From Streptomyces antibioticus (GTDB taxonomy: Bacteria; Actinomycetota; Actinomycetes; Streptomycetales; Streptomycetaceae), in assembly GCF_001514065.1 (NCBI RefSeq), contig NZ_KQ948425.1, forward strand, positions 89,366 to 153,365: a DNA stretch of 64,000 bases, given 5' to 3'. The notes under the pieces were generated by a model. The model saw nothing but the letters and a program-made list of their open reading frames with translations. It was not told the origin of the DNA and made no database searches. This document shows, piece by piece, positions 1 to 64,000 of this stretch. The translations under genes and the position numbers were made by a program. Each line of letters opens with the position of its first letter. Position 1 is the first letter of the stretch.

Positions 1-386
1 GCGTCGTAGGCGACAGTGATCAGCGCCGCGGCGTCCCGCGCCTGCTCGACGCTCTCGGCGACGACCACGGCGATGATCTGGCCGTAGTAGCGAACGGTCG
101 TGTCCTGCAGGGGGATGTAGTTCTCGCCGAAGAAACTGAACTCGGGTGCGAGTGGGTAAAGCCTCAGGCGCCCGTCCCCCGCGGCGTACACGCGCAGGAC
201 TCCGGGAGCGGCCAGCGCGGCGGCGGTGTCGATGGAGCGGATCGTGCCTCGCGCGACCGTGCTGGTGACGACGTGGGCGTAGGACATGTTGGTGGCCGGG
301 TAGTCACCGGAGTACCGTGCGGCTCCGGTGACCTTCAATCGGCCGTCGACGCGGGCGACTTCACGCCCGACTGGAGAGACGGTCAT
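1..386 (-). CDS. Molybdopterin-binding subunit of a xanthine dehydrogenase/aldehyde oxidoreductase (N-terminal part; runs off the left edge)
   Basis: Only the first ~128 codons are present. The start (MTVSPVGREVARVDGRLKVT) followed by GAARYSGDYP and FGENYIPLQDTTVRYYGQ is typical of the a/b-hammerhead domain that opens the large catalytic subunit of this family. The molybdenum-binding domains lie outside the window. The ATG overlaps the stop of the XdhC-like gene by 4 bases (ATGA), so the two are probably translationally coupled. In the known family this subunit holds the Mo-cytosine dinucleotide cofactor and oxidises aldehydes or purines, passing electrons to the 2Fe-2S and FAD subunits encoded upstream in the same operon. 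The substrate cannot be told from this fragment. Confidence 0.88.
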   Translation of the reverse strand, partial: MTVSPVGREVARVDGRLKVTGAARYSGDYPATNMSYAHVVTSTVARGTIRSIDTAAALAAPGVLRVYAAGDGRLRLYPLAPEFSFFGENYIPLQDTTVRYYGQIIAVVVAESVEQARDAAALITVAYD

Positions 387-1531
387 CTTGACTCCTGACT
401 GGTGGGCACGGCACCCGCCGGCGGGACGCCGGGGCGGTGGATGGGCACCCCGGTGTGCAGGGCTGCTCCGGTGCCGCCGTGCCGGTGGGCGACGATCTCG
501 GCCGCGATCGACAGCGCGGTCTCCTGGGGGGTGCGAGCGCCGAGGTCGAGTCCGATCGGTGAACGCAACCGGTCGAGTTCGGGGTCGGTGAGGCCGGCCT
601 CGCGCAGCCGCGTGAGACGCTCCTCGTGGGTGCGGCGCGACCCCATGGCCCCGACGTAGGCCACCGGCAGTCGCAGTGCGGCGGTGAGCAGTGGCACGTC
701 GAACTTGGGGTCGTGGGTGAGCACGCAGACGACCGTCCGGCCGTCGAGGCGCTGTGACTCCAGGTAGCGGTGCGGCCAGTCGACCACGACCTTGTCGGCG
801 TGCGGGAACCTGGCCGGCGTGGCGAACGTGGCCCGCGCGTCGCAGACGGTCACCCGATAGCCCAGGAAGGTGCCGAGTTGGGCCAGCGCCGCCGCGTGGT
901 CGATGGCGCCAAAAGCGAGCATCCGCGGTGCGGAGGCGTTGCTCTCCACCAGCAGGGTCATCGGCTCCTGGCAGTAGCTGTCGGCCACGCCGAGCTCGAT
1001 GGTGCCGGTCCGCCCGGCATGCAGGGCGGCGGTCGCGTGGGCGGCGGCCACTCGGTCGCGTCGTTCGTCGCCGAGTGTGCCCTCGTGGGGCTGCTCGGGG
1101 CGCACGACGATCGCCTTCCCGAGGTGGGCGTCCGGCCCACGGACTATCGTGGCCACGGCGACCGGCTTGTCCTGCGCCGCGTCGGTGAACGCCTGCCCGA
1201 GGTGCGGCTCGGCGTCGGGACCGTGGTGGCGCAGTAGGAGCTCGATGGTGCCGCCGCAGGTGAGGCCGACGCCGAGCGCGTCGGCATCGGTGTAGCCGAA
1301 CCGCACCAGCCTCGGCCGGTGGTCCCCGGCCAGCATCTCCTGGCAGGCCTCGTGGACGGCGGCGTCGACGCAGCCTCCGGACACGTTGCCGAGCACGGCG
1401 CCGCCCGCGTCCACGACGAGTGACGCACCGGGCTGGCGGGGGGCGCTGCCGACCACGTTCGTGACAGTGGCGGCCACGAACGGGGTTCGGCCGCGGACGC
1501 GTTCGAGGAGCTCAGCAGCGAGTTCAAGCAT
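383..1531 (-). CDS. XdhC/PaoD-like molybdenum cofactor maturation protein
   Basis: A 382-aa protein with the two parts of the XdhC family. The N-terminal XdhC/CoxI domain has VGSAPRQPGASLVV, NVSGGCVDAAV and a GLTCGGTIELLL segment. A C-terminal Rossmann-like domain follows (AFGAIDHAAALAQLGTFLGY, then YVGAMGSRRT and GLDLGARTPQETALSI). Family members bind the molybdenum cofactor, help its sulfuration, and insert it into the large subunit; they are not part of the mature enzyme. The start at 1531 is preceded by a GGGGAGGGGG-type ribosome site. It sits between the FAD subunit (51-base gap) and the large subunit (4-base overlap), as expected for a dedicated chaperone of this enzyme. Confidence 0.88.
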   Translation of the reverse strand: MLELAAELLERVRGRTPFVAATVTNVVGSAPRQPGASLVVDAGGAVLGNVSGGCVDAAVHEACQEMLAGDHRPRLVRFGYTDADALGVGLTCGGTIELLLRHHGPDAEPHLGQAFTDAAQDKPVAVATIVRGPDAHLGKAIVVRPEQPHEGTLGDERRDRVAAAHATAALHAGRTGTIELGVADSYCQEPMTLLVESNASAPRMLAFGAIDHAAALAQLGTFLGYRVTVCDARATFATPARFPHADKVVVDWPHRYLESQRLDGRTVVCVLTHDPKFDVPLLTAALRLPVAYVGAMGSRRTHEERLTRLREAGLTDPELDRLRSPIGLDLGARTPQETALSIAAEIVAHRHGGTGAALHTGVPIHRPGVPPAGAVPTSQESR

Positions 1532-1582
1532 GACCGCCCCCTCCCCAGGTCGTGAGGCGCACGGCCGTGTCGGGCCGGCCGG

Positions 1583-2560
1583 TCAACGCTGCTCCTCCAG
1601 GGCGGTGAGCGCCCGGACCAGCGTGCGTCGCAGCAGCGCGGGCTTGAACGCGTTGTGCTCCAACGTCTTGGAGCCGGACGCGGCGTGACGGACCGCCGCC
1701 TCGTAGGTGGCTTCGGTGGCGCGGTGGCCGGTCAGGGCTCGTTCGACGGCGGGCAGGCGCCACGGCCTGGTGCCCATTCCGCCGACGGCGATCCTGGCCT
1801 TCGTGATGGTGTCGCCGCGCATCTCGAGGGCGACGGCCGCCGAGGCGAGGGCGAACTCGTAGGACTGCCGGTCGCGGATCTTCAGGTAGGTCGAGTGCGC
1901 CGCCCACGCCGAGCGGGGGACGGTGATGCCGGTGATCAGCTCGCCGGGGCGCAGCACGTTCTCGACGTGCGGAGTGGTGCCGGGGAGGGTGTAGAACCCG
2001 TCGAGCGGCACGGTCCGGGTGCCCCGCGCGGAGGCCAGGTGCACGTCGGTGCCGAGCACCACCAGGGCGACGGCCAGATCGCTGGGGTGCGTGGCGGCGC
2101 AGTCGTCGCTGGTACCGAGGATGGCGTGGCCACGGTTCCATCCGGTCAGTGCGGAGCAGCCGCTGCCGGGCTCCCGCTTGTTGCAGGCGGTTGCGACGTC
2201 GCGGAAGTAGCCGCACCGGGTGCGCTGCAGCAGGTTCCCCCCGATGCTCGCCATGTTGCGCAGTTGCGCCGAGGCGCTGAGCTCAAGCGCCCGAGCGATC
2301 ACCGGATAGTGCCGGCGTACGGTGGGGTTGGCTGCGACGTCACTCATCCGCTCCAACGCGCCCACGTGCAGCCCCCTGCGGTCGAGGGTGACGCCGCGCA
2401 GCGGAAGCCCGTTGATGTCCACCACGTGGGCCGGGGCCATCACGTCGAGCTTCATCAGGTCGACCAGGGTGGTGCCGCCCGCGAGGAACGCGGTGTGCGC
2501 CCCGGCGCGCGAGTGGGCTTCGCGAACGGATCGCGCCTGGGTGAAGGTGTAGGCCCGCAT
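1583..2560 (-). CDS. FAD-binding subunit of a molybdenum aldehyde/xanthine oxidoreductase (PaoB/YagS-like)
   Basis: The protein is 325 aa when started at MRAYTFTQARSV, whose ATG overlaps the stop of the 2Fe-2S gene by one base step (shared ATGA). The FAD-binding PCMH-type fold is shown by AFLAGGTTLVDLMKLDVMAP and SASAQLRNMASIGGNLLQRT. Directly after it comes a Cys-rich insertion (RTRCGYFRDVATACNKREPG, then GCSAL). In the family this insertion marks the PaoB/YagS type, which carries an additional 4Fe-4S cluster. A longer reading frame continues upstream to 2731, but that part reads as a shadow of the neighbouring gene. Role: electron transfer from the 2Fe-2S centres to FAD. Confidence 0.88.
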   Translation of the reverse strand: MRAYTFTQARSVREAHSRAGAHTAFLAGGTTLVDLMKLDVMAPAHVVDINGLPLRGVTLDRRGLHVGALERMSDVAANPTVRRHYPVIARALELSASAQLRNMASIGGNLLQRTRCGYFRDVATACNKREPGSGCSALTGWNRGHAILGTSDDCAATHPSDLAVALVVLGTDVHLASARGTRTVPLDGFYTLPGTTPHVENVLRPGELITGITVPRSAWAAHSTYLKIRDRQSYEFALASAAVALEMRGDTITKARIAVGGMGTRPWRLPAVERALTGHRATEATYEAAVRHAASGSKTLEHNAFKPALLRRTLVRALTALEEQR

Positions 2561-3168
2561 CAGCGCATCGCCTCCTGGCCGTCCCGTACGGCGTCGACGA
2601 TGAACGGATAGGCGCTGCACCGGCAGATGTTGCCGGACATGCGTTCGCGGATCTCGTCGTCGGTGCGCGCGGGGCCCTCGTCGACCATGGCGACGGCCGA
2701 CATGATCTGCCCGGGAGTGCAGAAACCGCACTGGAAGCCGTCGTGGTCGATGAAGGCCTGCTGCATCGGGTGCAGTTGCTCCCCGTCGGCGAGGCCCTCG
2801 ATCGTGGTGACCTCACGGCCGTTGGTCGTGGCCGCCAGCGTCAGGCACGACAGCACGCGCCGGCCGTCGACATGCACGGTGCACGCCCCGCACTGGCCGC
2901 GGTCGCAGCCCTTCTTCGTCCCGGTGAGCTCCAACTTCTCGCGGAGCGTGTCGAGCAGCGTGCCCCGCGGGTCGACTCGCATCGCGTGCCGGTCACCGTT
3001 GACCGTGACCCGTACTGTCACAAGTCCTTCACCCTCCGCGGCCGTCGAGGCGTCCGCCACAGTCGCCATCAGCGGTGCCGCGGCTGCTGCGGCGACGGCA
3101 CCGGCTCCCAGGAACCCTCGCCGGGACACGCCCGATCGCCCCTGGCCCGCGTCATTGTCTGGATTCAT
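2560..3168 (-). CDS. Tat-exported 2Fe-2S subunit of a molybdenum aldehyde/xanthine oxidoreductase (PaoA/YagT-like)
   Basis: A 202-aa protein. Residues ~16-45 form a twin-arginine signal (SRRGFLGAGAVAAAAAAP) ending near ATVADAST, so the complex is probably exported folded across the membrane. The plant-type ferredoxin motif (GCDRGQCGACTVHVDG, then SC) binds one cluster. The C-terminal helical domain with CGFCTPGQIMS and CRCSAYPFIVDAV binds the second. The start at 3168 was chosen over the upstream ATG at 3201 because AGGAGA lies 8 bases before it. It is the first gene of the operon. A Tat signal on this subunit together with a 4Fe-4S type FAD subunit points to the PaoABC group, periplasmic in E. 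coli and active on aromatic aldehydes. The substrate here is unknown. Confidence 0.9.
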   Translation of the reverse strand: MNPDNDAGQGRSGVSRRGFLGAGAVAAAAAAPLMATVADASTAAEGEGLVTVRVTVNGDRHAMRVDPRGTLLDTLREKLELTGTKKGCDRGQCGACTVHVDGRRVLSCLTLAATTNGREVTTIEGLADGEQLHPMQQAFIDHDGFQCGFCTPGQIMSAVAMVDEGPARTDDEIRERMSGNICRCSAYPFIVDAVRDGQEAMR

Positions 3169-3579
3169 ACATTTCTCCTGGTTGTGCGCCGGGGAAGGCA
3201 CCTCGACGGTCGGCGAACTTCAGCACGACCGAGCGTTTGAGGTGCTACTCCCAGGTTGACCAAGCAGGTCGACGGCAGCCAGGACCCGCCGATCCGAGGC
3301 TGGGCAATCCGAGGCTGGGCGATCCGGGCCTACCTCGACCCGGCCGGCCGGAACTCCGACACCCACGACGCCGCGCTCACCGAGCCGCGAGGTGCGGTCG
3401 TGGGTGTCAGCGGAGTGACTGCGGCCCGATGACGGACAGCAGTTGCAGTTTCTCGTAGCTCTCGCTGCCCGGGACGGCTGTGTGGACGAGCAGGGATTGA
3501 GCTTGGCCCGGAACTACGCGTGCCTGGAACGGGAGTGTGGCCCCGGCCGTCGAAGAGGCTGAGGAACCGGGTATCGGGT
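3169..3579. other. Gene-free stretch upstream of the oxidoreductase operon
   Basis: No convincing gene is seen on either strand. It should hold the promoter of the minus-strand oxidoreductase operon, but I could not pick a clear -35/-10 pair. It contains a short direct repeat listed separately. On the left, the bases before the first gene carry its ribosome site (AGGAGA on the minus strand). Confidence 0.5.
3292..3321. repeat. Two tandem 15-bp direct repeats
   Basis: The 15-base unit ATCCGAGGCTGGGCR occurs twice back to back, with a further partial copy (ATCCGGG) after it. It lies in non-coding DNA between the oxidoreductase operon and a decayed TPR gene. No function can be assigned; slippage during decay of the region would explain it. 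Confidence 0.6.
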
Positions 3580-4717
3580 TCACTCTCCCGACCGAGGCTC
3601 TTCCTGCTCCTTGGCCAGCCGTGCAAGCCAGTTGGCCGTACGGCGGGTCTCAGGATGATCTTCACCCAGCACCCGCCGCCGCGCCTGCAGCGTCTCCTCA
3701 CCCGGCACACGCGCCACCCCCACCCGACCCACCAACGCCAGATAGGCGGCCAGGTTGTACGCCGTACGCAAGGGGTCGGGATGGTCCTCACCCAACACCC
3801 GCCGCTGAAGGGCCAGCGTCTCCTCACCCAACGCCAGCGCCTCCTCCACCCAACCCACCGCCGCCAGACGGACCGCCAGGTTGGACGCCGCGGTCGGGGT
3901 GTCGGGGTGGTCTTCACCCAGGAGTCGACGGCACCGCTCGAGGGCGTCCGCGTCCAGGGCGCGTGCCCGCTCGTGATCCTGGGTGTCGTAGTAAGCGCGG
4001 GCGAGGGAGATGGCGGTCCGCAGGGTGCCTTCGTGGTCCGGGCGGGCCCAGCTGCCGGGACCAGGTGTCGTACACCTCTTCCAGGAACTCTCGGGCGGGG
4101 CGGGCCTGGCCGCGGTCCATCAAATACCAGCAGGCGTCGCGCGCCACATTCCGCCCCTCCTCCGTGGTGATCGAGGCGGGGTCGACGGCGAGGAGGTGGG
4201 GCAGCAGTTGCCGCCAGCCGGGCCACGACGCAGGCTGCGCGACGTCGCCGGGGTGGGCCGCGGCCAGGAGTGTTTCGGCGTCCTGGGCTGCCTGCCGGTG
4301 TTGGTCGGGGGTGAGCTGGTCGGCCAGCACGGTCTGGGTCAGCCGGTGCAGCTGCACACTGCCGTCCTGTACCCGGGCCAGACTGTGCCGACCGATCGCC
4401 CGCAACACGGGGCCCGCCGCCAGACGAGATGCCAGGGCCTGCGCCAACGGTGCGGAGGCCTCGCCGGGCATACAGCCGCCGCACACGGTGACGGGAAAGG
4501 GCTCAGGGGCCAGCAGCGCCAGCGCCGACAACAGCGCCAGTGCGCCCGGCTGCTCGGCCGCCAGACGGGAGGTGGTCAGACGGACCTTCGCGGCCAGCGA
4601 CACTGGATACCCGGCCGGTCGGCCCTCGGCCAGCACCGCTGTCTGCGCTGCGGTGTCCCGCGACCGCCGAAGATGATCGACCCCGATGTCGACCAGGGCA
4701 AAGACCCCGACGACCAA
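3580..4717 (-). pseudogene. Decayed TPR protein (NB-ARC/TPR type), N-terminus missing and frameshifted
   Basis: Two minus-strand frames together give one recognisable protein. The first (from ~4717) reads QPGALALLSALALLAPEPFP, LHRLTQTVLADQLTPDQHRQ and AREFLEEVYDTWSRQLGP, typical of the region after the NB-ARC ATPase in actinomycete NB-ARC/TPR proteins. At about 4045-4055 the frame breaks. The other frame then continues DHEGTLRTAISLARAYYDTQ and three TPR-like units containing LLGEDHPDT, VLGEDHPDP and VLGEDHPET, ending at 3580. The extra ~4 bases at the break explain the shift. The P-loop NB-ARC part is absent upstream. The gene is therefore a remnant, lying next to an ISL3 element that may have helped destroy it. 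Confidence 0.75.
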
Positions 4718-5242
4718 GGTGAAGGAAGAGGAGAAGATCCGCGCGCTGCGTGACGCGGGGCCGGCGGGGTGAACAGCGTCGACTGGCTGATGGTGCCCGC
4801 GGAGGCGTCGGCACCGCGCATGAAGGAGACGGGGCTCGAAGCGTTGCCGCCGGAAGATGAGAAGCAGGGCGACGGCTCGAACCGCTTCACCACTGCCAAC
4901 CGCGAAACCTACGTCGAGATCCGGGTGCCCGTCCGTCGTCGGTCGTACGACTGTCGACGACGCGGCTGTCGGGGTGCCTCAGAAGGGGCAGTGCATGAAC
5001 TCCCGGCCTGGACAGGGCGCTACCCAGGACGGTGGACGGACTGGACCGCCGGGATCCCACGCCCGCGTTCCGGCACAGCTTCGTGATCGCTGAGTGCGGG
5101 CTGACTTTGTTCACGAGATTGGGTTCTGGCTCGCTTTCCGTGACGCGCGTACGCTGAGTCACGGCTGACGTTCCGATCAGGCTCCGGAAAGTTGCCTGAA
5201 AATGACCAGGGCCGACCTTGGCGTGATCGACTGTGCGGCGTC
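4718..5242. other. Non-coding stretch between TPR remnant and ISL3 transposase
   Basis: Open frames exist on both strands but none shows family-like sequence. Bases ~5165-5215 just before the transposase (around GGCTCCGGAAAGTTGCCTG) are a plausible left end of the IS element. I could not find a matching inverted copy beyond the transposase stop, so the element's ends are not established. Confidence 0.4.
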
Positions 5243-6844
5243 GTGGAAGAGACGTCGCTCTGCCTGGAGGGCCTGCTGTTACCGTCCATCGCGGACGTGT
5301 CGGTGCTGTCGCTGGACGTGAGTCACGAGGCGATACGTATCGACCTCTGCAGTACGGCGGCCGGGGCGGCATCCCCGGACTGTGGGAGCGAGTCGACCCG
5401 GGTGCACAGCTCTTACCTGCGGTTTCCTGCGGACGTGCCGAGTGGGGGACGTCTGGTGGTCCTACAACTGCGAGTTCGGCGGTTTTTCTGTCCGGAGTCT
5501 TCGTGTGCTCGGCGGACGTTCGTTGAGCAGATGCCGGGACTGACCCGGCGGCACAGCAGGTGGACGGAGCGGTTGCGGTCCACTCTCGCCGCGGTGGGTC
5601 TTGCCCTCGCCGGCCGGGCCGGAGCCCGGATGGCACGGGCCTTCGGGGTGTCCATCAGCCGCAGCGCGGTGTTGCGGCTGCTCGATGCATTGCCCGAACC
5701 CGAAGTCCCGGCCCCGCGGGTGGTTGGTGTTGATGAGTACGCCACACGCAAGGGACGGGTCTACGGCACGGTGCTCGTCGACGTCGAGACCCGCCGGCCG
5801 GTGGATCTGCTGCCTGACCGGGAGGCGTCCAGCCTGGCCGCATGGCTGGCGAAGCGCCCCGGGATCGAGATCGTCTGCCGAGACCGCGCGCCGTTCTTCG
5901 CGGAAGGCGCCACAGCCGGGGCGCCACAGGCGACGCAGGTCGCCGACCGCTGGCATTTATGGCACAACCTCGGGGAGGCCGCTGAGCGGGCTGTCGCCCG
6001 CCACCGCCAGTGCCTTCGCGTTCTGGTCCCCGATAGCGAGGGGAAGGCCGACGAACCGGCGCCGCCCGAGGAGAAGGCGGGCTCTCCATGGCGGAGCGAG
6101 CGGTTCGCCAACCGCATCAGAGCCAGGTACGCCACGGTCCACGCGCTGCTGGAAGCGGGCCACAGCCGCCGTTCCATCGGGCGTCAGCTCCAGATGACCC
6201 ACCGCACCGTCAAAAGCCTCGCCGACGCTACGAAGCCGGAAGACCTCTTTCGCGGCCAGTGGCAGCACAACAGGACCTCCGTCCTCGACGAGCACAGGCC
6301 CTACCTGGACGAACGATGGGATGAGGGCTGCACCAACGCCTGGAAGCTCTGGGAGGAGATCGTTCCCTTGGGCTATCGAGGCAGCTACGGCCGGGTCAGC
6401 GCCTACCTGCGAGCGAAGCGCACCTCGCCACGGCCGGTCACCGCGCAACCGCCGGCACCCCGCGTGGTGACCAGATGGATCCTCAGCCGACCCGAGACGC
6501 TGACCGAGATCGAACAGCTCCGGCTCAAGGCCGTCCTTGCCAACTGCCCTGAACTCGACGCCCTGACCGGTCACGTCCGGTCCTTCGCTCAAATGCTCAC
6601 CGAGCGCGAGGGGGAACGACTTCCGCAGTGGCTCGACGCCGTCCGCCAGGACGACCTGCCCAGCCTCCACACTCTCGCGGCCGGCATCGACCGAGATCGC
6701 GATGCGGTCATCGCCGGCCTGACCCTGCCCTGGAACTCCGGCGTTGTCGAAGGACACGTCAACAGGATCAAGATGCTCAAGCGCCAGATGTTCGGGCGCG
6801 CTGGTTTCGCACTGCTCCGCAAGCGGGTCCTCCTCGCCCCGTGA
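5243..6844 (+). CDS. ISL3-family transposase
   Basis: About 533 aa from a GTG at 5243; the open frame extends to an ATG at 5192. The N-terminal zinc-binding region (SPDCGSESTRVHSSY; FFCPESSCARRTFVEQ) is followed by a helix-turn-helix part. The DDE catalytic domain has VVGVDEYATRKGRVYGTVL, IVCRDRAPFF and QVADRWHLWHNL. The C-terminal block LPWNSGVVEGHVNRIKMLKR carries the last acidic residue and reaches the usual family end (ALLRKRVLLAP). The gene looks full length, so the transposase may still be active. It separates a broken TPR gene from an intact small gene, consistent with an accessory insertion zone outside the polyketide locus. Confidence 0.9.
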   Translation: MEETSLCLEGLLLPSIADVSVLSLDVSHEAIRIDLCSTAAGAASPDCGSESTRVHSSYLRFPADVPSGGRLVVLQLRVRRFFCPESSCARRTFVEQMPGLTRRHSRWTERLRSTLAAVGLALAGRAGARMARAFGVSISRSAVLRLLDALPEPEVPAPRVVGVDEYATRKGRVYGTVLVDVETRRPVDLLPDREASSLAAWLAKRPGIEIVCRDRAPFFAEGATAGAPQATQVADRWHLWHNLGEAAERAVARHRQCLRVLVPDSEGKADEPAPPEEKAGSPWRSERFANRIRARYATVHALLEAGHSRRSIGRQLQMTHRTVKSLADATKPEDLFRGQWQHNRTSVLDEHRPYLDERWDEGCTNAWKLWEEIVPLGYRGSYGRVSAYLRAKRTSPRPVTAQPPAPRVVTRWILSRPETLTEIEQLRLKAVLANCPELDALTGHVRSFAQMLTEREGERLPQWLDAVRQDDLPSLHTLAAGIDRDRDAVIAGLTLPWNSGVVEGHVNRIKMLKRQMFGRAGFALLRKRVLLAP

Positions 6845-6855
6845 CCGATGTCAGT

Positions 6856-6901
6856 GGCTCCTGGAACCATGCCTTCGTCCGAGACCGCCGTATCAGGAGC
6901 C
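6856..6901 (+). promoter_or_regulatory. 8-bp inverted repeat whose right arm overlaps a ribosome-binding site
   Basis: GGCTCCTG (6856-6863) is perfectly repeated in inverse as CAGGAGCC (6894-6901), with 30 bases between. The right arm contains AGGAG, six bases before the ATG at 6906, so folding of the RNA would hide the ribosome site of the downstream gene. It lies just after the ISL3 transposase stop and could instead be part of the IS end or a weak terminator. Confidence 0.35.
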
Positions 6902-6905
6902 ATGC

Positions 6906-7322
6906 ATGGGAACGTGGGGAACCGGCCCGTTCGACAGCGACCTCGCAGCAGACTTTGTCGATGAACTTGAGGGACTCACCCGCCAGCAGGTTATTGACGT
7001 GCTGGGGCGGGCATTCCAGCGAGTCAGCGACTCGGGAGAACGCGTCGATGGCGGAGACGGGGCTGCAGCCGTTGCCGCCGGCGCTCTCGTCGCCAGCACC
7101 CTTCCTGACAGCCCCATCGTGATCGACCCTGATGACAGCCCCAGGGAACCAATGCCCAAACTGCCAGCCTCGCTTCGTGCGCTGGCGAGAGTCGCACTGG
7201 ACCGGGTTCTCCAGGACGGATCAGAAATGGCAACCGGCTGGGTGGACAGCACTGACGCCGATCAGTGGCGCCAGGAAGTGCGACAGATCCTCCACGCACT
7301 CGAAACACCCACTGATCACTGA
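6906..7322 (+). CDS. DUF4259-like protein
   Basis: A 138-aa soluble protein starting MGTWGTGPFDSDLAADFVDE. This opening, a Trp-Gly-x-Gly start followed by an acidic helix, is characteristic of the small DUF4259 family of actinomycetes, as is the ending ...WRQEVRQILHALETPTDH. The function is unknown. The ATG at 6906 has AGGAG six bases upstream; a longer frame from 6744 is only overlap with the transposase. It stands alone between the ISL3 transposase and a convergent hypothetical gene. Confidence 0.7.
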   Translation: MGTWGTGPFDSDLAADFVDELEGLTRQQVIDVLGRAFQRVSDSGERVDGGDGAAAVAAGALVASTLPDSPIVIDPDDSPREPMPKLPASLRALARVALDRVLQDGSEMATGWVDSTDADQWRQEVRQILHALETPTDH

Positions 7323-7425
7323 TCGTGACCGCTTCACGGAAGTCGTGCCAGAACCCGAGATTGGACAGCAGATGTCGACCACTTTGGGAGGCGCGAGATT
7401 CTGGTCCTGTTCGATTGCCGGACGG

Positions 7426-8574
7426 CTAGAAGAGGCCAGCCGAAGTGCTCTGCGTGAGGTTCTCGAGGATCGTGCGCAGCCAAGGACTGCGTACGGCTGG
7501 TAGCCGGACCAAGGTGTGTTGGAACGTTCCCCGGTCCGCCCGGAACAGATGGTTGGCGAGCAGCGGGGGCGGGTCGTCGCGGAGCACGTCTTGGGCCATG
7601 CGGCCCGACGCGGGAACCGGCAAGTTCGGTTCGGGAGAGGCCAGCCACAGCCACACCCCCAGCGGCAGGGGCACCAGGTATACCGGAGTGGTCGGGTCGG
7701 CAGGGGTCCAGTTCCGGCCCGTTTGGGGATGGACAGGGACGAGGAGGATATCGACGCCCGCGTCCGGGGAGGGCTGTCCCGGTCCGGCCAGGGCGGCGCG
7801 CCGCTTCGGGGTGCCTGCTGGCAGCAAGGCGTCGAGCGCGCGTTGGAAGACGTCCGCGGTCAGGCCGTCCGGGACCTTCACCGGCTGCCCCTCGGAGGCA
7901 ATCAGCAGGTGGGCGAGTGCCTGGCCGGCTGCCGCCTCCCACTGCGGACTCCACGACCAGTAGTGGTTCGGCCCCAGCCGTCCTCCCCACGTGGCGATCG
8001 GCTCGAACGGGGGCGTCTTCTCGCCCGTCTCTGCCAGCTCCGCCCAGGAGAGGGGCGCGCCGTGGATACCGTTGACGGGGACGCGGTGCACGACGTCTGA
8101 GCCGAGTCGCACCATCTGCCAGAGCGAGCAGTCGTCGATCCTGGTCGCCACAGGGAGGCCGCATGCCTCGCAGGCCATGTTGGGTCCGTCGGCCCCGTCG
8201 AGGCCGCAGCAGGCACCGCCACGCTTGTCAGGAATCAGCCGGGTTCCGCGGATATCACCGGGCGCCATGACACTTGCCCCGGGCTTGCCGTCGGAGAGGG
8301 CATGGACTGGCGCGTAGATGCCGCGTGCCTCAGCCTCGCCTGGATCAAGCTCGTCCCACAGCCGCCACGGCCCACCCCAGGGATCCGGGTCCACGGCAAA
8401 CGTCCCTGACTCCATGAGCACCGGAAGCTGGGCTCCGTTCCCGTACTGCTGACGGGCGTGGACCGGCAGTGAGACCTGGGACAGCGGGATGGTCAGCTCG
8501 GCGCCACATCCCGCACACACGAAAACGAACAAACTTCCTCCGGCCGGGAAACAGGGCTCATCTTCGCAGCTCAC
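7426..8574 (-). CDS. Hypothetical protein with two Cys-rich (zinc-ribbon-like) spots
   Basis: 382 aa, no family recognised with confidence. An N-terminal CxxC (C20, C23; FVCAGCGAELT) and a second cluster at residues 122-149 (C122, C123, C135, C138, C149; ACCGLDGADGPNMACEACG) suggest structural zinc sites. The rest is rich in Trp and Pro, has no membrane segment or signal peptide, and contains ATWGGRLGPNHYWSWSPQWE and a helical C-terminal third. Base use is normal for the genome, so it is probably a real gene. It converges with the DUF4259-like gene, with about 100 bases between them. No link to the polyketide locus is apparent. Confidence 0.6.
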   Translation of the reverse strand: MSCEDEPCFPAGGSLFVFVCAGCGAELTIPLSQVSLPVHARQQYGNGAQLPVLMESGTFAVDPDPWGGPWRLWDELDPGEAEARGIYAPVHALSDGKPGASVMAPGDIRGTRLIPDKRGGACCGLDGADGPNMACEACGLPVATRIDDCSLWQMVRLGSDVVHRVPVNGIHGAPLSWAELAETGEKTPPFEPIATWGGRLGPNHYWSWSPQWEAAAGQALAHLLIASEGQPVKVPDGLTADVFQRALDALLPAGTPKRRAALAGPGQPSPDAGVDILLVPVHPQTGRNWTPADPTTPVYLVPLPLGVWLWLASPEPNLPVPASGRMAQDVLRDDPPPLLANHLFRADRGTFQHTLVRLPAVRSPWLRTILENLTQSTSAGLF

Positions 8575-9587
8575 CGGCGGCCGACCAACATGTTTTCTCG
8601 TCCCCCCCGGGGGACGGCACCTGGCACCGTCGTGGCGTCAACGCAGCGCGAGCAAGTGCCAGGCGCCGGCTCGGACTACGGCAAGCGACTCACTCGGTGT
8701 TCGAATTCCCGGTGTGCTGCGGCGCCTCCCGAAGCGGTGAACATCTGCTGCCCATTCTCGTGAACAAAGCCAGCGGGCTGGGAACCGTCACGGCAGCACT
8801 GTCATCGTTAGAGGAAGCAGCCGACAGCGGGGGCGGCTCCGGCGCCGGCCTGGACCTCTCCCGGATCCGCTCCTCCAAGGTGAGCAGCGCGGCGAGGACA
8901 GACAAGCTGAGGAACCAATAGCGCGAACTGTTCACAGGCCAAGCGTAGGCGGAGCTGGAGATGCATGATCGGACAGGTCAGGGTACGGGTAACGGCCCAA
9001 GTAACTGGTTCCCGGCAGCCGGGGTCCCCGCATCCTGTCGCTGTCCGCATCGGCCGCTTGCGCAGCTCGGTGGCATGATCGTGCTCACCGCGGGCAGGCG
9101 AGCGCAATGTCGTGCATCCCGGCTGAACTCGTTGTCGCGGGGTGGCCGAACTCGCCTGCAACGCCACCTACACGCAGACAGCCCATAGCCCCAGAGCAAC
9201 AGGCTGCTTGGCGGCAAAGCCGGAGAACGTGTGAACGCCGGGGCTCCTGATTACGAATGAGCATATTGGGCGGGATGGCCTGATCGGCACCCTCCACCAT
9301 GGAGAACATGCCCCAACCACCCGTCGGACCTTGAGCCCGGTGATAGCGACGACGAGCGTCCCCAGGCCGGGCAGAACGGGGCGGACCCGCCCGTACCCCG
9401 TCACAGGTTCACGCTCATCAACGTCCCTGCCGTGCAGGCAGCCGTCGACGCGTCAATGCCCCCTACGCACGGCGATCGCCGATTCCACCCGCCTCAACGC
9501 TGGGTGGTCGGACGTCATCTCCAAGCAACTCGCGTCCCAGATGGGGAAGCGGTGGGTGGTGACGCCGGACCTTTCGTTCCTCGCGCC
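8575..9587. other. 1 kb stretch without a recognisable gene
   Basis: Short open frames are present on both strands, for example one ending at 8921 and one at 9188 on the plus strand. None reads like a conserved protein and none has a clear ribosome site. The left end should hold the promoter for the hypothetical gene that starts at 8574. The right end adjoins an IS256 fragment and may be its decayed remainder. Confidence 0.45.
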
Positions 9588-10002
9588 GAACCCTGCACCG
9601 CTGCCAGGCGGCACCGAGCATGACCTTGCGGACCGCGGCGACCAGCCCGGAGCTCTGATCGGTGACCACCAGGCGGACCCCGGACAGGCCGCGCTCGCGC
9701 AGCGAGCGCAGGAACTCCTTCCAGAACGCCTCGCTCTCGCTGTCGCCGACCATCAGGCCAAGGACCTCGCGGCCTCCGTCTTCGGTGATGCCGGTGGCGA
9801 CGACAACGGCCCGCGAGACGATCTGGTGGTTCACCCGTGCTTTGCAGTAGGTCGCGTCCAGGTAGACGTAGGGGAAGCGGACGTGATCCAGCGGGCGGGT
9901 ACGGAACGCGGTCAGCGGCTCATCCAGGGCCGCGCAGATCCGGGAGACTGCTTCGTCGCTGCGGTTGCGGTCCTCCAGGCTGCACAACAGGGCATGGCGC
10001 AC
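9588..10002 (-). pseudogene. IS256-family transposase fragment
   Basis: The minus-strand reading contains a clear central piece of an IS256 (mutator-type) transposase: AVSRICAALDEPLTAFRTRP, YVYLDATYCKARVNHQIVSR, GREVLGLMVGDSESEAFWKE, LSGVRLVVTDQSSGLVAAVR and GAAWQRCRV. The first two catalytic Asp residues (YLDATY and VTDQS) are present. After CRV the sequence leaves the family, and the glutamate-containing C-terminal part is absent. The N-terminal ~170 residues are also missing upstream. It is a dead remnant of a larger insertion. Confidence 0.8.
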
Positions 10003-10080
10003 CTGGGAAAAGCGGCCCTCACTCTGCGCAACCGTGGTGACCTGAAAGCGGCGATCACGGAGTTCCGGTTCACCGTACGC

Positions 10081-10530
10081 GTGGAGCGGGTCCTCCTGTC
10101 CGGCACGGGGCCTCGGGCCTGCCTGCCCAAGACAGGCGGCAGCACGGCGATCACCGCCAACTACGATGTCGACTTTTCGGCGCTTCGTGACCGTGGTGCG
10201 CCCGTCACGGTCGTCTTGGACGGCAGTTATGACCTGGCGTCCGGCGAGGTGGAGCGCGTCATGTTCACCATCGGAGGCATCGGCTCCCCCGATCCAAGCC
10301 TTTACCTGGTGGACGTCGAGTTCCGCGAGGGAGCGGAGAAGGAGCTGATCCCGGCAGGCTCCGTCGCCTTCCTCGGTCCCGTCGACGCGGCCTCCGACTA
10401 CCTGACAGGGCTACACGCGCTGGCCAGATCAGACGCCACGCCGTGCGACGACGACCTGATCCGGGATGTTGATCGGATCGCCGCCCGTGCGGACGACCTC
10501 AGCCCTGAAGCAGAGCGCCTCAAAACGTAA
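10081..10530 (+). CDS. Hypothetical protein, probably 5'-truncated
   Basis: The in-frame reading VERVLLSGTGPRACLPKTGG, VDFSALRDRGAPVTVVLDGS, DLASGEVERVMFTIGGIGSP and DLYVDVEF-like segments to RLKT has the composition of a real protein. There is no good start: the frame continues upstream into the IS256 remnant. I give a GTG at 10081 as a working start, without a convincing ribosome site. The likely history is insertion of the IS256 element into its 5' part. No family recognised; no signal peptide or membrane segment in the part that remains. Confidence 0.4.
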   Translation: MERVLLSGTGPRACLPKTGGSTAITANYDVDFSALRDRGAPVTVVLDGSYDLASGEVERVMFTIGGIGSPDPSLYLVDVEFREGAEKELIPAGSVAFLGPVDAASDYLTGLHALARSDATPCDDDLIRDVDRIAARADDLSPEAERLKT

Positions 10531-10677
10531 CTTGACGTGCTGGAGGGGCGCTTGAGCGGGGGTGAGGGGTGACTGGGGGTGCGGGATGCCGATTCCTGGC
10601 GGCTTCGCTCCTTCGGCGACCTTGGCGGCGGCGCGCCGATCTTCGCCGGTTGACGTATCGACACTCGGTGTCCCGCG

Positions 10678-11340
10678 TCAGGCGCGGCTCTCGGCCACGC
10701 TCAGGCTGGGGATGCCCGCGTTGCGCAGGCGGAGCACGGTGCCGTTCAGGCGCATCAGGGGCTGGACGAGGAGGTCGACCACGACGAGGAAGCAGACCGT
10801 GCCGATGCCGACCGGTCCGCCGAGCAGCCAGCCGCTCACCAGCAGGACGAGTTCGGTGCTGGACTTGGCGGCCCAGAACGGCAGGCGCCAACGTTCGGTC
10901 ATGCTGATGGCGATCAGGTCCATGGCCCGGATGCCGATGCCGCTGATGATGATCAGGGAGGATCCGTAGGCGCACAGCAGGCTGCCGATGAGCATCAGGA
11001 CGGTGTTCGGCACGGGCAGTTCGGCGAGGTCAGCGGCGCGAGCGATGTCGATGAGGCTGCCGCAGAAGAAGAAGGTCACGAACGGCGACATCACCGGGCG
11101 GCGGCGATTCCACGTGGCCCAGATGGCTATGCACAGGGCCGCGAAGAGTGCTTGGGCGATGCCGATCGTCAGGGGCAGGTGTTCGAGCAGGCCGAGCGCG
11201 AACACGTCGAGCGGGTCGGTGCCCAGGTCCGCGGCGATGAAGCACGAGGCTCCGTAGGAGAAGATCACGCAACCGGCCAGATATGCCGCGTACTGCGAGC
11301 GGTCGTAACCACGCAGGTGTGAGATCACTGACCTTGCCAT
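10678..11340 (-). CDS. YitT/YczE-family integral membrane protein
   Basis: 220 aa from the ATG at 11340 (MARSVISHLRGYDRSQYAAY). About five hydrophobic segments are visible: YLAGCVIFSYGASCFIAADL, IAQALFAALCIAIWATW, MSPFVTFFFCGSLIDIA, NTVLMLIGSLLCAYGSSLII and ELVLLVSGWLLGGPVGIGTV. The pattern GADLGTDPLDVFALGL-like (here AADLGTDPLDVFALGLLEHL) and ISGIGIRAMDLIAISM are typical of YczE/YitT-type proteins, whose transport substrate is not known. A frame from 11391 adds only 17 residues of non-family sequence. It lies downstream of the ABC exporter genes on the same strand but beyond a strong stem-loop, so it is probably a separate unit. Confidence 0.75.
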   Translation of the reverse strand: MARSVISHLRGYDRSQYAAYLAGCVIFSYGASCFIAADLGTDPLDVFALGLLEHLPLTIGIAQALFAALCIAIWATWNRRRPVMSPFVTFFFCGSLIDIARAADLAELPVPNTVLMLIGSLLCAYGSSLIIISGIGIRAMDLIAISMTERWRLPFWAAKSSTELVLLVSGWLLGGPVGIGTVCFLVVVDLLVQPLMRLNGTVLRLRNAGIPSLSVAESRA

Positions 11341-11392
11341 GGACGCGTACCTCCACAGGGTCGGGCGAACGGCAGGGTGGCAGCACTGCAAG

Positions 11393-11431
11393 CCCTGCCG
11401 GGGCCTGGAAAGGGCTCCGGCCCCGGCAGGG
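11393..11431 (-). terminator. Strong 13-bp stem-loop downstream of the ABC exporter genes
   Basis: CCCTGCCGGGGCC (11393-11405) pairs perfectly with GGCCCCGGCAGGG (11419-11431) across a 13-base loop. It sits 43 bases past the stop of the ABC permease and upstream of the YitT-like gene. A GC-rich hairpin with little T-tract is usual for terminators in high-GC actinomycetes. Confidence 0.65.
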
Positions 11432-11473
11432 TCTTGAACGGGAACGCGCGGTGGGCGACTGGTGCGGCGCGGG

Positions 11474-12265
11474 TCAGCTGTTGATGTCGCGCCTGGAGAA
11501 GGACCGCATTCCGAGGGCCAGTACGACCGCGGTCGCGGCGAGCAGGACGATCACGGCGCCGAGGGAGAGGCCCTCGCGCAGCGGGTGGGTGCTCTGCGCC
11601 CAGTAGAAGGGTGTGATGCGCTGGAGGAAGTGCAGGCCGTCGATCTGCGAGGCGATCGCGTTCAGCACGTACGTTCCGACGGCCACGGCGCTGGTCGCGC
11701 CGAGGGTGACCGGCCTGCTGCCGGTGACGCCCCCGACGCACAGGGCGAGTGCGCCGAAGAACAGGGCCAGCAGACCGAGTTGGACCGCGCCGGCGATGAC
11801 GTTGCCGGCCGGGACGTTCATGTCCTGCGAGGACGCCAGGCCGGTCACCTCGACAGCGATGAGCAGGGTGAGGGCAACGAGCGCGGCGAGGAGCGCGCCG
11901 AAGCGTTCGAGGCCGAGGCGTCGACGGGTGACGGGGTAGGCGAGGTACAGGTCGAGCACCCCGGACTGCTCCGGGGCGGCGATGGCGCGGGTGCCGGTGG
12001 AGATGGCGAAGATGAGCAGGAGCAGCGGTCCGAGCAGGCCGAAGACCGTGCCTTCGAGGAAGCCGGCGCCGCTGGTGAGGTCGTCGAAGTTCATGGCGCC
12101 CGCCATGCCCGAGGGGATCGAGTCCAGGGCGTCGCCCTGGTCCTTCACCTGGGCGTAGGACGAGGTGTAGATGGCCATGACCACCGCGATACCCAGGGCC
12201 CACAGCAGCAGTCCGCGCCGCTGGTCGCGGATCGCCTTGCCGAAAACGGGGAGTTCAGTGGACAA
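11474..12265 (-). CDS. ABC-2 type transporter permease
   Basis: 263 aa with six hydrophobic segments: LLLWALGIAVVMAIYTSSYA, FGLLGPLLLLIFAISTGTRA, LLAALVALTLLIAVEVTGLA, VIAGAVQLGLLALFFGALAL, LGATSAVAVGTYVLNAIAS and LGAVIVLLAATAVVLALGM. The sequence between the second and third (APEQSGVLDLYLAYPVTRRR) is the cytoplasmic coupling region typical of ABC-2 permeases. Its start overlaps the 3' end of the ATPase gene by 11 bases, so the two are co-translated. Together they form a DrrAB-like exporter. Position beside the polyketide locus and beside a regulator related to the two inside it suggests export of or self-protection from the product. Confidence 0.85.
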   Translation of the reverse strand: MSTELPVFGKAIRDQRRGLLLWALGIAVVMAIYTSSYAQVKDQGDALDSIPSGMAGAMNFDDLTSGAGFLEGTVFGLLGPLLLLIFAISTGTRAIAAPEQSGVLDLYLAYPVTRRRLGLERFGALLAALVALTLLIAVEVTGLASSQDMNVPAGNVIAGAVQLGLLALFFGALALCVGGVTGSRPVTLGATSAVAVGTYVLNAIASQIDGLHFLQRITPFYWAQSTHPLREGLSLGAVIVLLAATAVVLALGMRSFSRRDINS

Positions 12266-13163
12266 CGGGGGCGCCTTCCTTGACGTACTCGTCCATGAAG
12301 ATGGCTTCCAGGTCCGGCTTGTGGCAGAACAGCGCGTCCACGCGGTAGCGGGCCGCCTGCTTGATCAGGGCGTCGACACTGCCGTCGACAACGCAGTGCA
12401 GCGTGTTCCCCTCGACGCGGACACCGCCGACGTGGGCCAGTCCGGTGAACTCCTCGGTCCTGAAGGATTCACCGAAGCGGATCTCCACCTGGCTGACGGC
12501 CTGCCGCTGGAGCGACTCCACGGTGCCGACGGTCACCAGACGGCCGTCCTTGATGATGGCCACCCGGTCGGCGACCTCCTGGACCTCGCTGAGGATGTGC
12601 GAGGACATGAAGACCGTCTGCCCGGCGGCCTTGGCCTCGGTGACCAGGTTGAGGAAGACCTGCTGCATCAAGGGGTCGAGGCCGCTGGTGGGTTCGTCGA
12701 GCACGAGCAGTGCGGGTCGGTGCATGAAGGCCTGGACGATGCCGACCTTCTGCTTGTTGCCCTTGGACAGGTTCTTCACCTTGCGGGTGCGGTCCAGTTC
12801 CAGGCGTTCACTGAGCTCGCTCACCCAAGCGGGGTCCACGTGGCCCTGTAACCGGGCGAAGAACCCGAGCAGTTCGCCCACGTTCTCCGCGCCCTCCAGG
12901 ACGAGTTCGCCGGGCAGGTAGCCGATCTGCGCACGCAGTTCCGCGCCCTGCGCCACGGGGTCGAGGCCCAGGACGCGGATCGTGCCGGAGGTGGGGCGGA
13001 TCAGGTCCAGGATCATCTTCATGGTCGTCGTCTTCCCGGCCCCGTTGGGACCGAGGAAACCGAAGATCTCCCCGCGCCGGACGGCGAGATCGAGGTCTGC
13101 GACGCCGCGGCCCCCGGGATACCGCTTGGTGAGACCCGTCGTCTCGATCGCCGCTAAGGTCAC
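12255..13163 (-). CDS. ABC transporter ATP-binding protein (drug-export type)
   Basis: 302 aa from a GTG at 13163, preceded by GGAGGAGA five bases upstream; the GTGA also ends the regulator gene upstream, a 4-base overlap. Walker A is GPNGAGKTTT (K44), the signature is LSKGNKQKVGI, Walker B is LLVLDEPTSGLDPL and the switch His is in MSSHILSEVQ. A ~70-residue C-terminal part follows the nucleotide-binding domain, as in DrrA-like exporters. Codon 3 is TTA (bases 13155-13157), a rare leucine codon that in Streptomyces needs the bldA tRNA, so translation may be tied to development. The much longer open frame upstream (to 13964) is a shadow. Confidence 0.9.
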   Translation of the reverse strand: MTLAAIETTGLTKRYPGGRGVADLDLAVRRGEIFGFLGPNGAGKTTTMKMILDLIRPTSGTIRVLGLDPVAQGAELRAQIGYLPGELVLEGAENVGELLGFFARLQGHVDPAWVSELSERLELDRTRKVKNLSKGNKQKVGIVQAFMHRPALLVLDEPTSGLDPLMQQVFLNLVTEAKAAGQTVFMSSHILSEVQEVADRVAIIKDGRLVTVGTVESLQRQAVSQVEIRFGESFRTEEFTGLAHVGGVRVEGNTLHCVVDGSVDALIKQAARYRVDALFCHKPDLEAIFMDEYVKEGAPVVH

Positions 13164-13645
13164 TTCTCTCCTCCATCGTGAAGCCGCTGCTCGCGGTGGC
13201 GAGCGAGCAACGGCGGCAGTTCGCTCTGCATCCACCGGTACAGGTCGGCCACGTTCTCCAGGCGTGCCCGGCGCGCCGGGGACTCGTGCGCCAGGAGTTC
13301 GCTGCCCTTGTCCAGCACCTTCAGGATGTTGGTGACGGCGGCGAGGCGCTCGAAGACCGAGGCGACCCACCCCTCGTCGTTGATCCGGTAGTACGTACGC
13401 CGGTCTCCGGGGACGGACACCTTCTCCACCAGGCCCGCCTGCATCAGTTGCCGGGTCGATGTCGAGATCGATGCCTTGCTCGCGCCCAGGGTCTCCACCA
13501 GTTGCCCCGCCGTCTGCTCCGACGGTTCGCAGATCAGCAGCCACCCGATGACGCGGCCGGTGATCCTGGGAAGACCGGCGTCCTGCTCGAAGTACAGAGC
13601 CACGTCCTCGGCGAAGCGCAGGGCCTCGTCGTGTGTGATTGCCAT
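13160..13645 (-). CDS. GbsR/MarR-like winged-helix regulator of the ABC exporter
   Basis: 161 aa starting MAITHDEALRFAEDVALYFE. A winged-helix DNA-binding domain spans ~25-95 (RVIGWLLICEPSEQTAGQLV, LGASKASISTSTRQLMQAGL, VSVPGDRRTYYRINDE), followed by helical C-terminal dimerisation sequence. Its stop overlaps the GTG of the ABC ATPase, so it is the first gene of a regulator-ATPase-permease operon and probably senses the exported compound. It is related to two other proteins in this window (starts at 15039 and 61074), which share the xVIGxLxIxxPxxQ segment, but it has the best preserved recognition helix of the three. Confidence 0.8.
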   Translation of the reverse strand: MAITHDEALRFAEDVALYFEQDAGLPRITGRVIGWLLICEPSEQTAGQLVETLGASKASISTSTRQLMQAGLVEKVSVPGDRRTYYRINDEGWVASVFERLAAVTNILKVLDKGSELLAHESPARRARLENVADLYRWMQSELPPLLARHREQRLHDGGEK

Positions 13646-13719
13646 GTCGTTCAGCGTATTCCGAACGTACTGAACTGACAAGACAAACGGAACCTCCGCC
13701 ACCCGCACGAGTGAGCAGG

Positions 13720-14505
13720 TCAGGGCACCACGGTGCGCGCGAGATCCTGTGCCAGCAGACCCAGCAGGGCGGCCCGGTGCTCCTGGAGGAAGAAGTGCCC
13801 GCCCCGATAGGTGTGCTGGGTGAATCCGCCGGCGCCGTGGTGGCGCCAGCCGCGCATGTCCTCCTCGCGCGCCTCCTGGTCCTCGCTGCCCGACAGCGCG
13901 GTGATCGCACATCGCAGCGGCCGCTCGGCGCGGTAGCGGTAGGTCTCCAGCATGGCGATGTCACCGCGCAGCACCGGCAGGTAGAGGGCCCGCATCTCCG
14001 GGTCCTGGCGGATCTGCGGCGGCACCGCGCGGAAGCGGCGGTCCAGCGCGTCGAGGAACTCCTCGTCCGACAGCAGGTGGGACATCCGCTCCGACTGCGG
14101 GATCTCCGGGGTGCCGCGCGCCGACACGGTCAGGTGGGACACCTCCAGTCCGTGACGGCGACGGAGTTCCCGGGCCACCTCGAAGCCGATGAGCGCGCCG
14201 AGGCTGTGTCCGAACACCGCGAACGGACCGTCGAGACCGGGTGCCAGAGCGTCCGCGGCCTCGCGCGCCAGGCGGATCAGGTCGGTGCGGGGCTTCTCCC
14301 GCAGCCGCACCTCGCGGCCCGGCAGCCGTAGCAGCCACACGTCGATCCAGTCGGGCAGTCCGGCCGCCCAGCCGTGGAAGACCGTGGTGCCGCCACCCGC
14401 GTACGGCACACACAGCAGGCGCGCCGCGGCCCCGTCCCGGGGCTCCGGACGGAGCACCCACCTGGGATCGACCGCCGGGCGGGTGATCGGAGCCGGTGTC
14501 TGCAT
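13720..14505 (-). CDS. Type II thioesterase 1
   Basis: 261 aa alpha/beta hydrolase. LLCVPYAGGGTTVFHGWAAG and LRLPGREVRLREKP are hallmarks of free-standing thioesterases of PKS/NRPS pathways. The triad is visible: nucleophile S101 in GHSLG, D209 in SGSEDQE, and H237 in RGGHFF. Usual role: removal of stalled or wrongly primed acyl groups from carrier proteins. It follows the MarR-like gene and the adenylation-carrier gene on the same strand (51-base gap), so it may edit the aminoacyl carrier or transfer its load. There is no condensation domain in the locus to do that. Confidence 0.88.
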   Translation of the reverse strand: MQTPAPITRPAVDPRWVLRPEPRDGAAARLLCVPYAGGGTTVFHGWAAGLPDWIDVWLLRLPGREVRLREKPRTDLIRLAREAADALAPGLDGPFAVFGHSLGALIGFEVARELRRRHGLEVSHLTVSARGTPEIPQSERMSHLLSDEEFLDALDRRFRAVPPQIRQDPEMRALYLPVLRGDIAMLETYRYRAERPLRCAITALSGSEDQEAREEDMRGWRHHGAGGFTQHTYRGGHFFLQEHRAALLGLLAQDLARTVVP

Positions 14506-14556
14506 GGTGAACTCCCCCTATTGTGCGTGCGCGAGACGGACCGGCCGAGGGCCCGG

Positions 14557-15039
14557 TCAGGAAACGGCGGCGGACTTCTCGTAGCGGTGCCAGAGCGCCG
14601 GCATCTCCTGGGCGAGGTAACCGAAGAGCTTCTCCATGTTCCGCAGCCGGGCCAGCCGCTCCGCGGAAGCCCCCTCGGCCTCGAGGGCCTTGAGGCCTTC
14701 GGCCATGGTCTCGTGGAAGTTCGGCCAGCTGAGGAAGGTGTGCTGGATGACCCGCGGCCAGGTGGCGTCCTGAAGCGTCAGGTAGTAGTCACCGTCCTCG
14801 GCCTCCTCACGGATGAGGAACTCCGCCGGGACGAGCTGGTCGGACATCTTGTCGACCGCGTCGCGGGGGATGTCGAGCTTGGCGCTGATCTCGCTGGCCA
14901 GCTGCCGTGCCGGTTCGGAGATCAGCAGATACCCGATGACCTCGCCGCGGTCGGCGGCCATGCCGTCCTTCTCGTAGTAGGCGCCGATCCGGGTGACGAT
15001 CTCACGCTCGGCGGCGGGAATGGCGTTCGCTGTGGTCAC
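14557..15039 (-). CDS. MarR/GbsR-like protein 2
   Basis: 160 aa. The segment EVIGYLLISEPARQLASEIS followed by KLDIPRDAVDKMSDQLVPAE aligns with the winged-helix part of the exporter regulator and of the protein starting at 61074. The position of the recognition helix is more acidic, and the wing (EEAEDGDYYLTLQD) lacks the basic residues seen in the exporter regulator (PGDRRTYY). The C-terminal half (WPRVIQHTFLSWPNFHET) is close to the 61074 protein. It lies between the adenylation-carrier gene and a type II thioesterase. It could be a regulator, a partner of its paralogues, or a ligand-binding protein that no longer binds DNA. Confidence 0.65.
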   Translation of the reverse strand: MTTANAIPAAEREIVTRIGAYYEKDGMAADRGEVIGYLLISEPARQLASEISAKLDIPRDAVDKMSDQLVPAEFLIREEAEDGDYYLTLQDATWPRVIQHTFLSWPNFHETMAEGLKALEAEGASAERLARLRNMEKLFGYLAQEMPALWHRYEKSAAVS

Positions 15040-15075
15040 GAAAATGCCCTTCTTGGGTGGTGGGTTGCGGGTGTG

Positions 15076-16899
15076 TCAGCTCTCGGGCGCCACGGCGCCG
15101 ACCGCGCGCAGGTGCGCCGCGTAGCGCGTCGGCGTCGAGTGGTCCAGGAAGGCGGCCAGGCCGGTGGCCGCTCCCCAGCCCTCGCGGATGCGGCCGACGA
15201 TCTCCATGGCGGCCAGCGACTGTCCTCCGATCTCGCTGAACTCGTCGTGCGCGCCGATGCCCTGGCGGCCCAGCACGTCTTCCCAGACCCGGATGACCGC
15301 CGTCACCAGCGCGTCGTGCGCCGCGGGGGCTTCGGCGGCGGGTGCCGCGGGCTCTTCGGGGAAGGGCAGGGCCGAGCGGTCCGCCTTGCCGTTGGGCAGC
15401 AGCGGGATGCCGGAGAGGAAGAAGAACCGGCCGGGTATGGAGTGGGCGGGAACCGTCCGGGCCAGGTGCTCGCGGCACTGGGCGGCGGTGAGCAGCCGGC
15501 CGGGCTCCGGTACGACATAGCCGACCAGGAACCCCTCGCCGACGCGGTCGTGCCGGGCCGCGACGGCCGCCTCCCGGATGTCGGGGTGCTGTTCCAGGGC
15601 CGTCTCCAGCTCGCCCGTCTCCACCCGGACGCCGCGGATCTTCACCTGGCCGTCCAGCCGGCCGAAGAACTCGATGCCGCCGTCCGGCCGTACGGCCGCG
15701 AGGTCCCCGGTGCGGTACATGGTCGCGTCCGGCGCCTCGGCGAACGGGTCGGGCACGAAGCGCTCCTGGGTCAGCTCCGGGCGCCGCCAGTAGCCCTGGC
15801 CGACGCCCGCCCCGCCGATGTAGAGCTCGCCGCGCTCGCCCCGCGGGACCGGTCGGCCGTCCGTGCCGAGGACGTAGGCGGTGTGGCCCGGCAGGGTGTG
15901 GCCCCAGGGGATCGCGTCCCGTTCGGCGTCCTCCTTGCGCACCGGGTAGACGGTGCTGCAACACGACACCTCGGTCATGCCGGCCACGTTGAACGCGCGT
16001 ACCGACGGGCCCAGTTCACCCAGGGTGGCGGCCATCACCGGCGGGAAGCGGTCGCCGGCCAGCACCACCGTGCGCAGCGCCTCGGGCAGTGACCCGCTGC
16101 GTCGCCTGGCGGTGTCGGTGAGAGGGCGCAACAGGGCGGGCGCCGAGGACCATACGGTCACCGACTCGGCGCTCAGCAGATCAAGGAGCGCGCCGGGGTC
16201 GGTGCGCTCTGCCGCGAAGGGGACGACGACGGCGCCGCCGGCCGCGAAGGTCGCGAAGATCTCGATGACGGACAGGTCGAAGTTGAGCGACGACACCTGG
16301 AGCACCCGGTCGGTGTCCTCCAGGCCGATGGCGTCGGCGAGGCCCCGCATGGTCAGGGCGACTCCGGCATGCCGGTTCATGGCGCCCTTGGGGCGTCCGG
16401 TGGAGCCGGAGGTGTAGATGAGGTACGGAAGCCGGGAGGCGTCCACCTCGGGCAGCGGGGTCGGCTCACGCGGCTCGGCCGACCGGTCCGCGCGCAGTTC
16501 CTCCAGGCCCAGCAGGCCGGGCACCCAGGCGGACGCCTCGTCCACCAGGACCGTCCGGGCGCCGCTGTCGGCCAGGATGAACCGGATGCGTTCCTCGGGG
16601 TAGGCGGGGTCCACGGCCACGTAGGCCGCTCCGGCCCGCAGTACGGCGAGGACGGCGACCACCATGTGGTCGCTGGGCGCCATGGACACCCCGACCAGTT
16701 CGCCGGGGCCGAGGCCGCGGTCGAGGAGCACGCGGGCCAGGGCCGCACTGCGGTCGTCGAGTTCCCGGTAGGTGGTGGCGCGCCCGGCGTGCCGGACGGC
16801 GACGGCGTCCGGCCGCTGTCGGGCCTGGGCCAGCGCCAGTCCGTGCAGTGTCGACGGGCCGCTCGGGTCCGCGTCGACGTCACCGCTGAGAGCGCGCAT
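15076..16899 (-). CDS. Free-standing NRPS adenylation-carrier didomain (A-PCP)
   Basis: 607 aa from the ATG at 16899 (GGAGGAGGAA seven bases upstream). Adenylation domain ~15-500: LIYTSGSTGRPKGAMNRH (A3), NFDLSVIEIF (A4, pocket Asp D208), FNVAGMTEVSCCS (A5), YRTGDLA (A7) and LLPNGKADR (A10 lysine). Carrier domain ~525-600: EIGGQSLAAMEI with phosphopantetheine Ser S561. No condensation, epimerase or thioesterase domain is attached, and there is none elsewhere in the locus. By position the specificity residues read D-L-I-S-V-A-V-C-C-K, which I do not recognise. The FDLSV segment and the Ser in VTVWSSAP recall DltA, which activates D-alanine. If the product is boromycin-like, this protein would activate valine for ester formation on a hydroxyl. 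The pocket prediction is inference. Confidence 0.9.
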   Translation of the reverse strand: MRALSGDVDADPSGPSTLHGLALAQARQRPDAVAVRHAGRATTYRELDDRSAALARVLLDRGLGPGELVGVSMAPSDHMVVAVLAVLRAGAAYVAVDPAYPEERIRFILADSGARTVLVDEASAWVPGLLGLEELRADRSAEPREPTPLPEVDASRLPYLIYTSGSTGRPKGAMNRHAGVALTMRGLADAIGLEDTDRVLQVSSLNFDLSVIEIFATFAAGGAVVVPFAAERTDPGALLDLLSAESVTVWSSAPALLRPLTDTARRRSGSLPEALRTVVLAGDRFPPVMAATLGELGPSVRAFNVAGMTEVSCCSTVYPVRKEDAERDAIPWGHTLPGHTAYVLGTDGRPVPRGERGELYIGGAGVGQGYWRRPELTQERFVPDPFAEAPDATMYRTGDLAAVRPDGGIEFFGRLDGQVKIRGVRVETGELETALEQHPDIREAAVAARHDRVGEGFLVGYVVPEPGRLLTAAQCREHLARTVPAHSIPGRFFFLSGIPLLPNGKADRSALPFPEEPAAPAAEAPAAHDALVTAVIRVWEDVLGRQGIGAHDEFSEIGGQSLAAMEIVGRIREGWGAATGLAAFLDHSTPTRYAAHLRAVGAVAPES

Positions 16900-17115
16900 G
16901 AAGAAATTCCTCCTCCGGCCGCGAGAAAAGGGCCGCGCAGGGCTTCGTGAATCTCTGTCGTATCCCGACACTAGCCATGCCGTCGCGTCCGATCAATACC
17001 GCAGAATAAGTCTTGACGAAATTCCCGCACCCGCCCGCGCCGCGACGCCCGCAGTCCGAGACATTCTCGACGCTCTTGACCGACACCCACCAGAACTGCT
17101 CTATCATTTCGCTGC
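16900..17115. promoter_or_regulatory. Divergent promoter region between A-PCP and thioesterase 2
   Basis: 216 bases between two divergent starts, locally richer in A+T than the genes. Towards the plus-strand gene, TTGACC and TATCAT lie just before the start with suboptimal spacing (20 bases). If TATCAT is the -10 box the transcript would have almost no leader. The minus-strand gene has a strong ribosome site. Specific promoters are not established. Confidence 0.4.
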
Positions 17116-17871
17116 ATGACTTCCCTTCGGCTGGATCCCGACCGCTGGTTTCTCCGCGCCGGGCGCAGAAGCAATCCCCGGCTGACCGTCCTCGCCGTGC
17201 CCTGGGCCGGCAGCGGCACCGCCGCCTACCACGGCCTCGCGGATCAGCTGCCCGCCGACGTCGACCTGTGGATGCTGCGCCTGCCGGGCCGCGAAGTGCG
17301 CCGTCAGGAACCGCTCGCCACCACGATGAGCGAGCTCGCCGGCCCCGCTGCCGCCGCCTGCGCCGAGGCTCTGACCGGCGACTTCGTCCTCTTCGGGCAC
17401 AGTTCGGGCGCACTGATCGCCTTCGACGTCGCCCGTCGACTGCGCCGCGAGCACGGCCGGCTGCCCGCCCTGCTCGCCGTCAGCGCGCAGCCCGCACCCC
17501 ACCTCCCGCCGCGCTACGCGCCCATCCACGACCTGCCCGTGGAACGCTTCCTGAACGCGCTGGACGAGCGCTGCCACAGCGTTCCGCAAGCGCTGCGCAC
17601 CGATGCGGAAATGCAGGAGGTGTACGTTCCGGCCATGCGCGCCGACGTGGCCGTCGAGGAAACCTACGAATACCTTCCGGAAACTCCACTGGAATGCCCG
17701 GTGTCGGCCTTCGGCGGGGAATCCGACACGGAATGCAGAATTACCGACCTGGAGGCATGGCAGGTCCACACGTCGGGGAAATTCACCCTCAACGTGCTAC
17801 CGGGCGACCATTTCTTCTTCCAGACCTCCCGCGAATCGGTGGTGAAACTTATGGTCGAACAGGCCGGCTGA
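17116..17871 (+). CDS. Type II thioesterase 2
   Basis: 251 aa, the only biosynthetic enzyme on the plus strand. Family motifs: VLAVPWAGSGTAAYHGLADQ, MLRLPGREVRRQEP, GHSSGAL with nucleophile S96, D204 in GGESDTE, and H232 in LPGDHFFF. The ATG at 17116 is not preceded by a purine-rich ribosome site, so it may be translated from a leaderless transcript. It is transcribed away from the A-PCP gene and towards the end of the PKS operon, with a terminator between. Probable role: editing of carrier proteins. With a second type II thioesterase at 13720-14505, one may serve the PKS and the other the aminoacyl carrier. Confidence 0.87.
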   Translation: MTSLRLDPDRWFLRAGRRSNPRLTVLAVPWAGSGTAAYHGLADQLPADVDLWMLRLPGREVRRQEPLATTMSELAGPAAAACAEALTGDFVLFGHSSGALIAFDVARRLRREHGRLPALLAVSAQPAPHLPPRYAPIHDLPVERFLNALDERCHSVPQALRTDAEMQEVYVPAMRADVAVEETYEYLPETPLECPVSAFGGESDTECRITDLEAWQVHTSGKFTLNVLPGDHFFFQTSRESVVKLMVEQAG

Positions 17872-17882
17872 TTTCCGGATCC

Positions 17883-17912
17883 GGTGCCCCCGTCCTCCCG
17901 GGCGGGGGCACC
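17883..17912. terminator. Bidirectional stem-loop between convergent transcription units
   Basis: GGTGCCCCCG (17883-17892) pairs perfectly with CGGGGGCACC (17903-17912) around a 10-base loop. It lies 11 bases past the stop of the plus-strand thioesterase and 19 bases past the stop of the minus-strand luciferase-like gene. It probably ends both transcripts, including the ~43 kb PKS operon. Confidence 0.75.
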
Positions 17913-17931
17913 GTGCTGTCCGGACGACGGA

Positions 17932-19011
17932 TCACTGGTCGTAGTAGCTGCCCAGCCGACGCGCCGGTGACGCCGGCTCGGTGCGCCCGGCGGTGGGCCC
18001 GCAGGCGCGCCGCAGGTCGTCCAGCCGCGGCAGGCCCGCCAGTACGTCGGCGAACGGCAGCCCGAAGTCGACCAGACAGGCGACCTCGTCCACCCCGACG
18101 CCGGCCAGCCGCTCGACCACCTCGGCGCACTTGCCCGGAGTACCCAGCAGGGAACGCCGGTCGTAGAAGTCCCGGGCCACCAGCGTGGCGAGCTGCTCCT
18201 GCTCCGCGTCCGACATGGCGGCGGCGCCGTCGTCGCTCCGCTTCTGGGTGAGGAAGGTGGACAGGTACCGGCGTACCGGATCCCTGACGACGTCCCACAC
18301 CCGGTCCTCGTCGTCGCCGAGGTAGGTGTGCATGCCCACGGTGACGGTGCCGGCCGCCGGGTCGAGTCCGGCGGCGGCCCGCTCCTTGCGGTAGGCGGCG
18401 ATGTTGTCCGCGAGCCGCTCCCAGCTGTCCAGCAGGGTCAGCACACCGAGGTCGCGGCGACCGGCCTCCAGCCAGGTGGCGGGGTTGGACGTGTGCACCA
18501 GCCACAGGGGAAGCTCCGCCTGGTGGGGCCGGGGGAAGGTGCGCACCGTCAGCGTGCCGTCCTCGGGCCCGGGGAAGGGCCGTTCCTCCCCCCGCCACAG
18601 CGCACGCAGGGTGTCGACGGTGTCGAGGGTGTACTCGCGCCGGTCGGCGAAGTGGCCGGGCTGGAAGACGAAGTCCCCGCGGTGCCAGCCGGTCGCCAGA
18701 CACAGCCCCACCCGGCCGGCCGAGAGCTGGTCGACCAGCGACCACTCCTCGACAATCCGCACCGGGTGGTGATGCGGTACGACCACGCTGCCGGCCCGCA
18801 GCTCGACGCGCTCGGTGACGGCGGCGATGGCCGCGGCCAGCACCGAGGGATTGGGGAAGCTGCCGCCGAACTCCTGGAAGTGCCGCTCGGGCACCCAGAT
18901 CGCCCGGAAGCCACGGGTGTCGATGAAGCGGGCCACGTCGAGGATGAACCGGTAGCGGTCACGCGGGGACTGGCGGTCGTCCGCGGCGAAGAAGTAGACG
19001 CTGAACTCCAT
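17932..19011 (-). CDS. FMN-dependent luciferase-like monooxygenase (MupA/Atu3671 type)
   Basis: 359 aa TIM-barrel oxygenase. MEFSVYFFAADDRQSPRDRY, RGFRAIWVPERHFQEFGGSF, NPSVLAAAIAAVTERVELRA, GLCLATGWHRGDFVFQPGHF, PLWLVHTSNPATWLEAGRRD and FYDRRSLLGTPGKCAEVVER follow the bacterial-luciferase family in the subgroup linked to PKS/NRPS systems. It starts 3 bases after the stop of the last PKS, so it is coupled to it. MupA-class members act on carrier-bound intermediates, and alpha-hydroxylation has been assigned to MupA in mupirocin biosynthesis. Here a hydroxyl at the carbon next to the carboxylate (C2) would fit, because that oxygen is a boron ligand in boromycin and aplasmomycin. A partner flavin reductase is not present in the window. 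Confidence 0.87.
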   Translation of the reverse strand: MEFSVYFFAADDRQSPRDRYRFILDVARFIDTRGFRAIWVPERHFQEFGGSFPNPSVLAAAIAAVTERVELRAGSVVVPHHHPVRIVEEWSLVDQLSAGRVGLCLATGWHRGDFVFQPGHFADRREYTLDTVDTLRALWRGEERPFPGPEDGTLTVRTFPRPHQAELPLWLVHTSNPATWLEAGRRDLGVLTLLDSWERLADNIAAYRKERAAAGLDPAAGTVTVGMHTYLGDDEDRVWDVVRDPVRRYLSTFLTQKRSDDGAAAMSDAEQEQLATLVARDFYDRRSLLGTPGKCAEVVERLAGVGVDEVACLVDFGLPFADVLAGLPRLDDLRRACGPTAGRTEPASPARRLGSYYDQ

Positions 19012-19014
19012 CGG

Positions 19015-32981
<13,967 letters not shown>

Positions 32982-32985
<4 letters not shown>

Positions 32986-35900
32986 GCGTGGGATCCGTTC
33001 TCGCTCGTGGCCATCAGCCGGTCGACCTCGTCGACCGTCAACTCGCCGCGCTGCAAGGCCTCCAGGACGTCCTGAAGCCGTGTGTCGGGCACCGTGGGCA
33101 CCTGCTCCACGGCACCGCCGGGCGCGGGATCAGCCCAGTGACGTTCCGGGGCGAAGGGGTAGCCGGGCAGGGAGACCCGGCGGGGGGACGTACCCGGCGC
33201 GCGCAACGCTGACCAGGTGATGTCGGCGCCGGCCGTCCAGGCCCTGCCCCACTCCAGGGGGTCCGCCGGTGCGGGTCCTACCGGCGGTGTGGCGCCCGGT
33301 GCAGCCGTCCCGGTGACGTAGCGGCCGGACCGGCCGCCGACGTAGGCGTCGAGCTGCTCGCGCAGCCCGTCCTGATCCGCGGCGACCAGTGCCAGCCGTG
33401 CGGTCATCGCGTCACGGCCCTCCTGGAGGGTGAACGCCAGGTCGTCCAGGGGGACTTGGTGACCGGCCAGATACTCGCTCAGACGCCCGGCCGCCGCCCG
33501 CAGCCGGTCCTCGTCACGTGCGGAGAGCACGAAGAGCCGGGGTCCGTACGGTGCGCTCGCGGCGGGCTCACGCGGGGGCGGTTCCTCCAGCAGGACGTGG
33601 GCGTTGCCGCCGCCGAAGCCCATCGAGCTGATGCCCGCCCGGCGCGGCACGTCCCGGCCGGAGGCGTCCTTGAGCCGGTCCCAGGGCCGGGTGGCGCCCA
33701 CGATGTGGAAGGGGCTGCCCTCCAACTCCAGAAGGGGGTTGGGCCGTCGGTAGTGGATGCTGGCGGGCAGGGTCCCGTGCCGCATCGCCAGGACCACCTT
33801 CACCAGGCCCGCGATGCCGGCCGCCGCCTCGAGGTGGCCCATGTTGGACTTGATGGTGCCCAGACCGCACCAGGGTTCGCTCACCTCGCCGTGCTCACCG
33901 GTGAGTTCGGCGAAGGCCAGCCGCAGCCCTCGCACCTCGATCGGGTCGCCGACGACCGTGCCGGTACCGTGCGCCTCGACGTAGCTGACCGTGCGGGGGT
34001 CGACGCCGGCACCGCGCAGTACGGAGGAGACCAGGCCTGCCTGGGCGGCCGGGTTGGGCACGGTGAGGGACTGCACATGGCCGCCGTGGCCGGTGCCGCT
34101 GCCCCGGACGACCGCGTGGATGGTGTCACCGTCCGCGAGGGCCCGGCTCAGCGGCTTGAGCAGCACGGCGGCCACGCCCTCGCCGCGGACGAATCCGTCG
34201 GCGGACTCGTCGAAGGTGCGGCAGCGTCCGGTGGGCGACAGCATGCCGGTCTGGCCGAGCGCGACGTACAGCGGCTCGGTGAGCAGCAGGTGTACGCCGC
34301 CCGCGATGGCCTGGTCGCAGTCGCCGCCGCGGATCGCCTGGACGGCGGCGTGGAACGCGAACAGGGAGCTGGAGCAGGCGGTGTCGACGGACTGGCTCGG
34401 CCCGTGCAGATCCATGAGGTACGACACGCGGTTGGCGATGATGCAGTGGGCGAGGCCGCTGCTGGAGTGCGCCTCGCGGTCGCGGCCGAGGGCGGTGAGG
34501 TGACCGTCGTAGTCGTGCGAGGTGGCGCCGACGAACACGCCGGTGCGGGTGCCGCGCAGTGACGAGGGGCTGTGCCCGGCGTCCTCCACCGCCGCCCAGG
34601 CCGCCTGAAGGAACAGCCGCTGCTGGGGGTCCATCAGGTCGGCCTCCAGCGGGGAGATGCCGAAGAAGGCGGCGTCGAACTCGGCGACGCCGTCGATGAA
34701 GGCGCCCCATTTGCTGTTGGTGCGGCCGGGGGTGCGCACCGGGTCGCCGTAGATGCGCCGCCAGTCGAACCGCTCGGCGGGGATCTCGGTGACCAGGTCG
34801 GCGCCGTCGCGCAGATTGCGCCACAGGGTGTCCAAGTCGGGTGAGCCGGGGAAACGGGCGGACAGGCCGACGATGACCACCGGGTCGTCGGTGACGTCCG
34901 GTTCATCGGTGACCGCCGAGTTGTGGGTGATCGCCGGCTCATGGTCCCGCTGCGGCGGTGCGGGGGACTCGGACGCGATGACCGTGAAGCGGGCGCAGGC
35001 GTCGGGAGCGTGCTCGCGCAGATAGCGGGCCACAGCGTCGAGCGTGGTGCATTCGTAGAGCAGCACCTTGGGCAGCGGGCCGAAGTCCTGCTCCAGCCTG
35101 CGCACCAGCTGGATCGCCCCGAGCGAGTCCAGTCCGTAGCGGTCGAAGGTCGCGGCGGGGTCCATGTCGGCGAGGGGCACGCGCAGGAACTCCGCGAAGA
35201 CGCCCGCGAGATGGTCGGCCAAGCCGTCCGCGACGCCGGCGCCTCGCGCGGGTCCGGACACCGCCGCCTCCGCGGCGGTCGTCGTCCCGGACGCCGCTGC
35301 CTGGGCGGGTACTGGCCCGGTGGCCGCCGCCAGCAGCACGGACTGGTCGAGCTCGTCCTCCGGCAGACCCGCGGCGCCGAGCGCACGCACGCCTTCGAAT
35401 CCCGCCGTCCGCAGTGCCGCGCGCCAGCGTGGGACGTCCAGGAGCGGGGCGCCGGGCAGCCGTTCGGCGGGCTCCTCGAAAGCCCACCAGCCCGGGATCA
35501 TCCCGAACATCAGGGCCAGGTAGTCGAGATTGCAGGTGACCTCGTTGAGCACCAGTACTCCCCCGTCGGCCAACAGGCCGCGCAGCCGGCCAAGGCTGCG
35601 GGAGACACGCCGGGTGGCGTGCACGACGTTTGCGGCAAGGACCAGGTCCACGCAGCCGGGTGCGAAACCCTGTGCCGCCGGATCGGACTCCAGGTCCAGC
35701 ACGTCGAAGCGCAGCGGCACCCCGCGGCCGCCGAACTCCTGCTCGGCGGCGCGGAAGAAGGACGCCGAGACGTCGGTGTAGCGGTAGTCGACGCGCGCGA
35801 CGTCCTGGCCGAGGGTGGCGAGGAGCTGAAGCACCCGATCGGTGGTGCCTCCGGTACCCGCGCCCGCCTCGACGATCCGCACCGGCCGGCCGGGTTCGGC

Positions 35901-38900
35901 GGCGAGCCGTGCGGCGACGAAACCGTGCACGGCACGGGCGACGAGTTCGTTGTAGTGGTCGGCGATGGCGTTGCCCCGGTAGATGTCCGCGAGAACGTCC
36001 GGGTGGTCGCCGGAGAAGTACAGCTCCAGCGGGTCCACCCGGTCGGCCAGCACGTCGGGAAGCGCAGGCAAGCACTCGGCCACCAGACGTACATGGGCGG
36101 AGAGTTCGGGGTGCCGGGCGAGCAGGGCGCCCAGTTCCCCCGCCGCGAACGGGCTCGGATCAGCCGCGCGGCTGCGGCGCAGCACCCCCTCGATCACCCG
36201 GGTCAGCCGCTCGTACGAGGGGTCCGCGGCCAGCGTCTCCAGCGCCCCCGGCGCCAACGGGTCACGGCCCAGCCGGGCCCGCAGGTCGGCGTCGAGCATC
36301 CGGCCGGCGGTGACACCGAGCCCCCGCAGGGCCTCGGCGACCTTTCGGCCGTCGTAGGAGGCGTCGCGCAGCCAGGCGTCGGCGGCCTGTTCCGCCGCGG
36401 CGGCAGCGGAGACCGCCCCGCGGGAGGTGCCGGGCGTGGTGCCCTGTGTCCGCTGCGGCACGGACCCTGACGCGGCGTCGGGCGTGCTGCTCGCCGCGGG
36501 CAGGCTGGTGGGGGCCCGCCCGGAGTCCGGCTGCATCGTCCGTGCATGGCGCTCGCGGGCGAACGGGTACGTGGGCAGGGACACCCGTCGAGCCGTCGCC
36601 TCCGACAGCGCCGGCCAGGTGTCGGTGGTGCCGTCCGTCCAGCGGCGGGCGGCCCCCGCGGCGGCGTCCTCGGGGTCGCCGCCGACGAGCCGCACCCGGT
36701 CGCCCGTCAGCCCCGTGGCGAGCAGTTCGTCCAGGCCGCGAAGGAGCGAGCGCCGGTCGGCGGCGACGACGGCGGCCCGGGCGGGGAGCTGGAAGCGGCC
36801 GTGCTGGAGCGTCGCGGCGATCGAGGCGAGCGGTACGTCCGAGTCGGCGACGAAGCTCCGTTGACGGGCTATCACCTCCCTCAGCCGGTCGTCGTCCGCG
36901 GCGGAGTACGGGAACACCATCGGGCCGTCGGCCGGCACGCGGACCTCCGGGGCGTGCGGGGCCTGCTCCAGGACGACGTGGGCGTACGCCCCACCGAAGC
37001 CGAAGGAGCTGACTCCGGCCCGGCGCGGCGTCCCGGCGGCCGTTTCCCACCGCTCGGTAGCCCGGTTGACGCGCAACGGGCCGCCGTCGAGCGTGCAGTA
37101 GGGGTTGGGGTGCGCGTATCCGGGCAGGGCGGGCAGGACGCCGTGCCGGACGGTCAGTACCGCCTTGACGAGCCCGGTCAGCCCGGCGGCCGCCTCGGTG
37201 TGGCCGAGGTGGGCCTTGGCGGTGCCCAGGACGCAGAAGCCGGTCCGGGAGGTGTGTTCGGCGAAGGCGGCGGTGAGCCCGTCGACCTCCACGGGGTCGC
37301 CGAGCTTGGTCCCGGTGCCGTGGGCCTCGAGGTATCCGATCGTGTCGGGGCTGATGCCCGCGTCGGCCCAGGCGGCGCGCAACAGGTCCGTCTGCCGGGC
37401 CGGGTTGGGGGCGGTCACGGAACCCGCACGACCGCCGTGGTTGACGGCGCTGCCCCGGATCACCGCGTGCACCGGATCGCCGTCACGCAGGGCGTCCGCG
37501 AGCGGCTTGAGCAGGACGGCCGCGACCGCCTCGGCGGGCGCGTAGCCGTCGGCACGTTCGTCGAAGGCGTGGCAGGCTCCGCTCGGCGACAGGGCGCCGA
37601 TCGCGGACAGCTGGGTGTAGTGCCGAGGCGTGAGGATGAGGTTGGTTCCGGCGGCGAGGGCCATCCGGCACTCGCCGCGCCGCAGCGCGTTCACCGCGAG
37701 GTGGACGGCGTACAGCGAGCCGGAGCAGGCGGTGTCGACGGTGAGGCTCGGGCCGCTGAGGTCGAAGAAATGCGAGGGCCGGTTGGCGGACATGGAGACC
37801 GCCGTGCCGATCGGCGCGTACGGGCCCTCGGCGTGCCCGGCGCGGATCAACTCCTCCTCGTGGTCGCGGAAGGAGCGGCCGACGAACACCCCAGTGTCGG
37901 AGCCACGCAGCCGGCCGGCGACCGCGGCATCCTCGGCGGTCTCCCACAGCACCTCCAGCAGCAGCCGGGTCTGCGGGTCCATGGCCTGCGCCTCGTCGCG
38001 GGACACGCCGAACAGCGCCGCGTCAAAGCTGTCGGCGTCGGCGAGGAATCCGCCGCGCGGGCAGTCGGTGCGGCCGTCCCCGCCCTGCGGGTCGTAGACG
38101 GCCCGGTGGTCCCAGCGGTCCGCCGGGACGTCGGTGACGAGATCGTCGCCGTTCAGCAGGCGCTGCCAGAGCGTGGCGGTGTCGCGGGCGCCGGGGAAGC
38201 GTCCGGCCATGCCGATGACGGCGATGGCCCCGTCGGCGGGACGGTCGACGAGCCGTGCCGGGACCGTCTGTCCCGCCGTGGCCGACTCCGCCCACGCGAC
38301 ACCGACCGGTCCCGGTGTCTGTCGCGCCGGGGCGGTCCGGGCGAGGCGGGCGGTCTGCTCGGGGAACTCCGCGATCAGGTGGGCGGCGAGCTGTGGCACG
38401 TCGGGGTGGCGGAAGAAGACGGTCGGTACGAGCGCACAGCCGAGGTCGCTCTCGATGCGGTCGTTGAGGGCCATCAGATCGGCGGAGGTGAGCCCGAGGT
38501 CGAGGAATCCGGCCCGGTCCGGCGGGACCGGGGTGCCCAGTCTTTCGCGGACCAGTTCGTCGAGGTGGTCGGTGACGGCGTCGAGGACGGGATCGCCCGA
38601 GGTCATGGAGTTCGCCTCCGCGGCAGTGGCGGTGTCCGGGCCGGTGCGGGCCGCGGGCGGCTCGCCGTACGCGCGAGGGCCGCTGGCCGGCGGCAGGTCG
38701 CTGCCGGGGCTGCCCGCGCCGGCGGTGATCCACCGGCGCCTGCGGTCGAAACGGGTGAGGGCGAGCGGGGTGCGGCGCGGGGTGTGCCCCTCGGGGGCCT
38801 GTTCCAGCACCACATGGCAGTTGGTGCCGCCGAACCCGAAGGAGGAGACCGCCGCGCGACGCGGGCTTCCGGTCGTCTCCGGCCAGGGGCGGCCGGCGGT

Positions 38901-41900
38901 GACGGGGTAGAAGGGGGTGCGTTCGAAGCCGAGCCGGGGGTGGGGGTCGGCGCAGTGCAGGGTGGCGGGCAGATAGCCGTGCTGGACGGCCAGCACCGTC
39001 TTCACCAGGGACGCGATGCCGCCGGCGTGCAGCAGCGCGCCCACATTGGATTTCACCGAGCCGACGGCACAGTGCTGGGATTCGCTGCCGAGGCCGCGGT
39101 AGACCTCGGCGGCCGCGTGGATCTCGATCGGGTCGCCGAACCGGCTGGCCGAGCCGTTGACCTCCAGGTAGCCGATCGAGGGCGAGTCGACGCGGGCCGC
39201 CCGCAGCGCGGTGCGCAGCAGTTCGGTCTGCGCCTCGTGGCTGGGCGCGGTCAGGCCCAGGGTGCGGCCGTCGTTGTTCGCGGCGGAGGCGAGCAGGGTG
39301 GCGAGCACCTGGTCGCCGTCGCGCAGGGCCTGCTCCTCGGTCTTCAGGAGCACCATGCCGAGCCCCTCGCCCGGCACGGTGCCGGTGGCCTCGCGGTCGA
39401 ACACCCGGCTGTGGCCGTCCCGCGAGAGCACCCCCGCACGGCCGAGGCCGAGATAGACGAAGGGATCGAGGAGCAGTTCACAGCCGCCGGCGACCGCGTA
39501 GTCGCACTCGCCGGCGAGCAGGCTCTGCACGGCCTGGTGGACGGCGACCAGCGAGGACGAGCAGGCCGTGTCCACGGCCAGGGACGGGCCACGGAAGTCG
39601 AACACGTGGCTGATCTGGGTCGCCACCATGTTAGGCAGGGCGCTGACCAGCAGTTGCGGGGTGGTGGGCGGGCCGCCGATGCAGTTGCGGCGGACGTAGT
39701 CGTTGGCACCCACGCCGAGGAAGACGCCGACACGTTCCCCGGCGAGCTCCTTGCGGGCGTAGCCGGCCCGGTCGAGCAGTTCCTGCGCCAGTTCCAGGGA
39801 GAGTCGCTGCTGGGGGTCCATCCAGGCGGCGTCCTGTTCGCTGATGCCGAAGAACTCCGCGTCGAACCGGTCGATCCCCTCGATGAACCCGCCCCACCGG
39901 GCGGCCTCGACAACGTCCGGATCGGCCCGGTCGAACCAGTCCGGCGACCAGCGGTCGGCAGGCGTACGGGAGACGGAGTGGATGCCACGGACGAGGTTCT
40001 GCCAGAACTCCTCGACGGAGGCGGCACCCGGCACACGCACCGCCGCGGCCACGACGGCGATCCGCCCGGACGCCGACGGCCGCTCGCCGACGGGCCCCGG
40101 TCCTGCAGCCGCCGTCGCGGAGGGTGCCGCAGCCGCCTGCGGAGCCCCGCCGGAGGTGTCCGGCAGTGTGACCGGTTCGCCGACGGCCGGGAGTTCACCG
40201 GCCAGGTGATCGGCCAGCGCGCGCAGGGTGCGGCGCCGGGCCACCACGGACGGCACGACGGCGGTGCCGTAGCGCTGTTCGACGACGTCCAGGACACGCA
40301 TGGCGGCGATCGAGTCCACGCCGTAGTCGCTGAGGTCCTCCTCCGGGTCGAGGTCCTCGACCGGCACCTTCAGCACGTCGGCGAAGATGCCCGCCAGCTC
40401 CTGGCAGAGGGCGTCGGCGTCCACCCCGGGGCGCTCGACGGCCGGGGTGTCGTGGTGCAGAGTGAGGCGGTGCTCCAGGCGCTCCACATCCCCACGGAAC
40501 ACGGCGAGTTGGGCGGCGGGGTGCCCGAGGGCGAACTCCAGCGCGGCCAGACCGTCGTTGGTGCTCAGCGGTTCGAGGCCGTTCACCTCCAGCACCGGCT
40601 GCTCCACGGCGGGGTTGATCCGCATGCCGCCGTCCGCCCACAGGGGCCAGTTGACCGACAGGGTGCGGCCGTGGCGTTCTCCGCGGCCCCGTAGGTCCTG
40701 GCGGTGGTGCGCGAAGGCGTCCAGGTAGCGGTTTCCGGTGGTGTAGTCGGTGGTGCCGATGGTGCCGAGCACCGAGGTGGTGGAGGAGAACAGCAGGAAG
40801 TAGTCGAGGCGGGCGTCCCGGGTCGCCTCGTCCAGCAGACGGGTGCCGGCGATCTTGGGCGCGATGACCCGGCGGATGCCGGCGATGTCCTTGCGGAGCA
40901 GCAGCCCGTCCTCGACCACTCCGGCGGCGTGCAGGACACCGGTGAGCGGGCCGAGGTCGGCGACGACGGCCGACACGGTGTCCGCCACCGCGGCGTGGTC
41001 GGTCACGTCACAGGGGTAGTAGCGGGCCTGTGCGCCCAGCGCGACGAGTTCGGCGACGGCCGCGGACTGCTGCGCGCCGTGTCCGGACCGGCCCAGCAGG
41101 GCGATCCGTACGCGTGCCCGCTCGGCCAGTCGGCGGGCCACCAGCCGGCCCAGGCCGCCGGCGCCCCCGGTGATCAGATAGGTGCCGCCGTCGCGGGCGA
41201 GGGGGACCTCCGCTGCGGCGGCCGTCGTCACCCGGCGGAAGCCGAGCACCTCGCGTCCCGCCCGACGGACCCGTACCTCGATGTCCTGCCAGGCCACGGC
41301 CTCGGCGAGCACCGCCCGGCACTGCTCCACGACGCCGAAGGACGTGTCCAGGCACACCGTCTTCAGGGCCAGCTTGGGCTGTTCACGCCGGACGCCGCGG
41401 GCCAGGCCGCCCACGGCCGCGTGCTCGGGGTCCTCACCGTCCGAGGCGTAGGCGTAGACCATGGGCACGGTGGCGGTGCACGAGGTCAGCCAGGCACGCG
41501 CCAGAGCGAAGGCGCTCTCGCGCGCCGCCGACGGACCGAGTGACGCGGTCAGGGGCCACAGGTCCAGGACCGCCGCCGGATCGGCGCCCTCGGCGCGCAG
41601 CGCCTGGGCGAGGGCCCGGTGGTCCTGCTCGGCGGTCGGATCGACGGTGAACTCGTCGGCGCCCTTCCGGGAGAACTCCGTCCCCGAGCGCACCGCCACC
41701 ACCCGGGCCGCCACCCGGCGCCGCAGTTCAGCCACCCGCCCGGCGTCGTCGTCCAGCACCAGCAGCACGCCGTCGGGCAGCTTGCCGCCCTCGAGGTCCT
41801 GCCGCGCCCACACCGGTTCGTAGACGAGCAGGCCGTCCGGTACGGCGGTGGGGGCGGGGGCGGCCCAGGCCGCGGACACGGCTTCCGTGCCGGAGACCTC

Positions 41901-44900
41901 GGCGGGAACCGTCGGCTCCGTACCGACCGCGTGGCCGTCACCGTCCGCTGACCGGCCCGGCGCGTCCGTCACCCTGCCGGCCTCGCCTGAGGCCGGGCGC
42001 GGGGCAGCCGTGCCGGTCATCGGGATCCAGCACCGCTTGCGCTCGAAGGGATACGTCGGCAGCGGCACCCGGCGTCCGCTGTGCGTCGCCCAGTCGGTGT
42101 CCGCGCCACGGACCCACGCCGCGGCCGTCCGCGCCGGGTCGGCGCCGTCCGCGCGGCCGCCGCCGTCGCGCCCGGGGCGGCCCGTGAACACCCGGGCGGG
42201 GTCGGCGTGTCCGGCGGCGTACGCGGTGAGCAGGTCCACCAGCTCAGCGTTGTCGTGGGCCACCACGGCGAGCCGGTGCTCCAGGGCGCGGCGGCCGGTG
42301 CGCAGCGTGTGGGCGACATCGGCGAAGGGCAGGTCCGGGTCCTCGCTCAGGAACCGGCGCAGCCGGTCGGCCTGCACCCGCAGGGCCTCGGGCGTACGGG
42401 CGGACAGCGGGACGACCTGCGCTCCGGCGGGCCTCTCGGACGGTAGGCCGCCCTCGGGCCGGTACTCCTCCAGCACCATGTGGACATTGGCCCCGCCGAA
42501 GCCGAAGGCGCTGATCCCGGCGCGGCGCGGCGCGGTCCGTCCGGTGCGCGGGTCGAGGACCCGGGGCCACTCACGGCGTTCCCGCGCCACGTAGAAGGGG
42601 CTGTCGTCGAAGGGGATCTCCTGGTTGAGCCGCTCGGTGTGCAGCGTGGGCACGATGGTGCCGTGCCGCATCGACAGCAGCACCTTGGTGAGAGCGGCGA
42701 TGCCCGCGGCGGCTTCCAGGTGGCCGACGTTGGACTTCAGCGAGCCGACCGCGCAGAAGCCGCGCCGGTCGGTGGAGCGGCGGTAGGCCTTGGTGAGGGA
42801 GGCGATCTCGATCTGGTCGCCGAGGGTGGTTCCGGCGCCGTGCGCCTCGATGCTGGTGATGGTCTCGACGTCGACGTCGGCGCGGCGCAGCGCCTCCAGC
42901 ACCACGCGGCCCTGCGCGTCCGGACTGGGCACGGCGAAGCCGCTGGTGCGGCCGGAGTGCTGGACGGCCGAGCCGCGGATGACGCCGTAGATGTGGTCGC
43001 CGGCCGCCTCGGCCTCGGACAGCGGGCGCAGCAGCACGGCGCCGACTCCCTCGCCGGGCACATAGCCGTCGGCGCCCTCGCCGAACACCCGGCAACGCCC
43101 GTCGGTGGACAGCAGGTTGTTCTCCGCCAGCCGAAGGTATTTGAAAGGGTGCAGGGAGAGGTTGACCCCGCCGGCCAGCGCCGCCCGGCACTCGCCGCGC
43201 CGGATCGCCTCGCAGGCCAGGTGGATGGTGGTCAGCGAGGACGAGCAGGCGGTGTCCAGGGAGACACTGGGGCCGCGGAAGTCGAAGGCGTAGGAGACCC
43301 GGCTGGTGATCAGCGAGAAGGTGGAGGCAACGATCTGCGGGTTGTCGCGGGCGAGTTGCTCCAGGGCGTGCAGCTGGTAGTCGTTCCACATCACGCCCGC
43401 GAAGACGCCGACCGCGCCGCCGGTCTGCCCGACCAGTTGCTCGGGGGTGTATCCGGCGTCCTCGACGGTCTGCCAGGCGGTCTCCAGGAAGAGCCGTTCG
43501 TGCGGGTCCATCAACTCGGCCTGACGCGGGGAGATGTTGAAGAACAGCGGGTCGAAGTCCTCGACGCCGTCGAGGAATCCGCCCCACTTGCCGTGGGTCT
43601 TGCCGCTGACGTGCCGGCCGGGCGCGAACCAGGGCGTGTGGTCCCAGCGCGCGGGCGGCACCTCGCTCACGCAGTCGCGGCCGTCCCGCAGCACCTGCCA
43701 GAACTCGCGGATGTCGGCGGCGCCCGGGTAGCGGCCGGCGAGGCCCACCACGGCGATCGGCTCGTCGTGGGCGTGCGGCGCCGGTTCGGGGCGGTGTGCC
43801 GCCCGGGTCTCGGCCCGCGGGGCGGCGGGCTGCTCGGCGACCGGTTCCTGCGGGGCGGGGGTGCCGCCGGGCAACGTGTGTCCCTGGCCCCGTAGATGGG
43901 CGGCCAGGCTGTTCACGGTGGGGTACTCGAACAGCAGGGTCGGGTACAGCTCGGTGTCGAGCAGCTTCTCCAGCGATACGGCGATCGTGAGCAGGTTCAC
44001 CGAGTCCAGACCGAGGTCGTAGAAGCCCCGGTCCTGGTCCATCGGCGCGTCGCCGCTGCCGAGCGCCTCGGCCACGAGGTCGCTGATGGCCGTCTCCAGA
44101 GTGCGCTCTCCTTCCGCGGCCGGCGGGTCGGCCGGTTTCGGCGGGCGCGGCGCGGTCGGGACCTGCGCGGGGGCCGCGGCGCCCTCGGCGAGCCGGGTGA
44201 TGAGGTCGGCGCTGCGTACCCGCTTGGCGCGGAACCCGGTGATGCGGGCGACGACGCTGCCGTCCGGGTGACAGATGTGCAGGTCCGCGGTGACGGTCTC
44301 GGCGTCCAGCTCGCGCTGCTCCACCCGCGGCACGAACACCTGTGCCGCGGCGCCGAGCGGGGCGTAGGCGCGGAACGACTCGATGTAGATCGGGATGAAG
44401 GGGCGCGCGGCCTGTTCCCGCTGGCCGGGCTCGAACTGGAGGAAGGGCACCAGGGTGGAGAAGTCCAGGGTCACCGGGTGGATGTGAAAGTGGTCCAGGT
44501 ACTCCTGGGCGTCCGGGCCGAGCTGGACATCGCCGAGAGAGTAGCCGTCGCCGCGGTAGACGGTGCCGTCCACCTTCATGAAGTCCCGGTGGTGGATGTC
44601 CACTTGGCGGGCGAAGGCGTACAGCGTGTCGGCGTCGCAGATCTGGTCGGCCGCGGCCTTGAGCCGGTCGGTGTCGACGTGCCCGGCCGCCTCGGGCGCG
44701 GAAAGCCGGATCTCCGCCTGGAAGTTGGTCTCCCAGGCCTCGTCGAGCACGACTCCCGCGCTGACCGGCCTGCTGCGCACGGTCACCGGCAGCACGCCCT
44801 GCGGGGACGGGGAGTCCACGGCGATCTGGAGCTGCCGGTCCCGGTCGCCGGCGGCCACCACGGGTGCGATGAACAGGCAGCGGCGCAGTTCGGCCGCGGC

Positions 44901-45089
44901 CGGGTCCACGCCCGCATGTCGCAGGAGCCGCAGGACCAGGTCGAGGAAGAAGACGCCCGGCAGGACGGGCGTGCCGTGCACGAGGTGGCCGCGCACGATC
45001 TCGTCCTGGGCGGTGACGCTGGTGACCAGGTGTCGGCCGGCCAGTCGGTGCTGATCGGCTTCGAAGCGAGGATCAACCACGGTCGACAT
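32982..45089 (-). CDS. Trans-AT PKS B: DH-ACP / KS4-KR-ACP / KS5-ACP / KS6-MT-ACP / KS7 (middle protein)
   Basis: 4035 aa. DH ~10-300 (HLVHGTPVLP with H35; D209 in HPVTLDFSTL, lacking the usual Gln/His four residues on) and ACP (S363) complete the module begun by KS3 of PKS A. KS4 ~445-880 (C615, EAHGAGT), KR ~1095-1480 (DYTTGNRYLDAF; VED motif of B-type KRs), ACP (S1593). KS5 ~1670-2105 keeps C1843 but has N1978 for the HGTGT His and A2018 for the second His, so it is non-elongating; ACP (S2202). KS6 ~2290-2710 (C2455), C-methyltransferase ~2895-3265 (VEAGAGTGG), ACP (S3322), no KR. KS7 ~3410-3840 (C3572). The end, residues ~3990-4035 (LQDVLEALQRGELTVDEVDR), is a docking helix matching the N-terminus of PKS C. 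The start lies 3 bases after PKS A ends. Confidence 0.93.
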
Positions 45090-45092
45090 AGG

Positions 45093-48000
45093 TCAGGTCA
45101 GCTCCTCGTGGAGTTCGAGCATGGGTCGGCGCACCGCACCGGCAGGCCGGGGACGGGGTTCGGGTTCGAGCGGGCCGGCGTAGGAGGGAACGTCGGCCGG
45201 GTCCGGGGTTCGGCTGGGCCGCGGGGGCACGGCAGCCGGGCCCGGACCGGTCTGGGACGGCACAGACGGCACCGGCGGGACGGAGCCCACGGGCAGACCG
45301 GGTTCCGGTTCCAGCGCGAGCAGTGTGCGGGCCGCCGGACGCGACGCCGGCGGCGCCGGCCGGTCGAGCCAGTGCCGGGTTCGGCGGTACGGGGCGGGCG
45401 GGAGGGGTGTGCGGCGGGGGTGATACCGCTCCCGCTCCTCGGGGAGCAGTTCGCGCAGCAGCACATGGGCGTTGGTGCCACCGAACCCGAAGGCGCTCAG
45501 CCCCGCCCGTCGCACACCGCACTCCGGTGTCCAGGGCTGCGCGGTGAGGGCCGGCCGGAACGGGGAGGTGTCGAAGGCGAAGCGCGGGTTGGGCCGCTCG
45601 CAGTGCAGGGTGGGCGCGATGGTGCCGTGGACGAGCGAGAGGATCACCTTGTGCAGCCCGGCCATCCCGGCGGCCATCAGCAGATGGCCCAGGTTGGACT
45701 TCACGCTGCCGACCGCGCAGTGGCCGACCGCGTCCGTCGTGCGCCGGAAGGCGCGGGTGAGCGCTTGAAGTTCCATCGGGTCGCCGATCATGGTGCCGGT
45801 GCCGTGCGCCTCGACGTACGTCACCGTCTGCGCGCCGACTCCGGCCGCGGCCAGGGTGTCGGCGACCAGTTCCTCCTGGGCCTGGGGGTTCGGCGTGGTC
45901 AGCCCCATGGTGCGGCCGTCGTTGTTGGTCAGGCAGGCCTCGATCACCGCGTGGACGCGGTCGCCGTCGGCGAGCGCCCGGTCGAGCGGTTTGAGCAGCA
46001 CCGCCCCGACTCCCTCGCCCAGCACGATGCCGTTGGCGGCGGCGTCGAAGACGTGGCAGGCACCGTCCGGGGACAGCGCGCCGGATGCACTCAGCTTGAG
46101 GAAGGGTGTCTCGTCCAGCAGCAGATCGCCGCCGCCGACCAGCGCCGCCTCGCAGTCACCGGCGGCCAGTGCGCGCAGGGCGAGCTGAAGCGCGGTCAGC
46201 GACGAGGAGCAGGCGCTGTCCACGGTGACGTGCGGGCCCCGCAGGTCGTAGACGTGGGCGGCGTGGGCGGCGATGAAGTTCTGGTTCAGGCCGGTGACGG
46301 TGTTGCGGTGCGGGACGGCCACCCGACTGCCGTAGGTGCTGGTGCCGGATCCCATGAAGAAGGAGATCCGCCGCCCGGCGACCTCCGCGCGGGAGTAGCC
46401 GGCGTCGCGCAGCGTCTGCTCGACCGTCTCCAGCGACAGCCGCACCAGCGGGTCCACGTGGCTCGCATCGGCGGGGTCGATGCCGAAGAACTCCGGGTCG
46501 AACTCCTCGATTCCGTCCAGGAACCCGCCCCACTTGCTGATGCTGCGGCCCGGCGCGGGCTGCGGGGCCCACAGCCGCCGGTGGTCCCAGCGGGAGGCGG
46601 GCACCTCGGTGATGCCGCTGCGGCCGTCCCGCAGCAGCTGCCAGAAGTGCTCCAGGTCGGGCGCGCCGGGGTAGCGGCCCGCGGCACCGATGACGGCGAT
46701 CAGGCCGGAACGTGTCTCGCGGGCGGGCCCGGTGGCGGAGATCGCCCCGCCCGTCTGGGCGGCCACGGTCGCCCGCGGCCGCTCGGCCCCCGACTCCTCG
46801 CGCATCCAGCGGGCCGTGCCCGTGGGGTGTGCGGCGCACAGGTGGGCGGCAAGTTGGGCGCAGGTGGGGTACTCCAGCACCAGCGAGGGTGACAGCGACT
46901 CCCCGACGCGCTCTTCGAGTTGGGCCACGATGGCGGCCACCAGGATGGAGTCGACGCCGAGTCGGGTGAAGTGCGTGTCAGGGCCGATCCGCTCGGCCGG
47001 CATCAGCAGGGCGCGGGCCAGCAGTCGGGCGACGGCCTCGGCGACGGCCGGCCGCAAGGCACCGTCGGGGTCCGGCTCGGGCATGGGCGCTTCCTCAGGT
47101 CCGGGGTCGGGGTCGGGTACTGGCCATACGGCGGGGTCGACGGCGGCCGCCACGCAGTGCGAGCGGCCCGATGCCAGGGCGGCCTCCAGGAGGTCCAGGC
47201 CCTGTTCGACGGTGTGCGGGGCGAAGCCGTGCTCCGCGTACCGGGGGCCGCGCACCTCGCCCATGCCGGCGCCAGCCCAGCTTCCCCAGGCCACGGAGAG
47301 GATCCGGCCCGAGCCGGAGTGCTGGGCGGCCACGGCGTCCAGTACGGCGTTGCCGGCGGCGTAGTCGGTGAGCCCGACGGCCAGTTCCGGCAGGGCGGCC
47401 GACAGCGAGGAGTACAGGACGATCCACTCCGGTGCGTCCTCGCGCAGCTCGGTCAGCAGCGTCAGCGTCCCCTCCCCCTTGGGCTGCCAGACGGCCCGTA
47501 CGGAGTCCGGGTCCTTATGGACGAACGCAGGCGTCGCGCGGTCGACGGCCCCGGCGCAGTGCAACACTCCCCCGACGGGCCCGAGTTCCTCGCGGACTCG
47601 GTCGAGGAAGGCCCGCAGACCCACCGCGTCCGTCAACTCACCTGAGTGCAGCAGGAGTTGTACGCCCATCCGCTCCAGCTCCAGCAGTCCGGCGGCGCGT
47701 GGGTCGGAACTGCCCGCACTCCAGGCGGAGCGCGGCGGCAGCGGGCGCAGGCCAAGCAGGGCCAGCCGCCGCGCGCCGCGTTCGGCCAGTCGCCGCGCGG
47801 CGGCCATGCCGAGCCCGCCGGTGCCCCCGGTGATCAGATAGCTCCGCGACGCATCGACGCGCACCGGCGCCGACGCTGCCCGCGCCACCCGGACCAGGCG
47901 GGGCGCCAGCCGCCGGCCGCCGCTCAGCCGTACCTCGGGCTCGCCTGCGGCCAGGGCCAGTTCGGCCGCCACCAGGCCCAGCAGGGCCTCACCGTCGTCC

Positions 48001-51000
48001 GCGGACGTGTCGCAGGTGACCGTGGTGGCGGACACGTGGGAGTACTCGGCCCCGAGGGAGCGGACGAGTGCGGCCATGCGGGCGGCCAAGGGCGAGCCGG
48101 CCGCACCGGAGGTGAGGTGCAGCAGCCGCAGCGCACGGCCCTCGGCCGGCGCCACGAGGGCCTGCAACATGCCCACGCGCCCGAGTTGACCGGTCGGCGC
48201 CCGCCCTTCGGCCAGGTCGGTCAGGTCCGCCACCGCGTCGAGGCGGGGATGCAGCGAGCGCAGCCGCTGGCCCAGAGCCCGGCCCCCCGGGCCGTCGTCC
48301 GGTTCGAGTTCGTATTCGTCCCGGCCGAGCCGGGGCAGCGCGGATCGCTCCCGTACGACGATCCACTCGACCGCGTCGGTGCCGGGCAGGGCGGCGATCA
48401 CCGGCAGCGTGGTGTCGCGGCCGAGCAGGAGGACGCATACGGGACGCGATCCGGTGGGGGTGGCAAGCACGGGCTGCACGGGCTGCCAGGAACGGCTCAA
48501 CAGGGCGGGCTCGTACCGGACCAGCGTCGGGGCGGGCCCGGGGTCGCGCGCCTCCGGCAAGTGGACGTCGCTCTCCTCGCCGACGGTGCCCGCGGCACCT
48601 GGCGGGCCGTACCGCCGGCTGGTGGTGAAGGGGTACAGCGGGAACCGGACACGCCGCCCGCCCCGAGGGAACAGCAGGGACCAGTCGACGCTGCCGCCCG
48701 CCGTCCACTCGCGCACCGCCTCCGCCAGGGGGCCCGCGAGTGCGGGCTGCGTGGCCATCTCGCGCCCCGCGAGGAAGTCGGCCAGGAGGGCACGCAGTTC
48801 GGCGGTGTCGTGGCAGACCAGCGCCAGCCGCTCCGGCAGTTCGGTGCGCCCGGTGCGGGAGGTGTGGGCGAGGTCGGCCAGCGGGGTGCCGTTGTCAGCG
48901 AGGAAGTCGTACAGGCGCGCGGCGTAGGCGCGTAGCCGTTCGTCGTCGGTGGCCGACAGCGTGACGATCTGCGGGCCCTGATCGGTGGCCGGCGTGGCCG
49001 AAACGCCCTCCGGCGCCTCCTCCAGGACGGCGTGGGCGTTGGTGCCGCCGAAGCCGAACGAGCTGACGCCCGCCCGCCGGGGCTGCCGCGGTGCGCGCCG
49101 CTCCCAGGGTTCCGGGGCGGTGGCGAGCCGCAGGGTGCCGTCCGACAGGTCGATGTGCGGGTTGACCTCCTTCAGCAGGGGTGTGCCGGGCAGTGTGCGA
49201 TGGCGCAGGGCCTGCACCACGGCGATCAGCCCCGCCATGCCGGAGGCCGACTCCAGGTGGCCGATCGAGGCCTTGACCGCGCCCAGCACACAGTCGGCGG
49301 GCTCGGAGCCGGTACCGCGGAGGGCCATCCGCAGCCCTTCGATCTCTATCGGGTCGCCCAGCTCGGTGCCGGTGCCGTGCGTCTCGACGTAACCGACCGA
49401 ATGCCCGGGCACCCCGGCGTCCCGGAGCGCGGCGGTGACCACCTCGGCCTGGGCGGACGGGCGGGGCGCGGTCAGGGAGTGCGCCCGGCCGCCGTGGCCG
49501 ACGGCGATTCCACGCAGTACGGCGTGCACGGGGTCACCGTCGGCGAGGGCCCGGGCCAGCGGTTTGAGCAGCACCACCGCCACGCCCTCGCCGCGGACAT
49601 AGCCGTCGGCAGCCCGGTCGAAGGTGTGGCAGCGTCCGGTCGCGGAGAGCATCCCGGCGCCCGCCAGCGACGCGAAGTACGTGGGCGAGAGCAAGACGTT
49701 GACGCCCCCGGCCAGGGCCAGGTCGCAGTCGCCCGAGCGGAGCGCGGCGACGGCATGCCGCAGCGCCACCAGCGAGCTGGAGCACGCGGTGTCGACCGCC
49801 TCGCTCGGGCCGCGCAGGTCGAGGTGGTGGGAGACGCGGTTGGCGATGACGCTGTGCACGTTGCCGGTGGCGAGATGGGGGTGCGCGGTGTCGCCGCTGC
49901 GGGCGAGCAGTTCGGTGTAGTCGCTGAGGGTCGCCCCGGCGTAGACCCCCGTACGGGAGCCGGCCAGCGTGCGCGGATCGCGGCCGGAGTCCTCGATGGC
50001 ATGCCAGCTCGCCTGGAGGAACAGCCGCTGCTGGGGGTCCATCAGCGCGGCCTCGCGCGGCGAGATGCCGAAGAACTCCGCGTCGAAGGCGTCCACGTCG
50101 GCGAGGAACCCGCCCTGTGGGCCGGTCCCGTCCGCCCAGGCCCGCACCGGGCCGCCGACCCGCTCACCGGGCGTGTCAGCGGCGCCGTCGGTGACGCAGT
50201 CCCGTCCGGCGAGGAGGTTCGCCCAGAACGCGTCCACGTCGTCCGCTCCGGGGAAGCGCCCGGCCATGCCGATGACGGCGATGGGCTCCGCCCCGGTGCC
50301 GGCGGGCGGTTCCGGCGTGCCGTCGGGGGCAGGAGACGCCTCCGGTGGGGGCACCGGTGCGGCGGCGACCCCGTGAGCCTGCGTCAGGTGGCGGCTCAAC
50401 TCCGCGACCGTGGGGTGTTCGTAGACCGCCACCGGTGTCAGGGCGAGCCCGTAGACCTCGTTGAGCCGGTTGACCAGCCGGACCGTCTGCACCGAGTCCA
50501 TGCCTACATCCCCGAACCGGTCGTCGGCGCGGAGCGCTTGGGCGGGCAGCTTGAGCAGGGCACGCACCTCGGCGGCGACCTGCTCGTGGACCGCTTCACC
50601 GGTCGCCCGGTCCCCCGCCGCCCGCGTGTCCACGCCGGCACCGCCGAGCACGGCGCTGATCCGGGCCTGGTCGCCATGGCCGACCAGATACGCGCCGGAC
50701 TCGACCGTGAGCAGCTCGTCCAGGACGCGCAGCGCCTCTTCGGTGGCGATGGGCCGAAGTCCTGTGGTGGCTGCGGTGAGTTCGATGACGTCCTGCGGCA
50801 TGCGCATGCCTCCGTCCCGCCACAGGGGCCAGGCCGCGGAGACGGTGCGCCCGTGCCGCAAGCCGCGCCGGCGCAGCTGCTCGCGCTGTGCAGCGAAGGC
50901 GTCGAGGAAGCGGTTGGCCGCCGCGTAGTCGCACTGGCCGGCGTTGCCCGTCCAGCCGACGAAGGACGAGGTCAGCAGCAGGAAGTCCAGGTCGTCGGAG

Positions 51001-54000
51001 CTGGTGAGGCGGTCCAGGAGCAGGGTGCCGTCCGTCTTCGGCGCCAGGACCCGGTGCAGGGACGGGGCGGTCTTGCCGGCCAGGGGGGCGTCCTCCAGCA
51101 CTCCCGCCGCGTGGACGATTCCCCGCACCCCAGCGCCCAGTTCGCGGGCGCGGTCGAGGGCGGCACGCAGGGACTCCTCGTCGGTGATGTCGGCCCGCGC
51201 ATACTCGGCGCGCGTCCCGTGCCGTGCGAGGTCGGCGAGGAGCCGCTCGGTGTCGGCGGAAGCCGGCGAGCGGCCGAGGAGGACGAGGGCGTCGACGCGG
51301 TGCCGCTCGGCCAGATGCCGGGCGACGATCCGTCCCAGCCCGCCGGACCCGCCCGTGATCACGACGGCGCCCCTGCCCCCGGTGTCCTGGCGCGACGGCT
51401 GCGCGGTCACCGTCCGCACCAGCTCGGGCCGCGGTGTCCAGCGTCGTTGCCCGTCCACCCGGACCTCGCGGTCCGTGCCCAGCGCCTCGGCCAACAGACC
51501 GGACAGCGGCGGGAGTCCGGACTGGGCGACCTCGATCCGGCCCAGCCGCAACCGCACCCCTTCCAGGGCCAGGGACCGGCCCAGCGCGTCCAGCGCGACC
51601 ACGGCCGGCTCACCCGGCCGGCACACGAGGGCGCAGTCGACCGGGCGCCCGGTCCGCGCCGACCAGCGGGCGAGGGCGAGCGGCAGCTCGACCGCCGCCT
51701 CCAGCGACAGCGGCGGACCGCCGAACTGACGCACATCCAGTACGACGATCCGGTCCGCACCGGAGTCCAGGAGCCCCGGCACCGCGTCCGCGTCCGTCGC
51801 GCGCAGTACCCGCACGCCGGCCGGCAGCGCACCGGGAGCGGAACCCGGCACCTCGGCGCCGACCGCCACCACCAGCAGCCCGACGTCGACGGCCAGGACG
51901 GGCGCGGCACCGGCGAGAACCCACGCCGAGCGGTAGAGCACCGTCTCGTACCCGGGCCCGGTGTCCGTCCCCGCCGTGACCGGCCCGGCCGCCTCGCCGC
52001 CGGGCGACGGCACCGCCGCGGGCCGCCCCTCGTCGCTCGCGCTCACCCCGCCCGGCAGCAGCGATGCCGTGAGGCGGTCAGGCAGCCAGTGCCGTACGGG
52101 TGCGAAGCGCGTCGGGGGAAGCGGTATGCGGCGGCTTCCGGGCTCCGCGAGGTCGGCCCAGGGCAGCTCCGCGCCGTGCACCCACAGTCGGGCGGCCTGG
52201 GTCAGGTCCCCGGCGCGCATCCGTTCCCGCAGGAAGGCCGTGCCCTGCGGGCCCGCGCCGAACAGGTCGCCGAGCCCGGGCTGTCCGCCGAGCCGCCCGC
52301 TCACCAGGCCGGGCACGTCCTCGGGGTGCCCGGCGGCGATGCGTTCGAGCGCGGCGTGCAAGCGGGGGCGGTCCGCGGCGGGGAAGGCGATCCGTACGTC
52401 CCGTCCGGGCCGGCCGACCTGGAGGGTGAAGGCAATGTCGGCGAGACGGTGGTCCGGGGCGTCCAGGAGAGCGGCGCGCAGCCGGCCCGCGTAGTCCCGT
52501 ACGTCCGCCTCGTCCTGGCCGGAGAGTACGACGAGACAGGGCCCGGCGGGGTGATCCGCGCTGTCGGCAGGCGGCGTCGGGGCCTCCTCCACCACCAGGT
52601 GGACGTTGACGCCGCCGGCGCCGAACGAGCTGAGTCCGGCCCGGAGCGGACCGCCGCGGGCCTGCCACGGCTCGGCGGTGCGCTGGATGAGGAAGGGGGT
52701 GCGGGCGAGGTCGAGGCGTGGGTTGACCGGGTCCGCGTGCAGCGTCGGTGCCAGCGTGCGGTGACGCAACTGGAGCAGCACCTTGGTGAGGCCTGCCACC
52801 GCCGCGGCGGACTCCAGATGGCCGATGTTGCTCTTGATGCTTCCGATGCCGCACCGGGCATCGGCCTCCGTCTGCGCGCCGAACGCCTCGGTCAGGGCGC
52901 GCACTTCGATGGGATCGCCGAGCGCGGTACCGGAGCCGTGGGCCTCGACGTAGCCGATGGAACCGGGCTCGACACCCGCGGCGCGGTGCGCACGGAGCAC
53001 CAACTCGGCCTGGGCCGTGGGGCTGGGCACGGTGAATCCGTTGGTCCGCCCGTCGGAGCCCGCGACGGCGGCGCGAATCACGCCGTGCACGTGATCGCCG
53101 GCGGCCAGCGCCCGGTCGAGCCGCTTGAGCACCACGGCGCCGACGCCCTCGCCGAGCACGAAACCGTCAGCCCCCGCGCCGAAGGCCTGGCAGCGGCCGC
53201 TTCGGGAGAGCATGCCCATCTGCGCGTACTGCACGTGCCGCGCCGGGTGCAGCACCAGGTTGACGCCACCGGCCACGGCCGCGCCGACCTCACCGCGCCG
53301 TACCGCGCCGCAGGCCAGTTCCAAGGCGGTGCCGGAGGCGGAGCAGGCGGTGTCCACGGTGAGGCTCGGGCCGGTGAAGTCGAAGAGGTAACTGACCCGG
53401 TTGGCGATCTGGTAGCCCTCGGCCCACGGATAGGGGCTGTCCCCGGTGAGCGCGCCCACGGAGCTGAACAGGCCGTAGTCGTTGGCCATCGCGCCCACGT
53501 ACACCCCGGTGTCGCGGCCGATGCCGGCGGGTGTGTAGCCCGCGTGCTGGAGTGCCTGGTGGGCGGTTTCCAGGAACAACCGCTGGCGGGGGTCCATCAG
53601 TTCGGCCTCGGCGGGAGAGATGCCGAAGAAGAGGGAGTCGAACTCGTCGACGCCGTCGATGAGGGCCGCCCACCGCGAGTAGGTACGGCCGGGGCCGCCG
53701 TCCGGGTCGTGCAGGGCGTCGTGGTACCAGCGCTCGGCCGGCACCTCACCGACGCAGTCCCGTCCGGCAAGCAGGTTGTCCCACAGCTCGTCGATGTCAC
53801 GGGCGCCGGGATAGCGTCCCGCCAGGCCGATGACGGCGACCGCGTCCTGGGCGTCGCGCGGTGGCGTCGCGCGCGCCGCGACGGGCGTGGTCCGCGGGGC
53901 GTCGGGGCCGGGAGCGGAGTGTTCCCCGGCGGCCCGGGTCTCGTCGACGGTGGCGGGGTGTTCCCGGGCGGCCAGGGTGTCGGCCAGGGCGCCGAGCGTG

Positions 54001-57000
54001 CGGTGCTCGTACAGCAGCGTGGCCGGCAGTTCGCCGTACCACCGCTCCAGCGCGACGGCGGCGTCCACGACGGCCAGGGAGGAGGGCCGTAGTCGCTCCA
54101 CCGTGGTGTCGGCGTCCAGGGTCGCGGCCGGCACACCGAGGGTGCGGGAGAGCACCTCCACGATCCGTGCGAGCGCCGGGCCCTGTCCGCCCGCGCCGGT
54201 CGGCTCGGTACCGGACGGGGCGGATGCGTCGGTTGCGGCGACCGATGGGTCCGCGGCCGAGACCCGCTCGGCGATCTCCACGAGTGCGGTGTGCCCGGGA
54301 TGCGCCGGGGGCCGTACGGGGGCGGCCTGTTGCTCCTCCTGCGGCTCCTCCGGGAACGTCTCGGGCCTGAACGTCACGGCGGCGGCCGCCTCCACGGGCA
54401 GCTCGTACACCACCGACCCGTCGGCCTCCTCGCGCACCGGGTCGCCGGCCACCGAGTCCAGGAACCGCCGTGCGGGCGCGTTGCGCTCGGTCGGCCGGTG
54501 CACGATGCGCAGGACCGCGCAGCTGTCGCGGACCTCCTCGGCCAGCCGGGCCAGGAAGGCGTGCTCGACCCCCTTGCCGAGCACACGGCAGCTCATCAGG
54601 TACGTCTCCAGGACGGCCACCTCCCCCTCGGTGCGCAGCAGGGCCGCGCCGACGACGCCGTAGTCGCCGAACCGGTCGGCGACCCGGACGGTGCGGCAGC
54701 GCAGCGACGGGTCGTCCGCGAGCAGGGCGCGCAGCTCGGACACCTGCCGCCGTAGCGGCGCGATGTTGAACTGGTTGGTGCGCTGGGTGAGTTGGGCGAC
54801 CCGCGTGAGGGCGTCGCCCGCCGCCTCGCGGACCTCGATGCGCAGGTCCAGGTCGCGGATGAAGTCGGAGAGCGTGGCGGAGGACGCGCGTAGCTCTCGG
54901 CGTCGGCCGGCCGTCTCGTAGAACGAGGCACGGCGGCGGTCCTCGTCGGTGACCTGGAGCCGGTCGAAGGCCCAGACGCGGTCCAGGAACGCGGGCAGGG
55001 CGGCGGGGTCGGCCGGGCAGGTGAGGGCGAGCACCTGCGGGCAGGCGGCGCGCAGGGCGGCGATCTCGACGGGGTTGTCGTCGATCATCACGAACGATTC
55101 GAGGCCGAGGTCGAGTTCGCGGGCGAGGCTCATGAGGTTGGCGGGCTTGGGTTGCCAGTCGACGCGGCGCGCCGTCAGGTGTTCCTCGCCCAGCGGCATG
55201 TCCTCGCGCAGCCGCAGCACCTCGGCGACGTCCCGCGCCTCGTTCTTGCTGGCCAGGCAGAGCAGGACCCCGCGGGACCGCAACTCCAGGGCCCACTCGT
55301 GCAGTCGGCGGTGTCCGGGCTCGACCGTGACGCCGTGCGGGCCGTCCTCGGCCAGCACACCGCTCCACAGGGTGTTGTCGCAGTCCAGCACCAGGACCTT
55401 GGCGGCGGGGACGAGCGCGGCGCGGGTGACCCGGGCGGCGGCGGTGGCGAGGGCGGCGTATCCGGCGGCGGTGTACGGAATGTGCGCCATGCGCAGCCGT
55501 CCGGCGTCGTGCGCCGCGGCGAGGGCGGGGCCGCCGCCGCGCCACTCGTCGGCGTCGAGCAGATGCGCTCCCGCGACCGCCGCGAGGCCCTCGGCGAGCC
55601 GAGCGCGCAGCGGCGCCGTCGCCGCGGCGTCCGACCGCGGGGCATCGGGGCACAGCAGGACCAGCAGCGGTACGGCGGACCGCGCGCACAGCCCGGCCGC
55701 GGCGCCGGTGAACTCGTCGACGGTCCGCGCGGGGTCGTCGCCGAGCCAGTCCTCCACGCGCAGCAGGATCAGGTTGCAGCCGGTCCGGTTGCGGCCCATG
55801 TCGCTGGTCGGGTCGAGGAGTTGCTGGAAGACCTGGCCGTAGTCGGCGAACACGGGCTCCAGACCGAGGTCCAGGCGGGAGGTCCAGGAGCGCAGGCCTT
55901 GGTGCAGCGGGTCGGTCGTGAACGTGGCGGCCACCACCAGGCGCCCGGTGTTCTGCTGGGGTGCCTCCTGGGCACCGGGGATGTCGAAGCGGTCGACGAC
56001 GGCGACCTGCCCGCGCTCGGACGCGGTGCCGAGCCGGGCGACCACCGTCGCCGCGACCTGTTCGGTTGCCAGGGCGGGCTCGGCGTCGAGGACGGAGTCG
56101 GAGAACGCGGTGGGCATCCGTCCCGGCCGCAGCACGGTGCAGGCCAGCTCGGGGTGTTCCGCGGCGGCCGCCCGTACCAGGCCCTCCAGGGCCAGCTTGG
56201 CGCTGACGTAGTGCGACCAGCCGGGTGGCGGTGAGTCGACCCAGGCGGTGGAGACGGCGACCAACTGTCCGGCCGCCGCGGCGAGCGGGGGCAGCAGCGC
56301 GGCGAGCGGGACCCTGACCAGTCGCAGGGCGTCGCGCAGGTAGTCGGCGGCGCGCTCGTCGGTCTGCGGTTCCAGGGCGAGGGCGGTGACCGGTGGGAAG
56401 GCGTTGAGGATCAGTACGTCCAGGTGCCCGTGTGCGCCGAGGATGCGGTCGCGGGCGGCCTCGGCCCAGGCGGGATCGGCGGCGTCGCCGGGCAGCAGGT
56501 GCACGCGGCCGGCCTGGTCGCCGAGGTCGGCACGGACCCGTCCGGCGTCGTCGGCGCTGCGCCGGTGTCCGACGTAGACGGTGTATCCGGCCAGCGCGAG
56601 GGCCTGACTGAGGCTCGCGCCGAGCCCCCTGCTGCCGCCGACCACCAGCGCCGTGCGGCCGGCTCCGGGTTCGCCGGCCGGGACCAGTTCGCGCAGTCGT
56701 CCCACGTCGGACGGCGGGGCCGCACGCCGGGCCAGGGCGCGCACTTCGACACGACCGAGTCCGGGCAGCGTGCCGGCGAGGTCGATCAGTCCGTAGCGGG
56801 AGTCGGCCGAGGCCACCTCCCACTCGCCGCCGTCCGCCCTGCTGTCCCCGCTGTCGCTGTCGCTGTCCGCGCCGTCGTAGTGGACGGTCAGGCCGGACAC
56901 CAGGGCGTCCCGGCCGGGCAGTTCCATGCCCGCCAGATAGCTGGCCCACCCCAGCGGAAGGGCCTGGCGGACGGAGATTCCGGCGGCGTGGGCGCCGATG

Positions 57001-57497
57001 TCCGTCAGCAGTTCGCGCCACTGGTCGGCGGCGACCGGGCAGCCGGCCCGGTGGCGGCGGCCCGGCCGTGCCCGGTCGGCGGTCATGGTCGCGGCGGTCG
57101 TGCGCCGGGGACCAGGGATGTCCGCCGGGGCGTCGGCCGAGGTGCGGCCGGCCGCGGCGGTGACGGTGAGGTCGAGCAGCAGTCTGGTGCCGTCCATGAC
57201 CCGTACGCGATAGCCGTCCTCGGTGCGTTCGACGGCGCGGCGGTAGGGCTGGCCCGGGTAGGCGGGCGCGTGGAACCGGGCGGCGATCCCGGTCAGGCGG
57301 CGGGGCGTGCGCCGGACGGGCAGGGCCGCGAGGGCGTACAGGGTCACCAGCGCGCCGTGCGCGATGGGGCGGCCGAAGGAGGTGCGGGCGGCGTAATCGG
57401 CGTCCGTGTGCAGGGGGTTGGCGTCACCGCTCGCGGCGGCGAAGCGCCGGATGTCCTCTGCGGTGATGCGGAACTCGCTCGAAGACACCTCGGTCAC
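45093..57497 (-). CDS. Trans-AT PKS A: loading MaoC-SDR-FkbH-ACP / KS1-KR-ACP / KS2-KR-ACP / KS3 (first protein)
   Basis: 4134 aa, first of three PKSs. Residues 1-~275 form a MaoC-type hot-dog dehydratase (GDANPLHTDADYA: D25, H30) with a second hot-dog-like half. An SDR ketoreductase spans ~278-505 (VVGGSRGLGASLS; HYVSAKLALEG). A FkbH-type HAD domain spans ~510-1060 (VLVLDCDNTLWSGVLAEDG near 704). A carrier domain follows whose site reads LRPSSLAVVD (S1140) instead of GxDSL. This set suits loading of a glyceryl unit from 1,3-bisphosphoglycerate and its conversion to lactyl, as proposed for bryostatin-type starters. KS1 ~1217-1640 (C1385, ACSASG), KR ~1850-2225 (VLED, B-type), ACP (S2335). KS2 ~2415-2830 (C2572), KR ~3010-3400 (no LDD-type Asp), ACP (S3517). 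KS3 ~3605-4030 (C3763, both His present), then a Pro-rich tail. The start overlaps the AT gene by 4 bases. Confidence 0.93.
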   Translation of the reverse strand: MTEVSSSEFRITAEDIRRFAAASGDANPLHTDADYAARTSFGRPIAHGALVTLYALAALPVRRTPRRLTGIAARFHAPAYPGQPYRRAVERTEDGYRVRVMDGTRLLLDLTVTAAAGRTSADAPADIPGPRRTTAATMTADRARPGRRHRAGCPVAADQWRELLTDIGAHAAGISVRQALPLGWASYLAGMELPGRDALVSGLTVHYDGADSDSDSGDSRADGGEWEVASADSRYGLIDLAGTLPGLGRVEVRALARRAAPPSDVGRLRELVPAGEPGAGRTALVVGGSRGLGASLSQALALAGYTVYVGHRRSADDAGRVRADLGDQAGRVHLLPGDAADPAWAEAARDRILGAHGHLDVLILNAFPPVTALALEPQTDERAADYLRDALRLVRVPLAALLPPLAAAAGQLVAVSTAWVDSPPPGWSHYVSAKLALEGLVRAAAAEHPELACTVLRPGRMPTAFSDSVLDAEPALATEQVAATVVARLGTASERGQVAVVDRFDIPGAQEAPQQNTGRLVVAATFTTDPLHQGLRSWTSRLDLGLEPVFADYGQVFQQLLDPTSDMGRNRTGCNLILLRVEDWLGDDPARTVDEFTGAAAGLCARSAVPLLVLLCPDAPRSDAAATAPLRARLAEGLAAVAGAHLLDADEWRGGGPALAAAHDAGRLRMAHIPYTAAGYAALATAAARVTRAALVPAAKVLVLDCDNTLWSGVLAEDGPHGVTVEPGHRRLHEWALELRSRGVLLCLASKNEARDVAEVLRLREDMPLGEEHLTARRVDWQPKPANLMSLARELDLGLESFVMIDDNPVEIAALRAACPQVLALTCPADPAALPAFLDRVWAFDRLQVTDEDRRRASFYETAGRRRELRASSATLSDFIRDLDLRIEVREAAGDALTRVAQLTQRTNQFNIAPLRRQVSELRALLADDPSLRCRTVRVADRFGDYGVVGAALLRTEGEVAVLETYLMSCRVLGKGVEHAFLARLAEEVRDSCAVLRIVHRPTERNAPARRFLDSVAGDPVREEADGSVVYELPVEAAAAVTFRPETFPEEPQEEQQAAPVRPPAHPGHTALVEIAERVSAADPSVAATDASAPSGTEPTGAGGQGPALARIVEVLSRTLGVPAATLDADTTVERLRPSSLAVVDAAVALERWYGELPATLLYEHRTLGALADTLAAREHPATVDETRAAGEHSAPGPDAPRTTPVAARATPPRDAQDAVAVIGLAGRYPGARDIDELWDNLLAGRDCVGEVPAERWYHDALHDPDGGPGRTYSRWAALIDGVDEFDSLFFGISPAEAELMDPRQRLFLETAHQALQHAGYTPAGIGRDTGVYVGAMANDYGLFSSVGALTGDSPYPWAEGYQIANRVSYLFDFTGPSLTVDTACSASGTALELACGAVRRGEVGAAVAGGVNLVLHPARHVQYAQMGMLSRSGRCQAFGAGADGFVLGEGVGAVVLKRLDRALAAGDHVHGVIRAAVAGSDGRTNGFTVPSPTAQAELVLRAHRAAGVEPGSIGYVEAHGSGTALGDPIEVRALTEAFGAQTEADARCGIGSIKSNIGHLESAAAVAGLTKVLLQLRHRTLAPTLHADPVNPRLDLARTPFLIQRTAEPWQARGGPLRAGLSSFGAGGVNVHLVVEEAPTPPADSADHPAGPCLVVLSGQDEADVRDYAGRLRAALLDAPDHRLADIAFTLQVGRPGRDVRIAFPAADRPRLHAALERIAAGHPEDVPGLVSGRLGGQPGLGDLFGAGPQGTAFLRERMRAGDLTQAARLWVHGAELPWADLAEPGSRRIPLPPTRFAPVRHWLPDRLTASLLPGGVSASDEGRPAAVPSPGGEAAGPVTAGTDTGPGYETVLYRSAWVLAGAAPVLAVDVGLLVVAVGAEVPGSAPGALPAGVRVLRATDADAVPGLLDSGADRIVVLDVRQFGGPPLSLEAAVELPLALARWSARTGRPVDCALVCRPGEPAVVALDALGRSLALEGVRLRLGRIEVAQSGLPPLSGLLAEALGTDREVRVDGQRRWTPRPELVRTVTAQPSRQDTGGRGAVVITGGSGGLGRIVARHLAERHRVDALVLLGRSPASADTERLLADLARHGTRAEYARADITDEESLRAALDRARELGAGVRGIVHAAGVLEDAPLAGKTAPSLHRVLAPKTDGTLLLDRLTSSDDLDFLLLTSSFVGWTGNAGQCDYAAANRFLDAFAAQREQLRRRGLRHGRTVSAAWPLWRDGGMRMPQDVIELTAATTGLRPIATEEALRVLDELLTVESGAYLVGHGDQARISAVLGGAGVDTRAAGDRATGEAVHEQVAAEVRALLKLPAQALRADDRFGDVGMDSVQTVRLVNRLNEVYGLALTPVAVYEHPTVAELSRHLTQAHGVAAAPVPPPEASPAPDGTPEPPAGTGAEPIAVIGMAGRFPGADDVDAFWANLLAGRDCVTDGAADTPGERVGGPVRAWADGTGPQGGFLADVDAFDAEFFGISPREAALMDPQQRLFLQASWHAIEDSGRDPRTLAGSRTGVYAGATLSDYTELLARSGDTAHPHLATGNVHSVIANRVSHHLDLRGPSEAVDTACSSSLVALRHAVAALRSGDCDLALAGGVNVLLSPTYFASLAGAGMLSATGRCHTFDRAADGYVRGEGVAVVLLKPLARALADGDPVHAVLRGIAVGHGGRAHSLTAPRPSAQAEVVTAALRDAGVPGHSVGYVETHGTGTELGDPIEIEGLRMALRGTGSEPADCVLGAVKASIGHLESASGMAGLIAVVQALRHRTLPGTPLLKEVNPHIDLSDGTLRLATAPEPWERRAPRQPRRAGVSSFGFGGTNAHAVLEEAPEGVSATPATDQGPQIVTLSATDDERLRAYAARLYDFLADNGTPLADLAHTSRTGRTELPERLALVCHDTAELRALLADFLAGREMATQPALAGPLAEAVREWTAGGSVDWSLLFPRGGRRVRFPLYPFTTSRRYGPPGAAGTVGEESDVHLPEARDPGPAPTLVRYEPALLSRSWQPVQPVLATPTGSRPVCVLLLGRDTTLPVIAALPGTDAVEWIVVRERSALPRLGRDEYELEPDDGPGGRALGQRLRSLHPRLDAVADLTDLAEGRAPTGQLGRVGMLQALVAPAEGRALRLLHLTSGAAGSPLAARMAALVRSLGAEYSHVSATTVTCDTSADDGEALLGLVAAELALAAGEPEVRLSGGRRLAPRLVRVARAASAPVRVDASRSYLITGGTGGLGMAAARRLAERGARRLALLGLRPLPPRSAWSAGSSDPRAAGLLELERMGVQLLLHSGELTDAVGLRAFLDRVREELGPVGGVLHCAGAVDRATPAFVHKDPDSVRAVWQPKGEGTLTLLTELREDAPEWIVLYSSLSAALPELAVGLTDYAAGNAVLDAVAAQHSGSGRILSVAWGSWAGAGMGEVRGPRYAEHGFAPHTVEQGLDLLEAALASGRSHCVAAAVDPAVWPVPDPDPGPEEAPMPEPDPDGALRPAVAEAVARLLARALLMPAERIGPDTHFTRLGVDSILVAAIVAQLEERVGESLSPSLVLEYPTCAQLAAHLCAAHPTGTARWMREESGAERPRATVAAQTGGAISATGPARETRSGLIAVIGAAGRYPGAPDLEHFWQLLRDGRSGITEVPASRWDHRRLWAPQPAPGRSISKWGGFLDGIEEFDPEFFGIDPADASHVDPLVRLSLETVEQTLRDAGYSRAEVAGRRISFFMGSGTSTYGSRVAVPHRNTVTGLNQNFIAAHAAHVYDLRGPHVTVDSACSSSLTALQLALRALAAGDCEAALVGGGDLLLDETPFLKLSASGALSPDGACHVFDAAANGIVLGEGVGAVLLKPLDRALADGDRVHAVIEACLTNNDGRTMGLTTPNPQAQEELVADTLAAAGVGAQTVTYVEAHGTGTMIGDPMELQALTRAFRRTTDAVGHCAVGSVKSNLGHLLMAAGMAGLHKVILSLVHGTIAPTLHCERPNPRFAFDTSPFRPALTAQPWTPECGVRRAGLSAFGFGGTNAHVLLRELLPEERERYHPRRTPLPPAPYRRTRHWLDRPAPPASRPAARTLLALEPEPGLPVGSVPPVPSVPSQTGPGPAAVPPRPSRTPDPADVPSYAGPLEPEPRPRPAGAVRRPMLELHEELT

Positions 57498-58354
57498 CTC
57501 TCCGCGCCGACCGGCGCCGTTTCACGGATCTTCTCGATCAGCCCGGTGAGCACCTGGCCGGGGCCGACCTCGCGCAGGTGCGGGGCCGGCAGCCCCAGCA
57601 GGTAGCGCACCGAGTCGGTCCACCGCACCGGCGAGGTGAGCTGCCGCTTCAACTCGCCGGCCAGTCGGTCGTCGGTGTGCGGCCGGGCCGTGGTGTTGGC
57701 GACGACCGGAATGCGCAGCGGGGCGAGGCGGTGGCGGTCCAGGACCCGGCCGAACTCCTCGGCGGCCGCTGCCATGTGGCGGGAGTGGAACGCCCCGCTG
57801 ACCCGGAGCGGGATCACGGCTTCGGCGTGGGTGCCGAGCGTGCGGCTCGCGTCCCGGACCGCGTCCTCGGCGCCGGAGACGACGATCTGGGTGGGGGCGT
57901 TGAGATTGGCGATGTCGACCTCCGGGTGCGCGGCGAGCACGTCGCGCACCTGCTCCACGGACAGCCCGATCACGGCCGCCATCGCGCCAGGACCGGCCTT
58001 GGCCATGGCCTCGGCACGGTGCCGCACCACCTCCAGGCCGGTCAGGAAGTCGTAGGCGCCGGCCGCGAACAGGGCGACGAACTCGCCCAGGCTGTGCCCG
58101 GCCACGACATCGGGCACCTCGCCGCTCTCCCGCACGAGATCCAGGTAGCCCAGCGCGCCGACGACGTAGAGCGAGCACTGCGTGTAGCGGGTGTCGGCCA
58201 GTTTGTCCGCCGGTGCGTCCAGGCAGAGTTCCTCGATCGAGTAGCCGAGCAGCGCGTCCGCGCGCCGTACCAGGTGGGGGTAGCGAGGGAAGAGCTCGCG
58301 TCCCATGCCCTGCCGGTGGGCGCCTTGGCCGGGGAAGAGGTGGACAAGGGTCAT
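57494..58354 (-). CDS. Free-standing (trans-acting) malonyl-CoA acyltransferase
   Basis: 286 aa, a single FabD-like AT. LFPGQGAHRQGMGRELF starts the fold, S88 in VAGHSLGEFVALFAAGA is the nucleophile, and VSGAFHSRHM carries the catalytic His in the malonyl-type signature. None of the ten modules encoded downstream has its own AT, so this enzyme must load malonyl units onto all extender carriers. A GGAGGGA ribosome site lies about 6 bases before the ATG. Its stop overlaps the start of PKS A (ATGA), keeping its output coupled to the PKS. Confidence 0.95.
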   Translation of the reverse strand: MTLVHLFPGQGAHRQGMGRELFPRYPHLVRRADALLGYSIEELCLDAPADKLADTRYTQCSLYVVGALGYLDLVRESGEVPDVVAGHSLGEFVALFAAGAYDFLTGLEVVRHRAEAMAKAGPGAMAAVIGLSVEQVRDVLAAHPEVDIANLNAPTQIVVSGAEDAVRDASRTLGTHAEAVIPLRVSGAFHSRHMAAAAEEFGRVLDRHRLAPLRIPVVANTTARPHTDDRLAGELKRQLTSPVRWTDSVRYLLGLPAPHLREVGPGQVLTGLIEKIRETAPVGAER

Positions 58355-58429
58355 GACGGGTCCCTCCGAGAAGAGGTAGGCGCGGGTGGGGCGCGCGAGG
58401 CCGGACGGGCGGCGGGACGGCCGGGTCGC

Positions 58430-60559
58430 TCAGGTGCGGACCAGAGCGGCCAGCCGGGTCCGCAGCACTCGGGCGGCCTCGGTCATCAGCAGGTCGGCGA
58501 GGGTGTCGGGATGGCGGGCGCGCCAGTTCTCCAGCTCGGTGCCTGCCAGATAGCCGTTGAGGGCGCCCATGGCGGGTCCGCAGGCCACCTGGTAGTCGAC
58601 CCGCCGGTCGCTGCTGCCGGACATGGCGAGCCGGGTGGACTGCACGAAGTACCACTTGAAGACGAGCGCCATACGGTGCTTGGGGTCCGCGTCCGCGCGT
58701 GCGAGTTCGGCCGGGTCGCGCGTGGCGTAGTAGGCGGCCGTCTCCTGCCAGATCTCCTCGAAGCGCCGCCTGAAGATACGTTCTTGCAGCTGGCGGCGGG
58801 TGGGCGCGTCGATGGCGTCGAGGGAGTCGTAGCGCCGGTAGAGGTCGTAGAGCTTGTTGGCGCGGGCGGGGAAGAAGAGCCCCTTGCCGAGCACCTGGGC
58901 GCGGGCGCCGATCTCCAGCATGTCGCCCGCCGGAACCATCATGGTGTCCTGGACGCCGGCCGACTGGAGCAGGTCCTTGACGTCGTCGGCGGTGCCGGCC
59001 TCGGGCGTGCACTGGTTGATGCTGCCGGTCAGCACGAAGTCGGCGCCCAGCAGAAAGGCCGCCGCGATCGCTTCGGGAGTGCCGAGGCCGCCCGCCGCGC
59101 CGACGCACACGGAATGCCCGACGCCCGCGGCCGTGTCGCGCAGTCGGACGATCTCCGGGAGCACGGTGATCAACTGCCGCTGGTCGGTGTGCCCGCCGGA
59201 ATCCGCCTCGACGCACAGATCGTCCGCCATCGGCAGGTACGGCGCCAGCGCGGCCTCCTCAGCACACAGCGCGCCGCTGTCCAGGAGGGCCGCCACCAGA
59301 TGGGCCGGGGCGGGTGCGAGGAAGGCCCGGGCGGACTCCGGCCGCGAGACCTTGCCAAGCACGCTGTTCGGCACGGCCACGGTGCCGTCGTCGCGCCGAC
59401 GCACACCCGAGAGCCGGTAGCGGACCAGGGCCGCACTGGGCTGGAGGAAAGCGGCGGCCTCCACGCGCCGGACGCCGCGGGCGAGGAAGAGGTCGACCGT
59501 CTGCTCCTCCCGGCGCGGATGGTCCGGATGGGCCAGCAGGTTCATGCCGAACGGCCCGTCCGCACCGACGTCGGCACGGATGCGGGCGATGGCCTCGTCG
59601 ATCTGTTCGGGGCGCAGCCCGCCGGTGCCGAAGTAGCCCAGCAGCCCCGACCGGCCCATTCTCGCGACCAGCGCGGCGGAGGCGATCCCCTTGTACATCG
59701 AGCCGCTGACGTAGGCGAGGCGTACACCGTGACGACGGCGGAACGCGGCGCTGCCGAGCGCCTCGCCATCGGCCTGCCGTACGCCGGCGGGTGCGAACCC
59801 GTCCAGGGTGGTCATCTCGCGCGAACTCCTCGGATAGGTGCGGCCACGGGGACGCGGCCCGCGTACACAGAGCGCGGCGCGCAGCCCCACGGGGGCGTCA
59901 AGGCGGTGGCAGGTCCACAGTTCGGGCTCAGGGACGGAGGCGGTCGGGCGCAGCACCGGACGCCCGTCCCGCCAGGTGAAGTCCACGTCCCCGAACGGCA
60001 GACGCAGTCCGAGACCCATGGCCTTGGCGAGGGCTTCCTTCAGCGTCCACAGCTGGACGAAGGCGGGATGGCGGTCCGGGCCCGGCAGAGCTGACAGCGT
60101 TGTCTGCTCGGCGGGCGTCAGGCAGCTGCGCAGCGGGGAGGGATCGTCGTCCGCGAGCCGTTCGACATCCACTCCGACCGGCCTGCCCGTGGAGATCGCG
60201 ACGAGTGCAACACCCGCCGAGTGCGAAAGGCTGAACTCCCGGCTGTCGCCGAGGTGTTCGGCGATGCGAGGCTTGCCGTACCGGTCCTCGGTGAAGTCCC
60301 AGTCCTCGGGCGGCACGGACGTCCCCTCGGACAGCGCGTGCCGCAACAGCCAGTGGGCGCGGATGTACTCGTCCCGGTCGGCGGACCGCAGGAAGCCTTC
60401 GGCGCGCTGTCGCTCCTCGGGGGCTAGCACCCGCAGGCGGTCCTGGCGGATGTCGTCCCCATCGCCCGGTTCGGGCCGGGCGAGGCGCAGGACGATGTCC
60501 GGTTCGGGTGAGACCGGCTGGTGGATCGGCCGACCGCGGGCGTCACTGCCCGCGATCAC
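58430..60559 (-). CDS. Fusion of Sfp-type phosphopantetheinyl transferase and PfaD-like trans-enoylreductase
   Basis: 709 aa in one uninterrupted frame. Residues ~20-240 are an Sfp-type PPTase: FSLSHSAGVALVAIS, VGVDVERL (Mg-binding D131, E133) and WTLKEALAKAMG (W171, K174, E175). From ~249 (MTTLDGFAPAGV) to the end is an FMN-dependent PfaD-type enoylreductase: RHGVRLAYVSGSMYKGIASA, GLLGYFGTGGLRPEQIDEAI, VGAAGGLGTPEAIAAAFLLG and the C-terminal helices. The first half would activate all carrier proteins of the locus; the second would reduce enoyl intermediates in trans, since no module has an ER domain. M249 could be an internal start giving a separate ER. Gene order is conserved with the regulator upstream (4-base overlap) and the AT downstream (75-base gap). 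Confidence 0.9.
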   Translation of the reverse strand: MIAGSDARGRPIHQPVSPEPDIVLRLARPEPGDGDDIRQDRLRVLAPEERQRAEGFLRSADRDEYIRAHWLLRHALSEGTSVPPEDWDFTEDRYGKPRIAEHLGDSREFSLSHSAGVALVAISTGRPVGVDVERLADDDPSPLRSCLTPAEQTTLSALPGPDRHPAFVQLWTLKEALAKAMGLGLRLPFGDVDFTWRDGRPVLRPTASVPEPELWTCHRLDAPVGLRAALCVRGPRPRGRTYPRSSREMTTLDGFAPAGVRQADGEALGSAAFRRRHGVRLAYVSGSMYKGIASAALVARMGRSGLLGYFGTGGLRPEQIDEAIARIRADVGADGPFGMNLLAHPDHPRREEQTVDLFLARGVRRVEAAAFLQPSAALVRYRLSGVRRRDDGTVAVPNSVLGKVSRPESARAFLAPAPAHLVAALLDSGALCAEEAALAPYLPMADDLCVEADSGGHTDQRQLITVLPEIVRLRDTAAGVGHSVCVGAAGGLGTPEAIAAAFLLGADFVLTGSINQCTPEAGTADDVKDLLQSAGVQDTMMVPAGDMLEIGARAQVLGKGLFFPARANKLYDLYRRYDSLDAIDAPTRRQLQERIFRRRFEEIWQETAAYYATRDPAELARADADPKHRMALVFKWYFVQSTRLAMSGSSDRRVDYQVACGPAMGALNGYLAGTELENWRARHPDTLADLLMTEAARVLRTRLAALVRT

Positions 60560-61074
60560 CCGCCCAGAGAGGCGGTCTTCTCGCGCTCCGCGTAGGTCGT
60601 CACCACGTTGGGGATCTCCCGGGCGATGAAGCCGAAGAGATGCTGGGTGCGGTCGAGCCGCTGCCGGCGCTCGGGGTCCTCGTCCTTGAGCGTCTCCTGC
60701 GCGTCGCGCAGGATGCGGTCGAACTCGGGGATGTTGGCGAAGACTTCGAGAACGGCGTTGGGCCAGGACTCGTCGTTCATGTGCAGGGCGTACTCGTCGG
60801 TGCCCGGGATGTCCCTGCGCAGGACCACTCGGGCCGGGACGAGCTGGTCGGCGACGCGGTCGATGGCCGCGCGCGTGGTGCCGAGCCGATCGATGAGTTC
60901 CGCGGTGGTCTGCTCCACCGGGTCACTGATCATGAGCCAGCCGATGACGTGGCCCCGTTCGTGCGGCATGCCGTCGTTGCGCCAGTAGTAGTCGGCGACT
61001 CCCTCGACGATGATGCGCTCGGCCGCGGTAAGACCGGCCAGTGCGTCGCCGGCTTCGTTCGCATCGGTTCCCAT
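60556..61074 (-). CDS. MarR/GbsR-like protein 3, first gene of the PKS operon
   Basis: 172 aa from the ATG at 61074; a frame to 61185 exists but adds unrelated residues, while GGGGGAT lies seven bases before 61074. HVIGWLMISDPVEQTTAELI, LGTTRAAIDRVADQLVPARV and RRDIPGTDEYALHMNDESWP follow the winged-helix part of the exporter regulator, and the C-terminal half resembles the protein starting at 15039. It overlaps the PPTase-enoylreductase gene by 4 bases and heads the ~43 kb operon. It may repress its own operon or work as a sensor together with its two paralogues. Confidence 0.7.
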   Translation of the reverse strand: MGTDANEAGDALAGLTAAERIIVEGVADYYWRNDGMPHERGHVIGWLMISDPVEQTTAELIDRLGTTRAAIDRVADQLVPARVVLRRDIPGTDEYALHMNDESWPNAVLEVFANIPEFDRILRDAQETLKDEDPERRQRLDRTQHLFGFIAREIPNVVTTYAEREKTASLGG

Positions 61075-61305
61075 AGGTATCCCCCATCCCTTCGGGCGGT
61101 GGCCCGGGTCGGCCCGCACTGGTTTCCAGTGGGTGCGCCACATCATGTCCGACCGGTCTGGAACGAACCTGACAGAAATCTGCAATGGCTGATCACATGC
61201 GCTTCACTCCCTGCGGAGGCGAAGGCCTCCTACCGAGACACTCGGCCACGTGTTCTCATGAGCGCGGTGACCCAGTCCCCCCCCACGACAGACGAAGGAA
61301 CGGCT
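61075..61305. promoter_or_regulatory. Divergent control region of the PKS operon and the SARP gene, with a 6-bp palindrome
   Basis: All transcription of the PKS operon (leftward) and the activator (rightward) should start here. CACTGG-TTT-CCAGTG (61117-61131) is a perfect palindrome, a candidate operator for one of the MarR-like proteins. Closer to the activator are GGAGGC-GAAG-GCCTCC (61215-61230) and CCGAG-ACA-CTCGG (61233-61245), which could fold in the leader RNA. I could not identify a pair of SARP-type heptamer repeats with confidence. Confidence 0.5.
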
Positions 61306-63231
61306 GTGTCCGCTGACTTAAGCTTTCGCCTGCTAGGAGCCATAACCGCACGCCAGGGGGTCCGTCACATCAGACTCGGCCCCGCGAAACAGCAGTGCGT
61401 GCTGGCCGCCCTCCTGATAGACGCCAACCGCGTCATCCCGGTCGACGCGCTCCTCGACCGGGTCTGGCACGACGCGCCACCGGCCACCGGCCGCGCGGTC
61501 CTCTACAGTTACGTGGCACGGATCCGCCGATTACTGCCCCGCATCCCGGCGGAGCCCGAAGCCCCCGCCATCGTCCACTCCGCGGGCGGCTACATGGCCC
61601 AAGTCTGCCCGTCCCATGTCGACCTGCACCACTTCCGCGGACTCGTCGCCTCCGCCCGCGCGGTCGCCGCGTCCGAACCGGCGCTCGCCGCCGAGCGCTA
61701 CCGCGCCGCGCTGGGTCTGTGGCAGGGCGAGCCCCTGCTCGGACTCACGGGCCCCTGGGTGGAGACGGTGCGCGAGGCCCTCACCAACGAGCGGACCTCC
61801 GCCCTGACGGAGTGCCACGCGTCCGAGCTACGGGCCGGACGGCACCTCACACTCCTGCCGGAACTGGAAGCCATCGCCACCGAACGCCCCTACGACGAGG
61901 CCTCCTTGCGCCATCTGATGACGGCCCTGCACCGATGCGGCCGCGGCGCCGAGGCCGTCGCCCGCTACCACCACACCCGCCGGCTCCTCGCCGACGAACT
62001 CGGCCTCGATCCCAGCCCCGCCACGCAGGATCTGTACCAGGAACTGCTCCGGGCGACCGCCATGGCGGGCACCGCCCCGGAACCCTCCGGACCGCTCACC
62101 GAAGCCGGCCCAGGGATCCCGGCGGCCGCTCGCCCGGCCCAACTACCCCTGACCTGCCCCACGTTCACCGGCCGTTCCAAGGAACTACGCCTGCTTGATG
62201 AATTATTGACGAGCAGATCCAGCCAGAGACGAACGCTGGTCCTGGAAGGGCTGGCGGGCGTCGGCAAGTCCACGCTCGCCCTGCACTGGTCGCACCGTAC
62301 CCGAGCGGAGTTCCCGGACGGCGAGTTGTACGTCGACCTGCATGGCAGCGGCCCCCAGCCGCCGCTCGACCCCGCGACCGCGCTCGCCCGCTGTCTGCGC
62401 CAGCTCGGCATCTCCGTCACCCCGCACCCGGGCGACTGGGACGAACTGTCGGCGCTGTGGCGGTCGGTCGTGGCCCAGCGGCGCCTGCTCCTGCTGCTCG
62501 ATGACGCCGCCGACGCCGAGCAGGTGGAACCCCTGCTGCCCGGCGGACAGGGGTGCGCCACCTTGATCACCAGCCGCAGACGCCTGGACCGCCTCGTGGT
62601 CCACCACCACGCCCAACGTCTGACGGTGCCCGCCCTCACCACACCGGAGTCCACCGAACTGCTGCGGCTGCTCCTCGGCCCGTCCCGGACCCAAGCCGAA
62701 CCGGAGGCCGCCGCCCGGCTGACCGAGGCCTGCGCAGGACTGCCGTTCGCCCTTCAGGTACTCGCCGCCCGACTCCAACTGCGCCCAGAAGCCCCCCTGG
62801 CCACCACGGCCCGGCAACTCGACGCGTGTTCACCGCTGAACGTGCTGCGCACCGACTCCTCCGACACCATCTCGGTACGGGCCCTGCTCGACTCGTCCTT
62901 CGTGTCCCTGCCCACCGAGGCGCAGCGGCTCCTCCCGAGTCTGGGCTCCGTCCCCTCCCCCTCGTTCCGCGCGGAACACTTCGCCGCGCACGCCCGCTGC
63001 ACACCGGCGGAGGCGGAACGGGTCCTGGGCGCCCTCGTCCGGGAGCATCTGCTGTCCGAGGACGGACCACAGGGGTACGTCGTGCACCACCTGGTCCGCT
63101 GCTACGCCGCGGAACACGCCGCCCGGCCGACCCGTCCCTCGCCGCCACAGAGCACAGTCCCTTCCCCGCCGCCGGATGCCCATCGGCCGGCGATCCGCGC
63201 GAACGCGTGCGCGACACCGCTGGCACCTTGA
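61306..63231 (+). CDS. SARP-type pathway activator with BTAD and NB-ARC domains
   Basis: 641 aa from a GTG at 61306 with AAGGA six bases upstream. An in-frame ATG at 61258 is possible but has no ribosome site. Winged-helix domain 1-~95 (FRLLGAITARQGVRHIRLGP; GRAVLYSYVARIRRLLP), BTAD ~100-245 (VDLHHFRGLVASARAVAASE; RCGRGAEAVARYHHTRRLLA), then an NB-ARC ATPase with P-loop GLAGVGKSTLAL (~315-326) and LLLLLDDAAD. No TPR tail follows. Codons 5, 76 and 300 are TTA (61318, 61531, 62203), so translation should need the bldA leucyl-tRNA. This is a common way for Streptomyces to link antibiotic production to development. Family role: binding direct repeats upstream of biosynthetic operons and recruiting RNA polymerase. 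It is divergent from the PKS operon, its likely target. Confidence 0.92.
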   Translation: MSADLSFRLLGAITARQGVRHIRLGPAKQQCVLAALLIDANRVIPVDALLDRVWHDAPPATGRAVLYSYVARIRRLLPRIPAEPEAPAIVHSAGGYMAQVCPSHVDLHHFRGLVASARAVAASEPALAAERYRAALGLWQGEPLLGLTGPWVETVREALTNERTSALTECHASELRAGRHLTLLPELEAIATERPYDEASLRHLMTALHRCGRGAEAVARYHHTRRLLADELGLDPSPATQDLYQELLRATAMAGTAPEPSGPLTEAGPGIPAAARPAQLPLTCPTFTGRSKELRLLDELLTSRSSQRRTLVLEGLAGVGKSTLALHWSHRTRAEFPDGELYVDLHGSGPQPPLDPATALARCLRQLGISVTPHPGDWDELSALWRSVVAQRRLLLLLDDAADAEQVEPLLPGGQGCATLITSRRRLDRLVVHHHAQRLTVPALTTPESTELLRLLLGPSRTQAEPEAAARLTEACAGLPFALQVLAARLQLRPEAPLATTARQLDACSPLNVLRTDSSDTISVRALLDSSFVSLPTEAQRLLPSLGSVPSPSFRAEHFAAHARCTPAEAERVLGALVREHLLSEDGPQGYVVHHLVRCYAAEHAARPTRPSPPQSTVPSPPPDAHRPAIRANACATPLAP

Positions 63232-63631
63232 CCGGGCACCGATGCCGGGCCGCCCGAAGGCCAGTCCGTCACCGTGGATTGTCCGGGACGGTTCACGGGC
63301 CGTTCAGGCTGGGGGCGGTGAACACCGTCACTGGCTTCGAACGAGTCTTATGGCCCCGGCGGAACGAGGCGGATTCCAGCGTTCACCGCAACACGGTGAT
63401 CATTCCAGTGTTGCGACGAGCTCAGCGGCGCGCAGTGCGGTGATGGTGATGTGTCGAGGCCGTGCCGGCCGTGTCGAGGTAAAGGTCGCCCCCGCTGTTG
63501 ACGGTGGGGTTGTGCGGGCTGCGCACGCTGGCAGGAGCGCCCATCATGGGCACGACTTCACTCTGCCCGCCCTTGGGCCGTCACCTGGACAACCTGCCTC
63601 GATACCGCCCGCGCGACGGCCCAGACGAGTA
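63232..63631. other. 400-bp stretch between the activator and the IS256 remnant, with one stem-loop
   Basis: No gene is convincing on either strand. CGCAACAC (63387-63394) is inverted as GTGTTGCG (63408-63415) over a 13-base loop; it could end the activator transcript or be a relic of the IS element. The rest shows no recognisable protein or RNA feature. Confidence 0.45.
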
Positions 63632-64000
63632 GTGGGTTGCGTCGCACCCGACAGTGTGCCCCTGCACGCCCCCGCCGAAGAAAATCTGGCCGCGGCGAGT
63701 CCCGATCTGCTGCGCGCGATGGTCAGGACGTTCGCCGACGTGCTCATGGCCGTAGAGGTCGATGCTCTCGGCAACGCTGAACACGGGCAGGTCAGCGACG
63801 AGAGAGTCAATCACCGCAACGGGCATCGCCCGCGCGAGTGGGACACCAGGGCCGGTTGAACTGTCCATCCCCAAGCTGCGCCAGGGCAGTTACTTCCCGC
63901 ACTGGCTCCTCGAGCGACGTCGCCGGGCCGAACAGGCCCTGATCTCAGTGGTCGCCACCGCCTATCTGCTCGGTGTCAGCACACGCCGAGTCGAGAAACT
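63632..64000 (+). pseudogene. IS256-family transposase, frameshifted, cut by the right edge
   Basis: From a GTG at 63632 the frame gives VPLHAPAEENLAAASPDLLR, TFADVLMAVEVDALGNAEHG and RVNHRNGHRPREWDTRAG, the N-terminus of an IS256-type transposase, then meets a TGA at 63857. Shifting frame just before it continues VELSIPKLRQGSYFPHWLLE, RRRRAEQALISVVATAYLLG and VSTRRVEKL to the edge. A few bases of the usual GTVEL junction have been lost, so the gene is broken. The catalytic domain is outside the window. It belongs to a different IS256 subgroup from the fragment near 9.6-10.0 kb. Confidence 0.8.

What the first reader, a model, noticed from the sequence alone, without database searches (positions are those of the whole stretch)
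13160..63231. Trans-AT PKS locus whose module logic matches a boron-binding macrodiolide (boromycin/aplasmomycin type)
Seen: FkbH-type loading module, ten KS domains of which two lack catalytic His, C-MT domains in the KS6 and KS8 modules, no KR in the last module, tandem TE, a luciferase-like oxygenase and a lone A-PCP. If KS3, KS5 and KS9 do not elongate, a C3 starter plus seven extensions gives C17. Counting back from the TE, the KS8 MT acts on C4, the KS6 MT on C8, and C3 stays a ketone. Known: boromycin and aplasmomycin halves are C17 chains with C4 methyl, C8 gem-dimethyl, a C3 hemiketal and a C2 oxygen that binds boron; boromycin also carries D-valine. Two C20 halves plus valine is C45, as in boromycin. 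I know of no other family that fits all these points.
Basis: partly seen in the sequence, partly recalled or inferred. Interest (0 to 1): 0.92.

Follow-up and report, generated by a model that had tools for sequence, protein, structure and literature searches.

The report
Likely boromycin-type antibiotic gene cluster
This stretch of an actinobacterial (probably Streptomyces) genome holds the assembly-line genes for what is most likely a boron-binding antibiotic of the boromycin type, one of a small family of related clusters found here in other Streptomyces.

Summary
A ~52 kb trans-AT polyketide cluster (10.7-63.2 kb) has a MaoC-SDR-FkbH loader, ten KS (KS5, KS9 lack catalytic His), C-methylation only in the KS6 and KS8 modules, no KR in the last module, tandem TE, a MupA-type oxygenase and an A-PCP. 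I add a trans-AT, a PPTase-enoylreductase fusion, an ABC exporter and regulators. All nine shared KS pair one-to-one between window and S. anulatus; KS5-ACP is missing in some lineages. KS3 groups with KS5 and follows an A-type KR, which supports a non-elongating KS3 and hence C17. Starter, seven extensions, methyls at C4 and C8, C3 ketone and alpha-hydroxylase fit half of boromycin/aplasmomycin (structures recalled). The A-PCP is found only in the window's clade, which favours boromycin. Against: KS3 keeps its catalytic residues; no KR for C9; C11-C13 incomplete; no epimerase; unusual A-domain code; no KS-clade test; no chemistry. No such gene cluster was found in the open library; subscription journals are not covered.

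The parts
10678..11391 (-). YczE-like membrane protein, probable left edge of the conserved block
   Evidence: NCBIfam YczE 81.7 bits, below its cut-off of 205; 92% identical in S3, 53-70% in G220, G345, An, G118, G272, not found in the G148 stretch
11474..13964 (-). ABC exporter: permease 11474-12265 and ATPase ORF 12255-13964 (true start probably near 13.2 kb, inferred); 13160-13912 is an overlapping ORF with a MarR-like region
   Evidence: Pfam (permease, MarR); the ATPase ORF was named from its match to an annotated ABC ATPase of S. anulatus; 90% identity in S3
13720..14505 (-). type II thioesterase (TEII_a), GHSLG
   Evidence: Pfam; sequence
14557..15039 (-). small probable regulator, related to 60556-61185
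   Evidence: No Pfam or NCBIfam family; 36.9% to the S3 copy of 60556-61185; the name GbsR-like is recalled
15076..16971 (-). stand-alone A-PCP; hand-read pocket code D-L-I-S-V-A-V-C-C-K
   Evidence: Pfam; the nine variable code positions are unchanged in S3 and SID3212
17116..17871 (+). second type II thioesterase (TEII_b), candidate aminoacyl transferase partner of the A-PCP
   Evidence: Pfam; 96% in S3, 87% in SID3212; role inferred
17932..19011 (-). MupA/Atu3671-family FMN luciferase-like monooxygenase, candidate C2 hydroxylase
   Evidence: TIGR04020 403 bits, cut-off 244.45; best PDB match PuwE 6ket
19015..32985 (-). pksC: KR7-ACP; KS8-DH-KR-cMT-ACP; KS9(no His1)-ACP; KS10-ACP-TE1(no Ser)-TE2
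32982..45089 (-). pksB: DH3-ACP; KS4-KR-ACP; KS5(no His1, His2)-ACP; KS6-cMT-ACP; KS7
45093..57497 (-). pksA: loading MaoC-SDR-FkbH-ACP; KS1-KR-ACP; KS2-KR(A-type)-ACP; KS3
54318..55937 (-). FkbH domain (glyceryl loading) in pksA
   Evidence: TIGR01686 283.6 bits, cut-off 146.65
55968..57497 (-). MaoC dehydratase and SDR reductase of the loading module
   Evidence: Pfam
38793..40064 (-). KS5, no catalytic His; missing in the S. anulatus-type lines
45450..46700 (-). KS3, end of pksA; with DH3 at the start of pksB it looks like a split dehydrating bimodule
   Evidence: PMC8456789 passages
35328..36143 (-). cMT of the KS6 module (acts on C8, inferred)
   Evidence: Pfam; motif EAGAGTG
25969..26775 (-). 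cMT of the KS8 module (acts on C4, inferred)
   Evidence: Pfam; nearest PDB chain DisA protein 6cca
19036..20739 (-). TE1 (GHAAG, no Ser) and TE2 (GCSFG)
   Evidence: Pfam two stretches; alignment
57494..58354 (-). discrete malonyl acyltransferase (trans-AT)
   Evidence: TIGR00128 290.1 bits, cut-off 260.9
58430..60559 (-). PPTase fused to PfaD-type enoylreductase (trans-ER)
   Evidence: TIGR02814 618.3 bits, cut-off 449.25; Pfam ACPS
60556..61185 (-). small probable regulator, related to 14557-15039
   Evidence: No Pfam family
60508..63231 (+). SARP-type activator (BTAD, NB-ARC); real start probably near 61.2-61.4 kb
   Evidence: Pfam; split alignment to S3

Best explanation
A trans-AT PKS that makes the C17 half of a boron-binding macrodiolide, most likely boromycin or a close valinylated relative. 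FkbH loads a glyceryl unit from 1,3-bisphosphoglycerate; MaoC and SDR convert it to lactyl (C15-C17). KS1, KS2, KS4, KS6, KS7, KS8 and KS10 add seven malonyl units; KS3, KS5 and KS9 only pass the chain on. KR1 sets 15-OH; KR2 with KS3//DH3 makes a Z alkene; KR4 and the KS5-ACP step handle C11; cMT6 dimethylates C8; KR7 sets 7-OH; KR8, DH8 and trans-ER saturate C5 while cMT8 methylates C4; C3 stays a ketone that closes on 7-O. The luciferase-like enzyme hydroxylates C2. TE2 joins two chains head to tail and closes the ring; the 2,3-oxygens of both halves bind borate. The A-PCP, perhaps with TEII_b, adds valine to the C16 hydroxyl. Shown here: domains, active-site residues, gene order, conservation. 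Inferred: every chemical step.
For: Domain content and order. Two KS lack His. KS3 groups with KS5 at 98/95. KR2 lacks the B-type Asp in W, S3, G220, G345, An and G272, while the other aligned KRs keep it, as expected of dehydrating bimodules that make Z alkenes (PMC8456789, passages). The two cMTs sit at C4 and C8, 1 of 21 possible pairs among seven extensions (arithmetic). Oxygenase family is MupA-like and trans-ER is present. The same line with KS5-ACP in S3, and without KS5-ACP in S. anulatus, G118 and G272. A-PCP present in W, S3 (93%) and SID3212 (79-80%); in G220, G345, G118, G272 and G148 no match above 43% identity (E up to 1e-60). That boromycin hydrolysis gives D-valine and boric acid: PMC13029266, passages. 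Carbon skeletons of boromycin and aplasmomycin are recalled.
Against: No KR in the KS6 module, yet boromycin and aplasmomycin have a C9 alcohol (recalled); some other KR must act or the product is a 9-ketone. No DH is placed for C11. KS3 keeps a full Cys-His-His triad, so elongation (C19) is not excluded by residues; in G220 and G345 even KS5 keeps its first His (EAHGSAS). The A-domain code is not a textbook valine code (recalled), and no epimerase or dedicated acyltransferase is evident for a D-valine ester. G220 and G345 have KS5-ACP but no A-PCP, so KS5 does not track valine. No KS-clade test, no product.
Confidence: 0.6

Rival explanations
1. The product has the boromycin/aplasmomycin skeleton and binds boron but is not boromycin: for example a 9-keto analogue or a different aminoacyl ester.
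For: No KR in the KS6 module in any line read; unusual A-domain pocket; four lineages of the line exist, with at least two different tailoring sets, so unreported analogues are expected.
Against: The A-PCP is kept in three clusters with an unchanged pocket, and boromycin is the known member with an amino acid (PMC13029266, passages).
Confidence: 0.22
2. The window makes aplasmomycin (tetrahydrofuran, no valine; recalled), and DH3 forms the ring.
For: Same skeleton logic; DH-like domains can form oxygen rings (PMC4979870, passages).
Against: Carries the A-PCP. DH3 keeps the HxxxGxxxxP Gly in W, S3 and SID3212, which is Asp or Ser in the lines where no A-PCP was found. Of those, S. anulatus, G118 and G272 are better aplasmomycin candidates, though their DH3 also keeps the catalytic Asp that classical pyran synthases lose.
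Confidence: 0.06
3. KS3 elongates, giving a C19 chain and a different, possibly tartrolon-like or non-boron macrodiolide or macrolide.
For: KS3 has intact Cys, HGTGT and GH motifs; type B split bimodules have two elongating KS (PMC8456789, passages).
Against: The layout is KS//DH-ACP-KS, as in type A, not DH-ACP-KR; KS3 carries GHLLMA where the window's seven presumed elongating KS have GHxE, and it groups with KS5; no KR would serve that extension.
Confidence: 0.12

Closest known systems
Boromycin (Streptomyces antibioticus) biosynthesis
   Same: Predicted C17 half-chain with C3 starter, C4 and C8 methylation, C3 ketone, C2 oxidation, dimerising TE, amino-acid activation (boromycin structure recalled)
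   Different: No boromycin gene cluster was found in the library searched, so no sequence comparison; C9 alcohol and C11-C13 pattern not explained by the modules
Aplasmomycin (Streptomyces griseus) biosynthesis
   Same: Same half-chain skeleton (recalled)
   Different: Has a tetrahydrofuran and no valine (recalled); the window has an A-PCP and a DH3 with the standard Gly. The S. anulatus plasmid line (NZ_CP109126.1) is the better candidate
Tartrolon trans-AT PKS (Teredinibacter, Gynuella)
   Same: Boron macrodiolide made by a trans-AT PKS
   Different: At least 13 KS (KS10, KS11 and KS13 are named in PMC11260071, passages) against ten here; sequence not available to compare
Streptomyces sp. 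S3(2020) cluster, NZ_JABERD010000008.1
   Same: Same genes, same order, 85-98% identity
   Different: Product unknown to me
Bryostatin-type FkbH/lactyl loading (recalled)
   Same: FkbH plus reductive domains before the first KS
   Different: Recalled only; here the dehydratase is a MaoC-type domain

Membership tests
trans-AT polyketide synthase | No AT domain in the modules and a discrete AT | tested here: met
trans-AT polyketide synthase | Non-elongating KS, split modules, trans-ER | tested here: met
type A dehydrating bimodule | Order KS-KR(A-type)-ACP-KS//DH-ACP split between two proteins | tested here: met
   definition from PMC8456789, passages
type A dehydrating bimodule | Second KS lacks a catalytic His | tested here: not met
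   KS3 keeps HGTGT and GH; it has GHLLMA and groups with KS5. It may work like a type A bimodule but is not filed as one
boromycin/aplasmomycin macrodiolide | Three-carbon, glycerate-derived starter | tested here: met
   FkbH loader at gene level; that the real starter is such is recalled
boromycin/aplasmomycin macrodiolide | C17 half-chain | tested here: inconclusive
   Seven extensions if KS3 does not elongate
boromycin/aplasmomycin macrodiolide | Methyl at C4, gem-dimethyl at C8, ketone at C3 | tested here: met
   Gene level: cMT only in the KS8 and KS6 modules, no KR after KS10; double methylation itself not testable
boromycin/aplasmomycin macrodiolide | C9 alcohol | tested here: inconclusive
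   The gene-level sign, a KR in the KS6 module, is absent; whether another KR acts there cannot be told
boromycin/aplasmomycin macrodiolide | Alkene and C11-C13 pattern | tested here: inconclusive
   The bimodule predicts a Z alkene; fate of C11 not assigned
boromycin/aplasmomycin macrodiolide | C2 oxygen | tested here: inconclusive
   MupA-family oxygenase follows pksC in W, S3, G345, S. anulatus, G118, G272 and G148; G220's contig ends before it; site of action inferred
boromycin | D-valine ester | tested here: inconclusive
   A-PCP present and conserved in the clade; specificity and epimerisation not shown
boron macrodiolide | Boron in the product | not testable with these tools
   Needs mass spectrometry
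boron macrodiolide | KS clades fit predicted substrates | not tested

The most novel reading that the evidence does not exclude
The locus is the boromycin gene cluster and one of at least four lineages of an undescribed Streptomyces family of boron-macrodiolide assembly lines that diverge by gain or loss of one silent KS-ACP module, by the DH3 active-site Gly and by swapped tailoring genes, with a dimerising TE2 served by a catalytically dead TE1.
Probability: 0.45. Interest if true: 0.75.

Novelty: new member of a known kind. Interest (0 to 1): 0.66.

Why it matters
Boromycin is described as the first known antibiotic that contains boron (PMC12339860, passages) and is a potent ionophore, yet the searches of the open library turned up no actinomycete gene cluster for this class (subscription journals not covered). 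A sequence-level candidate, with sister clusters that differ at defined points, makes the route to boron-binding macrodiolides, their dimerisation and the valine ester directly testable by deletion, expression and mass spectrometry.

Tried and rejected
Rejected: KS5-ACP as the marker of boromycin against aplasmomycin. G220 and G345 have KS5-ACP but no A-PCP match above 43% identity in their genomes (E up to 1e-60; G345 is only 86% complete). Rejected: DH3 of the S. anulatus type as a classical pyran synthase; it loses the HxxxG Gly but keeps the Asp, whereas pyran synthases change the Asp (PMC4979870, passages). Undecided: whether KS5-ACP was gained or lost; the AT+ER tree does not resolve it. 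Led nowhere: PDB comparison of the A domain for specificity, of KS3 and of DH3; nine searches for a published boromycin, aplasmomycin or tartrolon-type cluster or a plasmid link; the Ensifer plasmid line H4, whose loader resembles this one but whose modules differ; further plasmid searches, in which S. anulatus was again the best record and no other record held most of the PKS (in one search even S. anulatus covers 64% of the query). In the automatic motif table some KS, KR, DH and ACP motifs are misread or blank (regex artefacts); KS motifs for W and S. anulatus were taken from the alignment, KR motifs. The DH of the KS8 module was not detected in G220 and G345, though the gap there is long enough to hold one; not followed up. 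G148 has broken frames and Ns and was counted only where stated; its KR numbering is shifted because one KR was not detected in its frames.
Full report
The window lies in a 10.1 Mb genome (G000:C4:89366-153365), by its close relatives a Streptomyces (inferred). Three large minus-strand genes, pksA, pksB and pksC, are read in that order: 45093-57497, 32982-45089 and 19015-32985. Pfam finds 3 + 4 + 3 KS, 2 + 1 + 2 KR, 3 + 4 + 4 ACP stretches, one DH and one C-methyltransferase each in pksB and pksC, two TE in pksC and no AT in any of them. A discrete FabD-type AT, a PPTase-PfaD fusion, a MupA-family luciferase-like oxygenase, two type II TEs, an A-PCP, an ABC exporter and regulators flank them.

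Architecture: loading MaoC-SDR-FkbH-ACP; KS1-KR-ACP; KS2-KR-ACP; KS3 // DH-ACP; KS4-KR-ACP; KS5-ACP; KS6-cMT-ACP; KS7 // KR-ACP; KS8-DH-KR-cMT-ACP; KS9-ACP; KS10-ACP-TE-TE. KS5 lacks both His and KS9 lacks the first; the other eight keep Cys-His-His.

Relatives. A genome-contig scan with the loading module gave 9 loci, two of them close: Streptomyces sp. S3(2020), 86%, and SID3212, 71% over the 648 residues that its contig holds. In S3 every cluster gene from 10678 to 63231 is present in the same order, while the window's genes outside this block have no match in the 80 kb read there. A plasmid search (127 records matched, 3 covering at least 80% of the loader) led to S. anulatus plasmid NZ_CP109126.1, 43% over 96%. 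A family search for FkbH over 392 genomes of the genus (185 of 392 with a match; the match table was cut, so I re-read 33 handles, including G000-G002) gave five more with the loader fused to a long PKS: G118, G272, G220, G345 and G148. Of these G118 is practically the S. anulatus cluster (100% for the genes compared that lie within its stretch). So at least 5 of 392 sampled genomes, besides the window's, carry it; weaker FkbH matches were not re-read for frame length.

Two layouts: with KS5-ACP in W, S3, G220, G345; without it in S. anulatus, G118, G272 and, as far as its broken frames show, G148. In G220 and G345 KS5 keeps its first His. In a tree of 10 window and 9 S. anulatus KS, all nine shared positions pair with support of at least 98/96, and KS5 falls with the KS3 pair at 98/95; each of these nine window KS has its best S. 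anulatus match at the same position, 57-68% identity. The assembly lines are thus orthologous apart from one silent module.

Chain logic. FkbH with dehydratase and reductase domains suggests a lactyl starter (inference; bryostatin precedent recalled). KS3 has an intact triad, so its status is not read from residues. It ends pksA, DH starts pksB, the KR before it lacks the B-type Asp in all six lines where it was aligned as KR2 (W, S3, G220, G345, An, G272), and it groups with KS5. This is the order of the type A split dehydrating bimodule KS-KR-ACP-KS0//DH-ACP described in PMC8456789 (passages), which gives Z alkenes; there the second KS is non-elongating and has Asn in place of a His, here it does not, so I say that it works like one. 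If KS3, KS5 and KS9 do not elongate, seven extensions on C3 give C17. Counting from the TE: C3 ketone (no KR10), cMT8 on C4, KR8-DH8 plus trans-ER at C5, KR7 at C7, cMT6 on C8, no KR at C9, KR4 at C11, KR2/DH3 at C12-C13, KR1 at C15. With C2 hydroxylation by the MupA-family enzyme this is the boromycin/aplasmomycin half, whose structures I recall and could not verify in the library beyond D-valine and boric acid on hydrolysis of boromycin (PMC13029266, passages). Two cMTs at exactly these positions are 1 of 21 possible placements among seven modules.

Misfits. The KS6 module has no KR in the window or in the seven relatives in which it was read (S3, G220, G345, S. anulatus, G118, G272, G148), though both antibiotics have a C9 alcohol (recalled). 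No DH is assigned for C11. TE1 lacks the nucleophilic Ser in W, S3, S. anulatus/G118, G272 and G345, keeps it in G148, and was not seen in G220, whose contig ends; TE2 keeps GCSFG or GSSFG in W, S3, S. anulatus/G118, G272 and G345, and cannot be read in G148. The A-PCP has no epimerase.

Boromycin or aplasmomycin? The A-PCP is in W, S3 (93%) and SID3212 (79-80%). In G220, G345, G118, G272 and G148 no match exceeds 43% identity (matches at E up to 1e-60, G345 86% complete); in the S. anulatus stretch the best is 37% at a separate adenylation gene about 20 kb away. The three A-PCP clusters also keep the Gly of HxxxGxxxxP in DH3, where G220, G345, S. anulatus/G118 and G148 have Asp and G272 Ser. 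The three are close relatives, so this is one event, not three. S. anulatus, G118 and G272 instead carry a P450 and a methyltransferase, not seen in W, S3 or G148; the downstream ends of G220 and G345 are cut. I therefore favour boromycin for the window and leave aplasmomycin or another tetrahydrofuran member open for the S. anulatus type. The pocket code, read by hand from an alignment to LgrA, is D-L-I-S-V-A-V-C-C-K; it shares D, S, A and K with one valine code I recall, which is weak.

Literature. Nine of ten searches (the tenth was on bimodules) bore on this and listed no paper that by its title or start of abstract reports a boromycin or aplasmomycin gene cluster: boromycin with 'biosynthetic gene cluster' 4 papers, with 'trans-AT' 0, aplasmomycin with 'gene cluster' 7. 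I read passages of two of the 4 and of one of the 7, and only listings of the rest. Subscription journals are not held, so a published cluster cannot be excluded.

Verdict: a real, complete, conserved trans-AT PKS cluster; boron-macrodiolide skeleton likely (0.88, the sum of the three readings that share it), boromycin or a close valinylated relative the best single guess (0.6).

Noticed in passing
19036-20739 (TE1-TE2): The first TE has lost its nucleophilic Ser (GHAAG) while TE2 keeps it; the loss is shared by S3, S. anulatus/G118, G272 and G345 but not G148, suggesting a non-catalytic role of TE1 in dimerisation.
   Followed up: partly
NZ_CP109126.1 (L016/L017): A sister cluster without KS5-ACP and A-PCP, with P450 and methyltransferase, lies on a 391 kb linear plasmid of Streptomyces anulatus NBC 01759; aplasmomycin candidate.
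   Followed up: partly
5192-6844 and 63176-63859: ISL3-type and Mutator-type transposase genes lie on either side of the cluster, which suggests mobility.
   Followed up: no
13160-13912, 14557-15039, 60556-61185: Three small related probable regulators in one cluster, 28-37% alike (window proteins against S3's copies), with homologues in the sister clusters.
   Followed up: no
10678-11391: YczE-like membrane protein of unknown role, kept in six of the seven sister clusters read (not in the G148 stretch; SID3212's fragments do not cover it).
   Followed up: no
58430-60559: PPTase fused to the trans-enoylreductase; S. anulatus has the enoylreductase without it, G148 matches the whole fusion.
   Followed up: no
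Ensifer canadensis plasmid pT173a (L018): A loader resembling MaoC-SDR-FkbH-ACP heads a large PKS/NRPS locus on a conjugative plasmid; different modules.
   Followed up: partly
table: 32 of 392 genomes have an FkbH domain in an open frame of 4.5-5.1 thousand residues with much higher FkbH scores (over 386 bits), apparently another PKS family.
   Followed up: no
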